NCBI RefSeq assembly: GCF_041154485.1
Contig: NZ_AP028669.1
Span: 5,311,001 to 5,375,000, forward strand
Length of the DNA: 64,000 bases
Direction of reading: 5' to 3'
Origin: Variovorax sp. V93
GTDB taxonomy: Bacteria; Pseudomonadota; Gammaproteobacteria; Burkholderiales; Burkholderiaceae_C
The notes below the pieces were generated by a model, which was not told where the DNA came from, did not search any database, and saw only the letters and a list, made by a program, of their open reading frames with translations. Shown piece by piece: positions 1 through 64,000 of this stretch (positions are counted from its first letter, which is position 1; every line of letters starts with the position of its first letter). A program made the position numbers and the translations under genes.

Positions 1-21
1 TAATTACTTGAAGGAGCACCC

Positions 22-486
22 ATGGAAAAGGTCATTCTGTACGTCGACGACGCCGGCTATGCGGCCGAGCAGTTCGCCGAGCTTGCCCCCGACGCCAGCA
101 GCGTCGTGGCACGCCACTGGGTACTCGTGGCCTGCGCTCCGCGCATGACGCACCGCATCAGCAAGTGGGTGAGCCACAGCGCACGCGAGAACTGGCGCGC
201 CAAATGGTTCAGCAAGGTGCAGGCGCAATTGCTGCCGCTGCTCGAGCGCAATGGCGGCCAGGTGACGCCGGTGCTGGCCAAGGGCCCGCTGGCCGACCTG
301 ACGCAGCAGCTCAAGCGCGAGCATTCGGCCACGCTCGTGGTCGATGCGCGCCGCCCCAAGATCGGCGTCGACCTGGAGCCGGTCACGCTCGACCAGGCGC
401 CGCCGCGCCAGTCGGGCTGGGCCTTTCCCGGCGCCGTGATGGGCATGGGCGCGCTGCTGGTGCTTGCGAACGAACTGGCCGAATAA
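22..486 (+). CDS. Conserved hypothetical protein
   Basis: 154-residue soluble protein that I do not recognise as a characterised family. It starts at an ATG preceded by a clear AAGGAG ribosome site ending 7 bases upstream. The middle (residues about 85-110) has the beta-strand/helix feel of a universal-stress or nucleotide-binding fold (SATLVVDARRPK). The C-terminus is a short Gly/Ala/Leu-rich hydrophobic stretch (GAVMGMGALLVLANELAE) that could be one weak membrane segment or a buried helix. A strong terminator follows directly, so it is probably the last gene of its transcript. Function unknown. Confidence 0.75.
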   Translation: MEKVILYVDDAGYAAEQFAELAPDASSVVARHWVLVACAPRMTHRISKWVSHSARENWRAKWFSKVQAQLLPLLERNGGQVTPVLAKGPLADLTQQLKREHSATLVVDARRPKIGVDLEPVTLDQAPPRQSGWAFPGAVMGMGALLVLANELAE

Positions 487-506
487 GCGCGCAACCCCGT
501 CCCTGA

Positions 507-546
507 ACGAGCCCCGGTGCGGCAACGCGCCGGGGCTCGTTGTTTT
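507..546 (+). terminator. Rho-independent terminator
   Basis: Perfect 11-bp inverted repeat (ACGAGCCCCGG at 507-517 and its complement at 530-540) with a 12-base loop, followed by TGTTTT. It lies 21 bases after the stop of the upstream gene, as expected for its terminator. Confidence 0.8.
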
Positions 547-572
547 GGGGCCTCTGGGGTATCCTGCGCCGC

Positions 573-926
573 ATGCGCATCATCATCAAATGGCTGCTCA
601 GCGCTGTCGCGCTGCTGGCGGTGGCTTATCTCTATCCCGGTGTCCAGGTTGCCAGCTTCGGCTCCGCACTGATTGCCGCAGCCGTCATCGGCCTGCTCAA
701 CATGGTCGTGCGGCCGGTGCTGGTGGTGCTGACGCTGCCGGTCACCATCGTCACGCTCGGGCTGTTCCTGTTCGTGATCAATGCGCTGCTGTTCTGGGCC
801 GCATCGGGCCTGTTGTCCGGCTTCCAGGTCAACGGCTTCGTGGCGGCGCTGATCGGCTCGCTGATCTATTCGCTGCTGGGCCTGGTCATCGAAGCCGCGC
901 TGGGCGGGCTGCTCTCCAAGGGCTGA
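573..926 (+). CDS. Phage holin family / small four-helix membrane protein
   Basis: 117 residues with about four hydrophobic helices (residues 3-22, 28-50, 55-80, 90-112). The loop containing NMVVRPVLVVLTLPVTIVTLG is typical of the broad Phage_holin_4_2 (YvlD-like) membrane family, common as chromosomal housekeeping genes of unknown role and not evidence of a prophage. ATG at 573 is preferred over an in-frame start at 540, because 540 lies inside the upstream terminator. Family assignment is good; the biological role is not known. Confidence 0.8.
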   Translation: MRIIIKWLLSAVALLAVAYLYPGVQVASFGSALIAAAVIGLLNMVVRPVLVVLTLPVTIVTLGLFLFVINALLFWAASGLLSGFQVNGFVAALIGSLIYSLLGLVIEAALGGLLSKG

Positions 927-954
927 GCCGCCAAGGCGGGCGGCGCTTTCTTTA
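927..954 (+). terminator. Probable terminator between convergent genes
   Basis: GCCGCC (927-932) and GGCGGC (939-944) form a short stem right after the TGA of the holin-like gene, followed by GCTTTCTTT. The neighbouring gene on the other strand ends at 967, so this is the junction of two convergent transcripts. The stem is short, hence moderate confidence. Confidence 0.5.
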
Positions 955-966
955 TCGCTGCTCGGC

Positions 967-2532
967 TCACTTCAGCGGCGGCTCCTCGGCCTGCCGCTTC
1001 ACCAGCACCTCCACGGCCCGTGCGCGGGTGTCGATGATCGACGCCTCGTAGTGGTCAATGGGCGTGCCGGGCCTGCGCATGAGTTCCTGCGCGGCCTTGA
1101 GGCGGTCGCGTGCGGCCGGATAGTCGAGGATGGCCACATTGGCCTCGGCATCGGCGCGCACCGCGCGCACCGAATCGTTCTGCGCGCCATACAGGTTGGC
1201 CAGGGCCCGCCAGGCGGTGGCATCGCGCGGATTCGTGGCCACCCAGTCGCGCAGCACCGGCACCAGGGGCGCGGGCTGCCGCGTGGCCACGGCGGCATCG
1301 GCCGCAAGCAGCATCTCCGGCCGCTCCTTCGACTTGGCATCGAGCAGGCCCGCGGCCTTGGGCGCGTTGCCGCCGGCCAGTTCGATCTCGGCGTTGAGCC
1401 AGCGCGCCAGCCTGGCTGCGGAGGCGTCGTCGGCGGTGCGCGCCGTCAGCCGCTCGGCCATGGCGCGTGCGGCGCGGAAGTCGCGCAGCTCCTTGGCCGA
1501 CAGCGCCGCCGCATAGAGCGTGCCGGCCTGCTGGGCCGCACTGCTCTTGGCAAACTCGCCGCTGGAGGCCGCATCGACCCACAGCCGCAGCACGTCCACA
1601 CCCGGCCGCGTGAGCACGCGGGCACGCGCGGAGATCATGGCGTGGTCCATGGCCAGCGGCATGGCCGGGGCGGCATCGAGGCGGAACTGGAAGCGCCCCT
1701 GCATGTCCGAGATGCGCTCCGAGGTGAGCGGATGGCTGCGCAGGTAGGGGTAGGAGCCGTTGTCGTTCAGGCGCGAGGCGTACTGCAGCTTCTCGAACAT
1801 CGCGGCCGCGCCCTGCGGCGCAAAGCCCGCCTGCGTCATCACGCCGAAGCCGACGCGGTCGGCCTCGCGCTCCATGTCGCGCGAGAAGCTCAGCTGGTTC
1901 TGCATGAACAGCGCCTGGCTGCCCATCATCACGGCCTGGCCCGCATCGGCGTTGCGGCTCTTGCCGGCCGCGATCATGCCGAGGATCAGGCCCGCCAGCA
2001 TCAGCGGCATCTGCTTGCCCTGCTGGTTCATGATGCGGGAGATGTGGCGCTGCGTGACGTGCGACAGCTCGTGCCCGAGCACCGTGGCCAGCTCGTCGCG
2101 GCTGCCCACCGTGGCAATCAGGCCCATGTTGAGGCCCAGATAGCCGCCCGGCAGCGCAAAGGCATTGATGTTGCGGTCGCGCCCCAGCAGGATGGTCCAG
2201 GCAAAACGCTCGTCGAGCTCGGGCGTGAGCTCGCCGCGCTGGCGGGCGGCGGCCAGCAGGCGCTGCCAGATGTCCTGCACGTAGGCGGCGACCACCGGGT
2301 CGTCGATGTAGTCGGTGTCGCGGTAGAGCTCGCGCGCAATCTGGTCGCCCAGCTGGCGCTCGGCACTGGCGGTCATTTCGCCGCCGTCGCCCAGGCCCGG
2401 CAGCACCTGCATCTGGGCGCGGGCCGGCACCGGCAGCAGGACCTGGCCCGCTATCAAAACGGCAGCACAGAGCGACCGCAAGGCGGGCGCGGCGGAAGTC
2501 TTTCTGGTGGCAAAGGGAGTCAAGCGCGGCAT
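967..2532 (-). CDS. M48 family metalloprotease with TPR region (BepA/YfgC-like)
   Basis: 521 residues. A signal peptide (about residues 1-40, ending ARAQ) implies export to the periplasm. The zinc protease motif HELSH is at 154-158 and the third ligand probably lies in EREAD at 221-225. The second half (about 300-521) is Ala/Leu-rich helical repeats typical of TPRs. This matches BepA/LoiP-type proteases that monitor outer-membrane assembly (BamA, LptD), somewhat longer than E. coli BepA. The start is an ATG directly ahead of the signal sequence; in-frame codons further upstream run into moaC on the other strand. It is divergent from moaC with only 55 bases between the starts. Confidence 0.88.
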
Positions 2533-2587
2533 TCCTCGTCCATTGGCTCGGGCTCGTATGATGCACCTCCACACCGATCGTTCACAC

Positions 2588-3079
2588 ATGAGCTCCCTCA
2601 CCCATTTCGATGCCCAGGGCCAGGCCCACATGGTCGACGTTGCGGCCAAGCCCGCCACCCATCGCGTGGCCGTGGCCACGGGCCGCATCGAGATGCAGCC
2701 CGCCACGCTGGCGCTGATCGAATCGGGTACCGCCAAGAAGGGCGACGTGCTTGGCATCGCCCGCATCGCGGGCATCCAGGCCGCCAAGAAGACCAGCGAC
2801 CTGATCCCGCTGTGCCACCCGCTCGCGCTCACGCGCGTGGCGCTCGCGTTTGCGCTGGCCGAAAAAGGCAATGCGCCGCAGGTGGTGTGCACCGCCACCG
2901 TCGAGACCGTGGGGCCGACCGGCGTCGAGATGGAAGCCCTCACCGCCGTGCAGGTGGCGCTGCTCACCATCTACGACATGTGCAAGGCGGTGGACCGCGG
3001 CATGCGGATCACCGACGTGCACGTGCTCGAAAAGCATGGCGGCAAGTCGGGCAGCTACCTGGCAGCCCCCCAAGGCTAG
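2588..3079 (+). CDS. moaC: Cyclic pyranopterin monophosphate synthase MoaC
   Basis: 163 residues, the usual family length. MoaC converts the MoaA product to cyclic pyranopterin monophosphate, the first stable molybdopterin precursor. Family signatures are present: LCHPL (75-79), TGVEMEAL (111-118) and YDMCKA (129-134), whose Asp130 and Lys133 match the catalytic pair known from E. coli. No other molybdenum-cofactor gene is nearby. Its TAG stop shares the four bases CTAG with the stop of the convergent O-OTase gene, so the two transcripts must overlap. Confidence 0.95.
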
Positions 3080-4806
3080 GGCGCCAGCCCGTCCACGGGC
3101 AGCCCCTTCAGCCAGCGCTCGTACTCTTCTGGAAATGCGATACGGAAGCGCTCCGCCTGGTCGCGGGCTTCCTCGCCCTGCCCCATCAGCTCGGCGCTTT
3201 CGATCAGCTTGACGATCACGCGCGGCTCGGGCGAGAAATGCAGCGTGCGCTCGGCCAGCGAGTGCATCGCGGCCGCATTGGCCGGCGTGACGGCCGTGAG
3301 CGTCAGTTCGGCAAAGTCGACCTGCCTGGCGAAGAGCCATGATCTTTTGGCCTTGGCGAGCGTGCCGTCTTCATAGGCCGGCAGGCGTTCGTCGCGCGGC
3401 AGGTAGATCTGGCTGATGCGGATGTAGTCCCAGGCGGCATAGCCGACCGCCGCCATCAGCGCCGCGGCCGCGACGGAAGACAGGATCGGCGGCTCGAGCC
3501 ACCGGGCCTTGAAGCGCTGCCGCAGCGATGAAGCCGTTGCGGCGCCACGCGCCGGCCACAGCATGCCCAGGCACAGCCCGAACACCAGCTGGAACGGCCC
3601 GTACCAGAGCGGATATTCGAGCAGGCTGTGCAGCGCGATCGCGCCCAGCATGCCCCAGGCCATGAGCCGCACCGAGTCGCGCTCGCGCCAGGGCCTGGCC
3701 CCCATCACCATCCAGAGAAAACCGCCGCAGACCAGCACCGACACCGGAATGCCCATTTCCACCGCCAGGTGCAGCGGCAGGTTGTGCGCGTTGTCCAGGA
3801 TCTCCGGGAAGCGCGGTCCGTCGTACAGCGTGCTGTAGTGCGCGAAGGCCAGCTCGCCCCAGCCCCAGCCCGCGAGCGGATGCGCGGCAATCAGCGAGAG
3901 CACGTTGCGCCAGAGGATCATCCGCGTGTGGTCGCCCGGCGCGCCCCCCTGCAGCCGCTGCATCATGCCCTCGACCTCGCCCGCCGCAAGCTGCGGCAGC
4001 ACCCAGGCGATGGCGAAATAGACCGGGATCATTGCCAGCAGCACCAGCGGCGGCGGCAGGCTGAAGGGCGTGCCAGCGCGCTCGGCCGGTACGCCGCGGC
4101 GCTCCCGCCGCGCGATGAAGGCGGCAACGCCCACGATCGACAGCAGCTGGAGCAGCCCGGTGCGCGAGGTGGACGCCGCCGCGGCCACCAGCAGCAGCAG
4201 CGCCGCCGCCACCAGCCAGCGCCGAATGCGCGCCGAGGGCTGCGCCGCATGGATCCAGAGCGCCGCCACCAGCGCCATGCTGATCAGCGTGGCGAACTGG
4301 TTGCGCTGGCGCAGGTTGCCATACGCCTGGCCCAGCGCGGGCGTGGTGGTCCACGGCACCAGCGGCTCGGCCAGGCCGTAGTACTGGAGCAGGCCGAGCA
4401 CCGCGCTGACGAGGCCGGCCACGAGCACGCCCACCGCCAGCGCCCCCGATACGGCCGGCCTGCCCCGTGCCATGCCTGCCCCCACACAGGCCGCGGCCGC
4501 CATGGCGGCCAGCGCCATCACCGCCGGCAGCCATGCGGCGGCCGTGGCATGCGGGGACGAAAAAAGCACGACTGCTGCCGCCCCGGCGCCGAGCCATACC
4601 CAGATGGCGCGCGCCGGCACGGCGACAGGAACGGCCAGAAGCATCGCCGCGAGGCAGACCCAGGTGGCCAGCAGCTGCCAGGCCTGGACCGAGGGACCGG
4701 CGACGAGGGGGCAGAGAAACGGGAACGCGACCAGCCCGGCACGCAGGGCGCCGACGGCTTTAGGCGAGAGAGCGGCGGCCTCGGCAGGCGCTGCGCGGGA
4801 AGTCAT
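3076..4806 (-). CDS. PglL-type O-oligosaccharyltransferase (Wzy_C family), paralogue 1
   Basis: 576-residue inner-membrane protein with about 11-12 hydrophobic segments and a soluble C-terminal region after about residue 455. Wzy_C/O-antigen-ligase features: a QRNQ motif at 167-170, an S/T-x-R loop near 213, and [12 protein letters not shown] with the conserved His at 341 in the large periplasmic loop, equivalent to the essential His of Neisseria PglL. Such enzymes move lipid-linked glycan to Ser/Thr of pilins in the periplasm. It is divergent from pilE, 157 bases away, which supports a pilin substrate. A WaaL-like ligase role cannot be excluded by sequence alone. Confidence 0.82.
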
Positions 4807-4963
4807 TCCGCCGATTGTGCCGACCGGCCGGGCCGACGAATGGCGGCGGGTGGGAGACGAGCGGCTTTGCGGGAAAACACATTTAGAGACATTCTTAGAC
4901 AACTATCTACAACTGTTGCCAGCCCCCTGGCGGAAGGCCCGGAATCGGTCCGAAAGGTGTCTC

Positions 4964-5443
4964 TTGAAGAAACAAGCAAGCTATCTGCGTCGCGCTGTCC
5001 AGGCACGGGGCGGTTCGTCCGGCTTCACGCTGATCGAAGTGATGATCGTGGTGGCGATCATCGGCATCCTGGCCTCGATCGCGATTCCAGCCTACAACGA
5101 CTATGTTCGCCGCGGCCAGTTGCCGGAGGCCTTCAATACGCTGTCCGCCTACCGGGCAACGATGGAGCAGTACTACCAGGACAACCGCAACTACGGTCCC
5201 TCCGGAACGAATTGCGCCGCCAATGCCGCGGCCGCATTCACGCCTTCCGGCACCAAGTACTTCAGCTACACCTGTACGACTTCAAACAGCCAGCAGAACT
5301 ATGTCATCACCGCCACCGGAAGCGCGGGGCAAGCGGTCGGACACACCTACACCCTCAACCACAATGGCGACCGCGCGACCACCCAGTTTAAAGGCAGCAC
5401 CGTAACCCAATCGTGCTGGCTTACAAGCAGCAGCGCTTGCTGA
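4964..5443 (+). CDS. pilE: Type IV (minor) pilin PilE
   Basis: 159-residue prepilin. A 20-residue leader ends in Gly20, followed by [20 protein letters not shown] with the Glu at mature position 5; the N-terminal helix continues to about residue 75. A TTG start at 4964 is chosen because GAAAGG sits 6 bases upstream and no in-frame ATG precedes the leader; the coding frame extends further upstream but has no ribosome site. It has four Cys in the globular part (two near the middle, two in the last 15 residues). First gene of the minor-pilin operon; fimT begins 7 bases downstream. Confidence 0.88.
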   Translation: MKKQASYLRRAVQARGGSSGFTLIEVMIVVAIIGILASIAIPAYNDYVRRGQLPEAFNTLSAYRATMEQYYQDNRNYGPSGTNCAANAAAAFTPSGTKYFSYTCTTSNSQQNYVITATGSAGQAVGHTYTLNHNGDRATTQFKGSTVTQSCWLTSSSAC

Positions 5444-5450
5444 TCGAACC

Positions 5451-6062
5451 ATGTCGATCACCATGCGGCAACGCGGCTTCACACTGGTCGAACTGGTCGT
5501 CACCATTGCGGTGTTGGCGCTGATCCTCTTCGCCGTCATGCCAAGCATCGGCACTTGGCTGGAAAACACCCGCATTCGCAACGTTGCCGATTCGCTGCAA
5601 AACGGGCTCCAACTGGCGCGCGGCGAGGCTGTGCGGCGCAATCAGAATGTGTCGCTCTGGCTGGTGTCGCTCAATGACCCGGCCGTGCTGAGCGACGACT
5701 GCTCTCTTTCAGGCGCCAGCGGCGCCTGGATCGTGAGCGTGAACTCCCCGATTGGGCATTGTTCCGACGCCCCATCGACGATCAGCTCTCCCATGATCGT
5801 TACGGGGCGCCCCGCAGGAGACAGCGGCGGAAGAGTCACGGTGGCTGCGGTTCAAGCCGTTGACGGATCGACCGAAGGTACGACCGTCACCTTCAATGGT
5901 TTTGGGCGCGTTGCCAACAGCGATGCCATTGGCCAGATCGACGTCATCGGAACCGCCACAGGCACCCGTGCATTGCGCATCGTCGTCTCGCCCTCGGGCT
6001 CGGTGCGCATGTGCGAGCCGGCCATTGTCGACAGCACGGCAAAGGATCCCCGCAAATGCTGA
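5451..6062 (+). CDS. fimT: Minor pseudopilin FimT/FimU (GspH family)
   Basis: 203 residues. Prepilin cleavage motif RG|FTLVELVVTIAVLAL with Gly9 and Glu14 (mature +5). GspH-like globular domain with the usual QLARGEAVRRNQNVSL helix-strand junction around residues 50-66. An internal Met at residue 5 could also start translation. It belongs to the priming complex of minor pilins that starts pilus assembly and carries PilY1. Its last codons overlap the pilV start by 7 bases. Confidence 0.88.
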   Translation: MSITMRQRGFTLVELVVTIAVLALILFAVMPSIGTWLENTRIRNVADSLQNGLQLARGEAVRRNQNVSLWLVSLNDPAVLSDDCSLSGASGAWIVSVNSPIGHCSDAPSTISSPMIVTGRPAGDSGGRVTVAAVQAVDGSTEGTTVTFNGFGRVANSDAIGQIDVIGTATGTRALRIVVSPSGSVRMCEPAIVDSTAKDPRKC

Positions 6063-6523
6063 ACCGAGTGAATCGCGTGCGCGCGCCCGGCCAACTCAAC
6101 CAGGTGCGGCGCAAGCCTCCCCAAACCTCGCATTCGCGAGGCATCGCCTTGATTGAAGTGCTCGTAGCGCTGCTGATCTTCATGCTGGGCGTGCTCGGGC
6201 TGGTCGGCCTGCAGGCCTCGATGACGCGCGCACAGACTGACTCCAAGGTGCGCGCCGATGCCGCCTATCTCGCCAGCGAACTGAATGGGCGCATGTGGTC
6301 CGACCTCACCAATCTGGCGAGCTACAACGGCACCGGTTGCGCCTCTCAAGCGCGATGCAGCGAATGGCAAAGCAAGGTCAGCAGCAGCCTGCCTGGAGGG
6401 ACCGGTGCAGTCACTGTCAACGCAAGCTCCGGCGACGTTGCCGTCACCATCAGCTGGACGATGCCGAATGGTGAAACGCACCAGTACGTCACGCACACAA
6501 CCGTCTCGAAGGCTGCGAACTGA
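6056..6523 (+). CDS. pilV: Type IV pilus minor pilin PilV
   Basis: 155 residues with an unusually long, basic leader (29 residues) before the RG|IALIEVLVALLIF cleavage and helix motif; Glu34 is mature +5. The ALIEVLVALLI signature and short globular domain are typical of PilV. The ATG lies inside the 3' end of fimT, implying translational coupling. Its TGA is followed 1 base later by the pilW ATG. Confidence 0.88.
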   Translation: MLNRVNRVRAPGQLNQVRRKPPQTSHSRGIALIEVLVALLIFMLGVLGLVGLQASMTRAQTDSKVRADAAYLASELNGRMWSDLTNLASYNGTGCASQARCSEWQSKVSSSLPGGTGAVTVNASSGDVAVTISWTMPNGETHQYVTHTTVSKAAN

Positions 6524-6524
6524 G

Positions 6525-7664
6525 ATGCGCACCGCTCAACCCATCTTCTCCAAGCATTCTTCCCAGCGTGGCTTCACCCTGGTCGAACTCATGGTCGGCC
6601 TTGTGCTGGGTCTGCTCACGGTGCTTGTCATCAGCCAGGTTCTCGCGCTCGCCGAAGGCAAGAAGCGTTCGATCACCATGGGCAGCGATGCGCAAGTCAA
6701 TGGCGCGTTGTCGCTCTTCACACTTCAACGCGATGTGCAAATGGCGGGCTACGGTGCAGCCGCCAGCCCAGATGCACTCGGCTGCTCGGTGACGGGCAAG
6801 TACGACGCCGGTGGCGCGTCGTTCGTCTTTCCGTTGGTCCCGGTCGTCATTACCAATGGCACCAGCACCGATACCAACGCTCCAGACACGATCACTGTCT
6901 TGCAAGGGCGGACCACGAACTTTTCGGCGCCCATGGTCCTCAAGGAGGATCACCCACAGTCCAGCAACTATTTCGAGGTGACGTCCTCGTTCGGAGCAGT
7001 GGTCGGCAACATGATGATTGCCGTCCCAAAAATCCAGGGCAGCGGCCTGGGCTGCACGTTGTTCAGCGTGACCAACGACACGACATCCCCTGCCACCACA
7101 TTGGGACCTACTCGTGTACCTCATGCCGCCACCGCTGCAAGCAAGTGGAACCAGAACAGCATATTTCCGACGAGCGGATACGCGTCGGGCAGCTATCTGC
7201 TGAACATGGGGTCGATGGTCTATCGCAGCTATTCGATCAGCAGCGCCAATAGCCTGCAGATGGTCGAGCGCTCTCCCGTGAATGGGGTGGTGACCGACCC
7301 GCCGCTGGAACTCTATCCGCAGATCGTCAATGTCCAGGCCATGTACGGCAAGGACACCAATGGCGATGGCGTTGTCGACACCTACGACAACGTTACGCCG
7401 ACCACCAACGCCGGTTGGCTGCAGGTGCTCGCGATCCGCATCGCGGTAGTGGCGCGCAGCAACCAGTACGAAAAGGAGAACGTCACAGCGAGCGCACCCC
7501 AGTGGGACGTAGGCGCCAACGCCACCATCACTGGTACCACGACTTGCCATGGTGCGAGCAAGTGCATTGCGCTGAAGGTGAGCCACGTCCCGGAATGGCA
7601 GCACTACCGCTTCAAGGTCTACGACACGATCGTGCCGCTGCGCAACGTCCTCTGGAATTCCTGA
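6525..7664 (+). CDS. pilW: Type IV pilus minor pilin PilW
   Basis: 379 residues. Leader of 16, then RG|FTLVELMVGLVLGLLTVLVI with Glu21 at mature +5. The large globular domain includes the PilW-characteristic LFTLQRDVQMAGYG segment (residues about 65-78), found just after the N-terminal helix in this family. The length is within the PilW range (about 270-400). Tightly packed between pilV and pilX in the operon. Confidence 0.9.
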   Translation: MRTAQPIFSKHSSQRGFTLVELMVGLVLGLLTVLVISQVLALAEGKKRSITMGSDAQVNGALSLFTLQRDVQMAGYGAAASPDALGCSVTGKYDAGGASFVFPLVPVVITNGTSTDTNAPDTITVLQGRTTNFSAPMVLKEDHPQSSNYFEVTSSFGAVVGNMMIAVPKIQGSGLGCTLFSVTNDTTSPATTLGPTRVPHAATAASKWNQNSIFPTSGYASGSYLLNMGSMVYRSYSISSANSLQMVERSPVNGVVTDPPLELYPQIVNVQAMYGKDTNGDGVVDTYDNVTPTTNAGWLQVLAIRIAVVARSNQYEKENVTASAPQWDVGANATITGTTTCHGASKCIALKVSHVPEWQHYRFKVYDTIVPLRNVLWNS

Positions 7665-7673
7665 GCCATCGCC

Positions 7674-8372
7674 ATGCAAATCAGACCATTGAATCTCTTC
7701 CAACGCCGGCGTGCTCAACGCGGTGTCTCGCTGCTCTTCGCCCTTCTGACGCTGGTCGCGCTTTTGCTTGCAACATTGGCACTGGTGCGCTCGGTCGACA
7801 CCAGCACGCTGGTGCTGGGCAACATGGGTTTCAAGCAGGATGCCACCTCTGCCGCGGACCAAGCCGCGCGCAAAGCCATCGACTGGTTGACCGCCAACAG
7901 CGCCAGCCTGAACACCGACGCCGCGTCGAGCGGCTACTACGCAAGCACGCAGGAGCTTGCCGCCGACGGCGTGACGGCAAAACCGCCGATCGATGTAACC
8001 GGCCGGCAACTCGCCGCCAGCAACAACCGCCAATTGATCGACTGGGACGGCAACACCTGCCAGTCCGCCACCACGGGCACATACAACGGGTGCACCGTTA
8101 CGACTGCGGATGCCGGCACCATCAACAACAACAACGCCCGCTTCGTCATCTTCAGGCTGTGCTCCAAGGCGGGCAATTACCTCACTGACGCAAGCATCAG
8201 CTGCGCCAAGCCGATTTCGAGTAGCGGTGCCAGCGTGACCAAGAAGGGCGAAATGAATTACGCCGAACAGCCTTTTGCCGGTGGCGCTTCCGGACCGTAC
8301 TACCGCATCGTGGTGCGCGTGCTGGGTGCGCGCAACACAGCCAGCTTCACCGAAACCATTGTGCACTTCTGA
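7674..8372 (+). CDS. pilX: Pilus assembly protein PilX
   Basis: 232 residues with an N-terminal QRG|VSLLFALLTLVALLLATLAL transmembrane helix. Position +5 after the Gly is Phe, not Glu, so this pseudopilin lacks the usual Glu5 that pairs with the neighbouring subunit's N-terminus. That pattern resembles GspK-type tip pseudopilins. Identified as PilX by the PilX_N-like start, the size and the position between pilW and pilY1. It carries four Cys. Confidence 0.85.
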   Translation: MQIRPLNLFQRRRAQRGVSLLFALLTLVALLLATLALVRSVDTSTLVLGNMGFKQDATSAADQAARKAIDWLTANSASLNTDAASSGYYASTQELAADGVTAKPPIDVTGRQLAASNNRQLIDWDGNTCQSATTGTYNGCTVTTADAGTINNNNARFVIFRLCSKAGNYLTDASISCAKPISSSGASVTKKGEMNYAEQPFAGGASGPYYRIVVRVLGARNTASFTETIVHF

Positions 8373-8414
8373 TGAGGAAGTGCCGCTCCTGCGCCAGACA
8401 GAGAACCCAACACC

Positions 8415-11400
8415 ATGAAAAATAGATTCACTCTTGCCATCGGCCTGAAGCCCCAAAGGCAGGCCATCTGCTGTGCGGTGATGATCTGTGCGTTGCTGCT
8501 GGGATCATTCGCCCCCATCGTCGATGCAGCATCCACAGACCTCTCGAACCAACCCCTGGCTACGCTGCCCGCGGTTCAAGCCAAGCCAAACCTGTTGTTC
8601 GTTCTGGACGACTCGGGAAGTATGGACAACGACTACATGCCGGACCAAATGTCCAGCGGCAAGTATGGGTACCGCTCCGCGCAATGCAACGGCGTGGGTT
8701 ATGACCCTACCATGACCTATTCGCCACCGCTCAACGCGGATGGGACGTCTTATCCCAATGCGATTTTTACAGCAGCGCGTAGCGATGGCTATGACGCTTC
8801 GAGTTCAACGGTCAATCTCAACAATCGGTTCTATTACACCTACAGCGGCACTCAGCCCAAGATGGGTTGGGCATACACCAGCAGCGGAGCCATTCGGAAC
8901 ACTTTCTACAACGAGTGCATGACTTCGACCAACTCGTGGACCAACCTTTTTCAGCAGGTCACGGTCACCAGCACTTCCGCCGAGGCTCAAAACTACGCCA
9001 ATTGGTATTCGTACTACCGCAAGCGCTACTTGTTGATGCGCACCGCCATGGGCCGTGCAATCTCGGCGCTGGACTCAAGCTATCGCGTTGGCTTCAGCAC
9101 AATCAGCGACGGAACTGCGGTGGATGGCAACAACTACTTTCGCGATGTCAAGGATTTCGATCTCGCGCAAAAAACCAACTTCTACAGCAGTCTTTACAGC
9201 GCCTCGCCGACCGGCTGGACGCCGTTGCGCTCGGCCCTGTCCAAGGCGGGACGCTATTTTGCGAACAAGGCTCCTGACCAGAGCTACGACCCCGTTCAGT
9301 ACTCTTGCCAGCGCAACTATGCGCTCCTCTCGACCGACGGCTACTGGAACATGAGCAAAGGCCTGAAGCTCGACGGTACCACCGAGATCGGACAGCAAGA
9401 CGGTACTGAAGCCCGCCCGATGCGGGATGACAGCCAGGTCATCATCACCACCGTGACACCCTACACCGTGGCGCTGACCAGGAACGCGCTTTCCACCCAG
9501 ACGCAGACCAGAACCTGGACCCGCACCTCCACCACTGTTTCTTCAACACCAGTGGCGAGCGGACAGAACAAGGGGAAGTACGCCGTCACCAAGGTGACTA
9601 ATCAGCGCTACACGGAGACACAGTCTCGAACCTATACGACGCCTCAATCGGCCACGAGATCCTATTCCGAAACGGTAGTGACAACCGACGGTGTCGAGAC
9701 GTCCAGAAGTACCAGCACGTCCACCACTTCGGCCTGGGTCAACACCGGGACACCCACCGAGTCGTTTACGGGCAATGGTCCTCCAACCGACAGCAGCAGC
9801 TTCACGAGCGGAAACACAAACACGACCTACCAGGCGGCCAAGGGCGATGGTGTGACGGTCAATTCAGACTCTGCTGGATCGTGGAGTTCCTGGTCTACGG
9901 CAACCACTTCCAACACAACACCTGTGGCGCAAACGCCTGTTGCGGGCACGCCAACCCAAACACCGTCCACCTCGGGGGGCACCGGTAACACGCTGGCCGA
10001 CGTGGCCCAGTACTACTTCGCGACGGACTTGCGGACCAGCGCCCTCGGCAATTGCACTTCGAGCAGCTCCGGCAGCAGCCAGGACGTCTGCAGCAACATC
10101 GTGCGCCCAGTGGGGAGCGACAAGGCCGCATGGCAGCACATGAATTCGTTCACGATTGGTCTTGGCGTGAGCGGCACTCTGCCTTACGACAAGAACTACC
10201 TGACCCAGACCGCTGGTTCCTATGTGGACCTGACCAGTGGTGCATTGGACTGGCCTGTGCCCGAAGGTGCGGATCTGGATGACGGCCAGGGAGGCAACGC
10301 AACCAACGTCGACGACCTGTGGCACGCAGCCATTAATGGCCGCGGCCAGTATTACTCGGCGCTCAATGCCAGTGCGCTGAGCGAAGCCATCAACGGCGTC
10401 GTCACGTCGGTGCAGCAGGTCTCGGGCTCGGGTGCCACGGCATCGACCAGTTCGCTGCAATTGGTGGCCGGCGACAACAACCTGGTCTTCCGGGCGAGCT
10501 ACACCACGCAGTTGTGGACCGGCGATCTGCAGGCCTTTGCAATCAACGGTTCGACGGGCGTCATCGCGAATACCGCCACGTGGTCCGCGCAGGCAAAACT
10601 CGATGCAACGGCCGCTTCGGACAGAAGAATCTATTTCAGCAACGGCTCGGCTCTACAGAGCTTCGAATACAACAATCTGAGTTCCGCGCAAAAGGGCTAC
10701 TTCGACAATCTCTGCGGCAAGACCCTCATTGCCGCGCAATGCTCGCAGCTTTCAGACAGCAACAAGGCGCTGGCCAACAACGGCACGAACCTCGTCAACT
10801 ACCTGCGCGGCGTGCGCACCTACGAAACGGCCAGCGTCGACGCATCCAACAACAGCATTGCCGCGCTCTATCGCAAGCGTGAACATGTGCTGGGCGACAT
10901 CATCAACGGTGCGCCGGTCTATGTTGGGAAGCCCCCCTTCCGCTATGCCGACGCCGGCTACGCCGACTTCGTTACAGCAAAGTCAACCCGCACGCCCGTG
11001 GTGTACGTGGGCTCGAACGACGGCATGCTGCACGCTTTCTCGGCTGCGACCGGCAGCACTGGTGGCAACGAGCTCTGGGCCTACGTTCCAGGTACCGTCA
11101 TGCCCAACCTCTACAAGATGGCGGACACGAGCTACGGATCAAGGCACCAATACTCCGTGGACGGAGCGCCCGTCATGGGCGACATCAAAGTTGGCACCAC
11201 CTGGAAGACCATTGTTGTCGGTGGCCTGAACAGCGGCGGCCGCGGCTACTACGCACTGGACATCACCGACCCCAATGATCCCAAGGCCCTCTGGGAGTTC
11301 ACCGATGCCAACCTGGGCTTCAGTTTCGGCAACCCGGTGATCGCCAAGCGCGGCGACGGCACCTGGATCGTTGCCTTTGCCTCGGGCTACAACAACACCA

Positions 11401-12305
11401 GTGGCGACGGCAAGGGCCACCTCTACGTTCTGAATGCAAACACCGGCGCCCTGCTGCTGGACATTGCCACCAGCGACGGCAGCAGCGACGACCCGAGCGG
11501 CCTCGCAAAGATCAACGCCTGGATCGAAAGCTCCAGCGACAACACAGCCAAGCGCTTCTACGGCGGCGACCAGCAAGGCAACCTCTGGCGCTTCGACATC
11601 GACGGTCTCCTGCTACCCAACCGGGCTGCGATGCGACTCGCCAAGTTCCAGGTCAACGACACGACGCCGCAGCCCATCACCACAAAGCCGGAAACCGTGG
11701 AGATCTCAGGCAAGCCCGTGGTCGTGGTTGCAACAGGCCGGTATCTCGGCGCATCCGACATCGCGGATTCGACGCAGCAAAGCATCTATGCAGTGAAAGA
11801 CACGTTGACCGCCACCGGATGGAGCGACGTGCGCGCCGATACCACGAACTTCGTCAGGCAAACGTTCACGTTGAATGGGCCCGTGGCGACCGCCACTGCG
11901 GCCTCGGTGTCCAACACGTCGGTCGACTGGGCGACCAAGGGCGGTTGGTGGATCGACCTGCCGCATTCGCGTGAACGTGTGAATACCAACCTGGGCCTGC
12001 AATTCAGTACCTTGTCGGTTGCCACCGCCATCCCGAACGGCGACGCCTGCGCATCGGGCGGCACGGCCTGGCGCTACTACCTCAATGTGGCCAATGGCGG
12101 CGTCGTGACGACTAACCCGGCCGGTGGACTCTTCAGCACCGACGGGCTGATCATGGGCATGACCTGGGTGCAGGACAGCAATGGCAATGCCCGCATCATT
12201 TATCAGAAGAGCAATGGCGACAACGTGATCGAGACGCCGCCGGTGGCGACATCGTCTGGCTCCGGTAGCGTGCATAGAACCTCCTGGCGCGAACTGGTGG
12301 ACTGA
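8415..12305 (+). CDS. pilY1: Type IV pilus tip-associated adhesin/biogenesis factor PilY1
   Basis: 1296 residues. Signal peptide about 1-38. A von Willebrand A-like domain starts with the MIDAS motif DDSGSM at 65-70. A strikingly Thr/Ser-rich segment covers about 343-525. The C-terminal PilC/PilY1 beta-propeller is about 800-1270, with hallmarks such as VVYVGSNDGMLHAFSA and GGDQQGNLWRFDI. PilY1 sits at the pilus tip, promotes pilus extension and adhesion, and in Pseudomonas feeds surface sensing into cAMP and c-di-GMP signalling. At the place where many homologues have an acidic DxDxDG calcium loop just before YxGDxxGNLWRFD, this one reads ESSSDNTAKRF, so that calcium site may be absent. Confidence 0.93.
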   Translation: MKNRFTLAIGLKPQRQAICCAVMICALLLGSFAPIVDAASTDLSNQPLATLPAVQAKPNLLFVLDDSGSMDNDYMPDQMSSGKYGYRSAQCNGVGYDPTMTYSPPLNADGTSYPNAIFTAARSDGYDASSSTVNLNNRFYYTYSGTQPKMGWAYTSSGAIRNTFYNECMTSTNSWTNLFQQVTVTSTSAEAQNYANWYSYYRKRYLLMRTAMGRAISALDSSYRVGFSTISDGTAVDGNNYFRDVKDFDLAQKTNFYSSLYSASPTGWTPLRSALSKAGRYFANKAPDQSYDPVQYSCQRNYALLSTDGYWNMSKGLKLDGTTEIGQQDGTEARPMRDDSQVIITTVTPYTVALTRNALSTQTQTRTWTRTSTTVSSTPVASGQNKGKYAVTKVTNQRYTETQSRTYTTPQSATRSYSETVVTTDGVETSRSTSTSTTSAWVNTGTPTESFTGNGPPTDSSSFTSGNTNTTYQAAKGDGVTVNSDSAGSWSSWSTATTSNTTPVAQTPVAGTPTQTPSTSGGTGNTLADVAQYYFATDLRTSALGNCTSSSSGSSQDVCSNIVRPVGSDKAAWQHMNSFTIGLGVSGTLPYDKNYLTQTAGSYVDLTSGALDWPVPEGADLDDGQGGNATNVDDLWHAAINGRGQYYSALNASALSEAINGVVTSVQQVSGSGATASTSSLQLVAGDNNLVFRASYTTQLWTGDLQAFAINGSTGVIANTATWSAQAKLDATAASDRRIYFSNGSALQSFEYNNLSSAQKGYFDNLCGKTLIAAQCSQLSDSNKALANNGTNLVNYLRGVRTYETASVDASNNSIAALYRKREHVLGDIINGAPVYVGKPPFRYADAGYADFVTAKSTRTPVVYVGSNDGMLHAFSAATGSTGGNELWAYVPGTVMPNLYKMADTSYGSRHQYSVDGAPVMGDIKVGTTWKTIVVGGLNSGGRGYYALDITDPNDPKALWEFTDANLGFSFGNPVIAKRGDGTWIVAFASGYNNTSGDGKGHLYVLNANTGALLLDIATSDGSSDDPSGLAKINAWIESSSDNTAKRFYGGDQQGNLWRFDIDGLLLPNRAAMRLAKFQVNDTTPQPITTKPETVEISGKPVVVVATGRYLGASDIADSTQQSIYAVKDTLTATGWSDVRADTTNFVRQTFTLNGPVATATAASVSNTSVDWATKGGWWIDLPHSRERVNTNLGLQFSTLSVATAIPNGDACASGGTAWRYYLNVANGGVVTTNPAGGLFSTDGLIMGMTWVQDSNGNARIIYQKSNGDNVIETPPVATSSGSGSVHRTSWRELVD

Positions 12306-12311
12306 ACTTCG

Positions 12312-12965
12312 ATGAAGGCGGTCTTGGCCCCGCATGCGTCGGGCCAGACAAGGATGCGATACGTATTTTTTGTGAGCGTGGCGCTTTCGTTGGCGCTTCA
12401 CGCTGCAGTGCTTTCGTCGCGGATTTCGCCTGTCGCCCCGAAGGGTGCGCCGACCGGCGCGATCGGAGACGCCGCCTCCTCCATGCGGGTGCGAACGGTC
12501 CCCCTTTTTCCTGCGCCGCCCTCGCCTTTGCCTTTACCACCCCGTGAGCCCCTTCAGGCGGCCGAAGCGGCTCATACGTCCGGCCGTGTATCCGCGTCCG
12601 AGGAGGAACGGTCGTCAGACCCGTCGCCTGCCGCGCTTCCTCCCGCGGTCATACTCGAGGCTGAAAGCGACAGCTACTTGCCACGCAAGAGGCTATCAAT
12701 GCCGCCTATTGCCAAGACGACCATCGTCCTTGAGCCTCCGCCCGGTGAAATAGTGAGCACCCGCCTGGTCGGCATTCTGTCGCTCTTTATTGACGAACAA
12801 GGTCGCGTTCAGCGCGTGGATGCCGAGGAGCCGACACTCCCTCCGGCCTTCGAGCAAGTGGCACGCGAGGCCTTTATGGCCGCGAAGTTTTCTCCTGGTG
12901 AAGTCGAGGGCCGTGCCGTCAAGTCGCGCCAGCGGGTGGAAGTGGTTTTCGACTACACGCCCTGA
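12312..12965 (+). CDS. TonB C-terminal-like periplasmic protein of the pilus operon
   Basis: 217 residues. One N-terminal transmembrane anchor (about 15-35), a Pro/Ser/Ala-rich spacer (about 40-110), then a C-terminal domain (about 145-217) with a TonB-C-like layout: GILSLFIDEQGRVQRVD, then FEQVAREAFMAAKFSPG, then VEVVFDY. This strand-helix-strand pattern matches TonB family C-termini, which contact outer-membrane proteins. It begins 6 bases after pilY1 and so is probably in the same operon. No ExbB/ExbD is nearby and a classic TonB role is unlikely. A role near the secretin or PilY1 is a guess. Confidence 0.65.
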   Translation: MKAVLAPHASGQTRMRYVFFVSVALSLALHAAVLSSRISPVAPKGAPTGAIGDAASSMRVRTVPLFPAPPSPLPLPPREPLQAAEAAHTSGRVSASEEERSSDPSPAALPPAVILEAESDSYLPRKRLSMPPIAKTTIVLEPPPGEIVSTRLVGILSLFIDEQGRVQRVDAEEPTLPPAFEQVAREAFMAAKFSPGEVEGRAVKSRQRVEVVFDYTP

Positions 12966-13090
12966 CGCACGCCTGCAACTCGCAAGCAGGGCCTTTCGGC
13001 GCGTTGACCACGCCAGCGGTGCGCAGTACGCTCTTGATGTCCCCTAGCAACTGTGCGTCGATATGTATGCGCGACCTCGCGGGCGGCGGT

Positions 13091-13687
13091 CTATCCGCGA
13101 AAAATCGCTGCTAATGTTCTTCCAATGATTTGGATGTCACTCCAGAAATTTCTCGTGTGCACGTACTGAATGCTATGTTCGAGTTTGATCGGCAAGACCA
13201 GATTTACGTAGTGTGATTCCGGATCGGGCGCTTTCGCGAGCAGCGAAGACTCATTTCTGAATGCAAGTGATCCCGGATCGGTGATGCCGGGCTGAACACT
13301 CAAGATGATTTTCTTCACGTCCGATGAATAGAGTGCGACAAAACGCGGCACCTCGGGCCGCGGGCCGACCACGCTCATTTCACCGCACAGCACATTGAAA
13401 AATTGCGGAAACTCATCTAGCTTGTATCGCCGCAAGAATGCTCCAGCCCGAGTAATACGTGCATCTTCACCAACCGTGATCAGAGATCCGTCCGTCTCAG
13501 AATCGTGGCGCATGGTGCGGAACTTGAGGATCTGGAAGCACCTACCGGCCAAGCCGACCCGCTCCTGACGAAACAGTGCGGGGCCCGGTGAGTCGAGTTT
13601 GATCCAGACGGCAATGGCAGCCAGAATCGGTGACAAGACCAGCAAAGCCACCAGTGCCACGCTGATGTCGAATACCCGTTTAGCCAT
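13091..13687 (-). CDS. Initiating sugar-phosphate transferase (PglC/WcaJ-like bacterial sugar transferase)
   Basis: 198 residues: an N-terminal membrane-inserted helix (about 5-30) followed by the compact catalytic domain of small monotopic phosphoglycosyl transferases. Motifs include LDSPGPALFRQERVG, FKILKFRTM-like FQILKFRTMR (about 63-72), LDEFPQFFNVLCGEMSVVGPRPE (PRP motif about 110-113). These enzymes load a sugar-1-phosphate onto undecaprenyl phosphate, the first step of a lipid-linked glycan. It is the last gene of the glycan block. The ATG at 13687 is used; an in-frame TTG lies one codon upstream. Confidence 0.9.
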   Translation of the reverse strand: MAKRVFDISVALVALLVLSPILAAIAVWIKLDSPGPALFRQERVGLAGRCFQILKFRTMRHDSETDGSLITVGEDARITRAGAFLRRYKLDEFPQFFNVLCGEMSVVGPRPEVPRFVALYSSDVKKIILSVQPGITDPGSLAFRNESSLLAKAPDPESHYVNLVLPIKLEHSIQYVHTRNFWSDIQIIGRTLAAIFRG

Positions 13688-13696
13688 CAACTTCGC

Positions 13697-14860
13697 TCAA
13701 CTCAACAGCTCTTGCAGCGCCGCAATCACTCGATCTTGATCCGCATCATCCATGGCGGTAAACAGAGGGATGCTGAGCATCCGCTGATACGCGGCTTCCG
13801 AATGGGGGAACATCTGCGCATTCAATCCATAGCGATCGCGCCAATAGGGTTGGCGGTGAAGCGGTATGTAGTGCACACTGGTCCCAATGCCCTTGTCCGA
13901 CAAGGCCTGGATCAGGACATCACGCGATATGGCCGCATTCTCCGTAAGGCGGATGACGTACAAATGCCATGCGTGTATCTCGCCGGGCGGAGGTGAGGCG
14001 GGAAGCAGCAACGGCAGTGAAGCCAGTTGTTCGCCATAGCGCTCGGCCAGATACTGCCGGCGCGCAAGAAAGCGCGGCAGCTTTGCAAGCTGTGCGATTC
14101 CCATTCCAGCAGCTATGTCTGTCATGTTGTACTTGAACCCGGGCGCAACAACCTCGTAGTACCAAGAAGGGGTCGTAGAGCGAAACCTGTCGAATGCATC
14201 GCGGTTGATGCCATGCAGTCGCATGACTTTGGCACGCTCGGCCAAGTCTGCACTGCGCGTAACCAGCATGCCTCCCTCCCCGGTAGAGATGGTCTTGTTG
14301 GCATAAAAGCTGAAGACCGTGAAATCGGAGTCGAGCGTGCCGACGAGCCGGCCGCCAACGGTTGCCGGGAGGGCATGTGCCGCATCTTCGATCACCTTCA
14401 GTCCATGCCGGCGTGCAACCTCCAGAAGCGCCGTCATATCCGCCGCAAGTCCCGCGTAGTGAACCGGGATGACCACCTTCGTCCGAGGCGTGATTGCAGC
14501 TTCTACACTTTTAATGTCGATGCATAGCGTGGTCGGGTCGACATCGACCAGCACAACGTCGGCTCCAAGATAGCGCACGACCTCTGCAGTCGCAGTAAAG
14601 GTGTGCGTGGTGGTGATCACCTCGTCGCCTGGCCCTACACCGACAGCCTCGAGCGCCAGATGAAGGCCCGCAGTCGCTGAATTTACGGCCATGCAGTGCA
14701 ACCGTTCGTCGCCGAGAAAGCTCGCAAAATCGTTCTCGAATCGCTTGGCCTTTGGACCTGTAGTCACCCATCCGGAGCGAAGAGCCTCCGCAATTTGCGC
14801 TATCTCTTCTTCACCAGTGTCAGGCAGCGCAAAAGGTAGAAAAGTTGACTGTAGAGCCAT
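13697..14860 (-). CDS. DegT/DnrJ/EryC1/StrS sugar aminotransferase
   Basis: 387 residues, the usual size. PLP-dependent nucleotide-sugar aminotransferase. The aldimine Lys lies in [14 protein letters not shown] (about residue 185), with the substrate-binding segments [12 protein letters not shown] near 61-72 and [13 protein letters not shown] near 125-137. It most resembles enzymes that aminate UDP-4-keto sugars at C4 (PglE/ArnB/PseC-like). With WbpM upstream it could make UDP-4-amino-4,6-dideoxy-GlcNAc for the adjacent PglC-like transferase. The substrate is inferred. Its start is 1 base after the methyltransferase stop. Confidence 0.88.
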
Positions 14861-14861
14861 G

Positions 14862-15590
14862 TCAGTACGATGGTTTGGAGATCCATGCGAGCACATGAGT
14901 GCGAAGCAGTGGAACGGTATTGAACAAGCTATAGAGACAAGGATGTACTTGCACAACGCGTCGCGCAATGGGCGGAGCCAACGTGACGCGTTGTGCGCTC
15001 ACCTGAGCGCTTGGAAACAGCTCGCGTACCCGCCGCAATGAAACACCTCGTACATCAGCGTTTCGGGGGTTGTTGAAAGTGAAGTCGTACCAGAGCACTC
15101 CCCCTCCGGGCTTGACCCACCCCCACATGGCATCGGCTAAGCGCTGCTGAAATGTGTCGTCGAGCAAAGACGAGAAAACGGTGGACTGAAAAACAATGTC
15201 CTGGCTTTCAGGCGGCACATCCAACTCGCAGGCGTCCCCCTGCACAAGCTTTAGTTCCATCGGCAATGCGCGACGCGCTTCGGCATAGCGCTCTTCCAGC
15301 AATTCAATCCCTTGCAAATTGCTGACATCAAAGCCAAAGCGCAACAACTCCAGCAGATTTCCGCCGCTTCCGCATCCCACCTCGATGAGCCTCTTTTCGC
15401 GCAAATCGAGCCAACCCAGACGAGACAGCAGTCGAAGAAACGCCCGCTGACGTTCGTGCACCGTTTGCCAAACGGCAGGATTCAGAAAGCTATAGCGTTG
15501 ATCCGGCGCTTGAAGGTTTCTTCGCTGATAGCGCTCACGTATGGCATCGAGTTCTTGCCCCGCCTCTGTTGATGACTCCTTGGCTTTCAC
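14862..15590 (-). CDS. Class I SAM-dependent methyltransferase (glycan cluster paralogue A)
   Basis: 242 residues. SAM-binding motif I is [15 protein letters not shown] (about 76-90), and acidic post-I residues lie in GIELLEER. Motif II-III are replaced by [15 protein letters not shown] and [15 protein letters not shown]. The start is a GTG that overlaps the upstream glycosyltransferase stop (GTGA), which fits cluster-wide coupling. The C-terminal half is clearly related to the methyltransferase at 18966-19667 (shared VFSS-DDT and LWYD blocks). Probably O- or N-methylates a sugar or a nascent glycan; the acceptor is unknown. Confidence 0.82.
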
Positions 15591-16813
15591 GACACGGCCT
15601 CGATGAATCGCTTGGCCAAGACAGGCCAAGTGTGATGCTCCTGGATATAAGCTTTCCCACGCAACCCCATCTCCCGCCGAGCACCTGGTTCTATTGACGA
15701 GATCTCCCGAAGGCCCCGAGCAATGGCCGGAGCAGATTCGGCCTCCACTGAAACACCGCATCCTGCCTCGACAACGGGATCATTGCCGGCTTCGATTGCG
15801 CTGAGTACCACGCAACCGGCCATCATGTAGTCCATCAATTTATTGGGGGCGATACCGAATCTGAACAGCGGCACGCGCTGCAAACCAATGTACGCCACGT
15901 CCACGGCAGACAACAGGGTCGATATCTGGCGCTTCGGGATAGGGCCGAACATGGCCACGTTGTACAAGCCTTCCGAAGCAACTCTCTGCTTCAGACGCTC
16001 TCGCTCAGTTCCGCCGCCAATCAGAATGAAGCTGAACGGCTCCGAAAGCAGCATTGCCGCAGCATCGAGCAGAGAGTCCAGCGCATTGGCCAAGCCGTGC
16101 GCCCCCGCGTAGACCACCACCACACGTCCCTCACCACGTGCCTGCTGAATATGCCGCGCAAGCTCAAGTTCAAGGGCGTCGCCGGTGTGATCCCACTCTT
16201 CGCTCGACACGCCATTCGGCACGATGTGCAACCTGGACAGATCCAACCCGTGCGCAGCCATATGGTCGTGGACCTTGGGCAGCATGGACACCACAGCATC
16301 GGAGTGCCTGCAGGCAAAGTCTTCAGCGGCCTGACATATGGCAATGAACGGGTGCCGTGTTGACATGCCATTGAGTTCCATGGGCGAAAGTGGCCACAGA
16401 TCGTGCACCTCATGTACCAGCTTCGCCGAAGCCAGTCGCGCAATGCGATGCGCCGGCCAGATGTCCATCGGGTAGGTACTGGATGCCACCACGATGTCCG
16501 GTTGGAAGTTGCGCGCAAGCTGTGCGGCATCCCAAATGAGTTGAATGCAGAACGCAGTGATGTTTAGTACGCGACCGACGCCATTTCCTTGATAGCACGG
16601 CGTGAGATACCACAGGTATTCCACTCCGTCGATGAGTTCCCGCTGCGTACGCCCAGCGAGCTTCGGCTGAACACTCCGCACGTGTGAATGCGAAGCCGCG
16701 ACGATGCACACCGAATGGCCGGCGCCAACCCACTCCCGCGCCAGATAGTAGGGTCGGTACTCCATGCCATGGCACATAGAGCCTGCGTAGTGGTTGATCA
16801 GCAGGATTCTCAC
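15587..16813 (-). CDS. GT4 family glycosyltransferase (WbuB-like)
   Basis: 408 residues, GT-B fold. The N-terminal half starts RILLINHYAG and has the WbuB-like MEYRPYYLAREWVGAGHSV segment. The C-terminal half carries the donor-site pattern IAPNKLMDYMMAGCVVLSAI (E-x7-E region replaced by GNDPVVEAGCG). WbuB relatives transfer deoxy-amino sugars in O-antigen clusters. It starts at GTG, overlapping the wbpI stop as GTGA. Donor and acceptor cannot be read from the sequence; adding the FucNAc-like or ManNAc3NAcA residue is plausible. Confidence 0.85.
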   Translation of the reverse strand: MRILLINHYAGSMCHGMEYRPYYLAREWVGAGHSVCIVAASHSHVRSVQPKLAGRTQRELIDGVEYLWYLTPCYQGNGVGRVLNITAFCIQLIWDAAQLARNFQPDIVVASSTYPMDIWPAHRIARLASAKLVHEVHDLWPLSPMELNGMSTRHPFIAICQAAEDFACRHSDAVVSMLPKVHDHMAAHGLDLSRLHIVPNGVSSEEWDHTGDALELELARHIQQARGEGRVVVVYAGAHGLANALDSLLDAAAMLLSEPFSFILIGGGTERERLKQRVASEGLYNVAMFGPIPKRQISTLLSAVDVAYIGLQRVPLFRFGIAPNKLMDYMMAGCVVLSAIEAGNDPVVEAGCGVSVEAESAPAIARGLREISSIEPGARREMGLRGKAYIQEHHTWPVLAKRFIEAVS

Positions 16814-17901
16814 CCCTGCGCTCCTCTCAAGATTTCTGCAATGCGCCGCGCAGCATCGCCCTCCCCATAGGGGCGTACTGGCTTACCCGATGAGCCCAAG
16901 GCCGACCGAAAGGCCTCCTGCAGCACTGCGAGCGAGGTGGGAGGCGCAAGACGATTCCATCCAGCGTCGACTAGCTCGACCCATTCAGTTTCGTCTCGCA
17001 GTGTGACGCAAGGCTTCTGAAAAAAGAAGGCCTCCTTCTGCACGCCGCCTGAGTCGGTGACGATCATCTGAGCCGACTGCTCCATTTCAATCATGTCGAG
17101 ATACCCCAACGGCTCGATACAGTGCAGCCGCGTGGTAGCGCTCACGTCCGCGCCGAGTCGCGCCAGCACACCTCGCGTGCGCGGGTGAAGCGGCCAGATC
17201 ACATCGATCTCCCCGGACAGCGCGGTCAACGCCTCTAGGATTATGCTGAGCCGCCGCGGTTCATCGGTATTCTCGGCACGGTGAATGGTCGCCAGCACGA
17301 AAGGACGGCCCGAAATGGCGGCAAGCGCCGACGGGCGCTCGCTTCGAGCACTGGCGATCGCGGAGAAATACAGCGCGGCGTCATACATCACGTCCCCTAC
17401 TCGGTGGACTAGCGAACTGGCGATACCTTCGTGCTGCAAGTTTTCCAGTGCCACCTCTGTCGGCGCAAACAACCAGTGCGACAGATGGTCGGTCAATACG
17501 CGATTGACTTCCTCGGGCATGCGTCGATTGAACGAACGCAGGCCAGCCTCGACGTGCGCCACCGGAATGTGCAGCTTTGCCGCGGCCAACGCCCCAGCCA
17601 GTGTCGAATTGGTGTCGCCGTATAGCAGCACGGCGTCTGGCTGCTCGTTCACCAACACCGTTTCAATACCGGCGAGTTGCGCCCCGGTCATCGCACCGTG
17701 GAGACCACCACTTATGCCGAGGTTCCAATGTGGCTCGGGAATACCGAGTTCTCGAAAAAAAACACTCGACATGTTGTCATCGAAGTGTTGCCCTGTGTGC
17801 AACAAGCGCTCTCGTACATCGGCAGACTCCCGTAGCACCTTGCTGAGGGTCGCAGCTTTGATGAATTGAGGGCGCGCGCCGACAATTGTGATGATATTCA
17901 T
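16810..17901 (-). CDS. wbpI: Non-hydrolysing UDP-sugar 2-epimerase, WbpI-type
   Basis: 363 residues. Starts MNIITIVGARPQFIKA, with HTGQHFDDNMS, LLYGDTNSTLAGALAA, HVEAGLRSFNRRMPEE and TDSGGVQKEAFFF, the standard WecB-family active-site blocks. The company of wbpA, B, D and E makes WbpI (UDP-GlcNAc3NAcA to UDP-ManNAc3NAcA) more likely than plain WecB. AGGTGA lies 5 bases before the ATG and overlaps the end of the preceding gene; a GTG 9 bases upstream is the alternative start. UDP-GlcNAc 2-epimerase activity remains possible. Confidence 0.85.
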   Translation of the reverse strand: MNIITIVGARPQFIKAATLSKVLRESADVRERLLHTGQHFDDNMSSVFFRELGIPEPHWNLGISGGLHGAMTGAQLAGIETVLVNEQPDAVLLYGDTNSTLAGALAAAKLHIPVAHVEAGLRSFNRRMPEEVNRVLTDHLSHWLFAPTEVALENLQHEGIASSLVHRVGDVMYDAALYFSAIASARSERPSALAAISGRPFVLATIHRAENTDEPRRLSIILEALTALSGEIDVIWPLHPRTRGVLARLGADVSATTRLHCIEPLGYLDMIEMEQSAQMIVTDSGGVQKEAFFFQKPCVTLRDETEWVELVDAGWNRLAPPTSLAVLQEAFRSALGSSGKPVRPYGEGDAARRIAEILRGAQG

Positions 17902-17910
17902 AGACGTCAC

Positions 17911-18969
17911 CTACGAGCGCTGCAACGAGAGATAGAGTTCCGCCATGCGATCCATCTGACGGCGAGCGGAGCCAAGCTCCTCGATGCGCGCGCGATTGAA
18001 TGTTCCCTTTCTCTCGCGCATCGGCGCGTCGTCGAACTCGGCACACATCGCGGCGACCAGCGAATCCACATCGCCCACTGGTATCACATGACCACCGCGC
18101 GAGGTAACCCACTGCCGATTGGCTGGCAGGTCGGAGACAATAACCGGCAGGCCGCAAGCCATGGATTCCAATAGCGACACCGAAGTCGCATCGCTCTCCG
18201 GCACGGTGACCGACAAGTCGCAAGCAGCCAGTCGATCAGCCAACTCCTGCGGCGCAAGCCAGCCGTGCCACGATACCTTCTCGGCTATCTTCAAATGGGT
18301 GACCAGTTCATGCAGACTGGTCGCCTGGCTCCCGCCGCCAAACAGGTGCAACACCGCCGCACTGGCCGGACGTGCCGCAACGAACTGCGCAAACGCGCGT
18401 ACAACCACATCGATACGGTAGTTCGGCTCCCACGAACGCATACTGGCGATATGAAATCCTGGCTCCCGCGAACCATCATATGGACGGAAGCGCTCAGTGT
18501 CGGCACCCCAGAAAATCTCATGCAGCGCCCCGCGCGGCCGATATCCACGGATTTCAGCAAGCACATCGCGAGAATCGGCAGTGATGAGTGACGCACGCCT
18601 CAGTGTCCACCCAGTCAACTCCTTCAGCACCGAGTTGTGATGCGGCGTGACGAGGATGTCGCTGCCCCACGCGGTGAGCACCAGTGGTCGGCGCCCGCAG
18701 GCAGCGCCCCACATGCCATAACTTGTGATGTAGTGTGCGTGCACTATGTCAGGTGCCAGTTCGCGCACCACGCGGCGCAGAGCCGGCAGGCGCAGAAACC
18801 ACTGGTGACCGCGCCGCACCGACGGTAGCGCAATGACTCGCGCGCCATCTATCTCCTGCGCTGTCGCGCTGATCACTGTCACGCGAAAACCCCGGTCAAC
18901 CATTGCCATCGCCCACCGCCTCAGGTGAACGCTGGCGGCATCGCCGATCAGGCATAGATGCAACGTCAT
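17911..18969 (-). CDS. GT4 family glycosyltransferase
   Basis: 352 residues, GT-B fold. N-terminal HLCLIGDAASVHLRRWAMAM and DIVHAHYITSYG are typical acceptor-side motifs. The C-terminal donor site is VTVPESDATSVSLLESMACGLPVIVSD, with the E-x7-E pattern of retaining GT4 enzymes. The ATG overlaps the upstream methyltransferase stop as ATGA. It is one of three GT4-like enzymes in the block, which together with the initiating transferase suggests a glycan of about four sugars. Confidence 0.87.
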   Translation of the reverse strand: MTLHLCLIGDAASVHLRRWAMAMVDRGFRVTVISATAQEIDGARVIALPSVRRGHQWFLRLPALRRVVRELAPDIVHAHYITSYGMWGAACGRRPLVLTAWGSDILVTPHHNSVLKELTGWTLRRASLITADSRDVLAEIRGYRPRGALHEIFWGADTERFRPYDGSREPGFHIASMRSWEPNYRIDVVVRAFAQFVAARPASAAVLHLFGGGSQATSLHELVTHLKIAEKVSWHGWLAPQELADRLAACDLSVTVPESDATSVSLLESMACGLPVIVSDLPANRQWVTSRGGHVIPVGDVDSLVAAMCAEFDDAPMRERKGTFNRARIEELGSARRQMDRMAELYLSLQRS

Positions 18970-19667
18970 CGCTTGACCCCGAGGCCGAGCAGGTGGGTGC
19001 GTAGAACTCGACAGGCGTCGAGCAATGGCAACGACCAACCACCCAGGCACCGCTGCGCGCGCACGGTGATGCCGACGTCGCTGGTCAGCGTTGCGAACGA
19101 CCAGTCGATGCCGGCGAACAATGCACATACCTCGGCACGCGGTACGCTGCGAAAATGTGGGTCGCGCCCGCGCGAACGAAAAGCGTCGTACCAAAGCACA
19201 TGGCCGTGTGGTCGCAACACGCGCAGCATCTCGGCTGCGGTGGCGCGACGCATCGTATCGTCGATGATGGAACTGAACACCACGTTCTGCACCACAAGGT
19301 CGAAGCTGGCATCGGCGAACGGCAGCGCTACACCGGAGGCCTGCACCACCGGCATGCCGAAGTGTCTCACTGCATTAGCCAAACGAGCATAGCTCAGATC
19401 GACGCCTACCACGTTCGCCGCCGCCACGCCCCAGCGCAGGTAGTTCGGGTATTCGAGGCCAAGGCCGCAACCCACGTCCAGCACACGCAGCGCACGCAGG
19501 TCAACGGCACGCGCGGTCAACGCTGCAAGCACACACCGCTCACGCTCGTGCGCGGCGTGTAGCACCGCGGGGTTGCCGAGCGACCAGAAGCCCGTAAGTG
19601 CGGCACTCGCGTCACGCTCCTCATAGCGGCGCTGAATGCGTTCAGTCTCGTCCATGGAAACGGTCAT
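18966..19667 (-). CDS. Class I SAM-dependent methyltransferase (glycan cluster paralogue B)
   Basis: 233 residues from the chosen ATG; starts at 19718 or 19655 are equally open, since no ribosome site decides. SAM motif VLDVGCGLGLEYPNY, then ALPFADASFDLVVQ, VFSSIIDDTMRRAT and HVLWYDAFRSRGRDPHFR. The last two blocks are shared with the methyltransferase at 14862-15590, showing the two are paralogues in one cluster. It overlaps both neighbours. Probably a sugar methyltransferase; substrate unknown. Confidence 0.8.
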   Translation of the reverse strand: MTVSMDETERIQRRYEERDASAALTGFWSLGNPAVLHAAHERERCVLAALTARAVDLRALRVLDVGCGLGLEYPNYLRWGVAAANVVGVDLSYARLANAVRHFGMPVVQASGVALPFADASFDLVVQNVVFSSIIDDTMRRATAAEMLRVLRPHGHVLWYDAFRSRGRDPHFRSVPRAEVCALFAGIDWSFATLTSDVGITVRAQRCLGGWSLPLLDACRVLRTHLLGLGVKR

Positions 19668-20988
19668 GTACAGTGGCCAGGAACGCGCCAAGTCGACCTG
19701 CCAGCGCGCGACGTTCATATGCGATGGCGCGCTCAGCTACGGGCACCGGTGCGCCACCAGCCATCCAATTCGAGAGCAGTTCCGCTATCCGCGCAGGTTC
19801 CGCGTGATCCAGCGCTGCACCGGCACCGACTGTGCGAAGTAACTGTGCAGCTTCGCCATCGACTGCGCCAAGTAGCAGGATGGGCCGGGCAGCCCGTAGA
19901 TATTCAAACAACTTGCCGGTCATCACACCTACCGCGGCTTCGGCTTGCCCACCTATTACTAACAGCAGCGCATCAGCGGCCAGCATTTCGGCGAGTGCTT
20001 GGCGATGATCGACATACCCGGTGCGTTCCAGAACGCGGGGATAACGCGCCTCGAACGCTAATAGCTGCGGCTCGAAACGGGAGCCCACGCTACCGACAAA
20101 GCGAATGCGCAAACGTTCGCGCATCTTCGGCTCGCGCTCGAACAGCGTTTCCACGCCCCGCAAGAAGCTGTCCGGCGACTGGTGACCATAAAAGGTTCCG
20201 GCGTGCACGATGCAGAAACCTCTTGATGCGTGTGTGGGCACTACGACTCCGGCGAAGTCTGCCTCGTCGTACCCATTGGGAATGCTCATCACCGGCACAT
20301 TCGGACCAGTTCGGTCAGCCAACGTGGCGGCCAAGCGCTCGGATACGGTGACTATGCCGCTGGCGGCGGCGAGCAGCCGACTTTCTAGGCGGCGATCAAT
20401 TGCGCGCCGCCAACCCGGCGCTGCATACGCCGGATTGGCCGTCCACAGGTCACGAAAGTCTGCGACCCATGGCACTCGCGCGTGGCGTGCCACGCGCATC
20501 GCCGCCAGGTGGGCCGACACCGGCGGCGAACTGGAATACACCAGGTCGATCGATGTGTGCTCCATTAGACGCAGCGCCGCTTGCTCAGCATGGCGCGCCC
20601 ACGCCGTTTTGTCGTCGGGGTATTGCAGGGTGCCGAAAGCTCGCAGCGCACGGTCGCGCCAGCGACTCGCCGAATCTGTTTTGTCCAGCCGCGAGGGCGT
20701 AGGCACTGCAGACACCCGTCGGGCACGGTCGCGCCGCGGCGCCAACGCCATCAGCCGGGTCAGCACCGGCGTGTGAGGCAGACGCATCACCTCGATTTTT
20801 GCCGGTACTTCGGAGAGCAGGCTGCTGTCTTGCGTGTAAGCGCTGCTGTCGGCACTGATAACACTTGGCACGATGCCGAAATCGGGCAGGTACTTGCTGA
20901 ACTTGAGCGAACGTTGTACTCCAGCGCCGCCAAGCGGGGGATAGAAGTAGGCGAACATCAAAATTCGCATTACCGCACGGTCGCTCAT
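19642..20988 (-). CDS. GT4-like glycosyltransferase
   Basis: 448 residues. Starts near RILMFAYFYPPLGGAGVQRSL, a common opening of GT4 enzymes acting on surface polysaccharides. WVADFRDLWTANP (about 172) and IPNGYDEADF (about 234) are family motifs. The C-terminal half has GKLFEYLRAARPILLLG as the donor-binding element. The ATG overlaps the upstream methyltransferase stop (ATGA). A Met 6 codons in could also start. Transfers an unknown sugar of the cluster glycan. Confidence 0.85.
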   Translation of the reverse strand: MSDRAVMRILMFAYFYPPLGGAGVQRSLKFSKYLPDFGIVPSVISADSSAYTQDSSLLSEVPAKIEVMRLPHTPVLTRLMALAPRRDRARRVSAVPTPSRLDKTDSASRWRDRALRAFGTLQYPDDKTAWARHAEQAALRLMEHTSIDLVYSSSPPVSAHLAAMRVARHARVPWVADFRDLWTANPAYAAPGWRRAIDRRLESRLLAAASGIVTVSERLAATLADRTGPNVPVMSIPNGYDEADFAGVVVPTHASRGFCIVHAGTFYGHQSPDSFLRGVETLFEREPKMRERLRIRFVGSVGSRFEPQLLAFEARYPRVLERTGYVDHRQALAEMLAADALLLVIGGQAEAAVGVMTGKLFEYLRAARPILLLGAVDGEAAQLLRTVGAGAALDHAEPARIAELLSNWMAGGAPVPVAERAIAYERRALAGRLGAFLATVHDRFHGRD

Positions 20989-21659
20989 ACGGCACCCGGC
21001 ACCGGCTTGGACAAGACCCAATAGTCGCAATAAGGCAGCGCCAAGTGCTTGATCAATGTGAAGCCGGCCTGAGCAAAATGCTGCTCCACGGCGATCTGCG
21101 TGACACGCCCATCGCCGATTTCCCAACAGTGGTTTGGGTCGATCCAGATGCGACCACGCACGAAACGGTTGTAAGCCTCGCTCAGGCTCAACAGGCCGTT
21201 CGGGAAACGCCAAGTGTGCAGCTTCTGACTCGGCGACAGCACGGCGACGCTGCTCTTTCGATGCGGCAGCGACACAAAGGCTTGCCCCCCAAACTGCAAC
21301 CACGCGTACAAATTGGCCAGACAGGCAGGCAGATCAGCAAAGGGCAAATGCTCCATCACCTCGGTGGCTACCACGGCGTCGAAGCGGCCGGTCAGGCTAG
21401 TGTCGCCGAGCTTCAGGTCGCCGACGTAGTCGGGCTCCAGTCTGGCGTTGATGTCGAATACTGAATAGACCGGCACCAAGGGCAACACGCAGCGTCGCAC
21501 CACGCCGTCGCCTGAGCCAACCTCGAGCACGCGCTGCGGCGCGCTAGTGACGAGGTCACGCACCACGTGATAGTGGCGCAGCCAGGTCACCATGTCCAAA
21601 CCGGACAGGTAGTCGTGCCGACTGAGATCGAATTGCTTATCGAAGGCGTGATGATTCAT
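20985..21659 (-). CDS. Class I SAM-dependent methyltransferase
   Basis: 224 residues. SAM motif I is VLEVGSGDGVVRRC (about 43-56), followed by VFDINARLEPDY, FDAVVATEVMEHLPFADLPA and GGQAFVSLPHR, the Methyltransf_11/23 pattern. It is not close to the two paralogous methyltransferases of the cluster. The start is the ATG at 21659; upstream in-frame codons would overlap the flippase gene. It may modify the glycan or a lipid-linked intermediate. Confidence 0.8.
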   Translation of the reverse strand: MNHHAFDKQFDLSRHDYLSGLDMVTWLRHYHVVRDLVTSAPQRVLEVGSGDGVVRRCVLPLVPVYSVFDINARLEPDYVGDLKLGDTSLTGRFDAVVATEVMEHLPFADLPACLANLYAWLQFGGQAFVSLPHRKSSVAVLSPSQKLHTWRFPNGLLSLSEAYNRFVRGRIWIDPNHCWEIGDGRVTQIAVEQHFAQAGFTLIKHLALPYCDYWVLSKPVPGAV

Positions 21660-21681
21660 CGGGTGGTTTCTCTTGTAAGGC

Positions 21682-23133
21682 TCATTGGCCGAACGCCTTG
21701 CGTGCGATCGAATCCGAGCTGCGCCAGTCGAGTACCAAGTAGGCCACCCCACCAAGCACGAATGCCGCCGCTGCCAGCGGCAGTGATGGCGCACCCCAGA
21801 TCAGCAATGTCACGAGTGGCAGCGCGGCGAACACGGCGTGTCGTACGGTTGACCACACACCGGCCCAGGGGAAGCTCCAGTGCAGCACCTTGCGAACAAG
21901 TCGCGTGGACACGCCTACCATCACGAGGTTCGATACCGCCGCAGCACAAGCCGCTCCGACCACACCCCAATGGCGTGCGAGCCAAAGATTCAATGCAAGA
22001 TTGATGACAGTAGCCAGGACTGCCAATCCGAGCACCTGCCGGCTGCGCCCATCGAGGAGCAGTGCGTAAAGCAGAATCTGGTAACTACCCGCGGCGCTGA
22101 CCGATAGCCCGAGCAGCGCGAATACCAGCGGCGGCGCGGCATAGGCGCCAGTGGTCAACAACGGCAGCACCCAATGGCCTCCCACGGCCAGCAGCACAGC
22201 GACCGGCACGCACAAGAACAAGAACACTCGGAGCGCCAGCGTCATCAGCCGCGCAGCTTTGTCGAGGTGAGGCACCTGCCAATGGCGCGCCAGCACCGGG
22301 AACAAGGTGAAGCCAAGCACACTGTAGAACGCGGCCGGGATGGTGCATAGCGACACCGCGGCGGCATACACGGCCACTCCGTCGAGTCCCAGCCATTGCA
22401 CCAGCACGAAGCGGTCCAAAAAACCGTTCAAGGACGTGAACAACGATAGCACGACCAGTGGCGCGGAAAAGGCCAGCAACTCTCGCAGACGCGGTGGTGA
22501 GACAGGCTCCGAAGGAACAGGCGTACGCCACAACACCCACAGCGTCGCAGCCAATACCGCCAGTGCCAGGGCCAATTGCGCCATAGCGTAGTGGCCAAAC
22601 CAAGCGAGCAACGGTACGGGGACGCCGCTTACGAGCATGAGCACTACGCCGTAGCGCACCACGCTACGCAGCACCAGTGCGGAGGCCACCGCGCCGATGC
22701 GCCCGGCCGCCCGCAACCAGGCCACGCTGAACTCCGTGGTGGCGTCCGCTGCCAGCAACACCAGCAAAATGGGTATCAGGGTTTCATGGCCAGCTTCGCC
22801 GTAGATGAACGCGGCCAGTGGCAGCGGGAGCGTTGACGCCAGCGCAACGCACAGAGCAAGCAGCAGAAGCGCGACCGCGCCGAGTTGGGCAAAGAAGCGC
22901 CCACGAACCCGCGCGCCCGCGGCCGTGGAAAAGTAGCGCACCACGGCCGTTGACGAACCGAACAACACGAGCGGGACCAGCAGACTAGCCGCAACCGCTG
23001 TCTGAGTCCAGGCACCATAGTCGGCCGGGACAATGGCGCGCGTGAGCAGCGGCAACAGGAAGAAGCCCAACAGTCGGTCGATCAGCACGGCCGAGCCATA
23101 GACCGCCGTGTCGACGCGCAGCGTCGAAGCCAT
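21682..23133 (-). CDS. Oligosaccharide flippase (Wzx/MATE-like polysaccharide exporter)
   Basis: 483 residues with about 12-14 hydrophobic helices spread through the whole length, starting VDTAVYGSAVLIDRLLGFFLLPLLTR, the classic beginning of Polysacc_synt (Wzx) proteins. Wzx flips undecaprenyl-linked oligosaccharide across the inner membrane. The PglL-type enzyme at 29089-30828 could then use it. It divides the wbp sugar genes from the glycosyltransferase genes. The 61 bases between it and wbpE contain nothing obvious. Confidence 0.87.
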   Translation of the reverse strand: MASTLRVDTAVYGSAVLIDRLLGFFLLPLLTRAIVPADYGAWTQTAVAASLLVPLVLFGSSTAVVRYFSTAAGARVRGRFFAQLGAVALLLLALCVALASTLPLPLAAFIYGEAGHETLIPILLVLLAADATTEFSVAWLRAAGRIGAVASALVLRSVVRYGVVLMLVSGVPVPLLAWFGHYAMAQLALALAVLAATLWVLWRTPVPSEPVSPPRLRELLAFSAPLVVLSLFTSLNGFLDRFVLVQWLGLDGVAVYAAAVSLCTIPAAFYSVLGFTLFPVLARHWQVPHLDKAARLMTLALRVFLFLCVPVAVLLAVGGHWVLPLLTTGAYAAPPLVFALLGLSVSAAGSYQILLYALLLDGRSRQVLGLAVLATVINLALNLWLARHWGVVGAACAAAVSNLVMVGVSTRLVRKVLHWSFPWAGVWSTVRHAVFAALPLVTLLIWGAPSLPLAAAAFVLGGVAYLVLDWRSSDSIARKAFGQ

Positions 23134-23194
23134 GTCAGTCAGAGGAGCCGAAATCGGCAGGAGTGGGCATGCAGGCAGAGCGATCGAAACTGGC

Positions 23195-24297
23195 TCATTG
23201 TCGAACGGCTTCGATCAAGGCTCGCACCACGCGGTCGTGATCAGCATCCTTCAAATCCGCGCTGAACGGCAAGCTCATTGCGCGCTCGCCAGCGCGGACG
23301 CTGTTAGGACAGGCATCATCGTGGCCGTAGCGGGCGTACGCCGGCTGACGGTGGAGTGGCTTCGGATAATGCACAGCAGTCGGAATACCTTGTTGATGCA
23401 ATACCGCCTGCACTGCCGCTCGATCATTGACGAACACGGTGAACTGACCCCACACACAATCGCGATCGGGCCGCACCGCCAGCAGGCCCACCCTTGAGCC
23501 GGCCAGCAGCGTACGGTAGCGGGTGCCGAGTTCGCTGCGGCGCTGTAGTTCCCATTCGAAGCGCTCCAGCTTGGCAAGCACCACCGCGCACTGCAGCGTA
23601 TCCATGCGACCACCGACACCAACTCGTGTGTGTGTGTAGCGTGCGCTCTGCCCATGTATACGAAGCTCCCTGCATGCCTGTGCCAGCGCGTCGTCATTGG
23701 TGAATACTGCGCCACCGTCCCCGTAGCATCCCAAAGGCTTGCTAGGGAAAAAGCTTGTGCACCCCAAGGTACTGAGGTTGCAACTCTTGCGGCCCTGGTA
23801 AGTAGCGCCAAAACTCTGCGCTGCATCCTCGATGACCGCCAAGCCGTGGCGCGCGGCGATCACATTGATCTCATTCATGTCGGCGCATTGGCCGTACAAG
23901 CTGACGGGCATGATCGCACGCGTACGACTGGTCACCTTCGCTTCAACTAGCGCCGCATCGATGTTGCAGGTGTCGGGTTCGATGTCCACGAAAACTGGTA
24001 CGCCGCCCAACAGCACGATCATCTCGGCAGTTGCGGCAAAGGTGAATGGCGTGGTGATGACTTCGTCGCCGGGTTTCAGGTCAATCGCCATCAGGGCAAT
24101 CAACAAGGCCTCGGTACCACTGGCAACCGTGATGCAATGCTTCGAGCCAGCGTACGCCGCAAGCCTCCCCTCCAATTCCTTCACCTCCGGACCCATGATG
24201 TACTGACCGTGATCTAGTACACGTTGCATACGCTCCGCGATCTGTCCCTTCAGCGCTACGTACTGGGACTTGAGGTCGACGAACTCGAGCTTTTCGC

Positions 24298-24301
<4 letters not shown>
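23195..24301 (-). CDS. wbpE: UDP-2-acetamido-2-deoxy-3-oxo-glucuronate aminotransferase WbpE
   Basis: 368 residues. PLP aminotransferase of the DegT fold, opening [18 protein letters not shown]. The PLP Lys is in [15 protein letters not shown] (about 185), the position known for WbpE Lys185. It installs the 3-amino group on UDP-3-keto-GlcNAcA. The ATG overlaps the wbpD stop as ATGA. The order wbpA-B-D-E and the matching lengths support the specific name over a generic aminotransferase. Confidence 0.9.
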
Positions 24302-27120
<2,819 letters not shown>

Positions 27121-27123
27121 GTC

Positions 27124-29037
27124 CTATTCAATCGATGGTGTTTTCGGCGTGTAGCCAGGTACCAGCAAGCGCAAAACATCCTTCATTGCCGCGATGTTGC
27201 CACTGCGCGCGGCACTTAGCAGTGTCCGCAAATGAACTTTGAGGTCAGGCCAAGCCATATAGTCTTCTCTGGCGCGAATGATGCGGGGGTGGCTAGTCGG
27301 CAGCGGATTCTCCCCGATGAGCAGTTCTTCGAACAGTTTTTCGCCGGGTCGCAGCCCGCTGTAACCAATGTCGATGTCTCCAGTGGGGTGCGCCTCGCTC
27401 CGGACTGTCAGCCCGGCGAGGGCGACCATTCGTTTTGCAAGATCGAGGATCTTCACCGGCTCGCCCATATCCAAAACGAACAGGTCACCGCTATCCGCCA
27501 TGGCTCCTGCGTGCAGTACGAGTTGGGCGGCTTCCGGAATCGTCATGAAATAACGCGTCATTTCGGGATGGGTGACCGTGAGTGGCCTCCTTTCCGCGAT
27601 CTGCGAGCGGAAGAGCGGCACCACGCTGCCACTCGATCCCAGCACGTTCCCGAATCGAACCATTGAAAAGCAAGTCGTCGAGATTGTCGCTCCGCCCTCA
27701 CCCACACAGACCTCTTCGAATGCCGTGTCGCCGCAACTTGCCAGCGCCTGCAGCACGAGTTCTGCAACCCGCTTCGTCGCACCCATGATGTTGGTCGGGC
27801 GAACGGCCTTGTCGGTGGAAACCAAGACAAAATGCTCCACCCCTGCAGCCAGCGCTGCGCGGGCTACATTCAGCGTGCCGAAGACGTTGTTGAGTACGCC
27901 TTCGCCTGGGTTGGCTTCGACCATCGGCACGTGCTTGTAGGCTGCAGCGTGATAGACCGACGCGGGCTTGTACATGACGCATATTTCGGAGATGCGCTCG
28001 AAGTTGCACACGCTGGCGAGCAGCGGGACGGTGCGCACCGGGAGCCCGTTGCGGCCTATCAAAAGTTCCAGTTCCTGATGAATCCGATACAGGGCGAATT
28101 CGCTGTGATCGATCAGCAGGAGCTGGCTCGGCCCCTGCTGCACAATCTGGCGACACAATTCGCTGCCGATGCTGCCGCCGGCACCAGTGACCAGCACCAC
28201 CTTGTGCGCGAGATTGCGCGCCAGCAACTCAAGGTCTGGCGCAACCGGCGACCGACCTAACAAGTCTTCGATATCCAAATCGCGAAAATCCTGCACCGTA
28301 ACGCGACCGCTTGCCAAATCGGCCAGACCCGGAATCGTACGGATGCGCGCTGGTAACGCAGACAGATGCTTGATGATCTGGTTGCGCCTTTCTCGGCTAG
28401 CACTGGGCAATGCCAGCAAGATGTCGGTTACGGCGAACTTGCTGACAAAGGCCGGGACGGCGGCTGGCAACATAACGGGGACCCGGTTGATGGTGCGACC
28501 CGCCTTGCGCTCATCATCGTCGATGAAACCGAGCAGTGTGTACTGCTGAGCGCTGGCTAGGGCGGCCGCCGTTTGTGCGCCAGCGCTTCCCGCTCCGTAA
28601 ATCAACAAGCGGCTCGAGGTGCGGGTGCCGGTAGCCAGCCAGTGCCATGCCAATGTCCGGCTTCCGGCGACCAGCAGCAGCAGAATGAGCGGCTGCAGAA
28701 TGCTGAGGCTGCGCGGTACGCCTTCACGCAGGTAGAGCACAACTACCACTGGAAGAAAAAGTAGCCCGTATGTCGCAACGGCTTTGCTTGTTGCGAGGAT
28801 CGCGGCCAAACCGGTGTATCGAAAGATTGCGCGGTACAAACCGAACTTCACAAAGACCGGAATGGCCAGCAAAGGTGAGATGGCGTACACGGTCCATTCC
28901 ATCCTCACAGGCTGATGCCAAGTGTCCAATCGAAGAGTGAATGCAAGCCACGTTGCAAGTAGCGCCAGAAAAAGGTCCAAGACAAGCACAATGAGGCGCT
29001 TGTGTGAACGAGGCCACCCGAGGACGATTTCTTGCAC
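27124..29037 (-). CDS. wbpM: Membrane-bound UDP-GlcNAc 4,6-dehydratase/epimerase WbpM
   Basis: 637 residues. Four N-terminal membrane helices (about 15-130), a CoA-binding-like middle region (145-260), then a catalytic SDR domain with GAGGSIGSE at 285-293 and STDKAVRPTNIMGATKR. WbpM/PglF/CapD enzymes make UDP-2-acetamido-2,6-dideoxy-4-keto-hexose, the start of bacillosamine- or FucNAc-type sugars. The start is a GTG at 29037, because the next Met would remove the first membrane helix. It lies between pglL paralogue 2 and wbpA. Confidence 0.9.
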   Translation of the reverse strand: MQEIVLGWPRSHKRLIVLVLDLFLALLATWLAFTLRLDTWHQPVRMEWTVYAISPLLAIPVFVKFGLYRAIFRYTGLAAILATSKAVATYGLLFLPVVVVLYLREGVPRSLSILQPLILLLLVAGSRTLAWHWLATGTRTSSRLLIYGAGSAGAQTAAALASAQQYTLLGFIDDDERKAGRTINRVPVMLPAAVPAFVSKFAVTDILLALPSASRERRNQIIKHLSALPARIRTIPGLADLASGRVTVQDFRDLDIEDLLGRSPVAPDLELLARNLAHKVVLVTGAGGSIGSELCRQIVQQGPSQLLLIDHSEFALYRIHQELELLIGRNGLPVRTVPLLASVCNFERISEICVMYKPASVYHAAAYKHVPMVEANPGEGVLNNVFGTLNVARAALAAGVEHFVLVSTDKAVRPTNIMGATKRVAELVLQALASCGDTAFEEVCVGEGGATISTTCFSMVRFGNVLGSSGSVVPLFRSQIAERRPLTVTHPEMTRYFMTIPEAAQLVLHAGAMADSGDLFVLDMGEPVKILDLAKRMVALAGLTVRSEAHPTGDIDIGYSGLRPGEKLFEELLIGENPLPTSHPRIIRAREDYMAWPDLKVHLRTLLSAARSGNIAAMKDVLRLLVPGYTPKTPSIE

Positions 29038-29088
29038 TTGTTTTGATGAGTTGAGATTACATCGAGTTTTGACCGAGCAAATCGATCG

Positions 29089-30828
29089 CTAGAGACCGAG
29101 AGCTTGGCCCGATGTGACTCCGGCGGGCCAAAGGATGCTCGCCAATGCAGGGTGCAACTTCTGTGCTTGTTCCCATCTCAATGGCCCAGCTTCGCATTGA
29201 TCCCTTGGGACAATGCGACACATCTTTACCAGCCACTGGCTCGCCTCCACCGGCTGGTTGTTGAGGCCCAACAGAACCGCCAGCGTCATGAAACTACGGG
29301 GGCTCGGCCATATGAGGGTGACCTCTCGCGCCCACTGGAGCTCAGCCATGGAGACCCCAGCAACAGGTTCATACTTCATGAAGCGTTGAATTTCGCGCAG
29401 ATCTGTCAACAGCAAAACTTCAGGCGGGTCAGCCACGCGGCCGTTCTGAAACTGCGCTTTCTCCAATTGCAAAGTGTTGTAGGCTTCCTCCACTCGAAAG
29501 TAGTCACGCACGACCAACCCCAAAAGAGTCGCTCCCAAGCACCAAGCTCCGAGCCATAGCCACCGCTTGGCGAACCGCGAGGACCGTGCCAAAGGCCAAA
29601 TCTTCAAGTTTGCATTCAAGGCCCCCATCGCCAGACCGGTCGGCAACAAAAAATAGCCATAGTGCAGCGGCAATTCCAGCATTGCGTGAACTCCGACCAC
29701 CAACACCAAAAGGAGATACAGGGCCTCCTGCGGCATACACACCCGACGCCAAGCCGTTGCAATCCATGCCAAAACACAGGCCACCAAGAGCGCGCCCAGA
29801 GGGAACCCAGCCCAAAGAATGAAATCGAGGAACAGATTGTGCGACTGAAAAAACGGATGATGGAGTGCCAGATATTGCTCCGCCACTGTCGCTTGGGCCG
29901 GCACCACTTGGTTCCAGCCATAACCGGTCAAAGGACGTTGCCAAGCCGCATGCCACAGCATTCGCCACAACTCTGGCCTCATTTCTTGGCCAAGCCGCTG
30001 CACCATCGATCCCGGCGCTTCGAGCATCATGAATCGCCGAAGCGGTCCCAGTACTAGCAACGTCAAAACATAGAAGACAGCCAAGCCGGTGACGTATCGA
30101 GGTACGCTTTTTGCGCCCCAAAGTCGACCCCACCACCACGAGGCCAACACCAGAACCACCAACCCTAGCACCGCACTGCGTGACTGCGTCAACGCCAGAC
30201 CGACCAATAACCACGCTGAGGCGATTAAAGCCGCGATGCGCCCGAGCTGCCGTCGCCAGACACCCCAGCCACACGCCACCAGACCCCATAGCAGCAACGT
30301 GGCGAGCTGATTGGCTTGCGCCATGTTCGCGTATGGGCGCGAGCCATCCGAGCCAACCACCCAGATATCGAGAGTGCCGTCATTCCCCGGATCGAGCCAT
30401 TGTTGAAGCTGCATGGCCACCGAAACAATTGAGGCGATGCCTATCGCCAAAAATAGGATATCGCCCATCCAGACCGGCTTCCAATCCTGCCACTGCTGCC
30501 CGACCACGAGTGCCAGCAAAAAACCCACTATGTACGCGCTCGCGATCCAGGCTTGACCAGCAAACGGTATCAGCCCAAAAGCATATTGTGCAAAAGGCAA
30601 CGGAAGCAGGAGTGCGACCACCAACACTAGGCCCTGGCACGCCACCACTTGCTGCGCCCGCACGATGACCACCAAGCCAATTACCGCCAATATCGTTGCA
30701 GCCCAGGCATCAGAATGAAACGAAGTCCATGGCTTTGAGTGATTGGGCAGCAGCCAGGCAAGCGAGAGCAAGGCGGAGGCCATAACCACCCAGACGGGAG
30801 CAAGCGAGAGTCGCGAAAGTCGATTCAT
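29089..30828 (-). CDS. PglL-type O-oligosaccharyltransferase (Wzy_C family), paralogue 2
   Basis: 579 residues, about 12 hydrophobic helices up to about residue 440, then a soluble tail. Shares the paralogue-1 layout: QANQLA at 171-176, TQSRS at 214-218, and QSHNLFLDFILWAG with the conserved His at 330. The C-terminal LRRFMKYEP-like LREIQRFMKYEPVAG belongs to the Wzy_C_2 region seen in pilin-specific enzymes. It lies immediately downstream of pilA, the usual place for a TfpO/PglL-type pilin glycosyltransferase, and heads the glycan cluster. The ATG at 30828 is used; a TTG precedes it by one codon. Confidence 0.85.
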   Translation of the reverse strand: MNRLSRLSLAPVWVVMASALLSLAWLLPNHSKPWTSFHSDAWAATILAVIGLVVIVRAQQVVACQGLVLVVALLLPLPFAQYAFGLIPFAGQAWIASAYIVGFLLALVVGQQWQDWKPVWMGDILFLAIGIASIVSVAMQLQQWLDPGNDGTLDIWVVGSDGSRPYANMAQANQLATLLLWGLVACGWGVWRRQLGRIAALIASAWLLVGLALTQSRSAVLGLVVLVLASWWWGRLWGAKSVPRYVTGLAVFYVLTLLVLGPLRRFMMLEAPGSMVQRLGQEMRPELWRMLWHAAWQRPLTGYGWNQVVPAQATVAEQYLALHHPFFQSHNLFLDFILWAGFPLGALLVACVLAWIATAWRRVCMPQEALYLLLVLVVGVHAMLELPLHYGYFLLPTGLAMGALNANLKIWPLARSSRFAKRWLWLGAWCLGATLLGLVVRDYFRVEEAYNTLQLEKAQFQNGRVADPPEVLLLTDLREIQRFMKYEPVAGVSMAELQWAREVTLIWPSPRSFMTLAVLLGLNNQPVEASQWLVKMCRIVPRDQCEAGPLRWEQAQKLHPALASILWPAGVTSGQALGL

Positions 30829-30861
30829 CAACGGATTTGGATAGACCGTAGCGTCAAAATA

Positions 30862-30887
30862 AAAAAAGCCCCTGCCGGGGCTTTTTT
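30862..30887 (-). terminator. Bidirectional-looking terminator after pilA
   Basis: A GCCCC stem (30868-30872) pairs with GGGGC (30877-30881) around a TGCC loop, extended by A6/T6 flanks that give a U-tract on either strand. It begins 15 bases past the pilA stop on the minus strand. It probably uncouples strong pilA expression from the downstream O-OTase and wbp genes, with some readthrough. Confidence 0.85.
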
Positions 30888-30901
30888 GTCAGTTCAAACA
30901 C

Positions 30902-31363
30902 TTAGATGCGGCATTCAGTCGGAACAAACTTGTTCTTTGCAGCACTGGAAACTGCGCACGTCCACTTGATCGGGCCACCCGGAAGAACACCACTTTGCAA
31001 AGCAGAGCCATTAGCGGTCGGGGTCAACGTGAGGGTCAAAGCACCTGCAGCCGACGTTGTCACCAACGTGATGACGCCGGTCGCAGCAGCCGTACTCATG
31101 GTGCTAAGGTTCTTCAGGCCCGATCCCGATGCAATGGCGTCGACACCAGAATCAAGGGAGGCACCATTCGCGGCATTCTCACCAATGGTCGCCTTCGCGC
31201 CAGAAGCAATGACAATCGCCTCGGTCACACGCGCGCGCACCGTGTAATCCTGATACGCCGGCAGAGCCACAGCAGCCAAGATACCGATGATCGCCACAAC
31301 GATCATCAATTCGATAAGGGTGAAACCCTTTTGCACGTTGCGTGCGATAGAACGACGGTTCAT
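30902..31363 (-). CDS. pilA: Major type IV pilin PilA
   Basis: 153 residues. Short leader [13 protein letters not shown], cleavage before Phe14, then [20 protein letters not shown] with Glu18 (mature +5). The alpha1 helix continues through [11 protein letters not shown]. The globular domain is Ser/Thr/Ala-rich, and a C-terminal disulfide loop is likely between Cys136 and Cys151. The size and the own promoter/terminator fit a major pilin. The Ser/Thr-rich surface and the neighbouring PglL-type gene make it a likely O-glycosylation target. Confidence 0.93.
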
Positions 31364-31422
31364 TCAAAAACTCCAGGTTGGTTGTAGAGCCCGGGAGCCA
31401 AGCCCGGAGCGCGGTAACTTCC

Positions 31423-31437
31423 GCAGCATCTGTGCCA
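31423..31437 (-). promoter_or_regulatory. Putative sigma-54 (-24/-12) promoter of pilA
   Basis: On the minus strand the sequence reads TGGCAC-AGATG-CTGC. It matches the sigma-54 consensus TGGCAC-N5-TTGC except for one base at -12, with the essential GG and GC spaced correctly. It is about 60 bases upstream of the pilA ATG. pilA genes are often controlled by PilS/PilR and sigma-54. The rest of the 31364-31566 interval shows nothing else I can name. Confidence 0.65.
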
Positions 31438-31566
31438 TCTCGTTTAGAGGGGCTGCGCCACCAAAATCGAGTACTTTGTGCGCAATTGAGTTACATCGAG
31501 TGACACAAAGAGCCCGCAAAAGCTACGAGTCGTGACAATTTTGTCAGCACCTTTCCCGCCGCAGAC

Positions 31567-32370
31567 TCAAAACGTCAGCACCCCATCCGCCTTCAGCCAC
31601 CGGATATCCCGCTGCGCCAACCCCGCCACCTGGTGCCCAGCCAGATCCTCGATCTGCCACATGATCTCCTCGGTTTCCGCCGGCTTGGTGTGGGTGATGT
31701 AGATCGGAAACTTCTTGCCCGGATCGATGTGCGCCAGCTCATCGGCCAGTGCCCGGGGCGACAGGTGCAGGCTGCGTTCGGCCAGGGCTTGCTCGCGGTT
31801 GCTGAATGCCGTTTCTATGACGAGCATGGCCACGTCCAGGGCGTTGAGGCGGTCCCAGAAGGGGGTGTTGCGCTCGGTGTCGCCGGTGAAGACCCAGTTG
31901 GCGCCGCCTTCGGCGCGGCTCACGGCAAAGCCGCAGGCGGGCACGGTGTGCACGGCCGGCAGCACCTCGATGCGCTTGGGGGCGGCGCTGCCCAGCTGCA
32001 GCACCTGGCCCACGGCAATGTCGTGAAAGCTCACGAAGGGCGCCTCGGGGCTGGGAATGCTTTCGAAGTCGGGCCAGATGACGTTGTTGAACACGTGGGC
32101 GCGCAGCGCCTCGATGGTGGCGCGCAGGGCGTGCACGCGCAGCGGGCGGGTGCGGCGGCCGGCCACGGCGTCGAGCATGAGGGGCAGCGCGGCGATGTGG
32201 TCGAGGTGGCTGTGGGTGAGCACCACGTCGTCGATGCCGGCCATTTCTTCGAGGGTGAGGTCGCCCACGCCGGTGCCCGCATCGACGAGCAGGTCGGTGT
32301 CGATCAGGAACGAGGTGGTCCGGCAGTCCTTGGCAATGGCGCCCGAGCAACCCAGCACGCGAACCTGCAT
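31567..32370 (-). CDS. Class II-like cyclic-nucleotide phosphodiesterase (metallo-beta-lactamase fold)
   Basis: 267 residues. The metal motif THSHLDH is at 52-58. Further ligands are likely in PAVHTVPACGF (about 150), FTGDTER (about 177) and YITHTKPAE (about 234). This pattern is the 3',5'-cyclic-nucleotide phosphodiesterase (PDEase_II/CpdP-like) group rather than RNase Z. The start MQVRVLGCSGA fits the fold. It follows the adenylate cyclase gene by 35 bases in the same direction, so synthesis and breakdown of cAMP may be co-transcribed. Confidence 0.82.
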   Translation of the reverse strand: MQVRVLGCSGAIAKDCRTTSFLIDTDLLVDAGTGVGDLTLEEMAGIDDVVLTHSHLDHIAALPLMLDAVAGRRTRPLRVHALRATIEALRAHVFNNVIWPDFESIPSPEAPFVSFHDIAVGQVLQLGSAAPKRIEVLPAVHTVPACGFAVSRAEGGANWVFTGDTERNTPFWDRLNALDVAMLVIETAFSNREQALAERSLHLSPRALADELAHIDPGKKFPIYITHTKPAETEEIMWQIEDLAGHQVAGLAQRDIRWLKADGVLTF

Positions 32371-32405
32371 TGTGAGAGCCCCTCTGCTTGTGTCTTCTGC
32401 TGCCG

Positions 32406-34664
32406 TCATTTGGTTTCGAACCGGGTTGCGCCGTCCCATTCGGGGTCCTGGGGCCGCAACGCCATGGAGGCTAATCGTTGTGCGTAGAGCTGGTAAAGGA
32501 CTTTTTTGGCATCCGCGGCCAAGAGCGGATCCAGCAAGTTCCGGCCCACGGCCCAGTCCTGGCGGCGGTAGGCGGCAAGCACTTCGGCCCAGCGCTGCAG
32601 CTGGGCGGATTGCTGCAGTGCGGCAGGGGTTTGTGACTCTGCTTGTGTGGCGGCGCCCAGCGGCGTGAACACGGCCACGGCCTGGGCGCGGCCCTTGACG
32701 AGCACGCTGTCGAGCTCCTGCCAGACGAAGCCGGGCGCGAGTTCGCGTGTGGCGCCGCTGGCGACGATCTCCACGCCGTAGTGCACGCTCAGGCCTTCGA
32801 GGCGGGAGGCGAGGTTGACCGCATCGCCCACCACGGTGTAGCTGCGCCGCGCGGCCGAGCCCATGTCGCCCACGCTCATGACGCCGCTGTTGATGCCGAT
32901 GCCCACGCTGATCTCGGGGCGGCCGGTGGTGCGGTGGATGTTGTTGATGTCGCGCACGGCCTCGGCCATGTCGAGCGCGGCGCGCACGGCCAGGGTGGCG
33001 TGGTCGGGGGTGTCGATGGGGGCGCCCCAGAACGCCATGACGCAGTCGCCCATGTATTTGTCGACGGTGCCGCGGTGGGTGCTGATGACGTGGGTGAGCC
33101 GGTTGAACACGTTGTTCAGGAAGGCCTGCAGCTCGGCCGGGGCCATCTGCTCGGACAGGCGGGTGAAGTTGCGCATGTCGCAGAACATGACGGTCATGGT
33201 CTTGCTCTCGGCGCGCATGCTGTAGCGGCCGGGCGTTGCGAGCATTTCGTTGACGAGCTGCGGCGGCACGTAGGTGCCGAAGAGCCGCACCAGGCCGCGG
33301 CGGGCGCGCGATTCGACGAAGTAGCCCCAGCCCATGTTGAAGGCAAAGGCGAGCGCGGCCATGGCCAGCGCGGAAGCGAGCGGCAGCACGAGGCTGTGGT
33401 GCTGGTAGAGCCAGGCGTTGACGCCGACCAGGGCCGCGACGGTGGCAATGGCAAGCACCACCGCGCGCGGAGCCGGCAGCAGCGACAGGCCCAGCGCCAG
33501 CACCAGGCCCGCGGCCAGCACGCTGAGCACTTCGTAGCCGGGGGCGTAGTCGGGCACCGCGAGCAGGCGGTGGTCGAGCATGGCCGAGACGATGTTGGCA
33601 TGCACTTCGACGCCGGGAAAGGCAGCGCCGACGGGGGTGGCGCGCAGGTCTTGCAGGCCCGGGGCGGTGGCGCCGACGAGCACGATGCGGTCCTTCAACT
33701 CGCCGGGGGCGAGCCGGCCTTCGAGCACGTCGCCGGCGGACACGTAGCGGAACGAGCCGCCGTGCGCGCCGCCGGGGCCGCGGAAAGGCACCTGCATGGA
33801 AGCGGCTTCGTTGACGGGTATGCGCAGGCCGCCGACCAGCAAGGACTGGAGCGGGGGCGCGGCGCCGCCCGACGCAAAGGCCGGCCGCACGGGCGGCGTG
33901 CCGCTGGCGAGCCGGTAGACGGCGAGCCCCAGCGACTCGTAGTAGCCGGGCAGGGCACGGTCGCCTTCATAGCGGGCAATGAGCGGCACGGCGCGGATGA
34001 CGCCGTCGCCGTTGGACATGACCAGGGTGTTGAGAAAGCCCGCCGCCGGCGCGGCAGCGGCCAGCAGGGGCAGGCTGGCGCCAAAGCCGTTCCAGGCCGT
34101 GGCATAGCCGCGGCCCGGCGGAAAGGCCTCGGCCTGCAGCACGGGGGCCGGCGGCAGCTGGCCCTTGGCGCCGGGCCTTTCGGTGCGCGTGAAGTAGTAG
34201 CCGAGCGCCACGCGCTGGCCTTGCATGGCGGCGGCAAAGATGGCGTCGTTGTCGAGCGTGGGGGCGAGCCGGTCGATTTCCTCAGACAGGCCCGGCATGT
34301 CGCGCAGCGGGCCGCGTGCGATCTGGCGCAGCTTGTCGAGGCCGGCGCTCCGGTCGGGCTCGACGAACATCACGTCGAAGCCCAGCGCCGCCGCCTGCTG
34401 CCGCCCGGTGAGTTCCCGGGTGAGCCGGGCCAGCTTGTCGCGCGACCAGGGCCATTGCCCTTGCCGGGTGAGGCTGGCGTCGTCGACGTCGACGATCACG
34501 ATGCGCGGGTCGAGCGTGCCCGGCATGGTGGCGCGCAGGCGGGTGTCGTAGATCAGGTGGTCGAGCCGGTCGATGGCATCCAGGCGCCAGAGGCCGGTGG
34601 CATGTGCCAGCGCGAGCAGGACCGGCAGCAGTGTGATGGCAATGCGCAGTCCATGGCGCCTCAT
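32406..34664 (-). CDS. CHASE2-domain adenylate/guanylate cyclase
   Basis: 752 residues. An N-terminal membrane helix, then a periplasmic CHASE2 sensor (about 25-350), three membrane helices (about 365-450), and a class III cyclase domain (about 485-625). Metal-binding Asp residues are in MFCDMRNF and DKYMGDCVMAF. The Lys of DKYMGD and the Thr of YTVVGDAVNLASR fit adenine specificity (class IIIb). A helical tail follows. An alternative GTG start lies 3 codons upstream. It is flanked by FHA/PP2C and phosphodiesterase genes. Confidence 0.9.
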   Translation of the reverse strand: MRRHGLRIAITLLPVLLALAHATGLWRLDAIDRLDHLIYDTRLRATMPGTLDPRIVIVDVDDASLTRQGQWPWSRDKLARLTRELTGRQQAAALGFDVMFVEPDRSAGLDKLRQIARGPLRDMPGLSEEIDRLAPTLDNDAIFAAAMQGQRVALGYYFTRTERPGAKGQLPPAPVLQAEAFPPGRGYATAWNGFGASLPLLAAAAPAAGFLNTLVMSNGDGVIRAVPLIARYEGDRALPGYYESLGLAVYRLASGTPPVRPAFASGGAAPPLQSLLVGGLRIPVNEAASMQVPFRGPGGAHGGSFRYVSAGDVLEGRLAPGELKDRIVLVGATAPGLQDLRATPVGAAFPGVEVHANIVSAMLDHRLLAVPDYAPGYEVLSVLAAGLVLALGLSLLPAPRAVVLAIATVAALVGVNAWLYQHHSLVLPLASALAMAALAFAFNMGWGYFVESRARRGLVRLFGTYVPPQLVNEMLATPGRYSMRAESKTMTVMFCDMRNFTRLSEQMAPAELQAFLNNVFNRLTHVISTHRGTVDKYMGDCVMAFWGAPIDTPDHATLAVRAALDMAEAVRDINNIHRTTGRPEISVGIGINSGVMSVGDMGSAARRSYTVVGDAVNLASRLEGLSVHYGVEIVASGATRELAPGFVWQELDSVLVKGRAQAVAVFTPLGAATQAESQTPAALQQSAQLQRWAEVLAAYRRQDWAVGRNLLDPLLAADAKKVLYQLYAQRLASMALRPQDPEWDGATRFETK

Positions 34665-34715
34665 GGCAGTCACCAGCGCACCCTTGGCGCCGCCACTGCT
34701 GCGCCGCAAGAAAAA

Positions 34716-35369
34716 TCAGACCCGCACGAACTGCATGCGCGTGGCGCCGCCGAGCTCGAGCACGTCGCCTTCCTGCAGCCCGACGGGCTCGGCGCCGAGC
34801 GGCGCGTCGTTGAGCGTGACGCCGCCCATGATGGTGGAAGCCAGGTAGCTCTGCCGGCGGCGCGTGACGACCGCCACCGCAACGCCGGGCTTGCCGATGG
34901 TGGTGACCACCTTCTGCAGCGGCACTTCCTGCCCCTGGTCGGTGCCCGAGAGAACGCGCAGCACGGGTATGCCGAGTTCGAGCAGCGCGCCGGCTTCGGT
35001 GGGCGCAGCCGACAGTGGAACGGAGGCCGCGTAGTCGCCGCGCGCAGCGCGGGTGGAACCGGTATCGGAAGCCGCGCTGCTGCGCGCGCGGAAGTGCAGG
35101 CGGCAGCCGCCGATTTCGATGACGTCGTTGTCCTTGAGCTTCTGCTGCTTCTGGACGACGATCGCATTGACGTAGGTGCCGTTGGTGCTGTTGAGATCTT
35201 CAATTTCGACTTCGCCACCGCGCATGTGCAGCACGGCATGCTCGCCGCTGACCGCGAGATTGTCGAGCACGATGTCGTTGTAGGCGCGCCGCCCCAGCGT
35301 GGTCCGGTCCTTGGCAAGCGCCATTTGCCCGATGACAGTGCCATCGATCGAAATGATCATCTTCGGCAT
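34716..35369 (-). CDS. FHA-domain protein, probably with a second degenerate FHA domain
   Basis: 217 residues. The N-terminal FHA domain (about 3-92) has all signature parts: LGRRAYNDIVL, VSGEHAVL, NSTNGTYVN. The C-terminal part (about 130-217) repeats the outline (VVTTIGKPG..., GGVTLNDAPLG..., LQEGDVLELGG) but lacks the S-x-x-H phosphothreonine contact, so it may not bind phosphopeptide. It lies between PP2C and cyclase genes, suggesting that a Thr-phosphorylation signal reaches the cyclase. No Ser/Thr kinase gene is in the window. Confidence 0.88.
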   Translation of the reverse strand: MPKMIISIDGTVIGQMALAKDRTTLGRRAYNDIVLDNLAVSGEHAVLHMRGGEVEIEDLNSTNGTYVNAIVVQKQQKLKDNDVIEIGGCRLHFRARSSAASDTGSTRAARGDYAASVPLSAAPTEAGALLELGIPVLRVLSGTDQGQEVPLQKVVTTIGKPGVAVAVVTRRRQSYLASTIMGGVTLNDAPLGAEPVGLQEGDVLELGGATRMQFVRV

Positions 35370-35393
35370 TGCCGACTCCCTGAATGCATGTTT

Positions 35394-36194
35394 TTATTCA
35401 GGCGCACTGCCAACGCGCGCCCTGGCCAGGACAACTGAAATATTGTCCCGGCCGCCATTGTCGTTGGCAACGGCCACCAGAAGTGATGCTTTCTGCTGAA
35501 GCTCGACATCGTGATTCAAAAGCGTGAAAAGCTGCGCATCCGGGACCATCTCGCTGAGCCCGTCGGAGCAGAGCATATAGAGATCGTCGGGCCTTGCGGT
35601 GTGCTCGTGCATCTCGAGCACCACCTGCGGCTCCACGCCCATGGCGCGCGTCACCAGGTTGCGGTGCGGGGAGATCAGCGCTTCCTCGGCCGTGATGGCG
35701 CCGGCGTCGAGCTGCTGCTGGCGCAGCGAGTGGTCGCGCGTGAGCTGCTCGAGCTTGTTGTTGCGCAGGCGGTAGCAGCGCGAATCGCCGATGTGGCCGA
35801 CCAGCACGCGCTGGGGCCGGAACGCGGCCAGCACCAGGGTGGTTCCCATGCCGTGGAGTTCGGCATTGGCCAGGCCGGCTTCGAGGATGGCGGAGTTGGC
35901 CTCGTCGGTGGCCGCCTGCAGGGCCCGCCGGACCACGCGCGCGGGCGCCTGCAGGCCGGCCTGCGCGAACCAGCGCGCGAAGCTGGCGTGCACCAGCGAC
36001 ACGGCCATGGCGCTGGCCACTTCGCCGCCCTTGTAGCCGCCCATGCCGTCGGCCAGCACGGCCAGGCCGAGCGCGGGGTCGATGTGAAGGTCGTCCTCGT
36101 TGTGGGCCCGTGCGCGGCCCACGTCGGTCAGCCCCGCAAAGTCCCAGGAGAGCTGGGGCCGGGTGGAGAAAAGCGACGCGCCGACACTTGCCAT
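35394..36194 (-). CDS. PP2C-family Ser/Thr protein phosphatase
   Basis: 266 residues. PPM motifs in order: GRARAHNEDDLHID (about 28-41), LAVLADGMGGYKGGE, GHIGDSRCYRLR, LTRDHSL, LCSDGLSEMV and NGGRDNISVVL. All metal-binding Asp are present. Bacterial Stp1/PppA type. It precedes the FHA gene by 24 bases and is followed by the cyclase, giving a compact phospho-signalling set. Confidence 0.92.
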   Translation of the reverse strand: MASVGASLFSTRPQLSWDFAGLTDVGRARAHNEDDLHIDPALGLAVLADGMGGYKGGEVASAMAVSLVHASFARWFAQAGLQAPARVVRRALQAATDEANSAILEAGLANAELHGMGTTLVLAAFRPQRVLVGHIGDSRCYRLRNNKLEQLTRDHSLRQQQLDAGAITAEEALISPHRNLVTRAMGVEPQVVLEMHEHTARPDDLYMLCSDGLSEMVPDAQLFTLLNHDVELQQKASLLVAVANDNGGRDNISVVLARARVGSAPE

Positions 36195-36225
36195 ATGTTT
36201 TCAGAAGCGTGGACGCGCGACGGTT

Positions 36226-36912
36226 TCAGCGCCCCGCAGCGGCCTGCGCGCGCCGCTGAAGCAGGCGGCCCACGGCCACCACGAAGAAGGCGCCGGCGGC
36301 GGCTGCCGCATGGAGGAGCCACGGATTGGCGGCCAGCACCTCGCGCAGCGACACGTCGCTCGCTATTGTTTCGCCGCCGACCCAGCCGATCAGGGCGGCG
36401 CCCAGCATGACGACGATCGGAAAGCGTTCCATCAGCTTGATCATGAGCGTGCTGCCGAAGATCACCAGCGGAATGCTGATGGCCAGGCCAAGGACCAGCA
36501 GCACCATGTTGCCCTGCGCGGCGGCCGCCACGGCAATCACGTTGTCCAGGCTCATGACCAGGTCCGCCAGCAGGATGGTGCGCACGGCCGCCATCATGCT
36601 GCCGTATTCCTTGGCTTCTCCATCGCCCTCGTCTTCTTCGCTCAGCAACTGCAGGCCGATCCACAGCAGCAGCAGGCCGCCCACGATCTGCAGGTAAGGC
36701 AGCGCCAGCAGCCTGGCCGCCACCACCGTGAGCACGATGCGCAGCACCACCGCCGCGCCCGAGCCGAACAGCACGGCCTTTTTCTGCTGCGCTGGCGGCA
36801 GCGAACGGGCCGCCATGGCAATCACCACGGCGTTGTCGCCCGAAAGAATGATGTTGATCCAGACAATCTTGATCAGACCGATCCAGAAATCGGCGCCTTG
36901 AAGGAGTTCCAT
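36226..36912 (-). CDS. TerC/Alx-family integral membrane protein (YjbE-type)
   Basis: 228 residues with about 7 membrane helices. Signature acidic motifs ILSGDNAVVIAMAAR (about 20-34) and DLVMSLDNVIAVAAAAQGN (about 107-125) of the TerC family, linked to metal (Mn) efflux. An acidic cytosolic loop LLSEEDEGDGEAKEYG is near 80-95. A strong terminator lies only 33-60 bases upstream of its start, so it either uses a promoter within the terminator region or depends on readthrough from sucD. Confidence 0.88.
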   Translation of the reverse strand: MELLQGADFWIGLIKIVWINIILSGDNAVVIAMAARSLPPAQQKKAVLFGSGAAVVLRIVLTVVAARLLALPYLQIVGGLLLLWIGLQLLSEEDEGDGEAKEYGSMMAAVRTILLADLVMSLDNVIAVAAAAQGNMVLLVLGLAISIPLVIFGSTLMIKLMERFPIVVMLGAALIGWVGGETIASDVSLREVLAANPWLLHAAAAAGAFFVVAVGRLLQRRAQAAAGR

Positions 36913-36938
36913 GTCTCTTGTTCCACTGTGTTGTAGTG

Positions 36939-36975
36939 AAAAAAGCGCCCGCAATCCAGATTGCGGGCGCTTTTT
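36939..36975 (-). terminator. Strong bidirectional-looking terminator between sucD and terC
   Basis: Perfect 11-bp stem (GCGCCCGCAAT at 36945-36955 with its complement at 36960-36970), CCAG tetraloop, six A before and five T after, so both strands end in a U-run. It lies 38 bases past the sucD stop and 27 bases upstream of the terC ATG. Confidence 0.9.
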
Positions 36976-37012
36976 CTTTTTGCGTGGTGCGCGGAGAACT
37001 GCCGGGGGCTTG

Positions 37013-37906
37013 TTAGAGCTGGGCCTTGAGCAGCTTCGCAAGTTCCGAGAAGTTGCGCGTCACGGTGAAGCCGCATTCTTCCATGATGGCGAGCTTGGCA
37101 TCGGCGGTGTCGGCACCGCCCGAGATCAGCGCGCCGGCGTGGCCCATGCGCTTGCCGGGAGGGGCAGTGACGCCGGCGATGAAGCCGACCACCGGCTTCT
37201 TCATGTGTTCCTTGCACCAGCGGGCCGCGTCGGCTTCGTCGGGTCCGCCGATTTCGCCGATCATGATGACGGCGTCGGTATCGGGATCGTCGTTGAAGGC
37301 CTTCATCACGTCGATGTGCTTGAGGCCGTTGATCGGGTCGCCGCCGATGCCCACGGCCGACGATTGGCCGAGGCCGATTTCGGTCAGCTGCGCAACGGCT
37401 TCATACGTGAGCGTGCCCGAGCGCGAAACCACGCCGATGCGGCCCTTGCGGTGGATGTGGCCGGGCATGATGCCGATCTTGATTTCGTCGGGCGTGATCA
37501 GGCCGGGGCAGTTCGGGCCCAGCAGCAGGGTCTTCTTGCCGCCGGCCGCTTCCTTGGCCTTCATCTTGTTGCGCACTTCGAGCATGTCGCGAACCGGAAT
37601 GCCTTCGGTGATGCAGATCGCCAGGTCGAGGTCGGCCTCGACGGCTTCCCAGATGGCAGCGGCCGCGCCTGCCGGCGGCACGTAGATCACCGACACGGTG
37701 GCGCCGGTCTGCGAAGCGGCTTCCTTCACCGAGCCGAAGATCGGGATGTTGAAGATCGACTCGCCGGCCTTCTTGGGGTTCACGCCCGCCACGAAGCAGT
37801 TCTTGCCGTTCGCGTATTCCTGGCACTTCTCGGTGTGGAACTGGCCGGTCTTGCCCGTGATGCCTTGCGTGATGACTTTGGTGTCTTTGTTGATATAGAT
37901 CGACAT
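37013..37906 (-). CDS. sucD: Succinate-CoA ligase, ADP-forming, alpha subunit
   Basis: 297 residues, standard length. It carries the CoA-binding N-terminal Rossmann domain ([16 protein letters not shown]) and the phosphohistidine region [15 protein letters not shown] (His about 246). TCA-cycle enzyme working with SucC, encoded 10 bases upstream. Typical Burkholderiales order sucC-sucD. Confidence 0.97.
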
Positions 37907-37916
37907 GACTTGTTCC

Positions 37917-39083
<1,167 letters not shown>

Positions 39084-39289
39084 GAGGGATGTCTCTCGGA
39101 AGGAGGAGGTTGAGAACGGGAGATCTGGGGTCTGAGGCGTCTTTGGCTCTGTTGCTCGCGGGCGACGGCAGCCTGACGGCTGGGGGCGGCGAACAACCGC
39201 GGACTGTATCATGGTGCGGCGCACCAATACTCGACGTGACCTTGCGGTCAATACGTACTTTCTTCTAGCTCCCCTACGCATACTCCGAT

Positions 39290-40213
39290 ATGGCCAAGGT
39301 TTTCATCGACGGCGAAGCCGGCACCACCGGCTTGCAGATCCGCGAGCGGCTCCAGACGATGCCGCAGATCGAACTCGTGAGCATTGCGCCCGAGCTGCGA
39401 AAAGACGTGGCCGCCAAGCGCGAGCTGATGGCCGGCGTCGACCTGGTGGTGCTGTGCCTGCACGACGATGCGGCGCGCGAATCGGTCGCGCTGATCGACC
39501 AGCTGCCCGGCAGGAAGCCCAAGATCATCGACGCCTCCACCGCGCACCGCGTGGCGCCGGGCTGGGTGTTCGGCTTCCCTGAACTGGTGCAAGGCCATTG
39601 GCAGGCCGTGGCCGCGGCCGACCGCGTCGGCAACCCGGGCTGCTATGCCACGGGCGCCATCGCCATGGTGCGGCCGCTGGTCGATGCCGGCCTGCTGCCG
39701 GCCGACTTTCCGATTTCGCTGCCCTCGGTGAGCGGCTATTCGGGCGGCGGGCGGGCCATGATCGAAGACTACGAAAACGGCAAGGCGCCGCTTTTCGAGA
39801 CCTACGCGCTCGGCCTCAAGCACAAGCACATCCCGGAGATCATGAAGTACACCGGCCTGACCCGCCGGCCGGTCTTCATTCCTTCGGTGGGCAACTTCAA
39901 GCAGGGCATGCTGGTGCAGCTGCCGCTGCACCTCGACCTGCTGCCCGGCAAGCCGAAGGCCGGCGACCTGCAAGAGGCGCTGGCCGCGCACTACGCCAAG
40001 AGCAACACGCCCGAACAGTTCGTGAAAGTGCTGCCGCCGACCGACGACGGCAAGCTCGACGCGCTGGCGCTCAACGACACCAACAATCTCGAAATCCGCG
40101 TGTTCCCGAACGAGGACCACCGCCACGCCGTGGTGATTGCGCGCCTCGACAACCTCGGCAAGGGCGCGAGCGGCGCCGCGGTCCAGAACCTGAAGCTGAT
40201 GCTGGCGCTCTGA
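39290..40213 (+). CDS. argC: N-acetyl-gamma-glutamyl-phosphate reductase (type 2)
   Basis: 307 residues, matching the short type 2 ArgC. NADP site [13 protein letters not shown], the catalytic Cys in NPGCYATGA (about 118), and [15 protein letters not shown]. Catalyses the third step of arginine synthesis. Stands alone, divergent from sucC and convergent with recX. Confidence 0.95.
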
Positions 40214-40250
40214 GGCCGGCTCCGGCAGGCCGGCGCCGCGGGGCCGGCCG

Positions 40251-40703
40251 TCAGTCTTCGTCGAAATCGCTGCGCAGCACCTTGGCCACCACCGCGCCCG
40301 AAAAGCCGCGCGCCAGCAGGAAGCGCGTTTGCCTGGCGCGCTCCTTCGCATCGGCGGGCGGTGCGTCGAAGCGGCGGCGCCACAGGGCCGTGGCGCGCTC
40401 CACTTCGGTGTCCTGAAGACTGGCCACGGCCTGTGCAATGGCCTCGGGCGCAATGCCCTTGGCCTGCAGTTCCTGCCGCACCCGCAGTGCGCCCGACCGG
40501 GCGGCGCGCTGGTTCAGCACCGAAGCCACCACGCGCGGCTCGCTGATGAAGTCCTTGGCGGCCAGTTCGTCGAGCGCGCGGGCCAGCTCGCCGGGTGCTT
40601 CTTCGTGCTTTGCCAGCTTGCGCTCCAGTTCCGCACGCGAATGCTCGCGCTGGCTCAGGAGCCGCAGCGCGCGGCCTTTGAGGGAGGGGGCGCCGAAAGC
40701 CAT
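40251..40703 (-). CDS. recX: Regulatory protein RecX
   Basis: 150 residues, the usual RecX size and all-helical composition with three repeat-like units ([23 protein letters not shown] opening; [37 protein letters not shown]). It caps RecA filaments. It starts 27 bases after recA and is almost certainly co-transcribed with it. Confidence 0.93.
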
Positions 40704-40730
40704 GCGCCGCTTCCGTGCGTGCTCGCCTGC

Positions 40731-41849
<1,119 letters not shown>

Positions 41850-41914
41850 GAAGAAATCTCCTTGAAAATCAACGGTTTGTGTGTGATTGCGGTCCATCTG
41901 CTTTTAATTACAGG

Positions 41915-41930
41915 CTGGATGCTTGAACAG
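41915..41930 (-). promoter_or_regulatory. Putative LexA (SOS) box of recA
   Basis: On the recA strand the sequence is CTGTTCAAGCATCCAG, which fits the CTGT-N8-ACAG LexA consensus with one mismatch. It lies 65-81 bases upstream of the recA ATG and ahead of an AT-rich TGTAATTAA segment that may be the -10 region. Position and match are good; binding is inferred. Confidence 0.6.
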
Positions 41931-41947
41931 TAGTGTAGGGGCTCGTT

Positions 41948-41961
41948 GGTTTGAGTAAACC
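41948..41961. promoter_or_regulatory. Inverted repeat in the marR-recA intergenic region
   Basis: GGTTT-GAGT-AAACC is a 5-bp inverted repeat with a 4-base spacer; a related AGTTTGCTTTACT lies 15 bases further toward the marR start. Such short AT-rich repeats just ahead of marR genes are typical autoregulatory operators. Whether it is one is not shown. Confidence 0.4.
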
Positions 41962-41995
41962 CATTTTTTGGTCAGTTTGCTTTACTATCTAGCCG

Positions 41996-42481
41996 ATGGC
42001 CGAACAAGCTTTTCCGTCCGACCCGGACGCCTGGCGGCAAACCCACCTGGGCCGCCTGCTGGGCCATGCGATGCGCCGCTTCGACGAGCGCGTGCTCGAA
42101 CTCATGGCGCACGACGTCGACGTGCCGCTGGCGCTGTCGAACCTCGCCGCGCGCGCGCAGGTGAGCGCCGCGCACATCCACATCACGCGGCACCTGGCGC
42201 GCGAAGGCTCGCGCCTCACCGAGCTGGCGGAGCGCGCCGGCATGACCAAGCAGGCGATGGGCGCGCTGGTGGACCAGTGCGAGGCCTGGGGCCTGGTGAC
42301 GCGCGGGCCCGATCCGCTCGACGCACGGGCGCGGCGCGTGCTCTTCACCACCGACGGGCTCGCGTGGCTCGACGCCTTCCGCAGCGCGGTGACGCAGGCC
42401 GAGCGCGAGTTCCGCGCCAGCGTGGGCAACGACATTGCCACCGTGGTAACCATCGGACTGGAAGCCTACACGGGGGGCTAG
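41996..42481 (+). CDS. MarR-family transcriptional regulator
   Basis: 161 residues. Winged helix-turn-helix with ARAQVSAAHIHITRHL, GSRLTELAERAGMTKQAMGALVDQCEAWGLVTR (about 70-103, the recognition helix) and the wing DPLDARARRVLFTTDG. Probably a dimeric repressor; the ligand and regulon are unknown. The ATG has only a short leader after TACTAT (41983-41988). It is divergent from recA and 65 bases before a response-regulator gene. Confidence 0.88.
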   Translation: MAEQAFPSDPDAWRQTHLGRLLGHAMRRFDERVLELMAHDVDVPLALSNLAARAQVSAAHIHITRHLAREGSRLTELAERAGMTKQAMGALVDQCEAWGLVTRGPDPLDARARRVLFTTDGLAWLDAFRSAVTQAEREFRASVGNDIATVVTIGLEAYTGG

Positions 42482-42546
42482 ACTCGGCGAAGAGACATAT
42501 GTGAACGCGGCGCCGGCGCGGCGCCCGAACCGGCCGGAGGTGGCTC

Positions 42547-43218
42547 ATGCGGATTCTGATTGCCGAAGACGACCAGGTGCTGGCCGATGCCCTGCTGCGC
42601 AGCCTGCGCACCTCGGGCGCGGCGGTCGACCACGTGGCGAACGGATCGCAGGCCGACACCGCGCTCATGACGCACAGCGAGTTCGACCTGCTGATCCTCG
42701 ACCTGGGGCTGCCCAACCTGCACGGCATCGAGATCCTGAAGCGGCTGCGCGCGCGCGGCTCGCAGCTGCCGGTGCTGGTGCTCACCGCGGCCGACAGCGT
42801 GGAGGAACGCGTCAAGGGCCTGGACCACGGCGCCGACGACTACATGGCCAAGCCCTTCAGCCTGCAGGAGCTCGAGGCGCGCGTGCGGGCGCTCACGCGG
42901 CGCGGCATGGGCGCCACCAGCAACACGATCCGCCACGGCCCGCTGGTGTACGACCAGGCCGGCCGCGTGGCCACCATCGACGGCAAGATGGTCGAGCTCT
43001 CGGCGCGCGAGCTGGGCCTGCTGGAGGTGCTGCTGCAGCGCGCCGGCCGCCTGGTCAGCAAGGACCAGCTGGTGGAGCGCCTGTGCGAATGGGGCGAGGA
43101 GGTGAGCCTCAACGCGATCGAGGTCTACATCCACCGCCTGCGCAAGAAGATCGAGAAGGGGCCGGTGCGCATTGCCACGGTCCGCGGCCTGGGCTACTGC
43201 CTCGAGAAGATTCCCTAG
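42547..43218 (+). CDS. OmpR-family response regulator (QseB/TctD-like)
   Basis: 223 residues. Receiver domain with acidic pair EDD (7-9), phospho-acceptor Asp52 in LLILDLGLP and Lys in YMAKPFS (about 102). C-terminal winged helix with SARELGLLEVLLQRAGRLVSKDQL and VEVYIHRLRKKI-like VYIHRLRKKIEKG. GGAGG lies 7 bases before the ATG. Pairs with the histidine kinase downstream, but a repeat-filled 300-base gap separates them. Confidence 0.93.
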   Translation: MRILIAEDDQVLADALLRSLRTSGAAVDHVANGSQADTALMTHSEFDLLILDLGLPNLHGIEILKRLRARGSQLPVLVLTAADSVEERVKGLDHGADDYMAKPFSLQELEARVRALTRRGMGATSNTIRHGPLVYDQAGRVATIDGKMVELSARELGLLEVLLQRAGRLVSKDQLVERLCEWGEEVSLNAIEVYIHRLRKKIEKGPVRIATVRGLGYCLEKIP

Positions 43219-43271
43219 ATGAAACCCACCCCCGTCCCTCGCTCACTCCGTGTCGCTCGACTCCCCCTCCA

Positions 43272-43313
43272 GGGGGCAACACCAGCGGCCCGGCAAAGCC
43301 GGTTCCGCGGTGT
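43272..43313 (+). repeat. Intergenic repeat, copy 1 (42-bp core)
   Basis: A 42-bp core identical to 43370-43411 and lying within a roughly 90-bp element (about 43232-43319). It contains two potential hairpins: CCCCCTCCAGGGGG at 43263-43276 and CCGGCAAAGCCGG in the core. Similar GC-rich palindromic elements are familiar between genes in Comamonadaceae. Confidence 0.8.
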
Positions 43314-43369
43314 CACTTGGCTCGCCCCCAGTCTTCGCGCACTTCGTGTCGCTTCGCCAACCCCCTACC

Positions 43370-43411
43370 GGGGGCAACACCAGCGGCCCGGCAAAGCCGG
43401 TTCCGCGGTGT
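43370..43411 (+). repeat. Intergenic repeat, copy 2 (42-bp core)
   Basis: Exact second copy of the 42-bp core, 98 bases downstream of copy 1. The flanks are related but diverged (GCACTTCGTGTCGCTTCGCC versus CTCACTCCGTGTCGCTCGAC). Both copies sit between the response-regulator stop and the kinase start, so together they form the whole 43219-43518 gap. Confidence 0.8.
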
Positions 43412-43518
43412 TCTTGGCCTGGGCCGTATCGGTTTCATGCGTCGTGGGTCGCGCACAGCGCGGTGGAAAACTGACTTGACGCGCGGCACGTCGTTTGCAT
43501 AGACCGGGGGCGAGTCCT

Positions 43519-44964
43519 TTGAAACTTTTCCAGCGCGCGCAGCGCTCCCTGTTCGGCGAGATCCTCGACTGGATGCTCACGCCGCTCCTGCTGCTGGTGC
43601 CGGTGAGCATCGGCGTGACCTGGCTGGTGGCGCAGGGTATTGCCAATGCCCCGTTCGACCGCGCGCTCGAATACAACGTGCAGACGCTGGCGCGGCTGGT
43701 CACGGTGCAGCAGGGGCAGACGCAGTTCGTGCTGCCGCAGCCGGCGCGCGAGATCCTGCGGGCCGACGGCGCCGACCGCGTCTACTACCAGGTGCTCGAC
43801 AGCCACGGCGCGCTGCTCAGCGGCGAGCCCGACGTGCCGCACCCCAGCACCGACGAGCCCCCGGTTCCCGGCGTGGTCCAACTGCGCAACGGCGAGATGC
43901 GCGGCAAGTCGGTCCGCGTGGCCTCGCTCTGGCTCGCGGGCCCCGACAGCGACGCGGAGCCGGCGCTGCTGCAGGTGGCCGAGACGCGCGAGAAGCAGTC
44001 GGTGCTGGCCACCGAGATCATCAAGGGCGTGCTGCTGCCGCAGTTCGCGATCCTGCCGCTGGCCGTGCTGCTGATCTGGCTGGCGCTGGTGCGCGGCATC
44101 AAGCCGCTGTCGGTGGTGGAGGCGCGCATCCGCGAGCGCCGCCCGGGCGACCTGAGCCCGCTGGACGAATCGTCGGTGCCGCTCGAAGTGGTGCCGCTGG
44201 TCTCGTCGGTCAACGAACTGCTCGACAAGCTCAATGACTCGATCCACACGCAGAAGCGCTTCCTGGCCGATGCGGCGCACCAGCTCAAGACGCCGCTCGC
44301 GGGCCTGCGCATGCAGGCCGACCTGGCGCAGCGCGAGGGCGCCAATGCCGACGAGCTCAAGCAGTCGCTCAAGCAGATCGGCCGCGCCAGCGTGCGCGCC
44401 ACCCACACGGTGAACCAGCTGCTCTCGCTCGCGCGCGCCGAAAGCACCGGCGCCGGCACCGGCCGCCAGCCCTGCGACCTGGCGCGGCTCACCATCGAGG
44501 TGGTGCGCGAAGCGGTGCCGCGCGCGATCGAGAAGCGCATCGACCTGGGCTACGACGGCGCCGAGGCGGGCGCGCCCGGCGTGGTGATCGAAGGCAACCA
44601 GACGCTACTCAAGGAGCTGGTGCGCAACCTGCTCGACAACGCGATCAACTACACGCCTTCGACCGCCGAGCGGCCCGGCGTGATCACCGCGCGCGTGCTG
44701 GCCGACCCCTTCGGCCACGTGGTGCTGCTGCAGGTGGAGGACAACGGTCCGGGCATTGCAGAGGCCGACCGCGAACTGGTATTCGAGCCGTTCTACCGCG
44801 TGCTTGGCAACGAGGCCGACGGCTCGGGGCTGGGCCTGCCGATCGTGCGCGAGATCGCCAACCAGCACCATGCGCAGGTGAAGCTGGAGGACGCGCATCC
44901 GGGCCGGCAGCCGCCGGGGGCGCGTTTCACAGTGCGCTTCGAAGGCGAAGAAGCCGCGGCCTGA
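43519..44964 (+). CDS. Sensor histidine kinase (TctE/QseC-like)
   Basis: 481 residues from the TTG at 43519 (GGGGGCGAG lies just upstream; a TTG at 43495 adds 8 residues). Two membrane helices (about 20-40 and 180-200) enclose a periplasmic sensor region (2CSK_N-like). A HisKA helix with the phospho-accepting His254 in DAAHQLKTPLAGL follows, then N box LVRNLLDNAINYTP, G1 VEDNGPGI and G2 GSGLGLPIV. Partner of the response regulator at 42547. The signal is unknown; TctE relatives sense tricarboxylates. Confidence 0.9.
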   Translation: MKLFQRAQRSLFGEILDWMLTPLLLLVPVSIGVTWLVAQGIANAPFDRALEYNVQTLARLVTVQQGQTQFVLPQPAREILRADGADRVYYQVLDSHGALLSGEPDVPHPSTDEPPVPGVVQLRNGEMRGKSVRVASLWLAGPDSDAEPALLQVAETREKQSVLATEIIKGVLLPQFAILPLAVLLIWLALVRGIKPLSVVEARIRERRPGDLSPLDESSVPLEVVPLVSSVNELLDKLNDSIHTQKRFLADAAHQLKTPLAGLRMQADLAQREGANADELKQSLKQIGRASVRATHTVNQLLSLARAESTGAGTGRQPCDLARLTIEVVREAVPRAIEKRIDLGYDGAEAGAPGVVIEGNQTLLKELVRNLLDNAINYTPSTAERPGVITARVLADPFGHVVLLQVEDNGPGIAEADRELVFEPFYRVLGNEADGSGLGLPIVREIANQHHAQVKLEDAHPGRQPPGARFTVRFEGEEAAA

Positions 44965-44982
44965 GACGCGGCGGCGGGTTCG

Positions 44983-45171
44983 TCAGGGCGCGCCCTTGGC
45001 GTCCTTGCGGATCTGAAGCCACTCGGGATGCACCTGGCGGGCGAGGCGCTGCGGTTCGCGCTCGTTGAAGCCCGCGGGCGCCAGGCCGAAGCCGGCCAGG
45101 TCGCCGCGCGACCACAGCCAGTAGCCCAGATTGGCGGCAAGCAGGGCAATCAGCAGCAGGCGCAGCTTCAT
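44983..45171 (-). CDS. Small membrane-anchored protein resembling the N-terminus of SPOR-domain proteins
   Basis: 62 residues: a hydrophobic N-terminal anchor (LRLLLIALLAANLGYWLWS) then FNEREPQRLARQVHPEWLQI. The EPQRL-x2-QV-x-PE pattern occurs at the start of longer Comamonadaceae SPOR-domain proteins, but here the reading frame ends at once and no SPOR domain follows. It could be a true short protein or a truncated remnant. It lies 11 bases after birA. Confidence 0.55.
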   Translation of the reverse strand: MKLRLLLIALLAANLGYWLWSRGDLAGFGLAPAGFNEREPQRLARQVHPEWLQIRKDAKGAP

Positions 45172-45182
45172 GGTGGCCGGCC

Positions 45183-46010
45183 TCAGAACGCCATGCCGCT
45201 CGGGCGCACGCTGACTTCGTCGCTCGAGACCAGCTGCAGCCCGCCGGTGGTGCGCACCTGGAGCTCGCCGCCCCAGGCCACGCCCTCGCACAGGCCGAAG
45301 CTGCCGTCGCTGAGCTGGACTTCGCGCCCGCGCAAGGCGTCGCGCGCGGCAAAGCGTTCGGCAAACGGCCCGAAGCCCTGTGCCTCGAAGGCCTGCACGC
45401 TGTGCACCAGCGGCGCGGCCAGTTCGGCCAGCACCTGGGGCGCGGTGGCATCGGGGCGCCACTGGCGCAGCCAGGCCGGCGGGGTGCGCATGCCATCGCC
45501 CTCGCGCGGGCCGATGTTGATGCCGATGCCGATCACCAGGTAGCGCGGCGGGGCCGGCGCGTCGGCGCGGCCCGCATGCGGCATGGCGGTTTCGATCAGG
45601 ATGCCGGCCAGCTTGCGGTCCTCCACCCACAGGTCGTTGGGCCACTTGAGCGCGACCTTGGCCGCGCCCGTGGGATCGAGGCTTTCCGCCACGCTCACGC
45701 CCACGGCCAGCGAGAGACCGGCCCAGTCGCGCGGTGCGAGCGGCAGGCCCAGCGAGAAGGTGAGGGAGGCGGCGCCTTGTTCCTCGCTTTGCTGCGCGCT
45801 CCGCCAGGGGCGGCCGAGCCGGCCGCGCCCGGCCGTCTGGCGCTCGGCCACCAGCAGCACCGGCGGGGTGTGGCCGGCGCGCGCGCGGCGCATGAGCTCG
45901 GTGTTGGTCGAATCGATCTCGGCCACGGCCTCGACCGCGAAGCCGGGCAGGAGCGGCGCCACCGCCGCGGCGATCCGGTCTTCGAACCAGGCGGCCTGGG
46001 TACCCATCAT
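45183..46010 (-). CDS. birA: Biotin-[acetyl-CoA-carboxylase] ligase BirA
   Basis: 275 residues; the monofunctional type without the DNA-binding wing. Motifs: IDSTNTELMRRA, the biotinyl-AMP loop GRGRLGRPW (about 66-74), LKWPNDLWVEDRKLAGILIE, and YLVIGIGINI. The ATG pair MM at 46010/46007 overlaps the region just after the SET-gene stop, with AAGGG upstream. Attaches biotin to carboxylase carrier proteins. Confidence 0.93.
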   Translation of the reverse strand: MMGTQAAWFEDRIAAAVAPLLPGFAVEAVAEIDSTNTELMRRARAGHTPPVLLVAERQTAGRGRLGRPWRSAQQSEEQGAASLTFSLGLPLAPRDWAGLSLAVGVSVAESLDPTGAAKVALKWPNDLWVEDRKLAGILIETAMPHAGRADAPAPPRYLVIGIGINIGPREGDGMRTPPAWLRQWRPDATAPQVLAELAAPLVHSVQAFEAQGFGPFAERFAARDALRGREVQLSDGSFGLCEGVAWGGELQVRTTGGLQLVSSDEVSVRPSGMAF

Positions 46011-46012
46011 GC

Positions 46013-46669
46013 TCAGCCCTTGCCGGCTCCGTCGTCCTTTTTGGACTTCTTTTTTTCCGGTTTCTTTTCGGCCTTGTTCTCCGCCTTTTTCCCGGCCTTT
46101 TTTTCGGCTTTCTTGTCCGCCTTTTTGGCTTCTTTTTTCTCGGCCTTTTTCTTGTCGGCCTTCTTCCTGGCCTTTTTCTTCTTTTTCTTTTCTTCGTCTT
46201 CGTCCTTGGGCGTCAGCAGCGTGCCGCGGCAATTCTCGGAGCCGCACCAGCAGGGAAACTCGGACAGCAGCTTCGGCGTGTAGGGCTCGTCGATGATCAG
46301 GCCGTAGTCGTAGTTGAGTTCTTCTCCTGCAGCAATGTTGCGCAGCGCCTTGATATAAACGCGCCCATTGATCTCGTCGGCCTCGCAGTTCGGATCGCAC
46401 GAATGGTTGATCCAGCGCGCATCGTTGCCCTTGACGTTGCCGTCGATCACGCGTCCGTCGTCGATGTGGAAGTAGAAGGTGTGGTTCGGCTGGGCCGGGT
46501 CGTGCGGGTGGCGGCGCAGCGCCTCCTTCCAGCTGATGACTTCGCCCTTGTATTCGATCAGCGTCTCGCCCTCGGCCAGGTCGTCCACGGCGAACACGCC
46601 GTTGCCGTGGACATCCGAGCGCCGCATCTGGATGCGGCGGCCGGCGAATTGTGGGGATTTGGAAGGCAT
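46013..46669 (-). CDS. SET-domain lysine methyltransferase with Lys-rich tail
   Basis: 218 residues. SET domain 10-150: RRSDVHGNGVFAVDDLAEGETLIEYKGE, the pseudoknot motif NHSCDPNC (88-95), the catalytic YDYG (120-123), and a post-SET-type CWCGSENC (140-147) that could hold zinc. The tail (about 155-218) is almost wholly Lys/Ala/Glu with repeated KKAEKK units, like bacterial histone-H1-like tails. The domain is complete and should be active. The substrate is unknown; ribosomal or nucleoid proteins are guesses. Confidence 0.92.
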   Translation of the reverse strand: MPSKSPQFAGRRIQMRRSDVHGNGVFAVDDLAEGETLIEYKGEVISWKEALRRHPHDPAQPNHTFYFHIDDGRVIDGNVKGNDARWINHSCDPNCEADEINGRVYIKALRNIAAGEELNYDYGLIIDEPYTPKLLSEFPCWCGSENCRGTLLTPKDEDEEKKKKKKARKKADKKKAEKKEAKKADKKAEKKAGKKAENKAEKKPEKKKSKKDDGAGKG

Positions 46670-46690
46670 CGCCGAAGTCTGTTAGGTTGA

Positions 46691-46727
46691 ATATGCACAC
46701 ATGCGCGTGTGCGCGTGCGCACACGCG
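46691..46727. repeat. 37-bp alternating purine-pyrimidine tract with perfect inverted repeat
   Basis: Every base from 46691 to 46727 alternates purine and pyrimidine, mostly CG, CA and TG steps, the class of sequence that most readily becomes Z-DNA. Within it, 46704-46727 is a perfect 11-bp inverted repeat with a GT centre and could also form a cruciform. It lies 22 bases upstream of the SET-gene start and 125 bases upstream of topB. Confidence 0.85.
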
Positions 46728-46749
46728 GGAAGCCGCAGATTGTATGTGG

Positions 46750-46826
46750 CCCCCACGCTCCCGCACTGCGTGTCGTCGCTGCCCCCGAGGGGGCCGCGGG
46801 CCGCCTTGAGGCGGCTCGGCGCCGGC
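46750..46826. repeat. Comamonadaceae-type GC-rich intergenic repeat
   Basis: Contains GCTCCCGCACTGCGTGTCG, then the hairpins CCCCCGAGGGGG (46782-46793) and CCGCCTTGAGGCGG (46801-46814). Related in layout to the element at 43232-43319 (a CTCnCTnCGTGTCGCT run followed by a C5/G5 hairpin). It fills most of the leader between the alternating tract and topB. Confidence 0.65.
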
Positions 46827-46851
46827 CAGAGAACACTTTTAGGAATTGTTG

Positions 46852-49800
46852 ATGAAGACCTTGGTAATCGCAGAAAAGCCGTCGGTGGCACAGGACATCG
46901 TCCGCGCCCTCACGCCGGTGGCCGGCAAGTTCGACAAGCATGACGAGCATTTCGAGAACGACAGCTATGTCGTGACCAGCGCCGTCGGCCACCTGGTCGA
47001 GATCCAGGCGCCCGAGGAGTTCGACGTCAAGCGGGGCAAGTGGAGCTTCGCGAACCTGCCGGTGATTCCGCCGCACTTCGACCTGAAGCCGGTCGACAAG
47101 ACGAAGACGCGCCTGAACGCCGTGGTCAAGCAGGCCAAGCGCAAGGACGTGACGCAGCTCATCAACGCCTGCGACGCGGGGCGCGAGGGGGAGCTGATCT
47201 TCCGCCTGATCGAGCAGTACGCGGGCGGCAAGACCGGCCTGAACAAGCCGGTCAAGCGCCTGTGGCTGCAGTCGATGACGCCGCAGGCCATCCGCGACGG
47301 CTTCGAGGCGCTGCGCACCGAAAAGCAGATGCAGGGCCTGGCCGACGCCGCGCGCTCGCGCTCCGAGGCCGACTGGCTGGTGGGCATCAACGGCACGCGC
47401 GCCATGACGGCCTTCAACTCGCGCGACGGCGGCTTCTTCCTGACGACGGTGGGCCGGGTGCAGACGCCCACGCTGTCGGTGGTGGTCGAGCGCGAGGAAA
47501 AGATCCGCAAGTTCGTGAGCCGCGACTACTGGGAAATCCACGGCGTGTTCCAGGCCGAGGCCGGCCAGTACCCCGGCAAGTGGTTCGACGCCAACTTCAA
47601 GAAGCCGCCGCCGGGCCCCGACGGCACGGCCGACGCCGAGATCCGCGCCGACCGCGTGTGGAGCGAGCGCGAGGCGCGCGAGATCGCCGACGCGGCGCGC
47701 GGCAAGCCCGCCACCGTCACCGAGGAAAGCAAGCCCACCACCCAGGCCTCGCCGATGCTGTTCGACCTGACCTCGCTGCAGCGCGAGGCCAACGGCCGCT
47801 TCGGCTTCTCGGCCAAGACCACGCTGGCGCTGGCGCAGAGCCTGTATGAGCGCCACAAGGCGCTGACCTATCCGCGGACCGACTCGCGCGCGCTGCCCGA
47901 GGACTACCTGCCGGTGGTGAAGGACACCATGAAGATGCTCGCCGACAGCGGCATGAAGCACCTCGCGCCCTTCGCGCAGCAGGCGGTCGACGGCAGCTAC
48001 GTGAAGCCGAACAAGCGCATCTTCGACAACGCCAAGGTGTCGGATCACTTCGCGATCATTCCTACGCTGCAGGCGCCGAGCGGCCTTTCCGATGCCGAAC
48101 AGAAGCTGTACGACTTCGTGGTGCGCCGCTTCATGTCGGTGTTCTTCCCGAGCGCCGAATTCCAGGTGACCACGCGCATCAGCACGGTGGAGGCTGGCGG
48201 CAAGAAATATCCGTTCCGCAGCGACGGCAAGGTGCTGGTCAAGCCGGGCTGGCTCGCCATCTGGGGCAAGGAAGCGATCAACGACGACGACGAGAAGGAC
48301 GGCAAGAACCTGGTGGTGGTGAAACCGGGCGAAACGGTGAAGACCGAATCGGCCGACCTGAAGGCGCTGAAGACCCGGCCGCCGGCGCGCTATTCGGAAG
48401 CCACGCTGCTGGGCGCCATGGAAGGCGCCGGCAAGACCATCGACGACGACGAGCTGCGCGAGGCCATGCAAGAGAAGGGCCTCGGCACGCCAGCCACGCG
48501 CGCGGCCACCATCGAAGGCCTGATCACCGAGAAATACATGCTGCGCGAGGGCCGCGAGCTGATCCCCACGGCCAAGGCCTTCCAGCTCATGACGCTGCTG
48601 CGCGGCCTGGGCGTGGAGGAACTCTCCAAGGCCGAGCTCACGGGCGAGTGGGAATACAAGCTTGCGCAGATGGAGAAGGGCGCGCTGAGCCGCGACGCCT
48701 TCATGCGCGAGATCGCCGAGATGACGCAGCACATCGTCAAGAAGGCGAAGGAATACGACCGCGACACCGTGCCGGGCGACTACACGACGCTGTCGACCCC
48801 GTGCCCCAACTGCGGCGGCGTGGTGAAGGAAAACTACCGCCGCTATGCCTGCACCGGCAAGAGCGGCACGGGCGAAGACGCCTGCGGCTTCTCGTTCGGC
48901 AAGTCGCCGGCCGGGCGCACCTTCGAGGTGGCCGAGGCCGAGGCGCTGCTGGCCGACAAGCACATCGGCCCGCTGGAAGGCTTCCGCTCCAAGGCCGGCT
49001 GGCCCTTCACCTCAGAGATCATCCTGAAGTTCGACGAAGAGGCGAAGAACTGGAAGCTGGAGTTCGACTTCGGCGACGACAAGAACGCCGACACCGGCGA
49101 GATCGTCGACTTCAGCGAGCAGGACACGGTGGGCCCGTGCCCGGTCTGCGGCGCGCCGGTGTTCGAGCACGGCAGCAACTATGTCTGCGAGAAGTCGGTG
49201 CCCACCAATGCGCAGCCGACGCCGAGCTGCACCTTCAAGACCGGCAAGATCATCCTGCAGCAGCCGGTGGAGCGCGCGCAGATGGAAAAGCTGCTGGCCA
49301 CCGGCAAGACCGACCTGCTCGACAAGTTCGTGAGCATGCGCACGCGCCGCGCCTTCAAGGCCTTCCTGACGTGGAACGCCGAGGAGGGCAAGGTGACCTT
49401 CGAGTTCGCGCCGCGCGAAGGCGGCAGCAAGTTCCCGCCGCGCAAGACCTTCGGCAAGGCCGCGCCGGCCGGCAAGACCGCGGCCGCCAAGAAGGTGGCG
49501 GCGAAGAAGACGCCCGCCGCCAAGAAGGCGCCGGCCGCGAAGAAGGCCGCGGCGCCGCGCAAGCCCGGTGCAGGCCTGAAGCCGAGCGATTCGCTGGCCG
49601 CGGTGATCGGTGCCGAGCCGGTGGCGCGCACCGAGGTCATCAAGAAGCTCTGGGACTACATCAAGGCCAACGGCCTGCAGGACGCGGCCAACAAGCGCGC
49701 GATCAATGCCGACGCCAAGCTCAAGCCGGTGTTCGGCAAGGACCAGGTGACGATGTTCGAGCTCGCGGGCATCGTGGGCAAGCACCTCTCGGCGCCATGA
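46852..49800 (+). CDS. topB: DNA topoisomerase III with C-terminal SWIB domain
   Basis: 982 residues, longer than E. coli TopB (653). TOPRIM domain at the start ([20 protein letters not shown]), active-site Tyr at about 340 in LTYPRTDSR, then C4-type zinc fingers near 651 (CPNCGG) and 764 (CPVCGAP). A Lys/Ala-rich linker (about 875-905) follows, and a SWIB/MDM2-like domain (about 905-982: [35 protein letters not shown]). The ATG at 46852 has AGGA 7 bases upstream. A TTG two codons earlier is less likely. Confidence 0.95.
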
Positions 49801-50795
49801 CCGCGGGGCGCAGGCATTTCGCCGCCGGCCTGGCTGCCGGCGCCGCGGCATTGCTGCTTGCCGGCACGGCCGGCCTGGCGCAGGCCGCGGCGTGGCCCGA
49901 CCGGCCCGTGAAGCTGGTGGTGCCGTTCCCGCCCGGGCAGGCCACCGACATCTTCGCGCGCGCACTGGCCGAACAGCTCGGCAAGCGGCTGGGCCAGCCG
50001 GTGATCGTGGACAACAAGGCCGGCGCCGGCAGCAACATCGGCACCGAGTTCGTGGTGCGCTCGCCGCCCGACGGCTACACGCTGGTGGTGGCCGGCAGCG
50101 CGATGGCGGTGAACCAGACGCTCTATGCCAAGCCGGGCTTCGACCCGCGCAAGGACCTGGTGGGCATCTCGCTCATCGCCACGGTTCCGCTGGTGTTCCT
50201 GGCCACGCCCGAAAGCGGCATCCGCAGCATGGCCGACCTGGCCGCGCGCGCCAAGGCCGAGCCCGGCCGGCTGAGCTACGCCAGCGCGGGCATCGGCGGC
50301 ACGCAGCATCTGTCGGGCGAGATGTTCAAGTCGGCCGCGCGCGTCTTCATCACCCACATTCCGTACCGCGGCAGCGGGCCGGCGCAGTCGGACTTCCTGG
50401 GCAACCAGATTCCGCTGATGGTCGACTCGGTGACGGCCGCGCTGCCGCACATCAAGTCGGGCAGGGCGATTGCGCTGGCGGTGACCTCAGCCAAACGCTC
50501 CTCGCAGTTGCCTGACGTACCCACCGTGCGCGAAAGCGGCGTGGCCGGCACCAAGGACTTCGAGGCCGTGGGCTGGCTCGGCCTGATGGCGCCGCGCGGC
50601 ACGCCGCCCGAGATCACGGCGCGGCTGAACCAGGAAGTGACCGACATCCTCAAGAGCGAGCAGATGGCGCGCTTCATCCGCGACCGCGGCTCCGAGCCCG
50701 CGCCCACCACGGGCGCCGAGTTCGACCGCTTCGTGGCGAACGAGATCCAGCGCTGGGGCGGCGCGGTGAAGGCCTCGGGCGCCAAGCCCGAGTAG
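49797..50795 (+). CDS. Bug-family tripartite tricarboxylate transporter substrate-binding protein
   Basis: 332 residues. N-terminal signal peptide (about 1-30, ending AQAAA), then the TctC hallmark [42 protein letters not shown], and late motif [11 protein letters not shown]. Periplasmic binding protein of a family greatly expanded in Burkholderiales. No TctA/TctB membrane genes are nearby. The ATG overlaps the topB stop (ATGA). Confidence 0.92.
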
Positions 50796-50813
50796 CGGCC
50801 CGCGGCGCGGAGC

Positions 50814-51740
50814 TCAGGGCAGGGCGGGCGGCGCCGGCTCCGCGGCGCGGTCGACTTCGGCCAGCAGCCAGCGGCGGAAATGGTCGAGCGTGGCCAGTTG
50901 CCCGCGGCCCTCGGGATAGCAGAACCAGTAGCCTTCGTTGCCGCGGTAGCCGCCGCCCGGCAGCGGCTCGTCGACCAGCCCGGACGCGATTTCGTCCTGC
51001 ACCAGGCAGCGCGGCACCAGCGCCACGCCCATGCCGACCATCACCGCGCGGATCATGGTCTGGAACTGGTCGAACTGCGGGCCGGCGAGTGGATCGAGCC
51101 CGCGCACGCCATGCGCCTCGCTCCACTGCAGCCACGATTGCGGCACCGTGACGTGGCGCAGCAGGGTGCAGCGCGCCAGGTCCTGCGGCGTGCGGATGGC
51201 GGCTTCGGCCAGCTCCGCGCGCGGCGCGATCAGCGCCACGTCCCGCCCCGCCAGGTAGTGCGAGCGCGCGCCGGGCCAGTGGCCGTCGCCGAACAGGATG
51301 GCGCAGTCGAGTTCGGGCCGCTCGAAGTCGTAGCCATGCACGAAGGGCACGAAATGCAGCGTGATCTGTGGATGCAGGCGCTGGAAATCGGGCAGGCGCG
51401 GAATCAGCCACTTGGCGCCGAAGGTGGGCAGGGTCGACAGGTGCAGCGCGCCCCCGCCGTCGCCGCTGGTGATGAACTCCAGCGTGGCCGCCTCCAGCTG
51501 CGCGAGCACGGCGCGCACGGCCTTCTCGTAGCGCTCGCCCGCGGGCGTGAGCGCGAGGCGCTTGCGGCTGCGCTCGAACAGCGGCACGCCGATCCAGCGC
51601 TCCAGCTCCTGCACCTGCTTGCTGACCGCGCCCTGCGTCAGGTGCAGCGCCTCGGCGGCGCGCGAGACGCCGCCGAAGCGCACCACGGTGGAAAAGGCGC
51701 GCAGCAGGTTCAGCGGCGGATTGAGGCGGCGGAGCGACAT
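50814..51740 (-). CDS. LysR-family transcriptional regulator (GcvA-like)
   Basis: 308 residues. N-terminal helix-turn-helix RFGGVSRAAEALHLTQGAVSKQVQELE (about 21-47), then a LysR substrate domain with the GcvA-like LSTLPTFGAKWLIPRL. It is divergent from a Bug-family gene, with a near-perfect palindrome between them, so it probably controls that gene and itself. Ligand unknown. Confidence 0.93.
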   Translation of the reverse strand: MSLRRLNPPLNLLRAFSTVVRFGGVSRAAEALHLTQGAVSKQVQELERWIGVPLFERSRKRLALTPAGERYEKAVRAVLAQLEAATLEFITSGDGGGALHLSTLPTFGAKWLIPRLPDFQRLHPQITLHFVPFVHGYDFERPELDCAILFGDGHWPGARSHYLAGRDVALIAPRAELAEAAIRTPQDLARCTLLRHVTVPQSWLQWSEAHGVRGLDPLAGPQFDQFQTMIRAVMVGMGVALVPRCLVQDEIASGLVDEPLPGGGYRGNEGYWFCYPEGRGQLATLDHFRRWLLAEVDRAAEPAPPALP

Positions 51741-51757
51741 GGCTGGATGCCCATTAA

Positions 51758-51778
51758 AACATTCCAGATCAGAATGTT
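51758..51778. promoter_or_regulatory. LysR-type operator between the LysR gene and the Bug gene
   Basis: Perfect 7-bp inverted repeat AACATTC-(7)-GAATGTT with spacer CAGATCA; the core contains the T-N11-A layout of LysR recognition sites. It lies 18 bases from the LysR start and 75 bases before the Bug-gene ATG. Confidence 0.75.
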
Positions 51779-51852
51779 AGCTGGTCTATCCTTTGCTTCA
51801 AGTAGCGGAGCAACTTTTGCTTCACTACTTTCGTCTCATTGGAGAAACCCCC

Positions 51853-52818
51853 ATGCAACGTCGCCATCTTCTTTCCGCCCTGGCCGCAGTTTCTGTCGCT
51901 CCTGGAATATCCTTTGCCCAGCAAGGCAAGCCGATCCGCATGATCGTGCCCTTCCCGCCCGGTGGCGCCACCGACATCACGGCGCGCGTGCTGTCGGAGC
52001 CGCTGGCCAAGATCCTCCAGCAGCCCGTGGTCATCGACAACCGCGCCGGCGCCGGCGGCTCCATCGGCATGGCCGAGGTGGCCCGCTCCGCGCCGGACGG
52101 CCTCTCGTTCGGCGTGGCCACGCTCTCCACGCACGGCGTGAACCCGGCCGTGTACCAGAAGCTGCCCTACGACCCGGTCAAGGGCTTCGTCGCCGTGACC
52201 GAACTGGTGAAGGCGCCGGGCGTGGTCGTCATCAACCCGCGCGTGCTGCCGGTGCAGAGCTTCGCGGAACTCGTGAAGCACCTGAAGGCGAATCCGGGCA
52301 AGGTGTCGTACGCCTCGCCGGGCAACGGCACCATCGGCCATATGTGGGGCGAACTCTTCAAGAGCAGCACCGGAACCTCGATGGTGCACATCCCCTACCG
52401 CGGTGCGGGCCCGGCCATCAACGACGTGCTCGCGGGCGAGGTGCCGGTGTATTTCGACCAGGTGGCTTCTTCGCTGCCGCACGTGAAGGCGGGCAAGCTG
52501 AAGGCGCTGGCCGTGTCCTGGAGCGGCCGGCTCGACGTGCTGCCCGAGGTGCCGACCTACCGCGAGCTCGGCTATCCGGCCAACAACGATCCGTCGTGGT
52601 TCGGACTGGTGGCGCCCGCCGGCACGCCGGCCGACATCGCGCTGCGCATGCAGCAGGCCGTGGCCACGGCGCTCAAGGACGCCACAGTGCGCGAGCGCCT
52701 GGCGCTGCAGGGGCTCTATGCGTCCGGCACCACGCCGGCCGAGTTCGCGAAGCAGATCGACAGCGAGATCGAGAAGATGAAGAAGGTCGCGGCCTTTGCC
52801 CGCATCCGATTGGACTGA
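51853..52818 (+). CDS. Bug-family tripartite tricarboxylate transporter substrate-binding protein
   Basis: 321 residues. Signal peptide (about 1-22, ending SFAQQ), then KPIRMIVPFPPGGATDITAR, VVIDNRAGAGGSIGMAEVA, GLVAPAGTPADIA. Opposite the LysR gene and 14 bases ahead of the N-formylglutamate amidohydrolase-like gene, so the two may form a LysR-controlled operon. GGAGA lies 7 bases before the ATG. Confidence 0.92.
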   Translation: MQRRHLLSALAAVSVAPGISFAQQGKPIRMIVPFPPGGATDITARVLSEPLAKILQQPVVIDNRAGAGGSIGMAEVARSAPDGLSFGVATLSTHGVNPAVYQKLPYDPVKGFVAVTELVKAPGVVVINPRVLPVQSFAELVKHLKANPGKVSYASPGNGTIGHMWGELFKSSTGTSMVHIPYRGAGPAINDVLAGEVPVYFDQVASSLPHVKAGKLKALAVSWSGRLDVLPEVPTYRELGYPANNDPSWFGLVAPAGTPADIALRMQQAVATALKDATVRERLALQGLYASGTTPAEFAKQIDSEIEKMKKVAAFARIRLD

Positions 52819-52832
52819 CCTGGTACCTGCCT

Positions 52833-53705
52833 ATGCATCCTGTCCTGAAACTGATCCAAACCCGCGCCCAGGTGACCAGCGTTGCCGGGCACACGCCGCT
52901 GGTGCTCGATTCGCCGCACAGCGGCACCGTCTACCCCGAGGATTTCCGGCCCGCCTGCGACCTGGCCACGCTGCGGCGGGCCGAGGACACGCACGTCGAG
53001 AAGCTCTATGCCTTTGCGCCCGCCATGGGCGCGGCGTGGATCGAGGCGCACTTTCCGCGCAGCTACCTGGACGCCAACCGCGACACCACCGAGCTGGACA
53101 CCGCGCTGCTCGACGGCCCCTGGACCGAGCCCCTGTCGACCGACCCGCGCGTGCTTGCCAAGGTGCGGCTCGGCAAGGGCCTGGTCTGGAAGCTCACCGA
53201 CGAGGGCCTGCCGATCTACGACCGGCTGCTGGGCGTGGACGAGGTGCGCGCGCGCATCGACAACTGCTGGCGGCCCTACCACGCCGCGGTGGCCGAGGCC
53301 ATTGACGCGGCGCATGCGCGGCACGGCTACAGCATCCACATCAACTGCCACTCGATGCCGGCGGTGGCGGGCAGCCACGCCACCGATTTTCCGGGGCTCG
53401 TGCATGCGGACTTCGTGATCGGCGACCGCGACGGCAGCACCGCCGACCCGGCGCTGTCGCAAAGCATCTGCGAGCACCTGCGCGCGCGCGGCTACAGCGT
53501 GGACTACAACCATCCCTACAAGGGCGTGGAACTGGTGCGCCGCCATGGCCGGCCGGCCGGGCAGCGGCACAGCATCCAGGTGGAGGTCAACCGCAGGCTC
53601 TACATGGACGAGGCCACGCTGGCGCTCGACGAGGCCGGCGCGGCGCGGCTGCGGCAGGATCTCCAGTCGATGGTGGCGATGCTGCTGGCCACCGATCCGC
53701 GCTGA
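52833..53705 (+). CDS. N-formylglutamate amidohydrolase family protein
   Basis: 290 residues. Family blocks: LVLDSPHSGTVYPEDFRPA (residues about 22-40), IEAHFPRSYLDANRD (metal/substrate site), IHINCHSMPA, and HSIQVEVNRRLYMDEAT. The enzyme of the histidine route releases glutamate from N-formylglutamate (HutG), but no hut gene is near. Other N-formyl or N-acyl substrates are possible. Probably transcribed with the Bug gene upstream. Confidence 0.88.
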   Translation: MHPVLKLIQTRAQVTSVAGHTPLVLDSPHSGTVYPEDFRPACDLATLRRAEDTHVEKLYAFAPAMGAAWIEAHFPRSYLDANRDTTELDTALLDGPWTEPLSTDPRVLAKVRLGKGLVWKLTDEGLPIYDRLLGVDEVRARIDNCWRPYHAAVAEAIDAAHARHGYSIHINCHSMPAVAGSHATDFPGLVHADFVIGDRDGSTADPALSQSICEHLRARGYSVDYNHPYKGVELVRRHGRPAGQRHSIQVEVNRRLYMDEATLALDEAGAARLRQDLQSMVAMLLATDPR

Positions 53706-53738
53706 TCGACAACAACCCTGCCGCCGGCGCGTGTGTTG

Positions 53739-53769
53739 TTGCAGGGCCGGGGAAGCGCCGGCCTATAGT
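53739..53769 (+). promoter_or_regulatory. Possible promoter of the small lipoprotein gene
   Basis: TATAGT (53764-53769) with TTGCAG 19 bases upstream (53739-53744), 34 bases before the GTG start. The spacing is slightly long. A GC-rich hairpin-prone stretch follows the amidohydrolase gene. Confidence 0.4.
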
Positions 53770-53802
53770 GGCCGCAAGTCCCACCCTTGCCTGGAGTTTT
53801 CC

Positions 53803-53988
53803 GTGAAGCCATTCATTGCAGCTGTTCTTGCCATCGCGATGGGCGCCCTGGCGGCGGGCTGCGCCGGCACGGGGTCGGCCGGCGGCAGCAGCGACCGCGC
53901 CACCTCGTCGTCCGGCAGCGGGGTGACGGTGTTCGGCACCATCGACGCTGGCGTCAGCGGCAGCACGAACCGTTCCGAGCGGCGCTAA
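53803..53988 (+). CDS. Small predicted lipoprotein
   Basis: 61 residues starting at GTG (GGAG 6 bases upstream). N-terminal signal (KPFIAAVLAIAMGALAAGC) with a lipobox LAAGC; Cys20 would be the first mature residue. The mature part is Ser/Gly/Thr-rich and probably disordered (SSDRATSSSGSG then VTVFGTIDAGVSG). The last part recalls the start of Burkholderiales porins (VTVYG-x-ID-x-G), but the gene ends there. Function unknown. Confidence 0.7.
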   Translation: MKPFIAAVLAIAMGALAAGCAGTGSAGGSSDRATSSSGSGVTVFGTIDAGVSGSTNRSERR

Positions 53989-54016
53989 CCGGCCGATCTC
54001 GCCAGTCCGTCGCCTG

Positions 54017-54904
54017 TCAGCGCCGCAGCAGCGCCTGGCGCAGCACCCGGGCCGCGCGGTCGCGGATCCGGCCGTGCCCTGCATCGGGCACGGTGCGCGG
54101 CGCCACCTTCGCGGTGGCGCAGGCCCAGAGAAAGTCGTGCAGGATCGGCGTGTCGTCCACCGTCTCGGTGCTGCCGTATTTGTGGAATTCAGGGTGCCAC
54201 TGCGTGGCGGCGATGTAGCTGCGGCCCCTGTCGGAACGGCGGCGGATGGCCTCGGGCACGCGGTCGGGCAGGCTCCAGGCCTCGATCTCGAAGCCCGGCG
54301 CGAGGTCTTTCACGCCCTGGTGGTGGATGCTGTTGACCTTGGCGGTCTTCACCTCGGGGTAGAGCTTGGCCAGGCGCGTGCCCTCCACGATCTCGATCTG
54401 GTGGAAGTTCTGGTCGTAGGCCACCGGGTCGCGGTGCCGGATGGTTTCGGGGTGCTCGTGCTGCGCCTCGATGTCCTGGTAGAGCGTGCCGCCGAAGGCC
54501 ACGTTGATCAGCTGCAGCCCGCGGCAGACGCCGAAGATCGGCTTGCCGGCCTGCTCGAAGGCCTCGACCAGCGCCAGGTCGTACAGGTCGCGGATGCGGT
54601 CGCCCACCCAGGCATCTTTGAGCGGCTCCTCGCCGTAGCTGCCGGGCCAGACGTCGGCGCCGCCGTGCATCACCACGCCGTCGAGCCATTCGGCGTAGTG
54701 CGAGAGCTTGGTGTCGCCGCGCGCGGTTTCGCCCGTGGGGCAGGGCACCATCACCACCATGGCGCCGGCCGACATCAGCCAGTGCGCGATGGATTGCTCG
54801 ACGTATTGCAGCGTCTTGTTGGTGAAGAGCGAACGCGCCGGATCGGCATGGGAAAAGCAGGCGGACAAGCCGATCTTCAGCCGGGCGGAAACTGGTTGCG
54901 GCAT
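54017..54904 (-). CDS. Class I glutamine amidotransferase-like hydrolase (PuuD family)
   Basis: 295 residues from the ATG at 54904 (an ATG at 54946 would add 14). Nucleophile Cys in FGVCRGLQLINVAFGGTL (about 127) and the His-Glu of QWHPEF (about 227). Matches gamma-glutamyl-gamma-aminobutyrate hydrolase-type Peptidase_C26 proteins. No putrescine genes are close, so the substrate is open. Divergent from the sugar isomerase gene. Confidence 0.88.
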   Translation of the reverse strand: MPQPVSARLKIGLSACFSHADPARSLFTNKTLQYVEQSIAHWLMSAGAMVVMVPCPTGETARGDTKLSHYAEWLDGVVMHGGADVWPGSYGEEPLKDAWVGDRIRDLYDLALVEAFEQAGKPIFGVCRGLQLINVAFGGTLYQDIEAQHEHPETIRHRDPVAYDQNFHQIEIVEGTRLAKLYPEVKTAKVNSIHHQGVKDLAPGFEIEAWSLPDRVPEAIRRRSDRGRSYIAATQWHPEFHKYGSTETVDDTPILHDFLWACATAKVAPRTVPDAGHGRIRDRAARVLRQALLRR

Positions 54905-55032
54905 CGCGGGACGAGCAGGGCGTGCTGTGCGGAAAGGAAAGTCCATTGTGGCGCTTTGGCCTCTCGCACGGGGTCGGACGACACGCCAAAGTATGCTTTC
55001 AACGCCGCCACGACCAAGAAGGAAGACAAGCC

Positions 55033-56088
55033 ATGAAAACGATCAAGGGCCCGGCCATATTCCTGGCCCAGTTCGCCGGGGACCAAGCCCCGTTCAATTC
55101 GCTCGACGCCATTGCCGGCTGGGCGGCCGGGCTGGGCTACAAGGGCGTGCAGATCCCGAGCTGGGACGCGCGCCTGTTCGACTTAAAGAAGGCCGCCGAG
55201 AGCAGGACCTACTGCGACGAAATCAAGGGCACGCTGGCCGCGCACGGCCTCGAGATCACCGAGCTGTCGACCCACCTGCAGGGCCAGCTGGTCGCAGTGC
55301 ATCCGGCCTACGACGCGGGCTTCGACGGCTTCGCGGCGCCCGAGGTGCGCGGCGACCCGGTGCGGCGCCAGCAATGGGCGGTGGAGCAATTGCACTTCGC
55401 GGCCAGGGCCTCGGCCAACCTGGGACTCACGGCGCATGCCACCTTCTCGGGCGCGCTGGCCTGGCCGTACCTCTATTCGTGGCCGCCGCGCCCGCCGGGA
55501 CTCATCGAGGAAGCCTTCGACGAGCTCGCGCGCCGCTGGCGCCCGATCCTCGATGCCTTCGACGCGGCGGGCGTGGACGTGGGCTACGAGATCCACCCCG
55601 GCGAAGACCTGCACGACGGCGTGAGCTACGAGATGTTTTTGGAGCGCGTGGACAACCACCCGCGCGCCTGCCTCTTGTACGACCCGAGCCACTTCATGCT
55701 GCAGCAGCTCGACTACCTGGCCTACATCGACCACTACCACGAGCGCATCAAGATCTTCCACGTGAAGGACGCCGAGTTCAACCCGACCGGCAAGCAGGGC
55801 GTGTACGGCGGCTTCCAGAGCTGGATCAACCGCGCGGGGCGCTTCCGCTCGCTGGGCGACGGGCAGGTGGATTTCAAGGCCATCTTCTCGAAGATGGCGC
55901 AGTACGACTTCCCGGGCTGGGCGGTGCTCGAGTGGGAATGCTGCATCAAGCACCCCGAGGACGGCGCACGCGAGGGCGCGGCCTTCATTGCCGACCACAT
56001 CATCCGCGTGGCCGACCGGGCCTTCGACGATTTTGCGGCGGGCGGCGTGGACGCGGCCGCCAACCGGCGGATGCTGGGGATCGGCTGA
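55033..56088 (+). CDS. Sugar phosphate isomerase/epimerase family protein
   Basis: 351 residues, TIM-barrel (AP endonuclease 2-like). Metal-site patterns: EITELSTHLQGQL, GYEIHPGEDLHDG (Glu and His), LYDPSHFML (Asp, His) and FHVKDAEFNP. Similar enzymes act on inositols, hydroxypyruvate or sugar lactones. AGGAAGA lies 9 bases before the ATG at 55033. It appears solitary, and the substrate is not predictable. Confidence 0.9.
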   Translation: MKTIKGPAIFLAQFAGDQAPFNSLDAIAGWAAGLGYKGVQIPSWDARLFDLKKAAESRTYCDEIKGTLAAHGLEITELSTHLQGQLVAVHPAYDAGFDGFAAPEVRGDPVRRQQWAVEQLHFAARASANLGLTAHATFSGALAWPYLYSWPPRPPGLIEEAFDELARRWRPILDAFDAAGVDVGYEIHPGEDLHDGVSYEMFLERVDNHPRACLLYDPSHFMLQQLDYLAYIDHYHERIKIFHVKDAEFNPTGKQGVYGGFQSWINRAGRFRSLGDGQVDFKAIFSKMAQYDFPGWAVLEWECCIKHPEDGAREGAAFIADHIIRVADRAFDDFAAGGVDAAANRRMLGIG

Positions 56089-56095
56089 AGCGCCT

Positions 56096-57562
56096 TCAGA
56101 GCAGCGCCGCGAGCCGCCGGACCGCGCCGTCGATCTGCGATTCGCCGATCAGGCCGTAGCCGAAGGCCAGGCCGTTGGGCACGTCCGGCGCCTGCGGATC
56201 CAGCGCGAAGCGCGACAGCGGCGGCAGCGCGATGCCGGCTGCGGCAGCGCGCTCGACCACCGCGTCGGCCCGCGTGCCGGTGCGCAGCCAGGCCGACAGG
56301 TGCAGCCCCGCGCTGGACGGAATCGCCTCGAGCCGGCCGGCGCCATGGTGCGCCAGCGCGTCGAGCAGGGCCGTGCGGCGCGCCCCGTAGACCTTGCGCA
56401 TCTTGCGGATGTGGCGCGCGAGGTGCCCTTCGGCAATGAATGCGGCCAGCGCCTCCTGCTGCAGCACCGGGCCATGCCAGTCGGCCAGCTCGCGCGCCCG
56501 CACCAGCGCGGCGCGCGCCCAGGGCGGCGCCACCACGAAGCCGAGCCGCAGCGCGGGAAACAGACTCTTCGAGAAGGTGCCGACGTAGAAGACCGACTCG
56601 GCGCGGTCGAGCGTCTGCAGCGCATCGAGCGGACGGCCGGCAAAGCGGAATTCGCTGTCGTAGTCGTCCTCGATGACGACCGCGTTGCGCGCCTGCGCAA
56701 AGGCCAGCAGCGCCGCGCGCCGCTGCGGCGACATCGCCACGCCGGTGGGGAACTGGTGCGAGGGCGTCACGCAGATCACGCGCGCCTCGGGCGGCAGGCG
56801 GTCGACGCACAGGCCCTCGGCATCGGTCGGCACGATGGCCACCCTGGCGCCCGCAGCCGTCATGGCCTCGCGCAGTGAGGGATAGAAGAGCTGCTCGACC
56901 GCGACCACCGTGCGCCCCGGCACCACGAGGATGCGCGACAGCAGCCCGAAGGCCTGCTGCGCACCGGCCGTCACCACGATGTCGCCAGCGGTGCAGCCGA
57001 CCGCGCGGGTGAACGACACATGCCCGGCGATCGCCTCGCGCAGCGCGGGCTGGCCTTGCGGATCGGCGTAGTCGGCCGGCTCGCGCGCCAGGCGCCGCAG
57101 CGCGCGGTCGGACAGGCGGCGCCAGATGTCGAAGGGGAAGGCGCCGACGTCGGGCAGGCCGACGCGGAAGTCGTCGCGCGAGCGCTGCGACTGCAGCGTG
57201 GGCGCGAGGCCAGCGCCCGGCACGAAGAGCGGCACCAGCCGCGGGTCGCGGCGCACCGCCGCGCTTGCCGTGCGGGCCGGCCGGCCGCGCCGCGATCGCG
57301 GCAGCGTACCGGCCACGTAGGTGCCGGCCCCGGGACGCGCCAGCAGATAGCCTTCGCTCAGCAGCAGGTCGTAGGCCGCGAGCATGGTGTTGCGCGACAC
57401 GCCCAGGCGCTGCGCGAGCGCGCGCGTGGCGGGCAGCCGCGCGCCGGGCTGCAGCCGGCCGTCCAGGATGGCGGCGCGCAGCTGCCGGTGCAGCTCGCGC
57501 AGCAGGTGGCGCGAGCCGACGCTCGGCAGGCGGATCGCGAGTTCGAAGAAAAGTGGCTCCAT
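56096..57562 (-). CDS. MocR-type regulator: GntR helix-turn-helix fused to PLP aminotransferase fold
   Basis: 488 residues. N-terminal GntR winged helix (about 15-80: RLPATRALAQRLGVSRNTMLAAYDLLLSEGYLLARPG). The rest is a class I aminotransferase fold with CVTPSHQFPTG, VIEDDYDSEFR and the PLP Lys in VGTFSKSLFPALR (about 330). MocR proteins sense pyridoxal phosphate or amines. It is divergent from an MFS gene, which is a likely target. Confidence 0.93.
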   Translation of the reverse strand: MEPLFFELAIRLPSVGSRHLLRELHRQLRAAILDGRLQPGARLPATRALAQRLGVSRNTMLAAYDLLLSEGYLLARPGAGTYVAGTLPRSRRGRPARTASAAVRRDPRLVPLFVPGAGLAPTLQSQRSRDDFRVGLPDVGAFPFDIWRRLSDRALRRLAREPADYADPQGQPALREAIAGHVSFTRAVGCTAGDIVVTAGAQQAFGLLSRILVVPGRTVVAVEQLFYPSLREAMTAAGARVAIVPTDAEGLCVDRLPPEARVICVTPSHQFPTGVAMSPQRRAALLAFAQARNAVVIEDDYDSEFRFAGRPLDALQTLDRAESVFYVGTFSKSLFPALRLGFVVAPPWARAALVRARELADWHGPVLQQEALAAFIAEGHLARHIRKMRKVYGARRTALLDALAHHGAGRLEAIPSSAGLHLSAWLRTGTRADAVVERAAAAGIALPPLSRFALDPQAPDVPNGLAFGYGLIGESQIDGAVRRLAALL

Positions 57563-57576
57563 GAATTTCGCCGATT

Positions 57577-57597
57577 GTGGTTCTTTTGAAGAGCCAC
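57577..57597. promoter_or_regulatory. Probable MocR operator
   Basis: Inverted repeat GTGGTTCTT (57577-57585) and AAGAGCCAC (57589-57597), one mismatch, spacer TTG. A third half-site GTGGCTC lies at 57553-57559 overlapping the regulator start, in the same orientation as the first. MocR regulators often use such combined direct and inverted half-sites. Located between two divergent starts. Confidence 0.65.
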
Positions 57598-57643
57598 CTG
57601 CAAGCCTATTCTGGAGGTCTCGAAACGCTCGCCGGAGTCCGCC

Positions 57644-58891
57644 ATGAACACCGAACCCGCTGCCGCTGCACCTCGGACGGAACGCCTGCCCTTCGGCTTG
57701 GCGTGGCTCGCGCTTGGCGCCTTCGCCATCGGCACCGAAAGCTTCATGGTGGCCGGCCTGCTGCAGCTCTTGGCAGCCGACCTGCAGGTGAGCGCCACGC
57801 GGGCCGGCCAGCTGGTGCTGCTGTTCGCGCTGAGCTATGCGATCGGTTCGCCGCTGATGGCTGCAGCATGCGCGCGATTCGGCCGGCGGCCGCTGCTGAT
57901 CGCGAGCCTCGCGGCTTTCTCCGCGCTCACGCTGCTGGCCTCGATGGTCCAGGGCTTCGCGCAGCTGGCGCTGGCGCGTGTGGTGCTGGGGCTGGTGGCT
58001 GGCGTCTTCCTGCCAACTGCGAGCGCGGTGGCGGCGGCCATGGTGCCGCCCGCGCTGCGTGGCCGCGCGCTCGCCATCGTGAGCGGCGGCGGCACGGTGG
58101 CGGTGGCGCTCGGCGTGCCGCTGGGCGCGTGGATCGCGGGCTGGGGCGGCTGGCGCACGGCCTACCTGCTGATTGCCGCGGTGGCGGCGCTGGCCGCCTG
58201 GGGCCTCGCTGCCGGCCTGCCGCGCCAACTGGCGGCGGCGCCCGATGGAGCCGCCGCCCGGCCCGCCGTGGCCCTGGCGGTGGCCCGCGAAGCCGGCGTG
58301 CCGTCGGCGCTGCTGGTCACGGTGCTGTGGGCCACGGGCGGCTTCAGCTTCTACACCTACATCGCGCCCTTCCTGTCGCACACGCTGGGCGTGGGGGCGG
58401 ACGGCGCCGGCGCGGTGTTCTGCGCCATTGGCGTGGCGGCCGCGGTGGGCACGGCGGCGGGGGGCTGGGCCACCGACCGCTTCGGCGCCGACCGCGTGGT
58501 GCAGGGCTTCGCGCTGATGCTGGTGCTGGTCCTGGGCGGGCTCTCGCTCGCGGCGCAGATGCTGCCGCGCGGCCTCGCGCTGCCGCTCGTCGTGGGACTG
58601 TCGGCGCTGTGGGGCCTTGCCGGCTGGGGCTTCGGTCCGGCGCAGGCGGTGCGGCTGATCCGGCTGGCGCCCGAGCGCGCGCCGATGACGCTGTCGCTCC
58701 ATGCGTCGGCGGTGTACCTGGGCATTGCGGCCGGCTCGGCGCTGGGCGGCGCGGCGATCGAGCTCTTCGGCGTGGCGGCGGTGGGCTGGGTGGGCAGCGC
58801 CTGCCAGCTCGCCGGATGGATGCTGCTGTTGCGCGCGGCGCGCCGGGCGCGCACGCTGCGCCTGCCCGCGGCGGCACCGCAAGCCGCCTGA
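57644..58891 (+). CDS. MFS transporter (DHA1/AraJ-like)
   Basis: 415 residues with 12 predicted helices. The family signature RFGRRPLLIASLAAFSALTLLAS is in the loop between helices 2 and 3, and a repeat DRFGADRVVQG lies between 8 and 9. The opening FGLAWLALGAFAIGTESFMVAGLL is the usual start of sugar or drug efflux DHA1 members. Divergent from the MocR gene and presumably its target. No terminator is evident after it. Confidence 0.92.
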   Translation: MNTEPAAAAPRTERLPFGLAWLALGAFAIGTESFMVAGLLQLLAADLQVSATRAGQLVLLFALSYAIGSPLMAAACARFGRRPLLIASLAAFSALTLLASMVQGFAQLALARVVLGLVAGVFLPTASAVAAAMVPPALRGRALAIVSGGGTVAVALGVPLGAWIAGWGGWRTAYLLIAAVAALAAWGLAAGLPRQLAAAPDGAAARPAVALAVAREAGVPSALLVTVLWATGGFSFYTYIAPFLSHTLGVGADGAGAVFCAIGVAAAVGTAAGGWATDRFGADRVVQGFALMLVLVLGGLSLAAQMLPRGLALPLVVGLSALWGLAGWGFGPAQAVRLIRLAPERAPMTLSLHASAVYLGIAAGSALGGAAIELFGVAAVGWVGSACQLAGWMLLLRAARRARTLRLPAAAPQAA

Positions 58892-59005
58892 TGCAGGCGA
58901 AATTGCTCTTGTCTTGATAGCAGCAGATGCTTGAAAACAGGGCGCCGGACCGCCGATTCACGAGACCGTTGTTTTAAACACAAGCAACTGTCATGCCCCG
59001 CGGGT

Positions 59006-59280
59006 TATAATGCCGGGTTCGTTTCGATACCACGACGAAGCACTTTTCGTCATCCGCCGGCTGACCTGCACCGTCCCTTGGATTTTTCAGGCCTCTTTTC
59101 CTCAAGCCGGCTTCACAGTGTGTTGGAGCGCCAGACCGGGCGCCCATGATTGCCACCACTGCCTTCGTTCTTGTTGAAGCGAATAGCGCGTCCGCCGCGC
59201 CATTCCGGCCGGCCCACGCCCGTTTTCAATTATTTTTTCGGCATCCCGCGCACACTTTCCGCGCAGGGTGCCAAGGCTTC
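59006..59280 (+). promoter_or_regulatory. Promoter -10 (TATAAT) and long untranslated leader
   Basis: A consensus TATAAT lies at 59006-59011 without a good -35. Transcription from about 59018 would give an untranslated leader of about 260 bases before the next ATG at 59281. It has several short repeats of CG-rich and TTTTC-rich segments but no riboswitch that I recognise. The 58892-59005 stretch is featureless. Confidence 0.55.
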
Positions 59281-59541
59281 ATGGACATCATTCAACACAG
59301 TATCGCGGTGGGCAAGTACCTTGTTTCGCCGCTCATTCGCCACCAGGACGACGGCAATTTCGCCGCGTCCGTCTCGATCCGCTCCGGCCGGGGCAGCGGC
59401 ATGCACGACCGCGTGATGCGTTTCACGCCGCGCTTTGCCAGCCACGCCGCCGCGGCACGCTATGCCGTCGCCCAGGGCCTCGGCTGGGTGCGCGAACGCC
59501 ATCCCCGCAGCGCGCCGCTGGCCTTGCCGTGCGCAGGCTGA
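59281..59541 (+). CDS. Conserved hypothetical protein upstream of infA
   Basis: 86 residues, start MDIIQHSIAVGKYLVSPLIRH, then GNFAASVSIRSGRGSGMHDRVMRF and a helix HAAAARYAVAQGL. The Ser-Arg-rich middle looks like a small beta-rich nucleic-acid binding module. I recognise it only as a Comamonadaceae protein of unknown function, usually with infA/cold-shock genes. The ATG at 59281 is favoured over an earlier ATG at 59146, whose extra 45 residues look non-coding. Confidence 0.65.
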   Translation: MDIIQHSIAVGKYLVSPLIRHQDDGNFAASVSIRSGRGSGMHDRVMRFTPRFASHAAAARYAVAQGLGWVRERHPRSAPLALPCAG

Positions 59542-59602
59542 AACAATTACGCCCATCTTCATCTCCAACACACATCGAACGAGAATTCAGAGGTAATCAC
59601 AC

Positions 59603-59875
59603 ATGCCCAAGGAAGAACTGATCGAAATGAACGGCGCAGTGACCGAAGTCCTGCCCGACTCGCGCTACCGCGTGACGCTCGACAACGGCCACCAGCTGAT
59701 CGCCTACAGCGGCGGCAAGATGCGCAAGCACCACATCCGCATCCTGGCGGGTGACAAGGTGTCGCTCGAACTCTCGCCCTACGACCTGACCAAGGGCCGT
59801 ATCACCTTCCGCCACCTGGAGCGTCGCGGCCCGCCGCCGACCAACTCCGGCAACAACAACGCACCTCGCCGCTGA
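59603..59875 (+). CDS. infA: Translation initiation factor IF-1
   Basis: 90 residues: OB fold [48 protein letters not shown], the IF-1 consensus. An additional C-terminal tail of about 18 residues ([12 protein letters not shown]...) makes it longer than the 72-residue standard. GAGGT lies 8 bases before the ATG. Burkholderiales often carry a second infA in the ribosomal protein operon; this one stands alone beside a DEAD helicase. Confidence 0.93.
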
Positions 59876-59892
59876 TCCGCGACGGACGAAGG

Positions 59893-59938
59893 GCCTTGCA
59901 AGCGCCCCGCGGCGGGCGCTTGCAAGGCCTTTGTTTTT
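59893..59938 (+). terminator. Strong Rho-independent terminator after infA
   Basis: Perfect 15-bp stem (GCCTTGCAAGCGCCC at 59893-59907 and complement at 59914-59928), loop CGCGGC, then CTTTGTTTTT. It lies 18 bases past infA and 26 bases before the dbpA ATG, so dbpA needs readthrough or an overlapping promoter. Confidence 0.93.
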
Positions 59939-59963
59939 GTTGCGGCCGTCCGGCTGCAAAACG

Positions 59964-61394
<1,431 letters not shown>

Positions 61395-61493
61395 AAGTCA
61401 CCCCGCCGTGCCGGTTGCTTCGGCTTCCGGCAGGCAAAATCCCCGCTGTGGCCTAATTGAGCCTCGAACATCACTTTTTTACCCGAGCTTTTC

Positions 61494-61664
61494 ATGCCCA
61501 AGAAAATTCGTACCGAAGCCGACCGCGTTGCCACCCCGAAGCCGACGCCCCTGCCCGGCTACGCCCTGCCCAAGTCCGGTGGCGGCCAGAAGGTCAGCCT
61601 GGAACGCGGCACCGCCACGCGCAGCAAGAAGAACCCCGGCAAGCGCGCCAAGAAGGGCGGCTGA
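61494..61664 (+). CDS. Small, highly basic conserved protein
   Basis: 56 residues, MPKKIRTEADRVATPKPTP then a Lys/Arg-rich C-terminus TRSKKNPGKRAKKGG. It follows TTTTTT-ACCCGAGC. The length, charge (about 14 Lys/Arg) and terminator after it suggest a real small protein, possibly nucleic-acid or ribosome-associated. I do not recognise the family. It was below a common ORF length cut-off. Confidence 0.55.
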   Translation: MPKKIRTEADRVATPKPTPLPGYALPKSGGGQKVSLERGTATRSKKNPGKRAKKGG

Positions 61665-61697
61665 TCCAGCCCCCGGAGGCTCGCAAGAGCCGCGACG

Positions 61698-61719
61698 AAC
61701 GCGCCCCCGGGCGCGTTTT
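61698..61719 (+). terminator. Terminator after the small basic gene
   Basis: ACGCGCCC (61699-61706) and GGGCGCGT (61709-61716) with a CC loop, followed by TTT. It lies 34 bases past the small gene's stop. Confidence 0.65.
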
Positions 61720-61749
61720 GTCATTGGGGCAGCCACAAACCAATCCGCG

Positions 61750-62064
61750 ATGTCCGACGACAACCAGATCTTCATCCCGCCCTCGTTCTTCGCGGTCTAC
61801 AGCGATGCGCGCCAGCGCCTGTCGGAGCCGATCGGCGTGGTGCGCGAGCGCTACGAGATCTGCGAGGACCTCGCCAGCCACCTCGTGGGCCACGCGCAGA
61901 TCCAGCACCACACCGAGGTGCCGGTCGAGAGCGAGATCCTGCGGCGCATCCATGCCGGGCTGACGGCGCCCGAAGCCGGCGTGTCGGCGGCCGAGGCCGG
62001 CTGGATCGTGCAGCGGCTGGCCGAGCTGCTGGGCTGGCCCGGACCCGAGCTGGCCGCGGACTGA
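61750..62064 (+). CDS. Conserved hypothetical protein
   Basis: 104 residues, mostly helical, MSDDNQIFIPPSFFAVYSDARQ then RERYEICEDLASHLVGHAQIQHH and EAGWIVQRLAELLGW. No membrane segment or cofactor motif. I recognise it as a recurrent small Comamonadaceae protein without a known role. ATG at 61750, with the terminator of the previous gene just before. Confidence 0.7.
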   Translation: MSDDNQIFIPPSFFAVYSDARQRLSEPIGVVRERYEICEDLASHLVGHAQIQHHTEVPVESEILRRIHAGLTAPEAGVSAAEAGWIVQRLAELLGWPGPELAAD

Positions 62065-62083
62065 AGCAGCGGCCGGGCGCCCG

Positions 62084-63007
62084 TCAGGCGGGCGCGGCGC
62101 GCTTGAGCAGGCTCAGGTAGCCCGGCTGCACTTCCATGCGCGCGGTGGCGCCGCGCCGCTGCAGCAGGCGGTGCGCCTTCGGCAGGCTCCAGCAGGGCAG
62201 GCTGGTGAACATGTGGTGCTCGCAGTGGTAGTTGACCCAGTAGGGCGCCACCAGCGCGCGCTCCAGCCAGCCGGCGTGCGTGGTGCGCGCCTGGCGCAGC
62301 GGATCGGCCTCGTTCTGCGCCACCAGCGCATGCTCGGCGATGTTGCGCACACGGCTCACGAGCGGCAGCCAGGTGGCCATCGGCAGCAGCCACATCAGGA
62401 GCCAGGCCCACCCATGCCCGGCCAGCGCGAAGGCCAGCAGGCCGAGGCCGTTGCCGGCGAGGAAGCGGCGGTCTTTCGCCAGCTCGCGCCCGAAGGCCTT
62501 CAGCGCCGATTCGCCGGGTGCGCGGTGCCGGATGCCTTCGGCGATGTGGCCGAAGCGCTGCTTGTAGAAGGTCTGGCCGCTCAGGTCGCGCACGACCTTG
62601 CGCCACATCGAACCACGCGTGATCGGGAAGGGCGCAGACAGCACCAGGTCCGGGTCTTCGGTCTGCTGCACGAAGCGGTGGTGCTGCAGGTGGTAGGGCC
62701 GGTAGCCGCGCAGCGTGGAGGAGCACAGCCAGTAACCCACCCAGTCGTTGACCCTGCGGCTGCAGTGCAGGCCCGCATGCGCGGCATCGTGCATGAGGAT
62801 GAAGAGCCCGAGCTGCCGCGCGCCGACGATCGGCACCATGAGCGGCACGGTCCACGGCCACACGATACCCGCGAGCATCGCGGCGCCGATGACGCCCCAG
62901 CAGTGCGCCACCAGCCACAGGCCCTTCCATGACGAACGGGCGGTGAGCGACTGCCACTCCTCGGTGGTGAAGAAGTCCTCGGGTTGGGCGCGGGGGGCGA
63001 CGGCCAT
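62084..63007 (-). CDS. Fatty acid desaturase family protein
   Basis: 307 residues. Three His boxes: HDAAH (about 74-78), HLQHH (about 108-112) and HCEHH (about 262-266), plus four membrane helices. Membrane di-iron desaturase/hydroxylase of the FA_desaturase family. No partner ferredoxin or acyl-carrier genes are close. Substrate could be a phospholipid acyl chain or a carotenoid-like compound. Confidence 0.9.
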   Translation of the reverse strand: MAVAPRAQPEDFFTTEEWQSLTARSSWKGLWLVAHCWGVIGAAMLAGIVWPWTVPLMVPIVGARQLGLFILMHDAAHAGLHCSRRVNDWVGYWLCSSTLRGYRPYHLQHHRFVQQTEDPDLVLSAPFPITRGSMWRKVVRDLSGQTFYKQRFGHIAEGIRHRAPGESALKAFGRELAKDRRFLAGNGLGLLAFALAGHGWAWLLMWLLPMATWLPLVSRVRNIAEHALVAQNEADPLRQARTTHAGWLERALVAPYWVNYHCEHHMFTSLPCWSLPKAHRLLQRRGATARMEVQPGYLSLLKRAAPA

Positions 63008-63093
63008 CGGGCCAGTATGCGCCGATGGCCCGGCCGCGGCACGCGGAATTCCCCGGGCTTGCCGCCTGGCGGACGCGCCCGCAAACCGGGACC

Positions 63094-63795
63094 TCAGTTG
63101 TCGATCACCTTGCGGGCGAACAGCTCGAGGTAGTCCATCAGGCGGTTGGCGCCCGCGACGGCCGCGGCCTCGTCGCCGGTTGCAATGCCCTGCGCGAGCT
63201 CGAGGTGCGCATTGGCGCCTTCCACGATCTCGCCTTCATGCTGGTAGGCATACCAGAAGCGGCGGCATTGCACGATGACCGGAATCACGGCCTTCACCGC
63301 CGAATCGTTATGGCTCGCCTGGTGGTTGACGAGGTCGAGCGCGCGGTCGGCCTGCATGTAGTCGTTCAGGTCGCCGCGATGGGCGGCCTTCACCATCAGC
63401 TCGGCACAGCGCACGATCTCCTTGCGCTGCAGCGCGGTGGCGCGGCGCGCCGAGCAGGCTGCAATCAGCCGTTCGAGCACGCGCCGGGTCTGGATCACGT
63501 CGAGGTGGTCGGCCAGGTCGATGGTCGACACCAGCAGGCCGCGGCGCGGCTGCTGCACGATGAGGCCGATGGACACCATGCGCATCAGCGCCTCGCGCAC
63601 CGGGGTGCGGCCCAGGCCGGTGCGCTCGGCGAGGTCGGCTTCGACGATCTGGCTGCCGGGCTCCAGCTGCAGCGTGGACAGCAGCGTCTCGATCGCGTCA
63701 TAGGCGAGGTCGGCAGCCCGTCGCTTGGGCTGGGGGCGGGGCACGGTCTTCGTGGCGGACATTGATTTCTTTTGCTGCAGCTGCTTCGGGCTCAT
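63094..63795 (-). CDS. GntR-family transcriptional regulator (FCD/FadR-type)
   Basis: 233 residues. Winged helix about 30-85 (EADLAERTGLGRTPVREALMRMVSIGLIVQQPRRG), followed by an all-helical FCD ligand domain with metal-type ligands (about 130-200, HxxH-like patterns). Its ATG overlaps the stop of the oxidoreductase gene as ATGA, so the two are co-transcribed and the regulator probably controls that catabolic operon. Confidence 0.92.
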   Translation of the reverse strand: MSPKQLQQKKSMSATKTVPRPQPKRRAADLAYDAIETLLSTLQLEPGSQIVEADLAERTGLGRTPVREALMRMVSIGLIVQQPRRGLLVSTIDLADHLDVIQTRRVLERLIAACSARRATALQRKEIVRCAELMVKAAHRGDLNDYMQADRALDLVNHQASHNDSAVKAVIPVIVQCRRFWYAYQHEGEIVEGANAHLELAQGIATGDEAAAVAGANRLMDYLELFARKVIDN

Positions 63796-64000
63796 TGTCG
63801 GTCCACATCCTCATGGTCCGCGAGGCCGGCCAGCGTTGCGATGCGCGCCGGCGAGAGCGGCGGCCGCGGCGCGGGCGGCGTCCAGCCGAACAGGAACTGC
63901 GCCGCATCGCCGCACACGCGCCCCTGGCAGGCACCCATGCCGCAGCGGCGATGGAGCTTGGCGTCGGTCCAGCCGCTGCAATCCGCCAATGCGGAGAAGG
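63792..64000 (-). CDS. C-terminal part of an FAD-dependent oxidoreductase with BFD-like [2Fe-2S] domain (cut by window edge)
   Basis: The reading frame enters from beyond 64000; the visible 68 residues begin FSALADCSGWTDAKLHRRCGMGACQGRVCG. The Cys pattern CGMGACQGRVCG matches the end of BFD-type iron-sulfur modules in amino-acid/opine dehydrogenase alpha subunits (HcnB-like). Truncated here, so most of the protein cannot be described. Confidence 0.75.
   Translation of the reverse strand, partial: FSALADCSGWTDAKLHRRCGMGACQGRVCGDAAQFLFGWTPPAPRPPLSPARIATLAGLADHEDVDRQ

Follow-up and report, generated by a model that had tools for sequence, protein, structure and literature searches.

Two PglL-type O-oligosaccharyltransferases near pilin genes in Variovorax, one of them co-inherited with pilA

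The 64-kb stretch of Variovorax sp. V93 DNA analyzed here (the window; Table 1) carries two PglL-type oligosaccharyltransferase (OTase) genes from deeply separated clades, one of which, pglL2, lies next to the major pilin gene pilA and is inherited together with it. We modestly favor the reading that PglL2 is an exchangeable OTase of a pilA cassette that would place a short glycan, made by the neighboring gene cluster, onto PilA and that PglL1 is a core, general enzyme.

Table 1. Pilin, OTase, and glycan genes of the window
Feature	Position	Strand	Basis or remark
PglL1	3076-4806	-	576 aa from ATG; clade C; core O-oligosaccharyltransferase, divergent from minor-pilin operon
pilE-like minor pilin	~4964-5443	+	TTG start; Pfam N_methyl, ComP_DUS
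fimT/GspH-type minor pilin	5451-6062	+	Pfam GspH, N_methyl
pilV-like minor pilin	6011-6523	+	N_methyl slightly below cut-off; position
pilW minor pilin	6513-7664	+	Pfam PilW
pilX-like gene	7674-8372	+	Position; no Pfam match
pilY1	8415-12305	+	Pfam T4P_PilY1
PglC-type initiating sugar-1-phosphate transferase	13091-13690	-	Pfam Bac_transf, 192.9 bits
DegT aminotransferase (probably PglE-like)	13697-14968	-	Pfam DegT_DnrJ_EryC1
Three glycosyltransferases (15587-16813, 17911-19194, 19642-21303) and three methyltransferases	14862-21794	-	Pfam
WbpI-type 2-epimerase	16810-17910	-	NCBIfam wecB-type epimerase, 308.5 bits
Wzx-type flippase	21682-23133	-	Pfam Polysacc_synt, 69.8 bits
WbpE/WbpD/WbpB/WbpA-like sugar-acid genes	23195-27120	-	Pfam, NCBIfam
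WbpM/PglF-like UDP-GlcNAc 4,6-dehydratase	27124-29037	-	Directly 3' of PglL2; Pfam Polysacc_synt_2, 382.6 bits
PglL2	29089-30828	-	579 aa; clade A; pilA-cassette O-oligosaccharyltransferase
Intrinsic-terminator-like hairpin, pilA/pglL2 gap	30862-30887	-	Sequence pattern
pilA, major type IV pilin	30902-31363	-	Pfam Pilin, N_methyl; C-terminus ECRI, without terminal Ser

RESULTS

Both enzymes belong to the PglL family. An earlier note on this DNA had described two PglL-type OTases, and both genes were confirmed at the positions in Table 1. All three PglL domains score above the curated Pfam cut-offs in PglL1 (Wzy_C_2, 163 bits; Wzy_C, 72.1; PglL_A, 41.7) and in PglL2 (73.0, 59.4, and 37.8, respectively). 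The residues listed as conserved in PglL in the excerpted text of PMC3643930 (Q178, N180, R224, R298, P313, G316, G318, H349, H400, E404, and P406), whose numbering also fits PDB 9rmk, are all present upon alignment, 11/11 in PglL2 and 11/11 in PglL1 (Q167, N169, R215, R295, P310, G313, G315, H341, H393, E397, and P399). The two histidines singled out in that note, H341 of PglL1 and H330 of PglL2, both align with H349 of N. meningitidis PglL. Its S/T-x-R motif held up in part: the conserved arginine is real, but it belongs to an S-R pair (R215/R217) matching R224 of PglL. Domain set and 11 residues are likewise those of N. meningitidis PglL (9rmk), with a profile match at E 9.9e-34. The predicted fold of PglL2 also fits; Foldseek alone returned nothing for PglL2 under E 1e-3 (best, WaaL 7tpg at 2.4e-3), and 9rmk is absent among the matches listed. 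Together, domains and key residues support both proteins as PglL O-oligosaccharyltransferases, predicted to transfer lipid-linked glycans to Ser/Thr of periplasmic proteins.

The TfpO label, also applied previously, was dropped because TfpO lacks PglL_A and Wzy_C_2 (PMC12645811, excerpt), which are present in both enzymes, and because PilA has no C-terminal Ser. Acceptors of TfpO end in Ser and those of TfpM in Ser/Thr; PilA ends in ECRI and PilE in SSSAC. Domain set and acceptor C-terminus thus rule out TfpO for either enzyme.

The two enzymes share 106 identical residues over 459 aligned positions and fall into separate clades, PglL1 in clade C and PglL2 in clade A, in quick-search trees (SH-aLRT support in the tree limited to rows of at least 440 aa: A, 99; B, 100; C, 83). 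N. meningitidis PglL forms a deep branch. The split between the clades is deep, and many genera are represented in each, so a recent duplication was rejected. Of the clade A rows, 30/35 have a same-strand pilin gene no more than 300 bp upstream, compared with 7/36 in clade B and 3/62 in clade C; 48/62 clade C rows have a pilin within 2.5 kb, and in some species a PglL1-type gene directly follows pilA. In a second scan, which had some genomes in common with the first, 68/80 PglL2-like loci were pilin linked; 7 of the 12 misses are contig ends, and the one at L086 is, at a guess, due to an overlong frame call. A hairpin similar to that behind V93 pilA separates pilin and OTase in 28/30 clade A loci. 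The pilin neighborhood is kept across Beta- and Gammaproteobacteria. Clade A also includes Acinetobacter and Pseudomonas enzymes. The clade is not purely pilin linked, however, because it contains Acinetobacter second enzymes without a pilin within 2.5 kb.

Among 61 Variovorax genomes, PglL1-type matches were found in 46 and PglL2-type matches in 8, both scored as PF11846 matches, which may miss diverged copies; one genome has its PglL1 match in two pieces (G023), and another has PglL2 without a PglL1 match (G028). PglL1 tracks the genomic backbone (r 0.52 to 0.74) and showed no clear association with PilA within Variovorax (partial r 0.09; 155/1000). In contrast, the PglL2 label requires 4 changes on the PilA tree (0/500 shuffles as low) whereas on the CHASE2 backbone tree its 7 rows take 7 changes, both trees being quick searches. 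With modifier classes assigned by hand and unclear ones dropped (22 kept of 46 pilA loci, 23 in the PglL2-free test), PilA similarity was 0.39 within versus 0.27 between classes (0/5000 shuffles), compared with 0.692 versus 0.692 for a flanking backbone gene, and the association persisted without the PglL2 class (0.46 versus 0.29; 6/5000). The accessory type therefore goes with the pilin allele and not with strain ancestry.

At least six types of protein occupy the slot 3' of pilA in Variovorax: Wzy_C-type OTases that bring glycan genes of their own, TfpZ (in G011, the sister of V93 on the CHASE2 tree), phosphoethanolamine-transferase-like proteins, ICMT-like methyltransferases, PAP2/spermidine-synthase-like proteins, and large, transferase-like membrane proteins. 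TfpM-like proteins also occur there. Among slot proteins of 640 to 720 aa, Pfam gave a weak PIG-U match (L024) and a weak TPR match (L023) and no match for L029, L034, L038, and L045; our impression is that they may be GT-C transferases.

The cluster at 13 to 29 kb includes, in its sugar-acid segment, an aminotransferase, a hexapeptide acetyltransferase, a Gfo/Idh/MocA oxidoreductase, and a UDP-sugar dehydrogenase (Pfam, NCBIfam), which we take to correspond to the P. aeruginosa Wbp pathway whose names they bear here. WbpM follows PglL2 in the fetched locus of 7/8 Variovorax genomes with PglL2 and was found in 0/46 without it, a count over 54 genomes of which 8 lie outside the pilA set, some of these 8 having been fetched on the PglL1 side only. 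One genome (G062) has PglL2 without a glycan cluster and, like G028, counts against our favored reading. As possible sources of a PglL1 glycan, four Bac_transf loci were found in the V93 genome, one of them inside the window; in the one of the other three scanned with Pfam (L128), Bac_transf, DAHP_synth_1, SIS/CBS, and hexapeptide proteins were found next to an epimerase, together with a weak match to MatE. The 64-kb window gave no matches when scanned for tRNAs and against Rfam at the gathering threshold.

DISCUSSION

For enzyme activity, acceptors, sites, and glycan structure, we infer the following course. The Wzx-dependent cluster next to PglL2 would assemble a short glycan on undecaprenyl diphosphate, probably of about four sugars, since there are one initiating transferase and three glycosyltransferases and no Wzy was seen in the cluster. 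Once flipped, the glycan would be transferred by PglL2 to an internal Ser/Thr of PilA in the periplasm, before pilus assembly; S56, S59, S66, S68, S74, and S77 of mature PilA are candidate loop sites as judged from the sequence. PglL1 appears to be a long-established PglL that has passed down mostly by vertical descent, and most of the Variovorax genomes sampled retain it. It is probably a general enzyme that acts on several proteins of the periplasm, minor pilins possibly among them, and its glycan may originate elsewhere.

The earlier note had proposed that the enzymes split their substrates, with major pilin on one side and minor pilins and PilY1 on the other. The tie between PglL2 and PilA is borne out by position and co-inheritance, but a dedication of PglL1 to the adjacent minor pilins and PilY1 is weakly supported and seems to us unlikely. 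PglL1 does lie head to head with pilE here, as had been noted, and in many other Variovorax loci, although this pilE is the first gene of the minor-pilin/PilY1 operon, and PglL1 co-varies beyond the backbone with PilY1 (partial r 0.16; 46/1000) and PilW (0.19; 25/1000), both small effects. It mainly follows the backbone, however, and the exchange of the PilY1-PilW genes, which move as a block, is for the most part uncoupled from it. Compared with the window, PglL1 stands at 82% and PilY1 at 31% in G030, and at 79% and 89%, respectively, in G004. Moreover, in many loci of the family the clade C enzyme stands instead in tandem behind PglL2. Alternatively, both may be general PglLs with overlapping targets, each taking PilA and other proteins, with PglL2 riding along with pilA by adjacency only. 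Adjacency alone makes genes travel together, so the co-variation speaks for co-transfer and not for substrate specificity; PglL has no defined sequon in the excerpted text of PMC12645811; and Acinetobacter enzymes away from pilins sit in PglL2's clade. In the family set (n = 17), clade A enzymes co-varied with PilA given clade C (partial r 0.37; 0/2000) and clade C enzymes did so as strongly given clade A (0.38; 2/2000), and thus the family test does not single out PglL2 and slightly lowers our confidence in the favored reading; in tandems with a clade B partner (n = 8), the values were 0.43 (55/2000) for clade A and -0.05 for the partner. Even so, we consider two overlapping general enzymes unlikely, as PglL2 was found in only 8/61 Variovorax genomes and is accompanied in 7/8 by glycan genes, for which an enzyme with a redundant, general role would have no need, and clade A retains its pilin neighborhood across two proteobacterial classes.

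It is very improbable that one of the enzymes, PglL2 being the likelier, is instead the O-antigen ligase (WaaL) or the Wzy polymerase of the 13- to 29-kb cluster. PglL2 lies at one end of a Wzx-type glycan cluster and has a WaaL fold in its predicted structure, but it combines PglL_A and Wzy_C_2 with all seven PglL-only residues. In a WaaL, Wzy_C would be present but the PglL-only domains and residues absent; PglL1 and PglL2 both carry them, and LPS ligase identity was rejected on these grounds for both. Elsewhere in the genome there is a single other Wzy_C match, a WaaL-like protein of 419 aa (L004:10174-11433), which fits a WaaL better: Wzy_C is its sole domain of the three, and four of the seven residues (Q178, H400, E404, and P406) are missing, the other three being kept. 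The possibility raised previously that one of the pair is the LPS ligase is thus not borne out by sequence criteria.

Beyond our favored reading of PglL2 as a pilA-cassette OTase, we tentatively propose, with a little more doubt than confidence, that the pilA 3' slot may be a hot spot of recombination. Each pilin allele would be exchanged there jointly with the modifying or accessory protein that belongs to it, as a single cassette, with at least six unrelated protein types involved and presumably under phage selection, while PglL1 would stay as the general enzyme. In P. aeruginosa, an allele-linked accessory gene (tfpO, tfpW, or tfpX/Y/Z) directly follows pilA behind a terminator (PMC11841053, excerpt). 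Variovorax shares this layout, the terminator between pilA and pglL2 being assigned from sequence pattern only, and shares the TfpZ family itself; unlike in P. aeruginosa, PglL and the other types listed above, from TfpM-like to large membrane proteins, fill the slot. If true, an environmental genus other than Pseudomonas holds a natural library of pilin-modifier pairs, the matching of pilin modification to pilin allele becomes testable, and candidate phage-receptor disguises come to hand, together with pilin-linked OTases that have their own glycan pathways attached. A literature search returned, among the matches listed, nothing on pilin glycosylation or such cassettes in Variovorax.

PglS modifies a single acceptor and accepts Glc at the reducing end. 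Like the gene for PglS, which adjoins its pilin gene, pglL2 lies 73 bp behind pilA. Acinetobacter genomes have two OTases, a pilin-specific one (PglS for ComP or TfpO for PilA) and a general PglL (excerpts of PMC12645811, PMC6385209, and PMC3643930). PglL2 resembles PglS, as described there, in its place behind a pilin and its PglL domain set, with a second enzyme that is general there and probably so here. Both kinds of Acinetobacter enzyme fall in PglL2's clade (in a tree without A. baylyi PglS), whereas the Variovorax second enzyme is in the other deep clade, C; the Variovorax genes are also 24 kb apart, with the glycan cluster adjoining the pilin-linked one. Unlike in this arrangement, neisserial pglL is not beside pilE (PMC3643930, excerpt).

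Two PglLs beside pilins are not exceptional, and the description of the dual arrangement as unusual has to be corrected: the pair recurs across the family, with a second OTase within 1.2 kb in 34/80 PglL2-like loci, and Table 1 of PMC3643930 (excerpt) lists two PglL homologues beside pilins in Polaromonas sp. JS666, whose consecutive accession numbers we read as neighboring genes. At least two match rows were found in 49/150 genomes, an upper figure since a single gene can yield two rows. Family regions were picked mainly for two PF11846 matches per genome, with another batch for one weak match, so their tandem frequencies are not estimates. The window resembles Comamonadaceae pilin-PglL-PglL tandems, in which a clade A gene precedes the second OTase (e.g., Polaromonas loci L137 and L151), except that its tandem is broken by the glycan cluster and the minor-pilin operon. 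In many such loci the second OTase is a clade C enzyme, and in some, small pilin-like frames lie beyond it on the opposite strand.

Locus organization and clade membership

The window carries an M48 peptidase gene, moaC and PglL1, then the divergent pilE-fimT-pilV-pilW-pilX-pilY1 operon with a TonB-like gene, beyond which the minus strand bears a glycan cluster of 16 kb, followed by PglL2, pilA and the genes for an MBL protein and a CHASE2 cyclase. Pfam families were assigned to 15/15 cluster ORFs accepted as genes. Because no Wzy-type polymerase was found among these 15 ORFs with Pfam, the glycan unit made by the cluster is likely short. By analogy with the P. aeruginosa wbpA-B-E-D-I pathway, a diacetamido-uronic acid would be expected in its product. 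An acetamido sugar is the probable initiating residue, and is a typical requirement of PglL enzymes (PMC12645811).

In a 136-row tree of O-oligosaccharyltransferases (OTases) with SH-aLRT support values, clade A contained PglL2 (35 rows; SH-aLRT 99), clade C contained PglL1 (62 rows; SH-aLRT 83), and a third clade, B (36 rows; SH-aLRT 100), had members only from genera other than Variovorax. A pilin gene lay directly upstream in 30/35 clade A, 7/36 clade B and 3/62 clade C rows. Three of the five clade A exceptions were cut off by contig ends; in G005 a TfpM-like gene intervenes, and in locus L086 the frame was called 792 aa long. A second scan of named genomes, partly overlapping the first set, found a pilin at 68 of 80 clade A-like loci, with contig ends accounting for 7 of the 12 misses. 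At 28/30 loci a terminator-like hairpin separates pilA from the clade A gene, as in P. aeruginosa cassettes, which are described with a terminator between pilA and the accessory gene (PMC11841053).

Acinetobacter and Pseudomonas enzymes added to the tree grouped within PglL2's clade, including both Acinetobacter copies (pilin-linked and second enzyme). The window pair is thus an old combination; the tandem known from relatives is here separated by the glycan cluster and minor-pilin operon. The earlier note held that a split of substrates between the two enzymes would be an unusual dual arrangement, but that the arrangement is unusual is not supported: published work describes two PglLs beside pilins in Polaromonas JS666 (PMC3643930) and dual OTases in Acinetobacter (PMC12645811, PMC6385209), and a second OTase lay ≤1.2 kb downstream at 34 of the 80 scanned loci.

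Features of the window and of compared genomes (G) and fetched loci (L); "slot" is the place directly 3' of pilA
Feature	Place	Coordinates	Remark
PglL1	window	3076-4806 (-)	
PglL2	window	29089-30828 (-)	
Minor-pilin/PilY1 operon	window; genus loci L008-L067	4964-12305 (window)	very different types; PilY1 ~26-92% identical to window
PglC-type transferase (1)	glycan cluster		Pfam
DegT aminotransferases (2)	glycan cluster		Pfam
Glycosyltransferases (3)	glycan cluster		Pfam
Methyltransferases (3)	glycan cluster		Pfam
2-epimerase (1)	glycan cluster		Pfam
Wzx (1)	glycan cluster		Pfam
Acetyltransferase (1)	glycan cluster		Pfam
Oxidoreductase (1)	glycan cluster		Pfam
UDP-sugar dehydrogenase (1)	glycan cluster		Pfam
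WbpM-type dehydratase (1)	glycan cluster		Pfam
TfpX/TfpZ accessory gene (TfpZ family)	G011 slot		211 bits, cut-off 200
TfpM-like Wzy_C gene, then PglL2-type; plus PglL1	G005 slot and pilus locus	L010:4716-7877; L011:11399-13111	TfpM-like 101 bits, under its cut-off of 600; the pilus locus thus has three candidate OTases
Sulfatase-family enzymes	slots of G016, G017, G068, G081		G016 CptA-like, 208 bits, under its cut-off of 404; preceded by methyltransferase-like ORF in G017, G068
ICMT/PEMT-type methyltransferases	slots of G075, G084		93% identical; PilA nearly identical
PAP2 + spermidine-synthase protein, 1242-1260 aa, membrane	slots of G071, G027	L062:10060-13788 (G071); L039:4766-8548 (G027)	59% identical; PAP2 and spermidine-synthase-like parts found in G071 protein
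Large membrane protein family	slots of G023, G024, G036, distantly G066		
PglL1-type gene	behind pilA in G022, G069; after further pilins in G083		
PglL1 of G023	L022	1995-3704	Wzy_C_2 in two overlapping frames
Four pilA-like genes	G002, L035	2602-6903	two opposite pairs, close to contig start
Second PF00114 match	L005	G000:C1:5137730-5138026	inside 425-codon frame

A probable core enzyme and a proposed exchangeable cassette

PF11846 matches of PglL1 type occurred in 46/61 genus genomes (45 in one piece, G023 in two) and of PglL2 type in 8/61; seven had both, and G028 had PglL2 only. Since its match is split over two frames, the G023 gene may be frameshifted. WbpM lay downstream of PglL2 in 7/8 PglL2 genomes (exception G062) and was present in 0/46 other genomes' fetched stretches, some of which end short of the pilA side. 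At many loci of the genus, pilA and the minor-pilin operon face each other directly.

Compared with the window, G011 was 98% identical in MBL, 95% in M48 and 91% in PglL1, but only 48% in PilA. G013 shared 83% in PilA, 74% in PglL2 and 93% in WbpA, but only 62% in PglL1 and 44% in PilE. On the PilA tree (8 rows), the PglL2 label required 4 changes against a shuffled mean of 7.5 (0/500 as low); on the tree of CHASE2, taken as backbone marker (7 rows), it required 7 against a shuffled mean of 6.7 (500/500 as low). Among 22 genomes whose slot type could be named, PilA identity was 0.39 in same-type pairs versus 0.27 (0/5000), and CHASE2 identity 0.692 versus 0.692 (2322/5000); the PilA effect persisted with the PglL2 class left out (0.46 versus 0.29; 6/5000, 16 genomes). 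Narrow searches of a limited literature collection found no earlier account of Variovorax cassette exchange.

Within Variovorax, PglL1 tracked CHASE2 (r 0.52 to 0.74) rather than PilA (partial 0.09, 155/1000). Beyond this it co-varied only slightly with PilY1 (0.16, 46/1000) and PilW (0.19, 25/1000); these two travel as a unit (r 0.97) that is largely decoupled from CHASE2 (PilY1 r 0.13 to 0.29, PilW 0.12 to 0.22). These results weaken the idea of a PglL1 reserved for the minor pilins, which is improbable although the slight co-variation speaks in its favor.

The data show that both enzymes belong to the PglL family and how their genes are linked to neighboring ones; for their acceptors and activity we infer that PglL2 would be the OTase of an exchangeable pilA cassette, acting on PilA, with PglL1 as the core general enzyme, an explanation we consider somewhat better than an even bet. 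Alternatively, both could be general PglLs with overlapping, redundant targets, which we think rather improbable. Where the partner was a clade C enzyme (n=17 loci, most of them from other genera in the family), the PglL2-type enzyme co-varied with PilA beyond that partner (partial r 0.37; 4/2000, on repeat 0/2000), and the partner did so equally strongly beyond the PglL2-type enzyme (0.38; 2/2000). PglL2 was therefore not singled out by this test, which slightly favors redundancy at the expense of the cassette explanation. In loci with a clade B partner (n=8), the clade A enzyme alone showed such co-variation (0.43, 55/2000, versus -0.05 for the partner). Linkage can explain the co-variation of both OTases with PilA, because all three genes usually adjoin in those loci; the co-variation is compatible with functional matching and with simple linkage and cannot tell them apart.

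Genome G002, with its four pilA-like genes, had no PF11846 match. Frames like that holding the second PF00114 match (L005) recur across the genus, mostly at 418-456 codons. A PglL pair of Comamonadaceae-like type is encoded on L171, a contig whose Akkermansia MAG label probably reflects a binning error.
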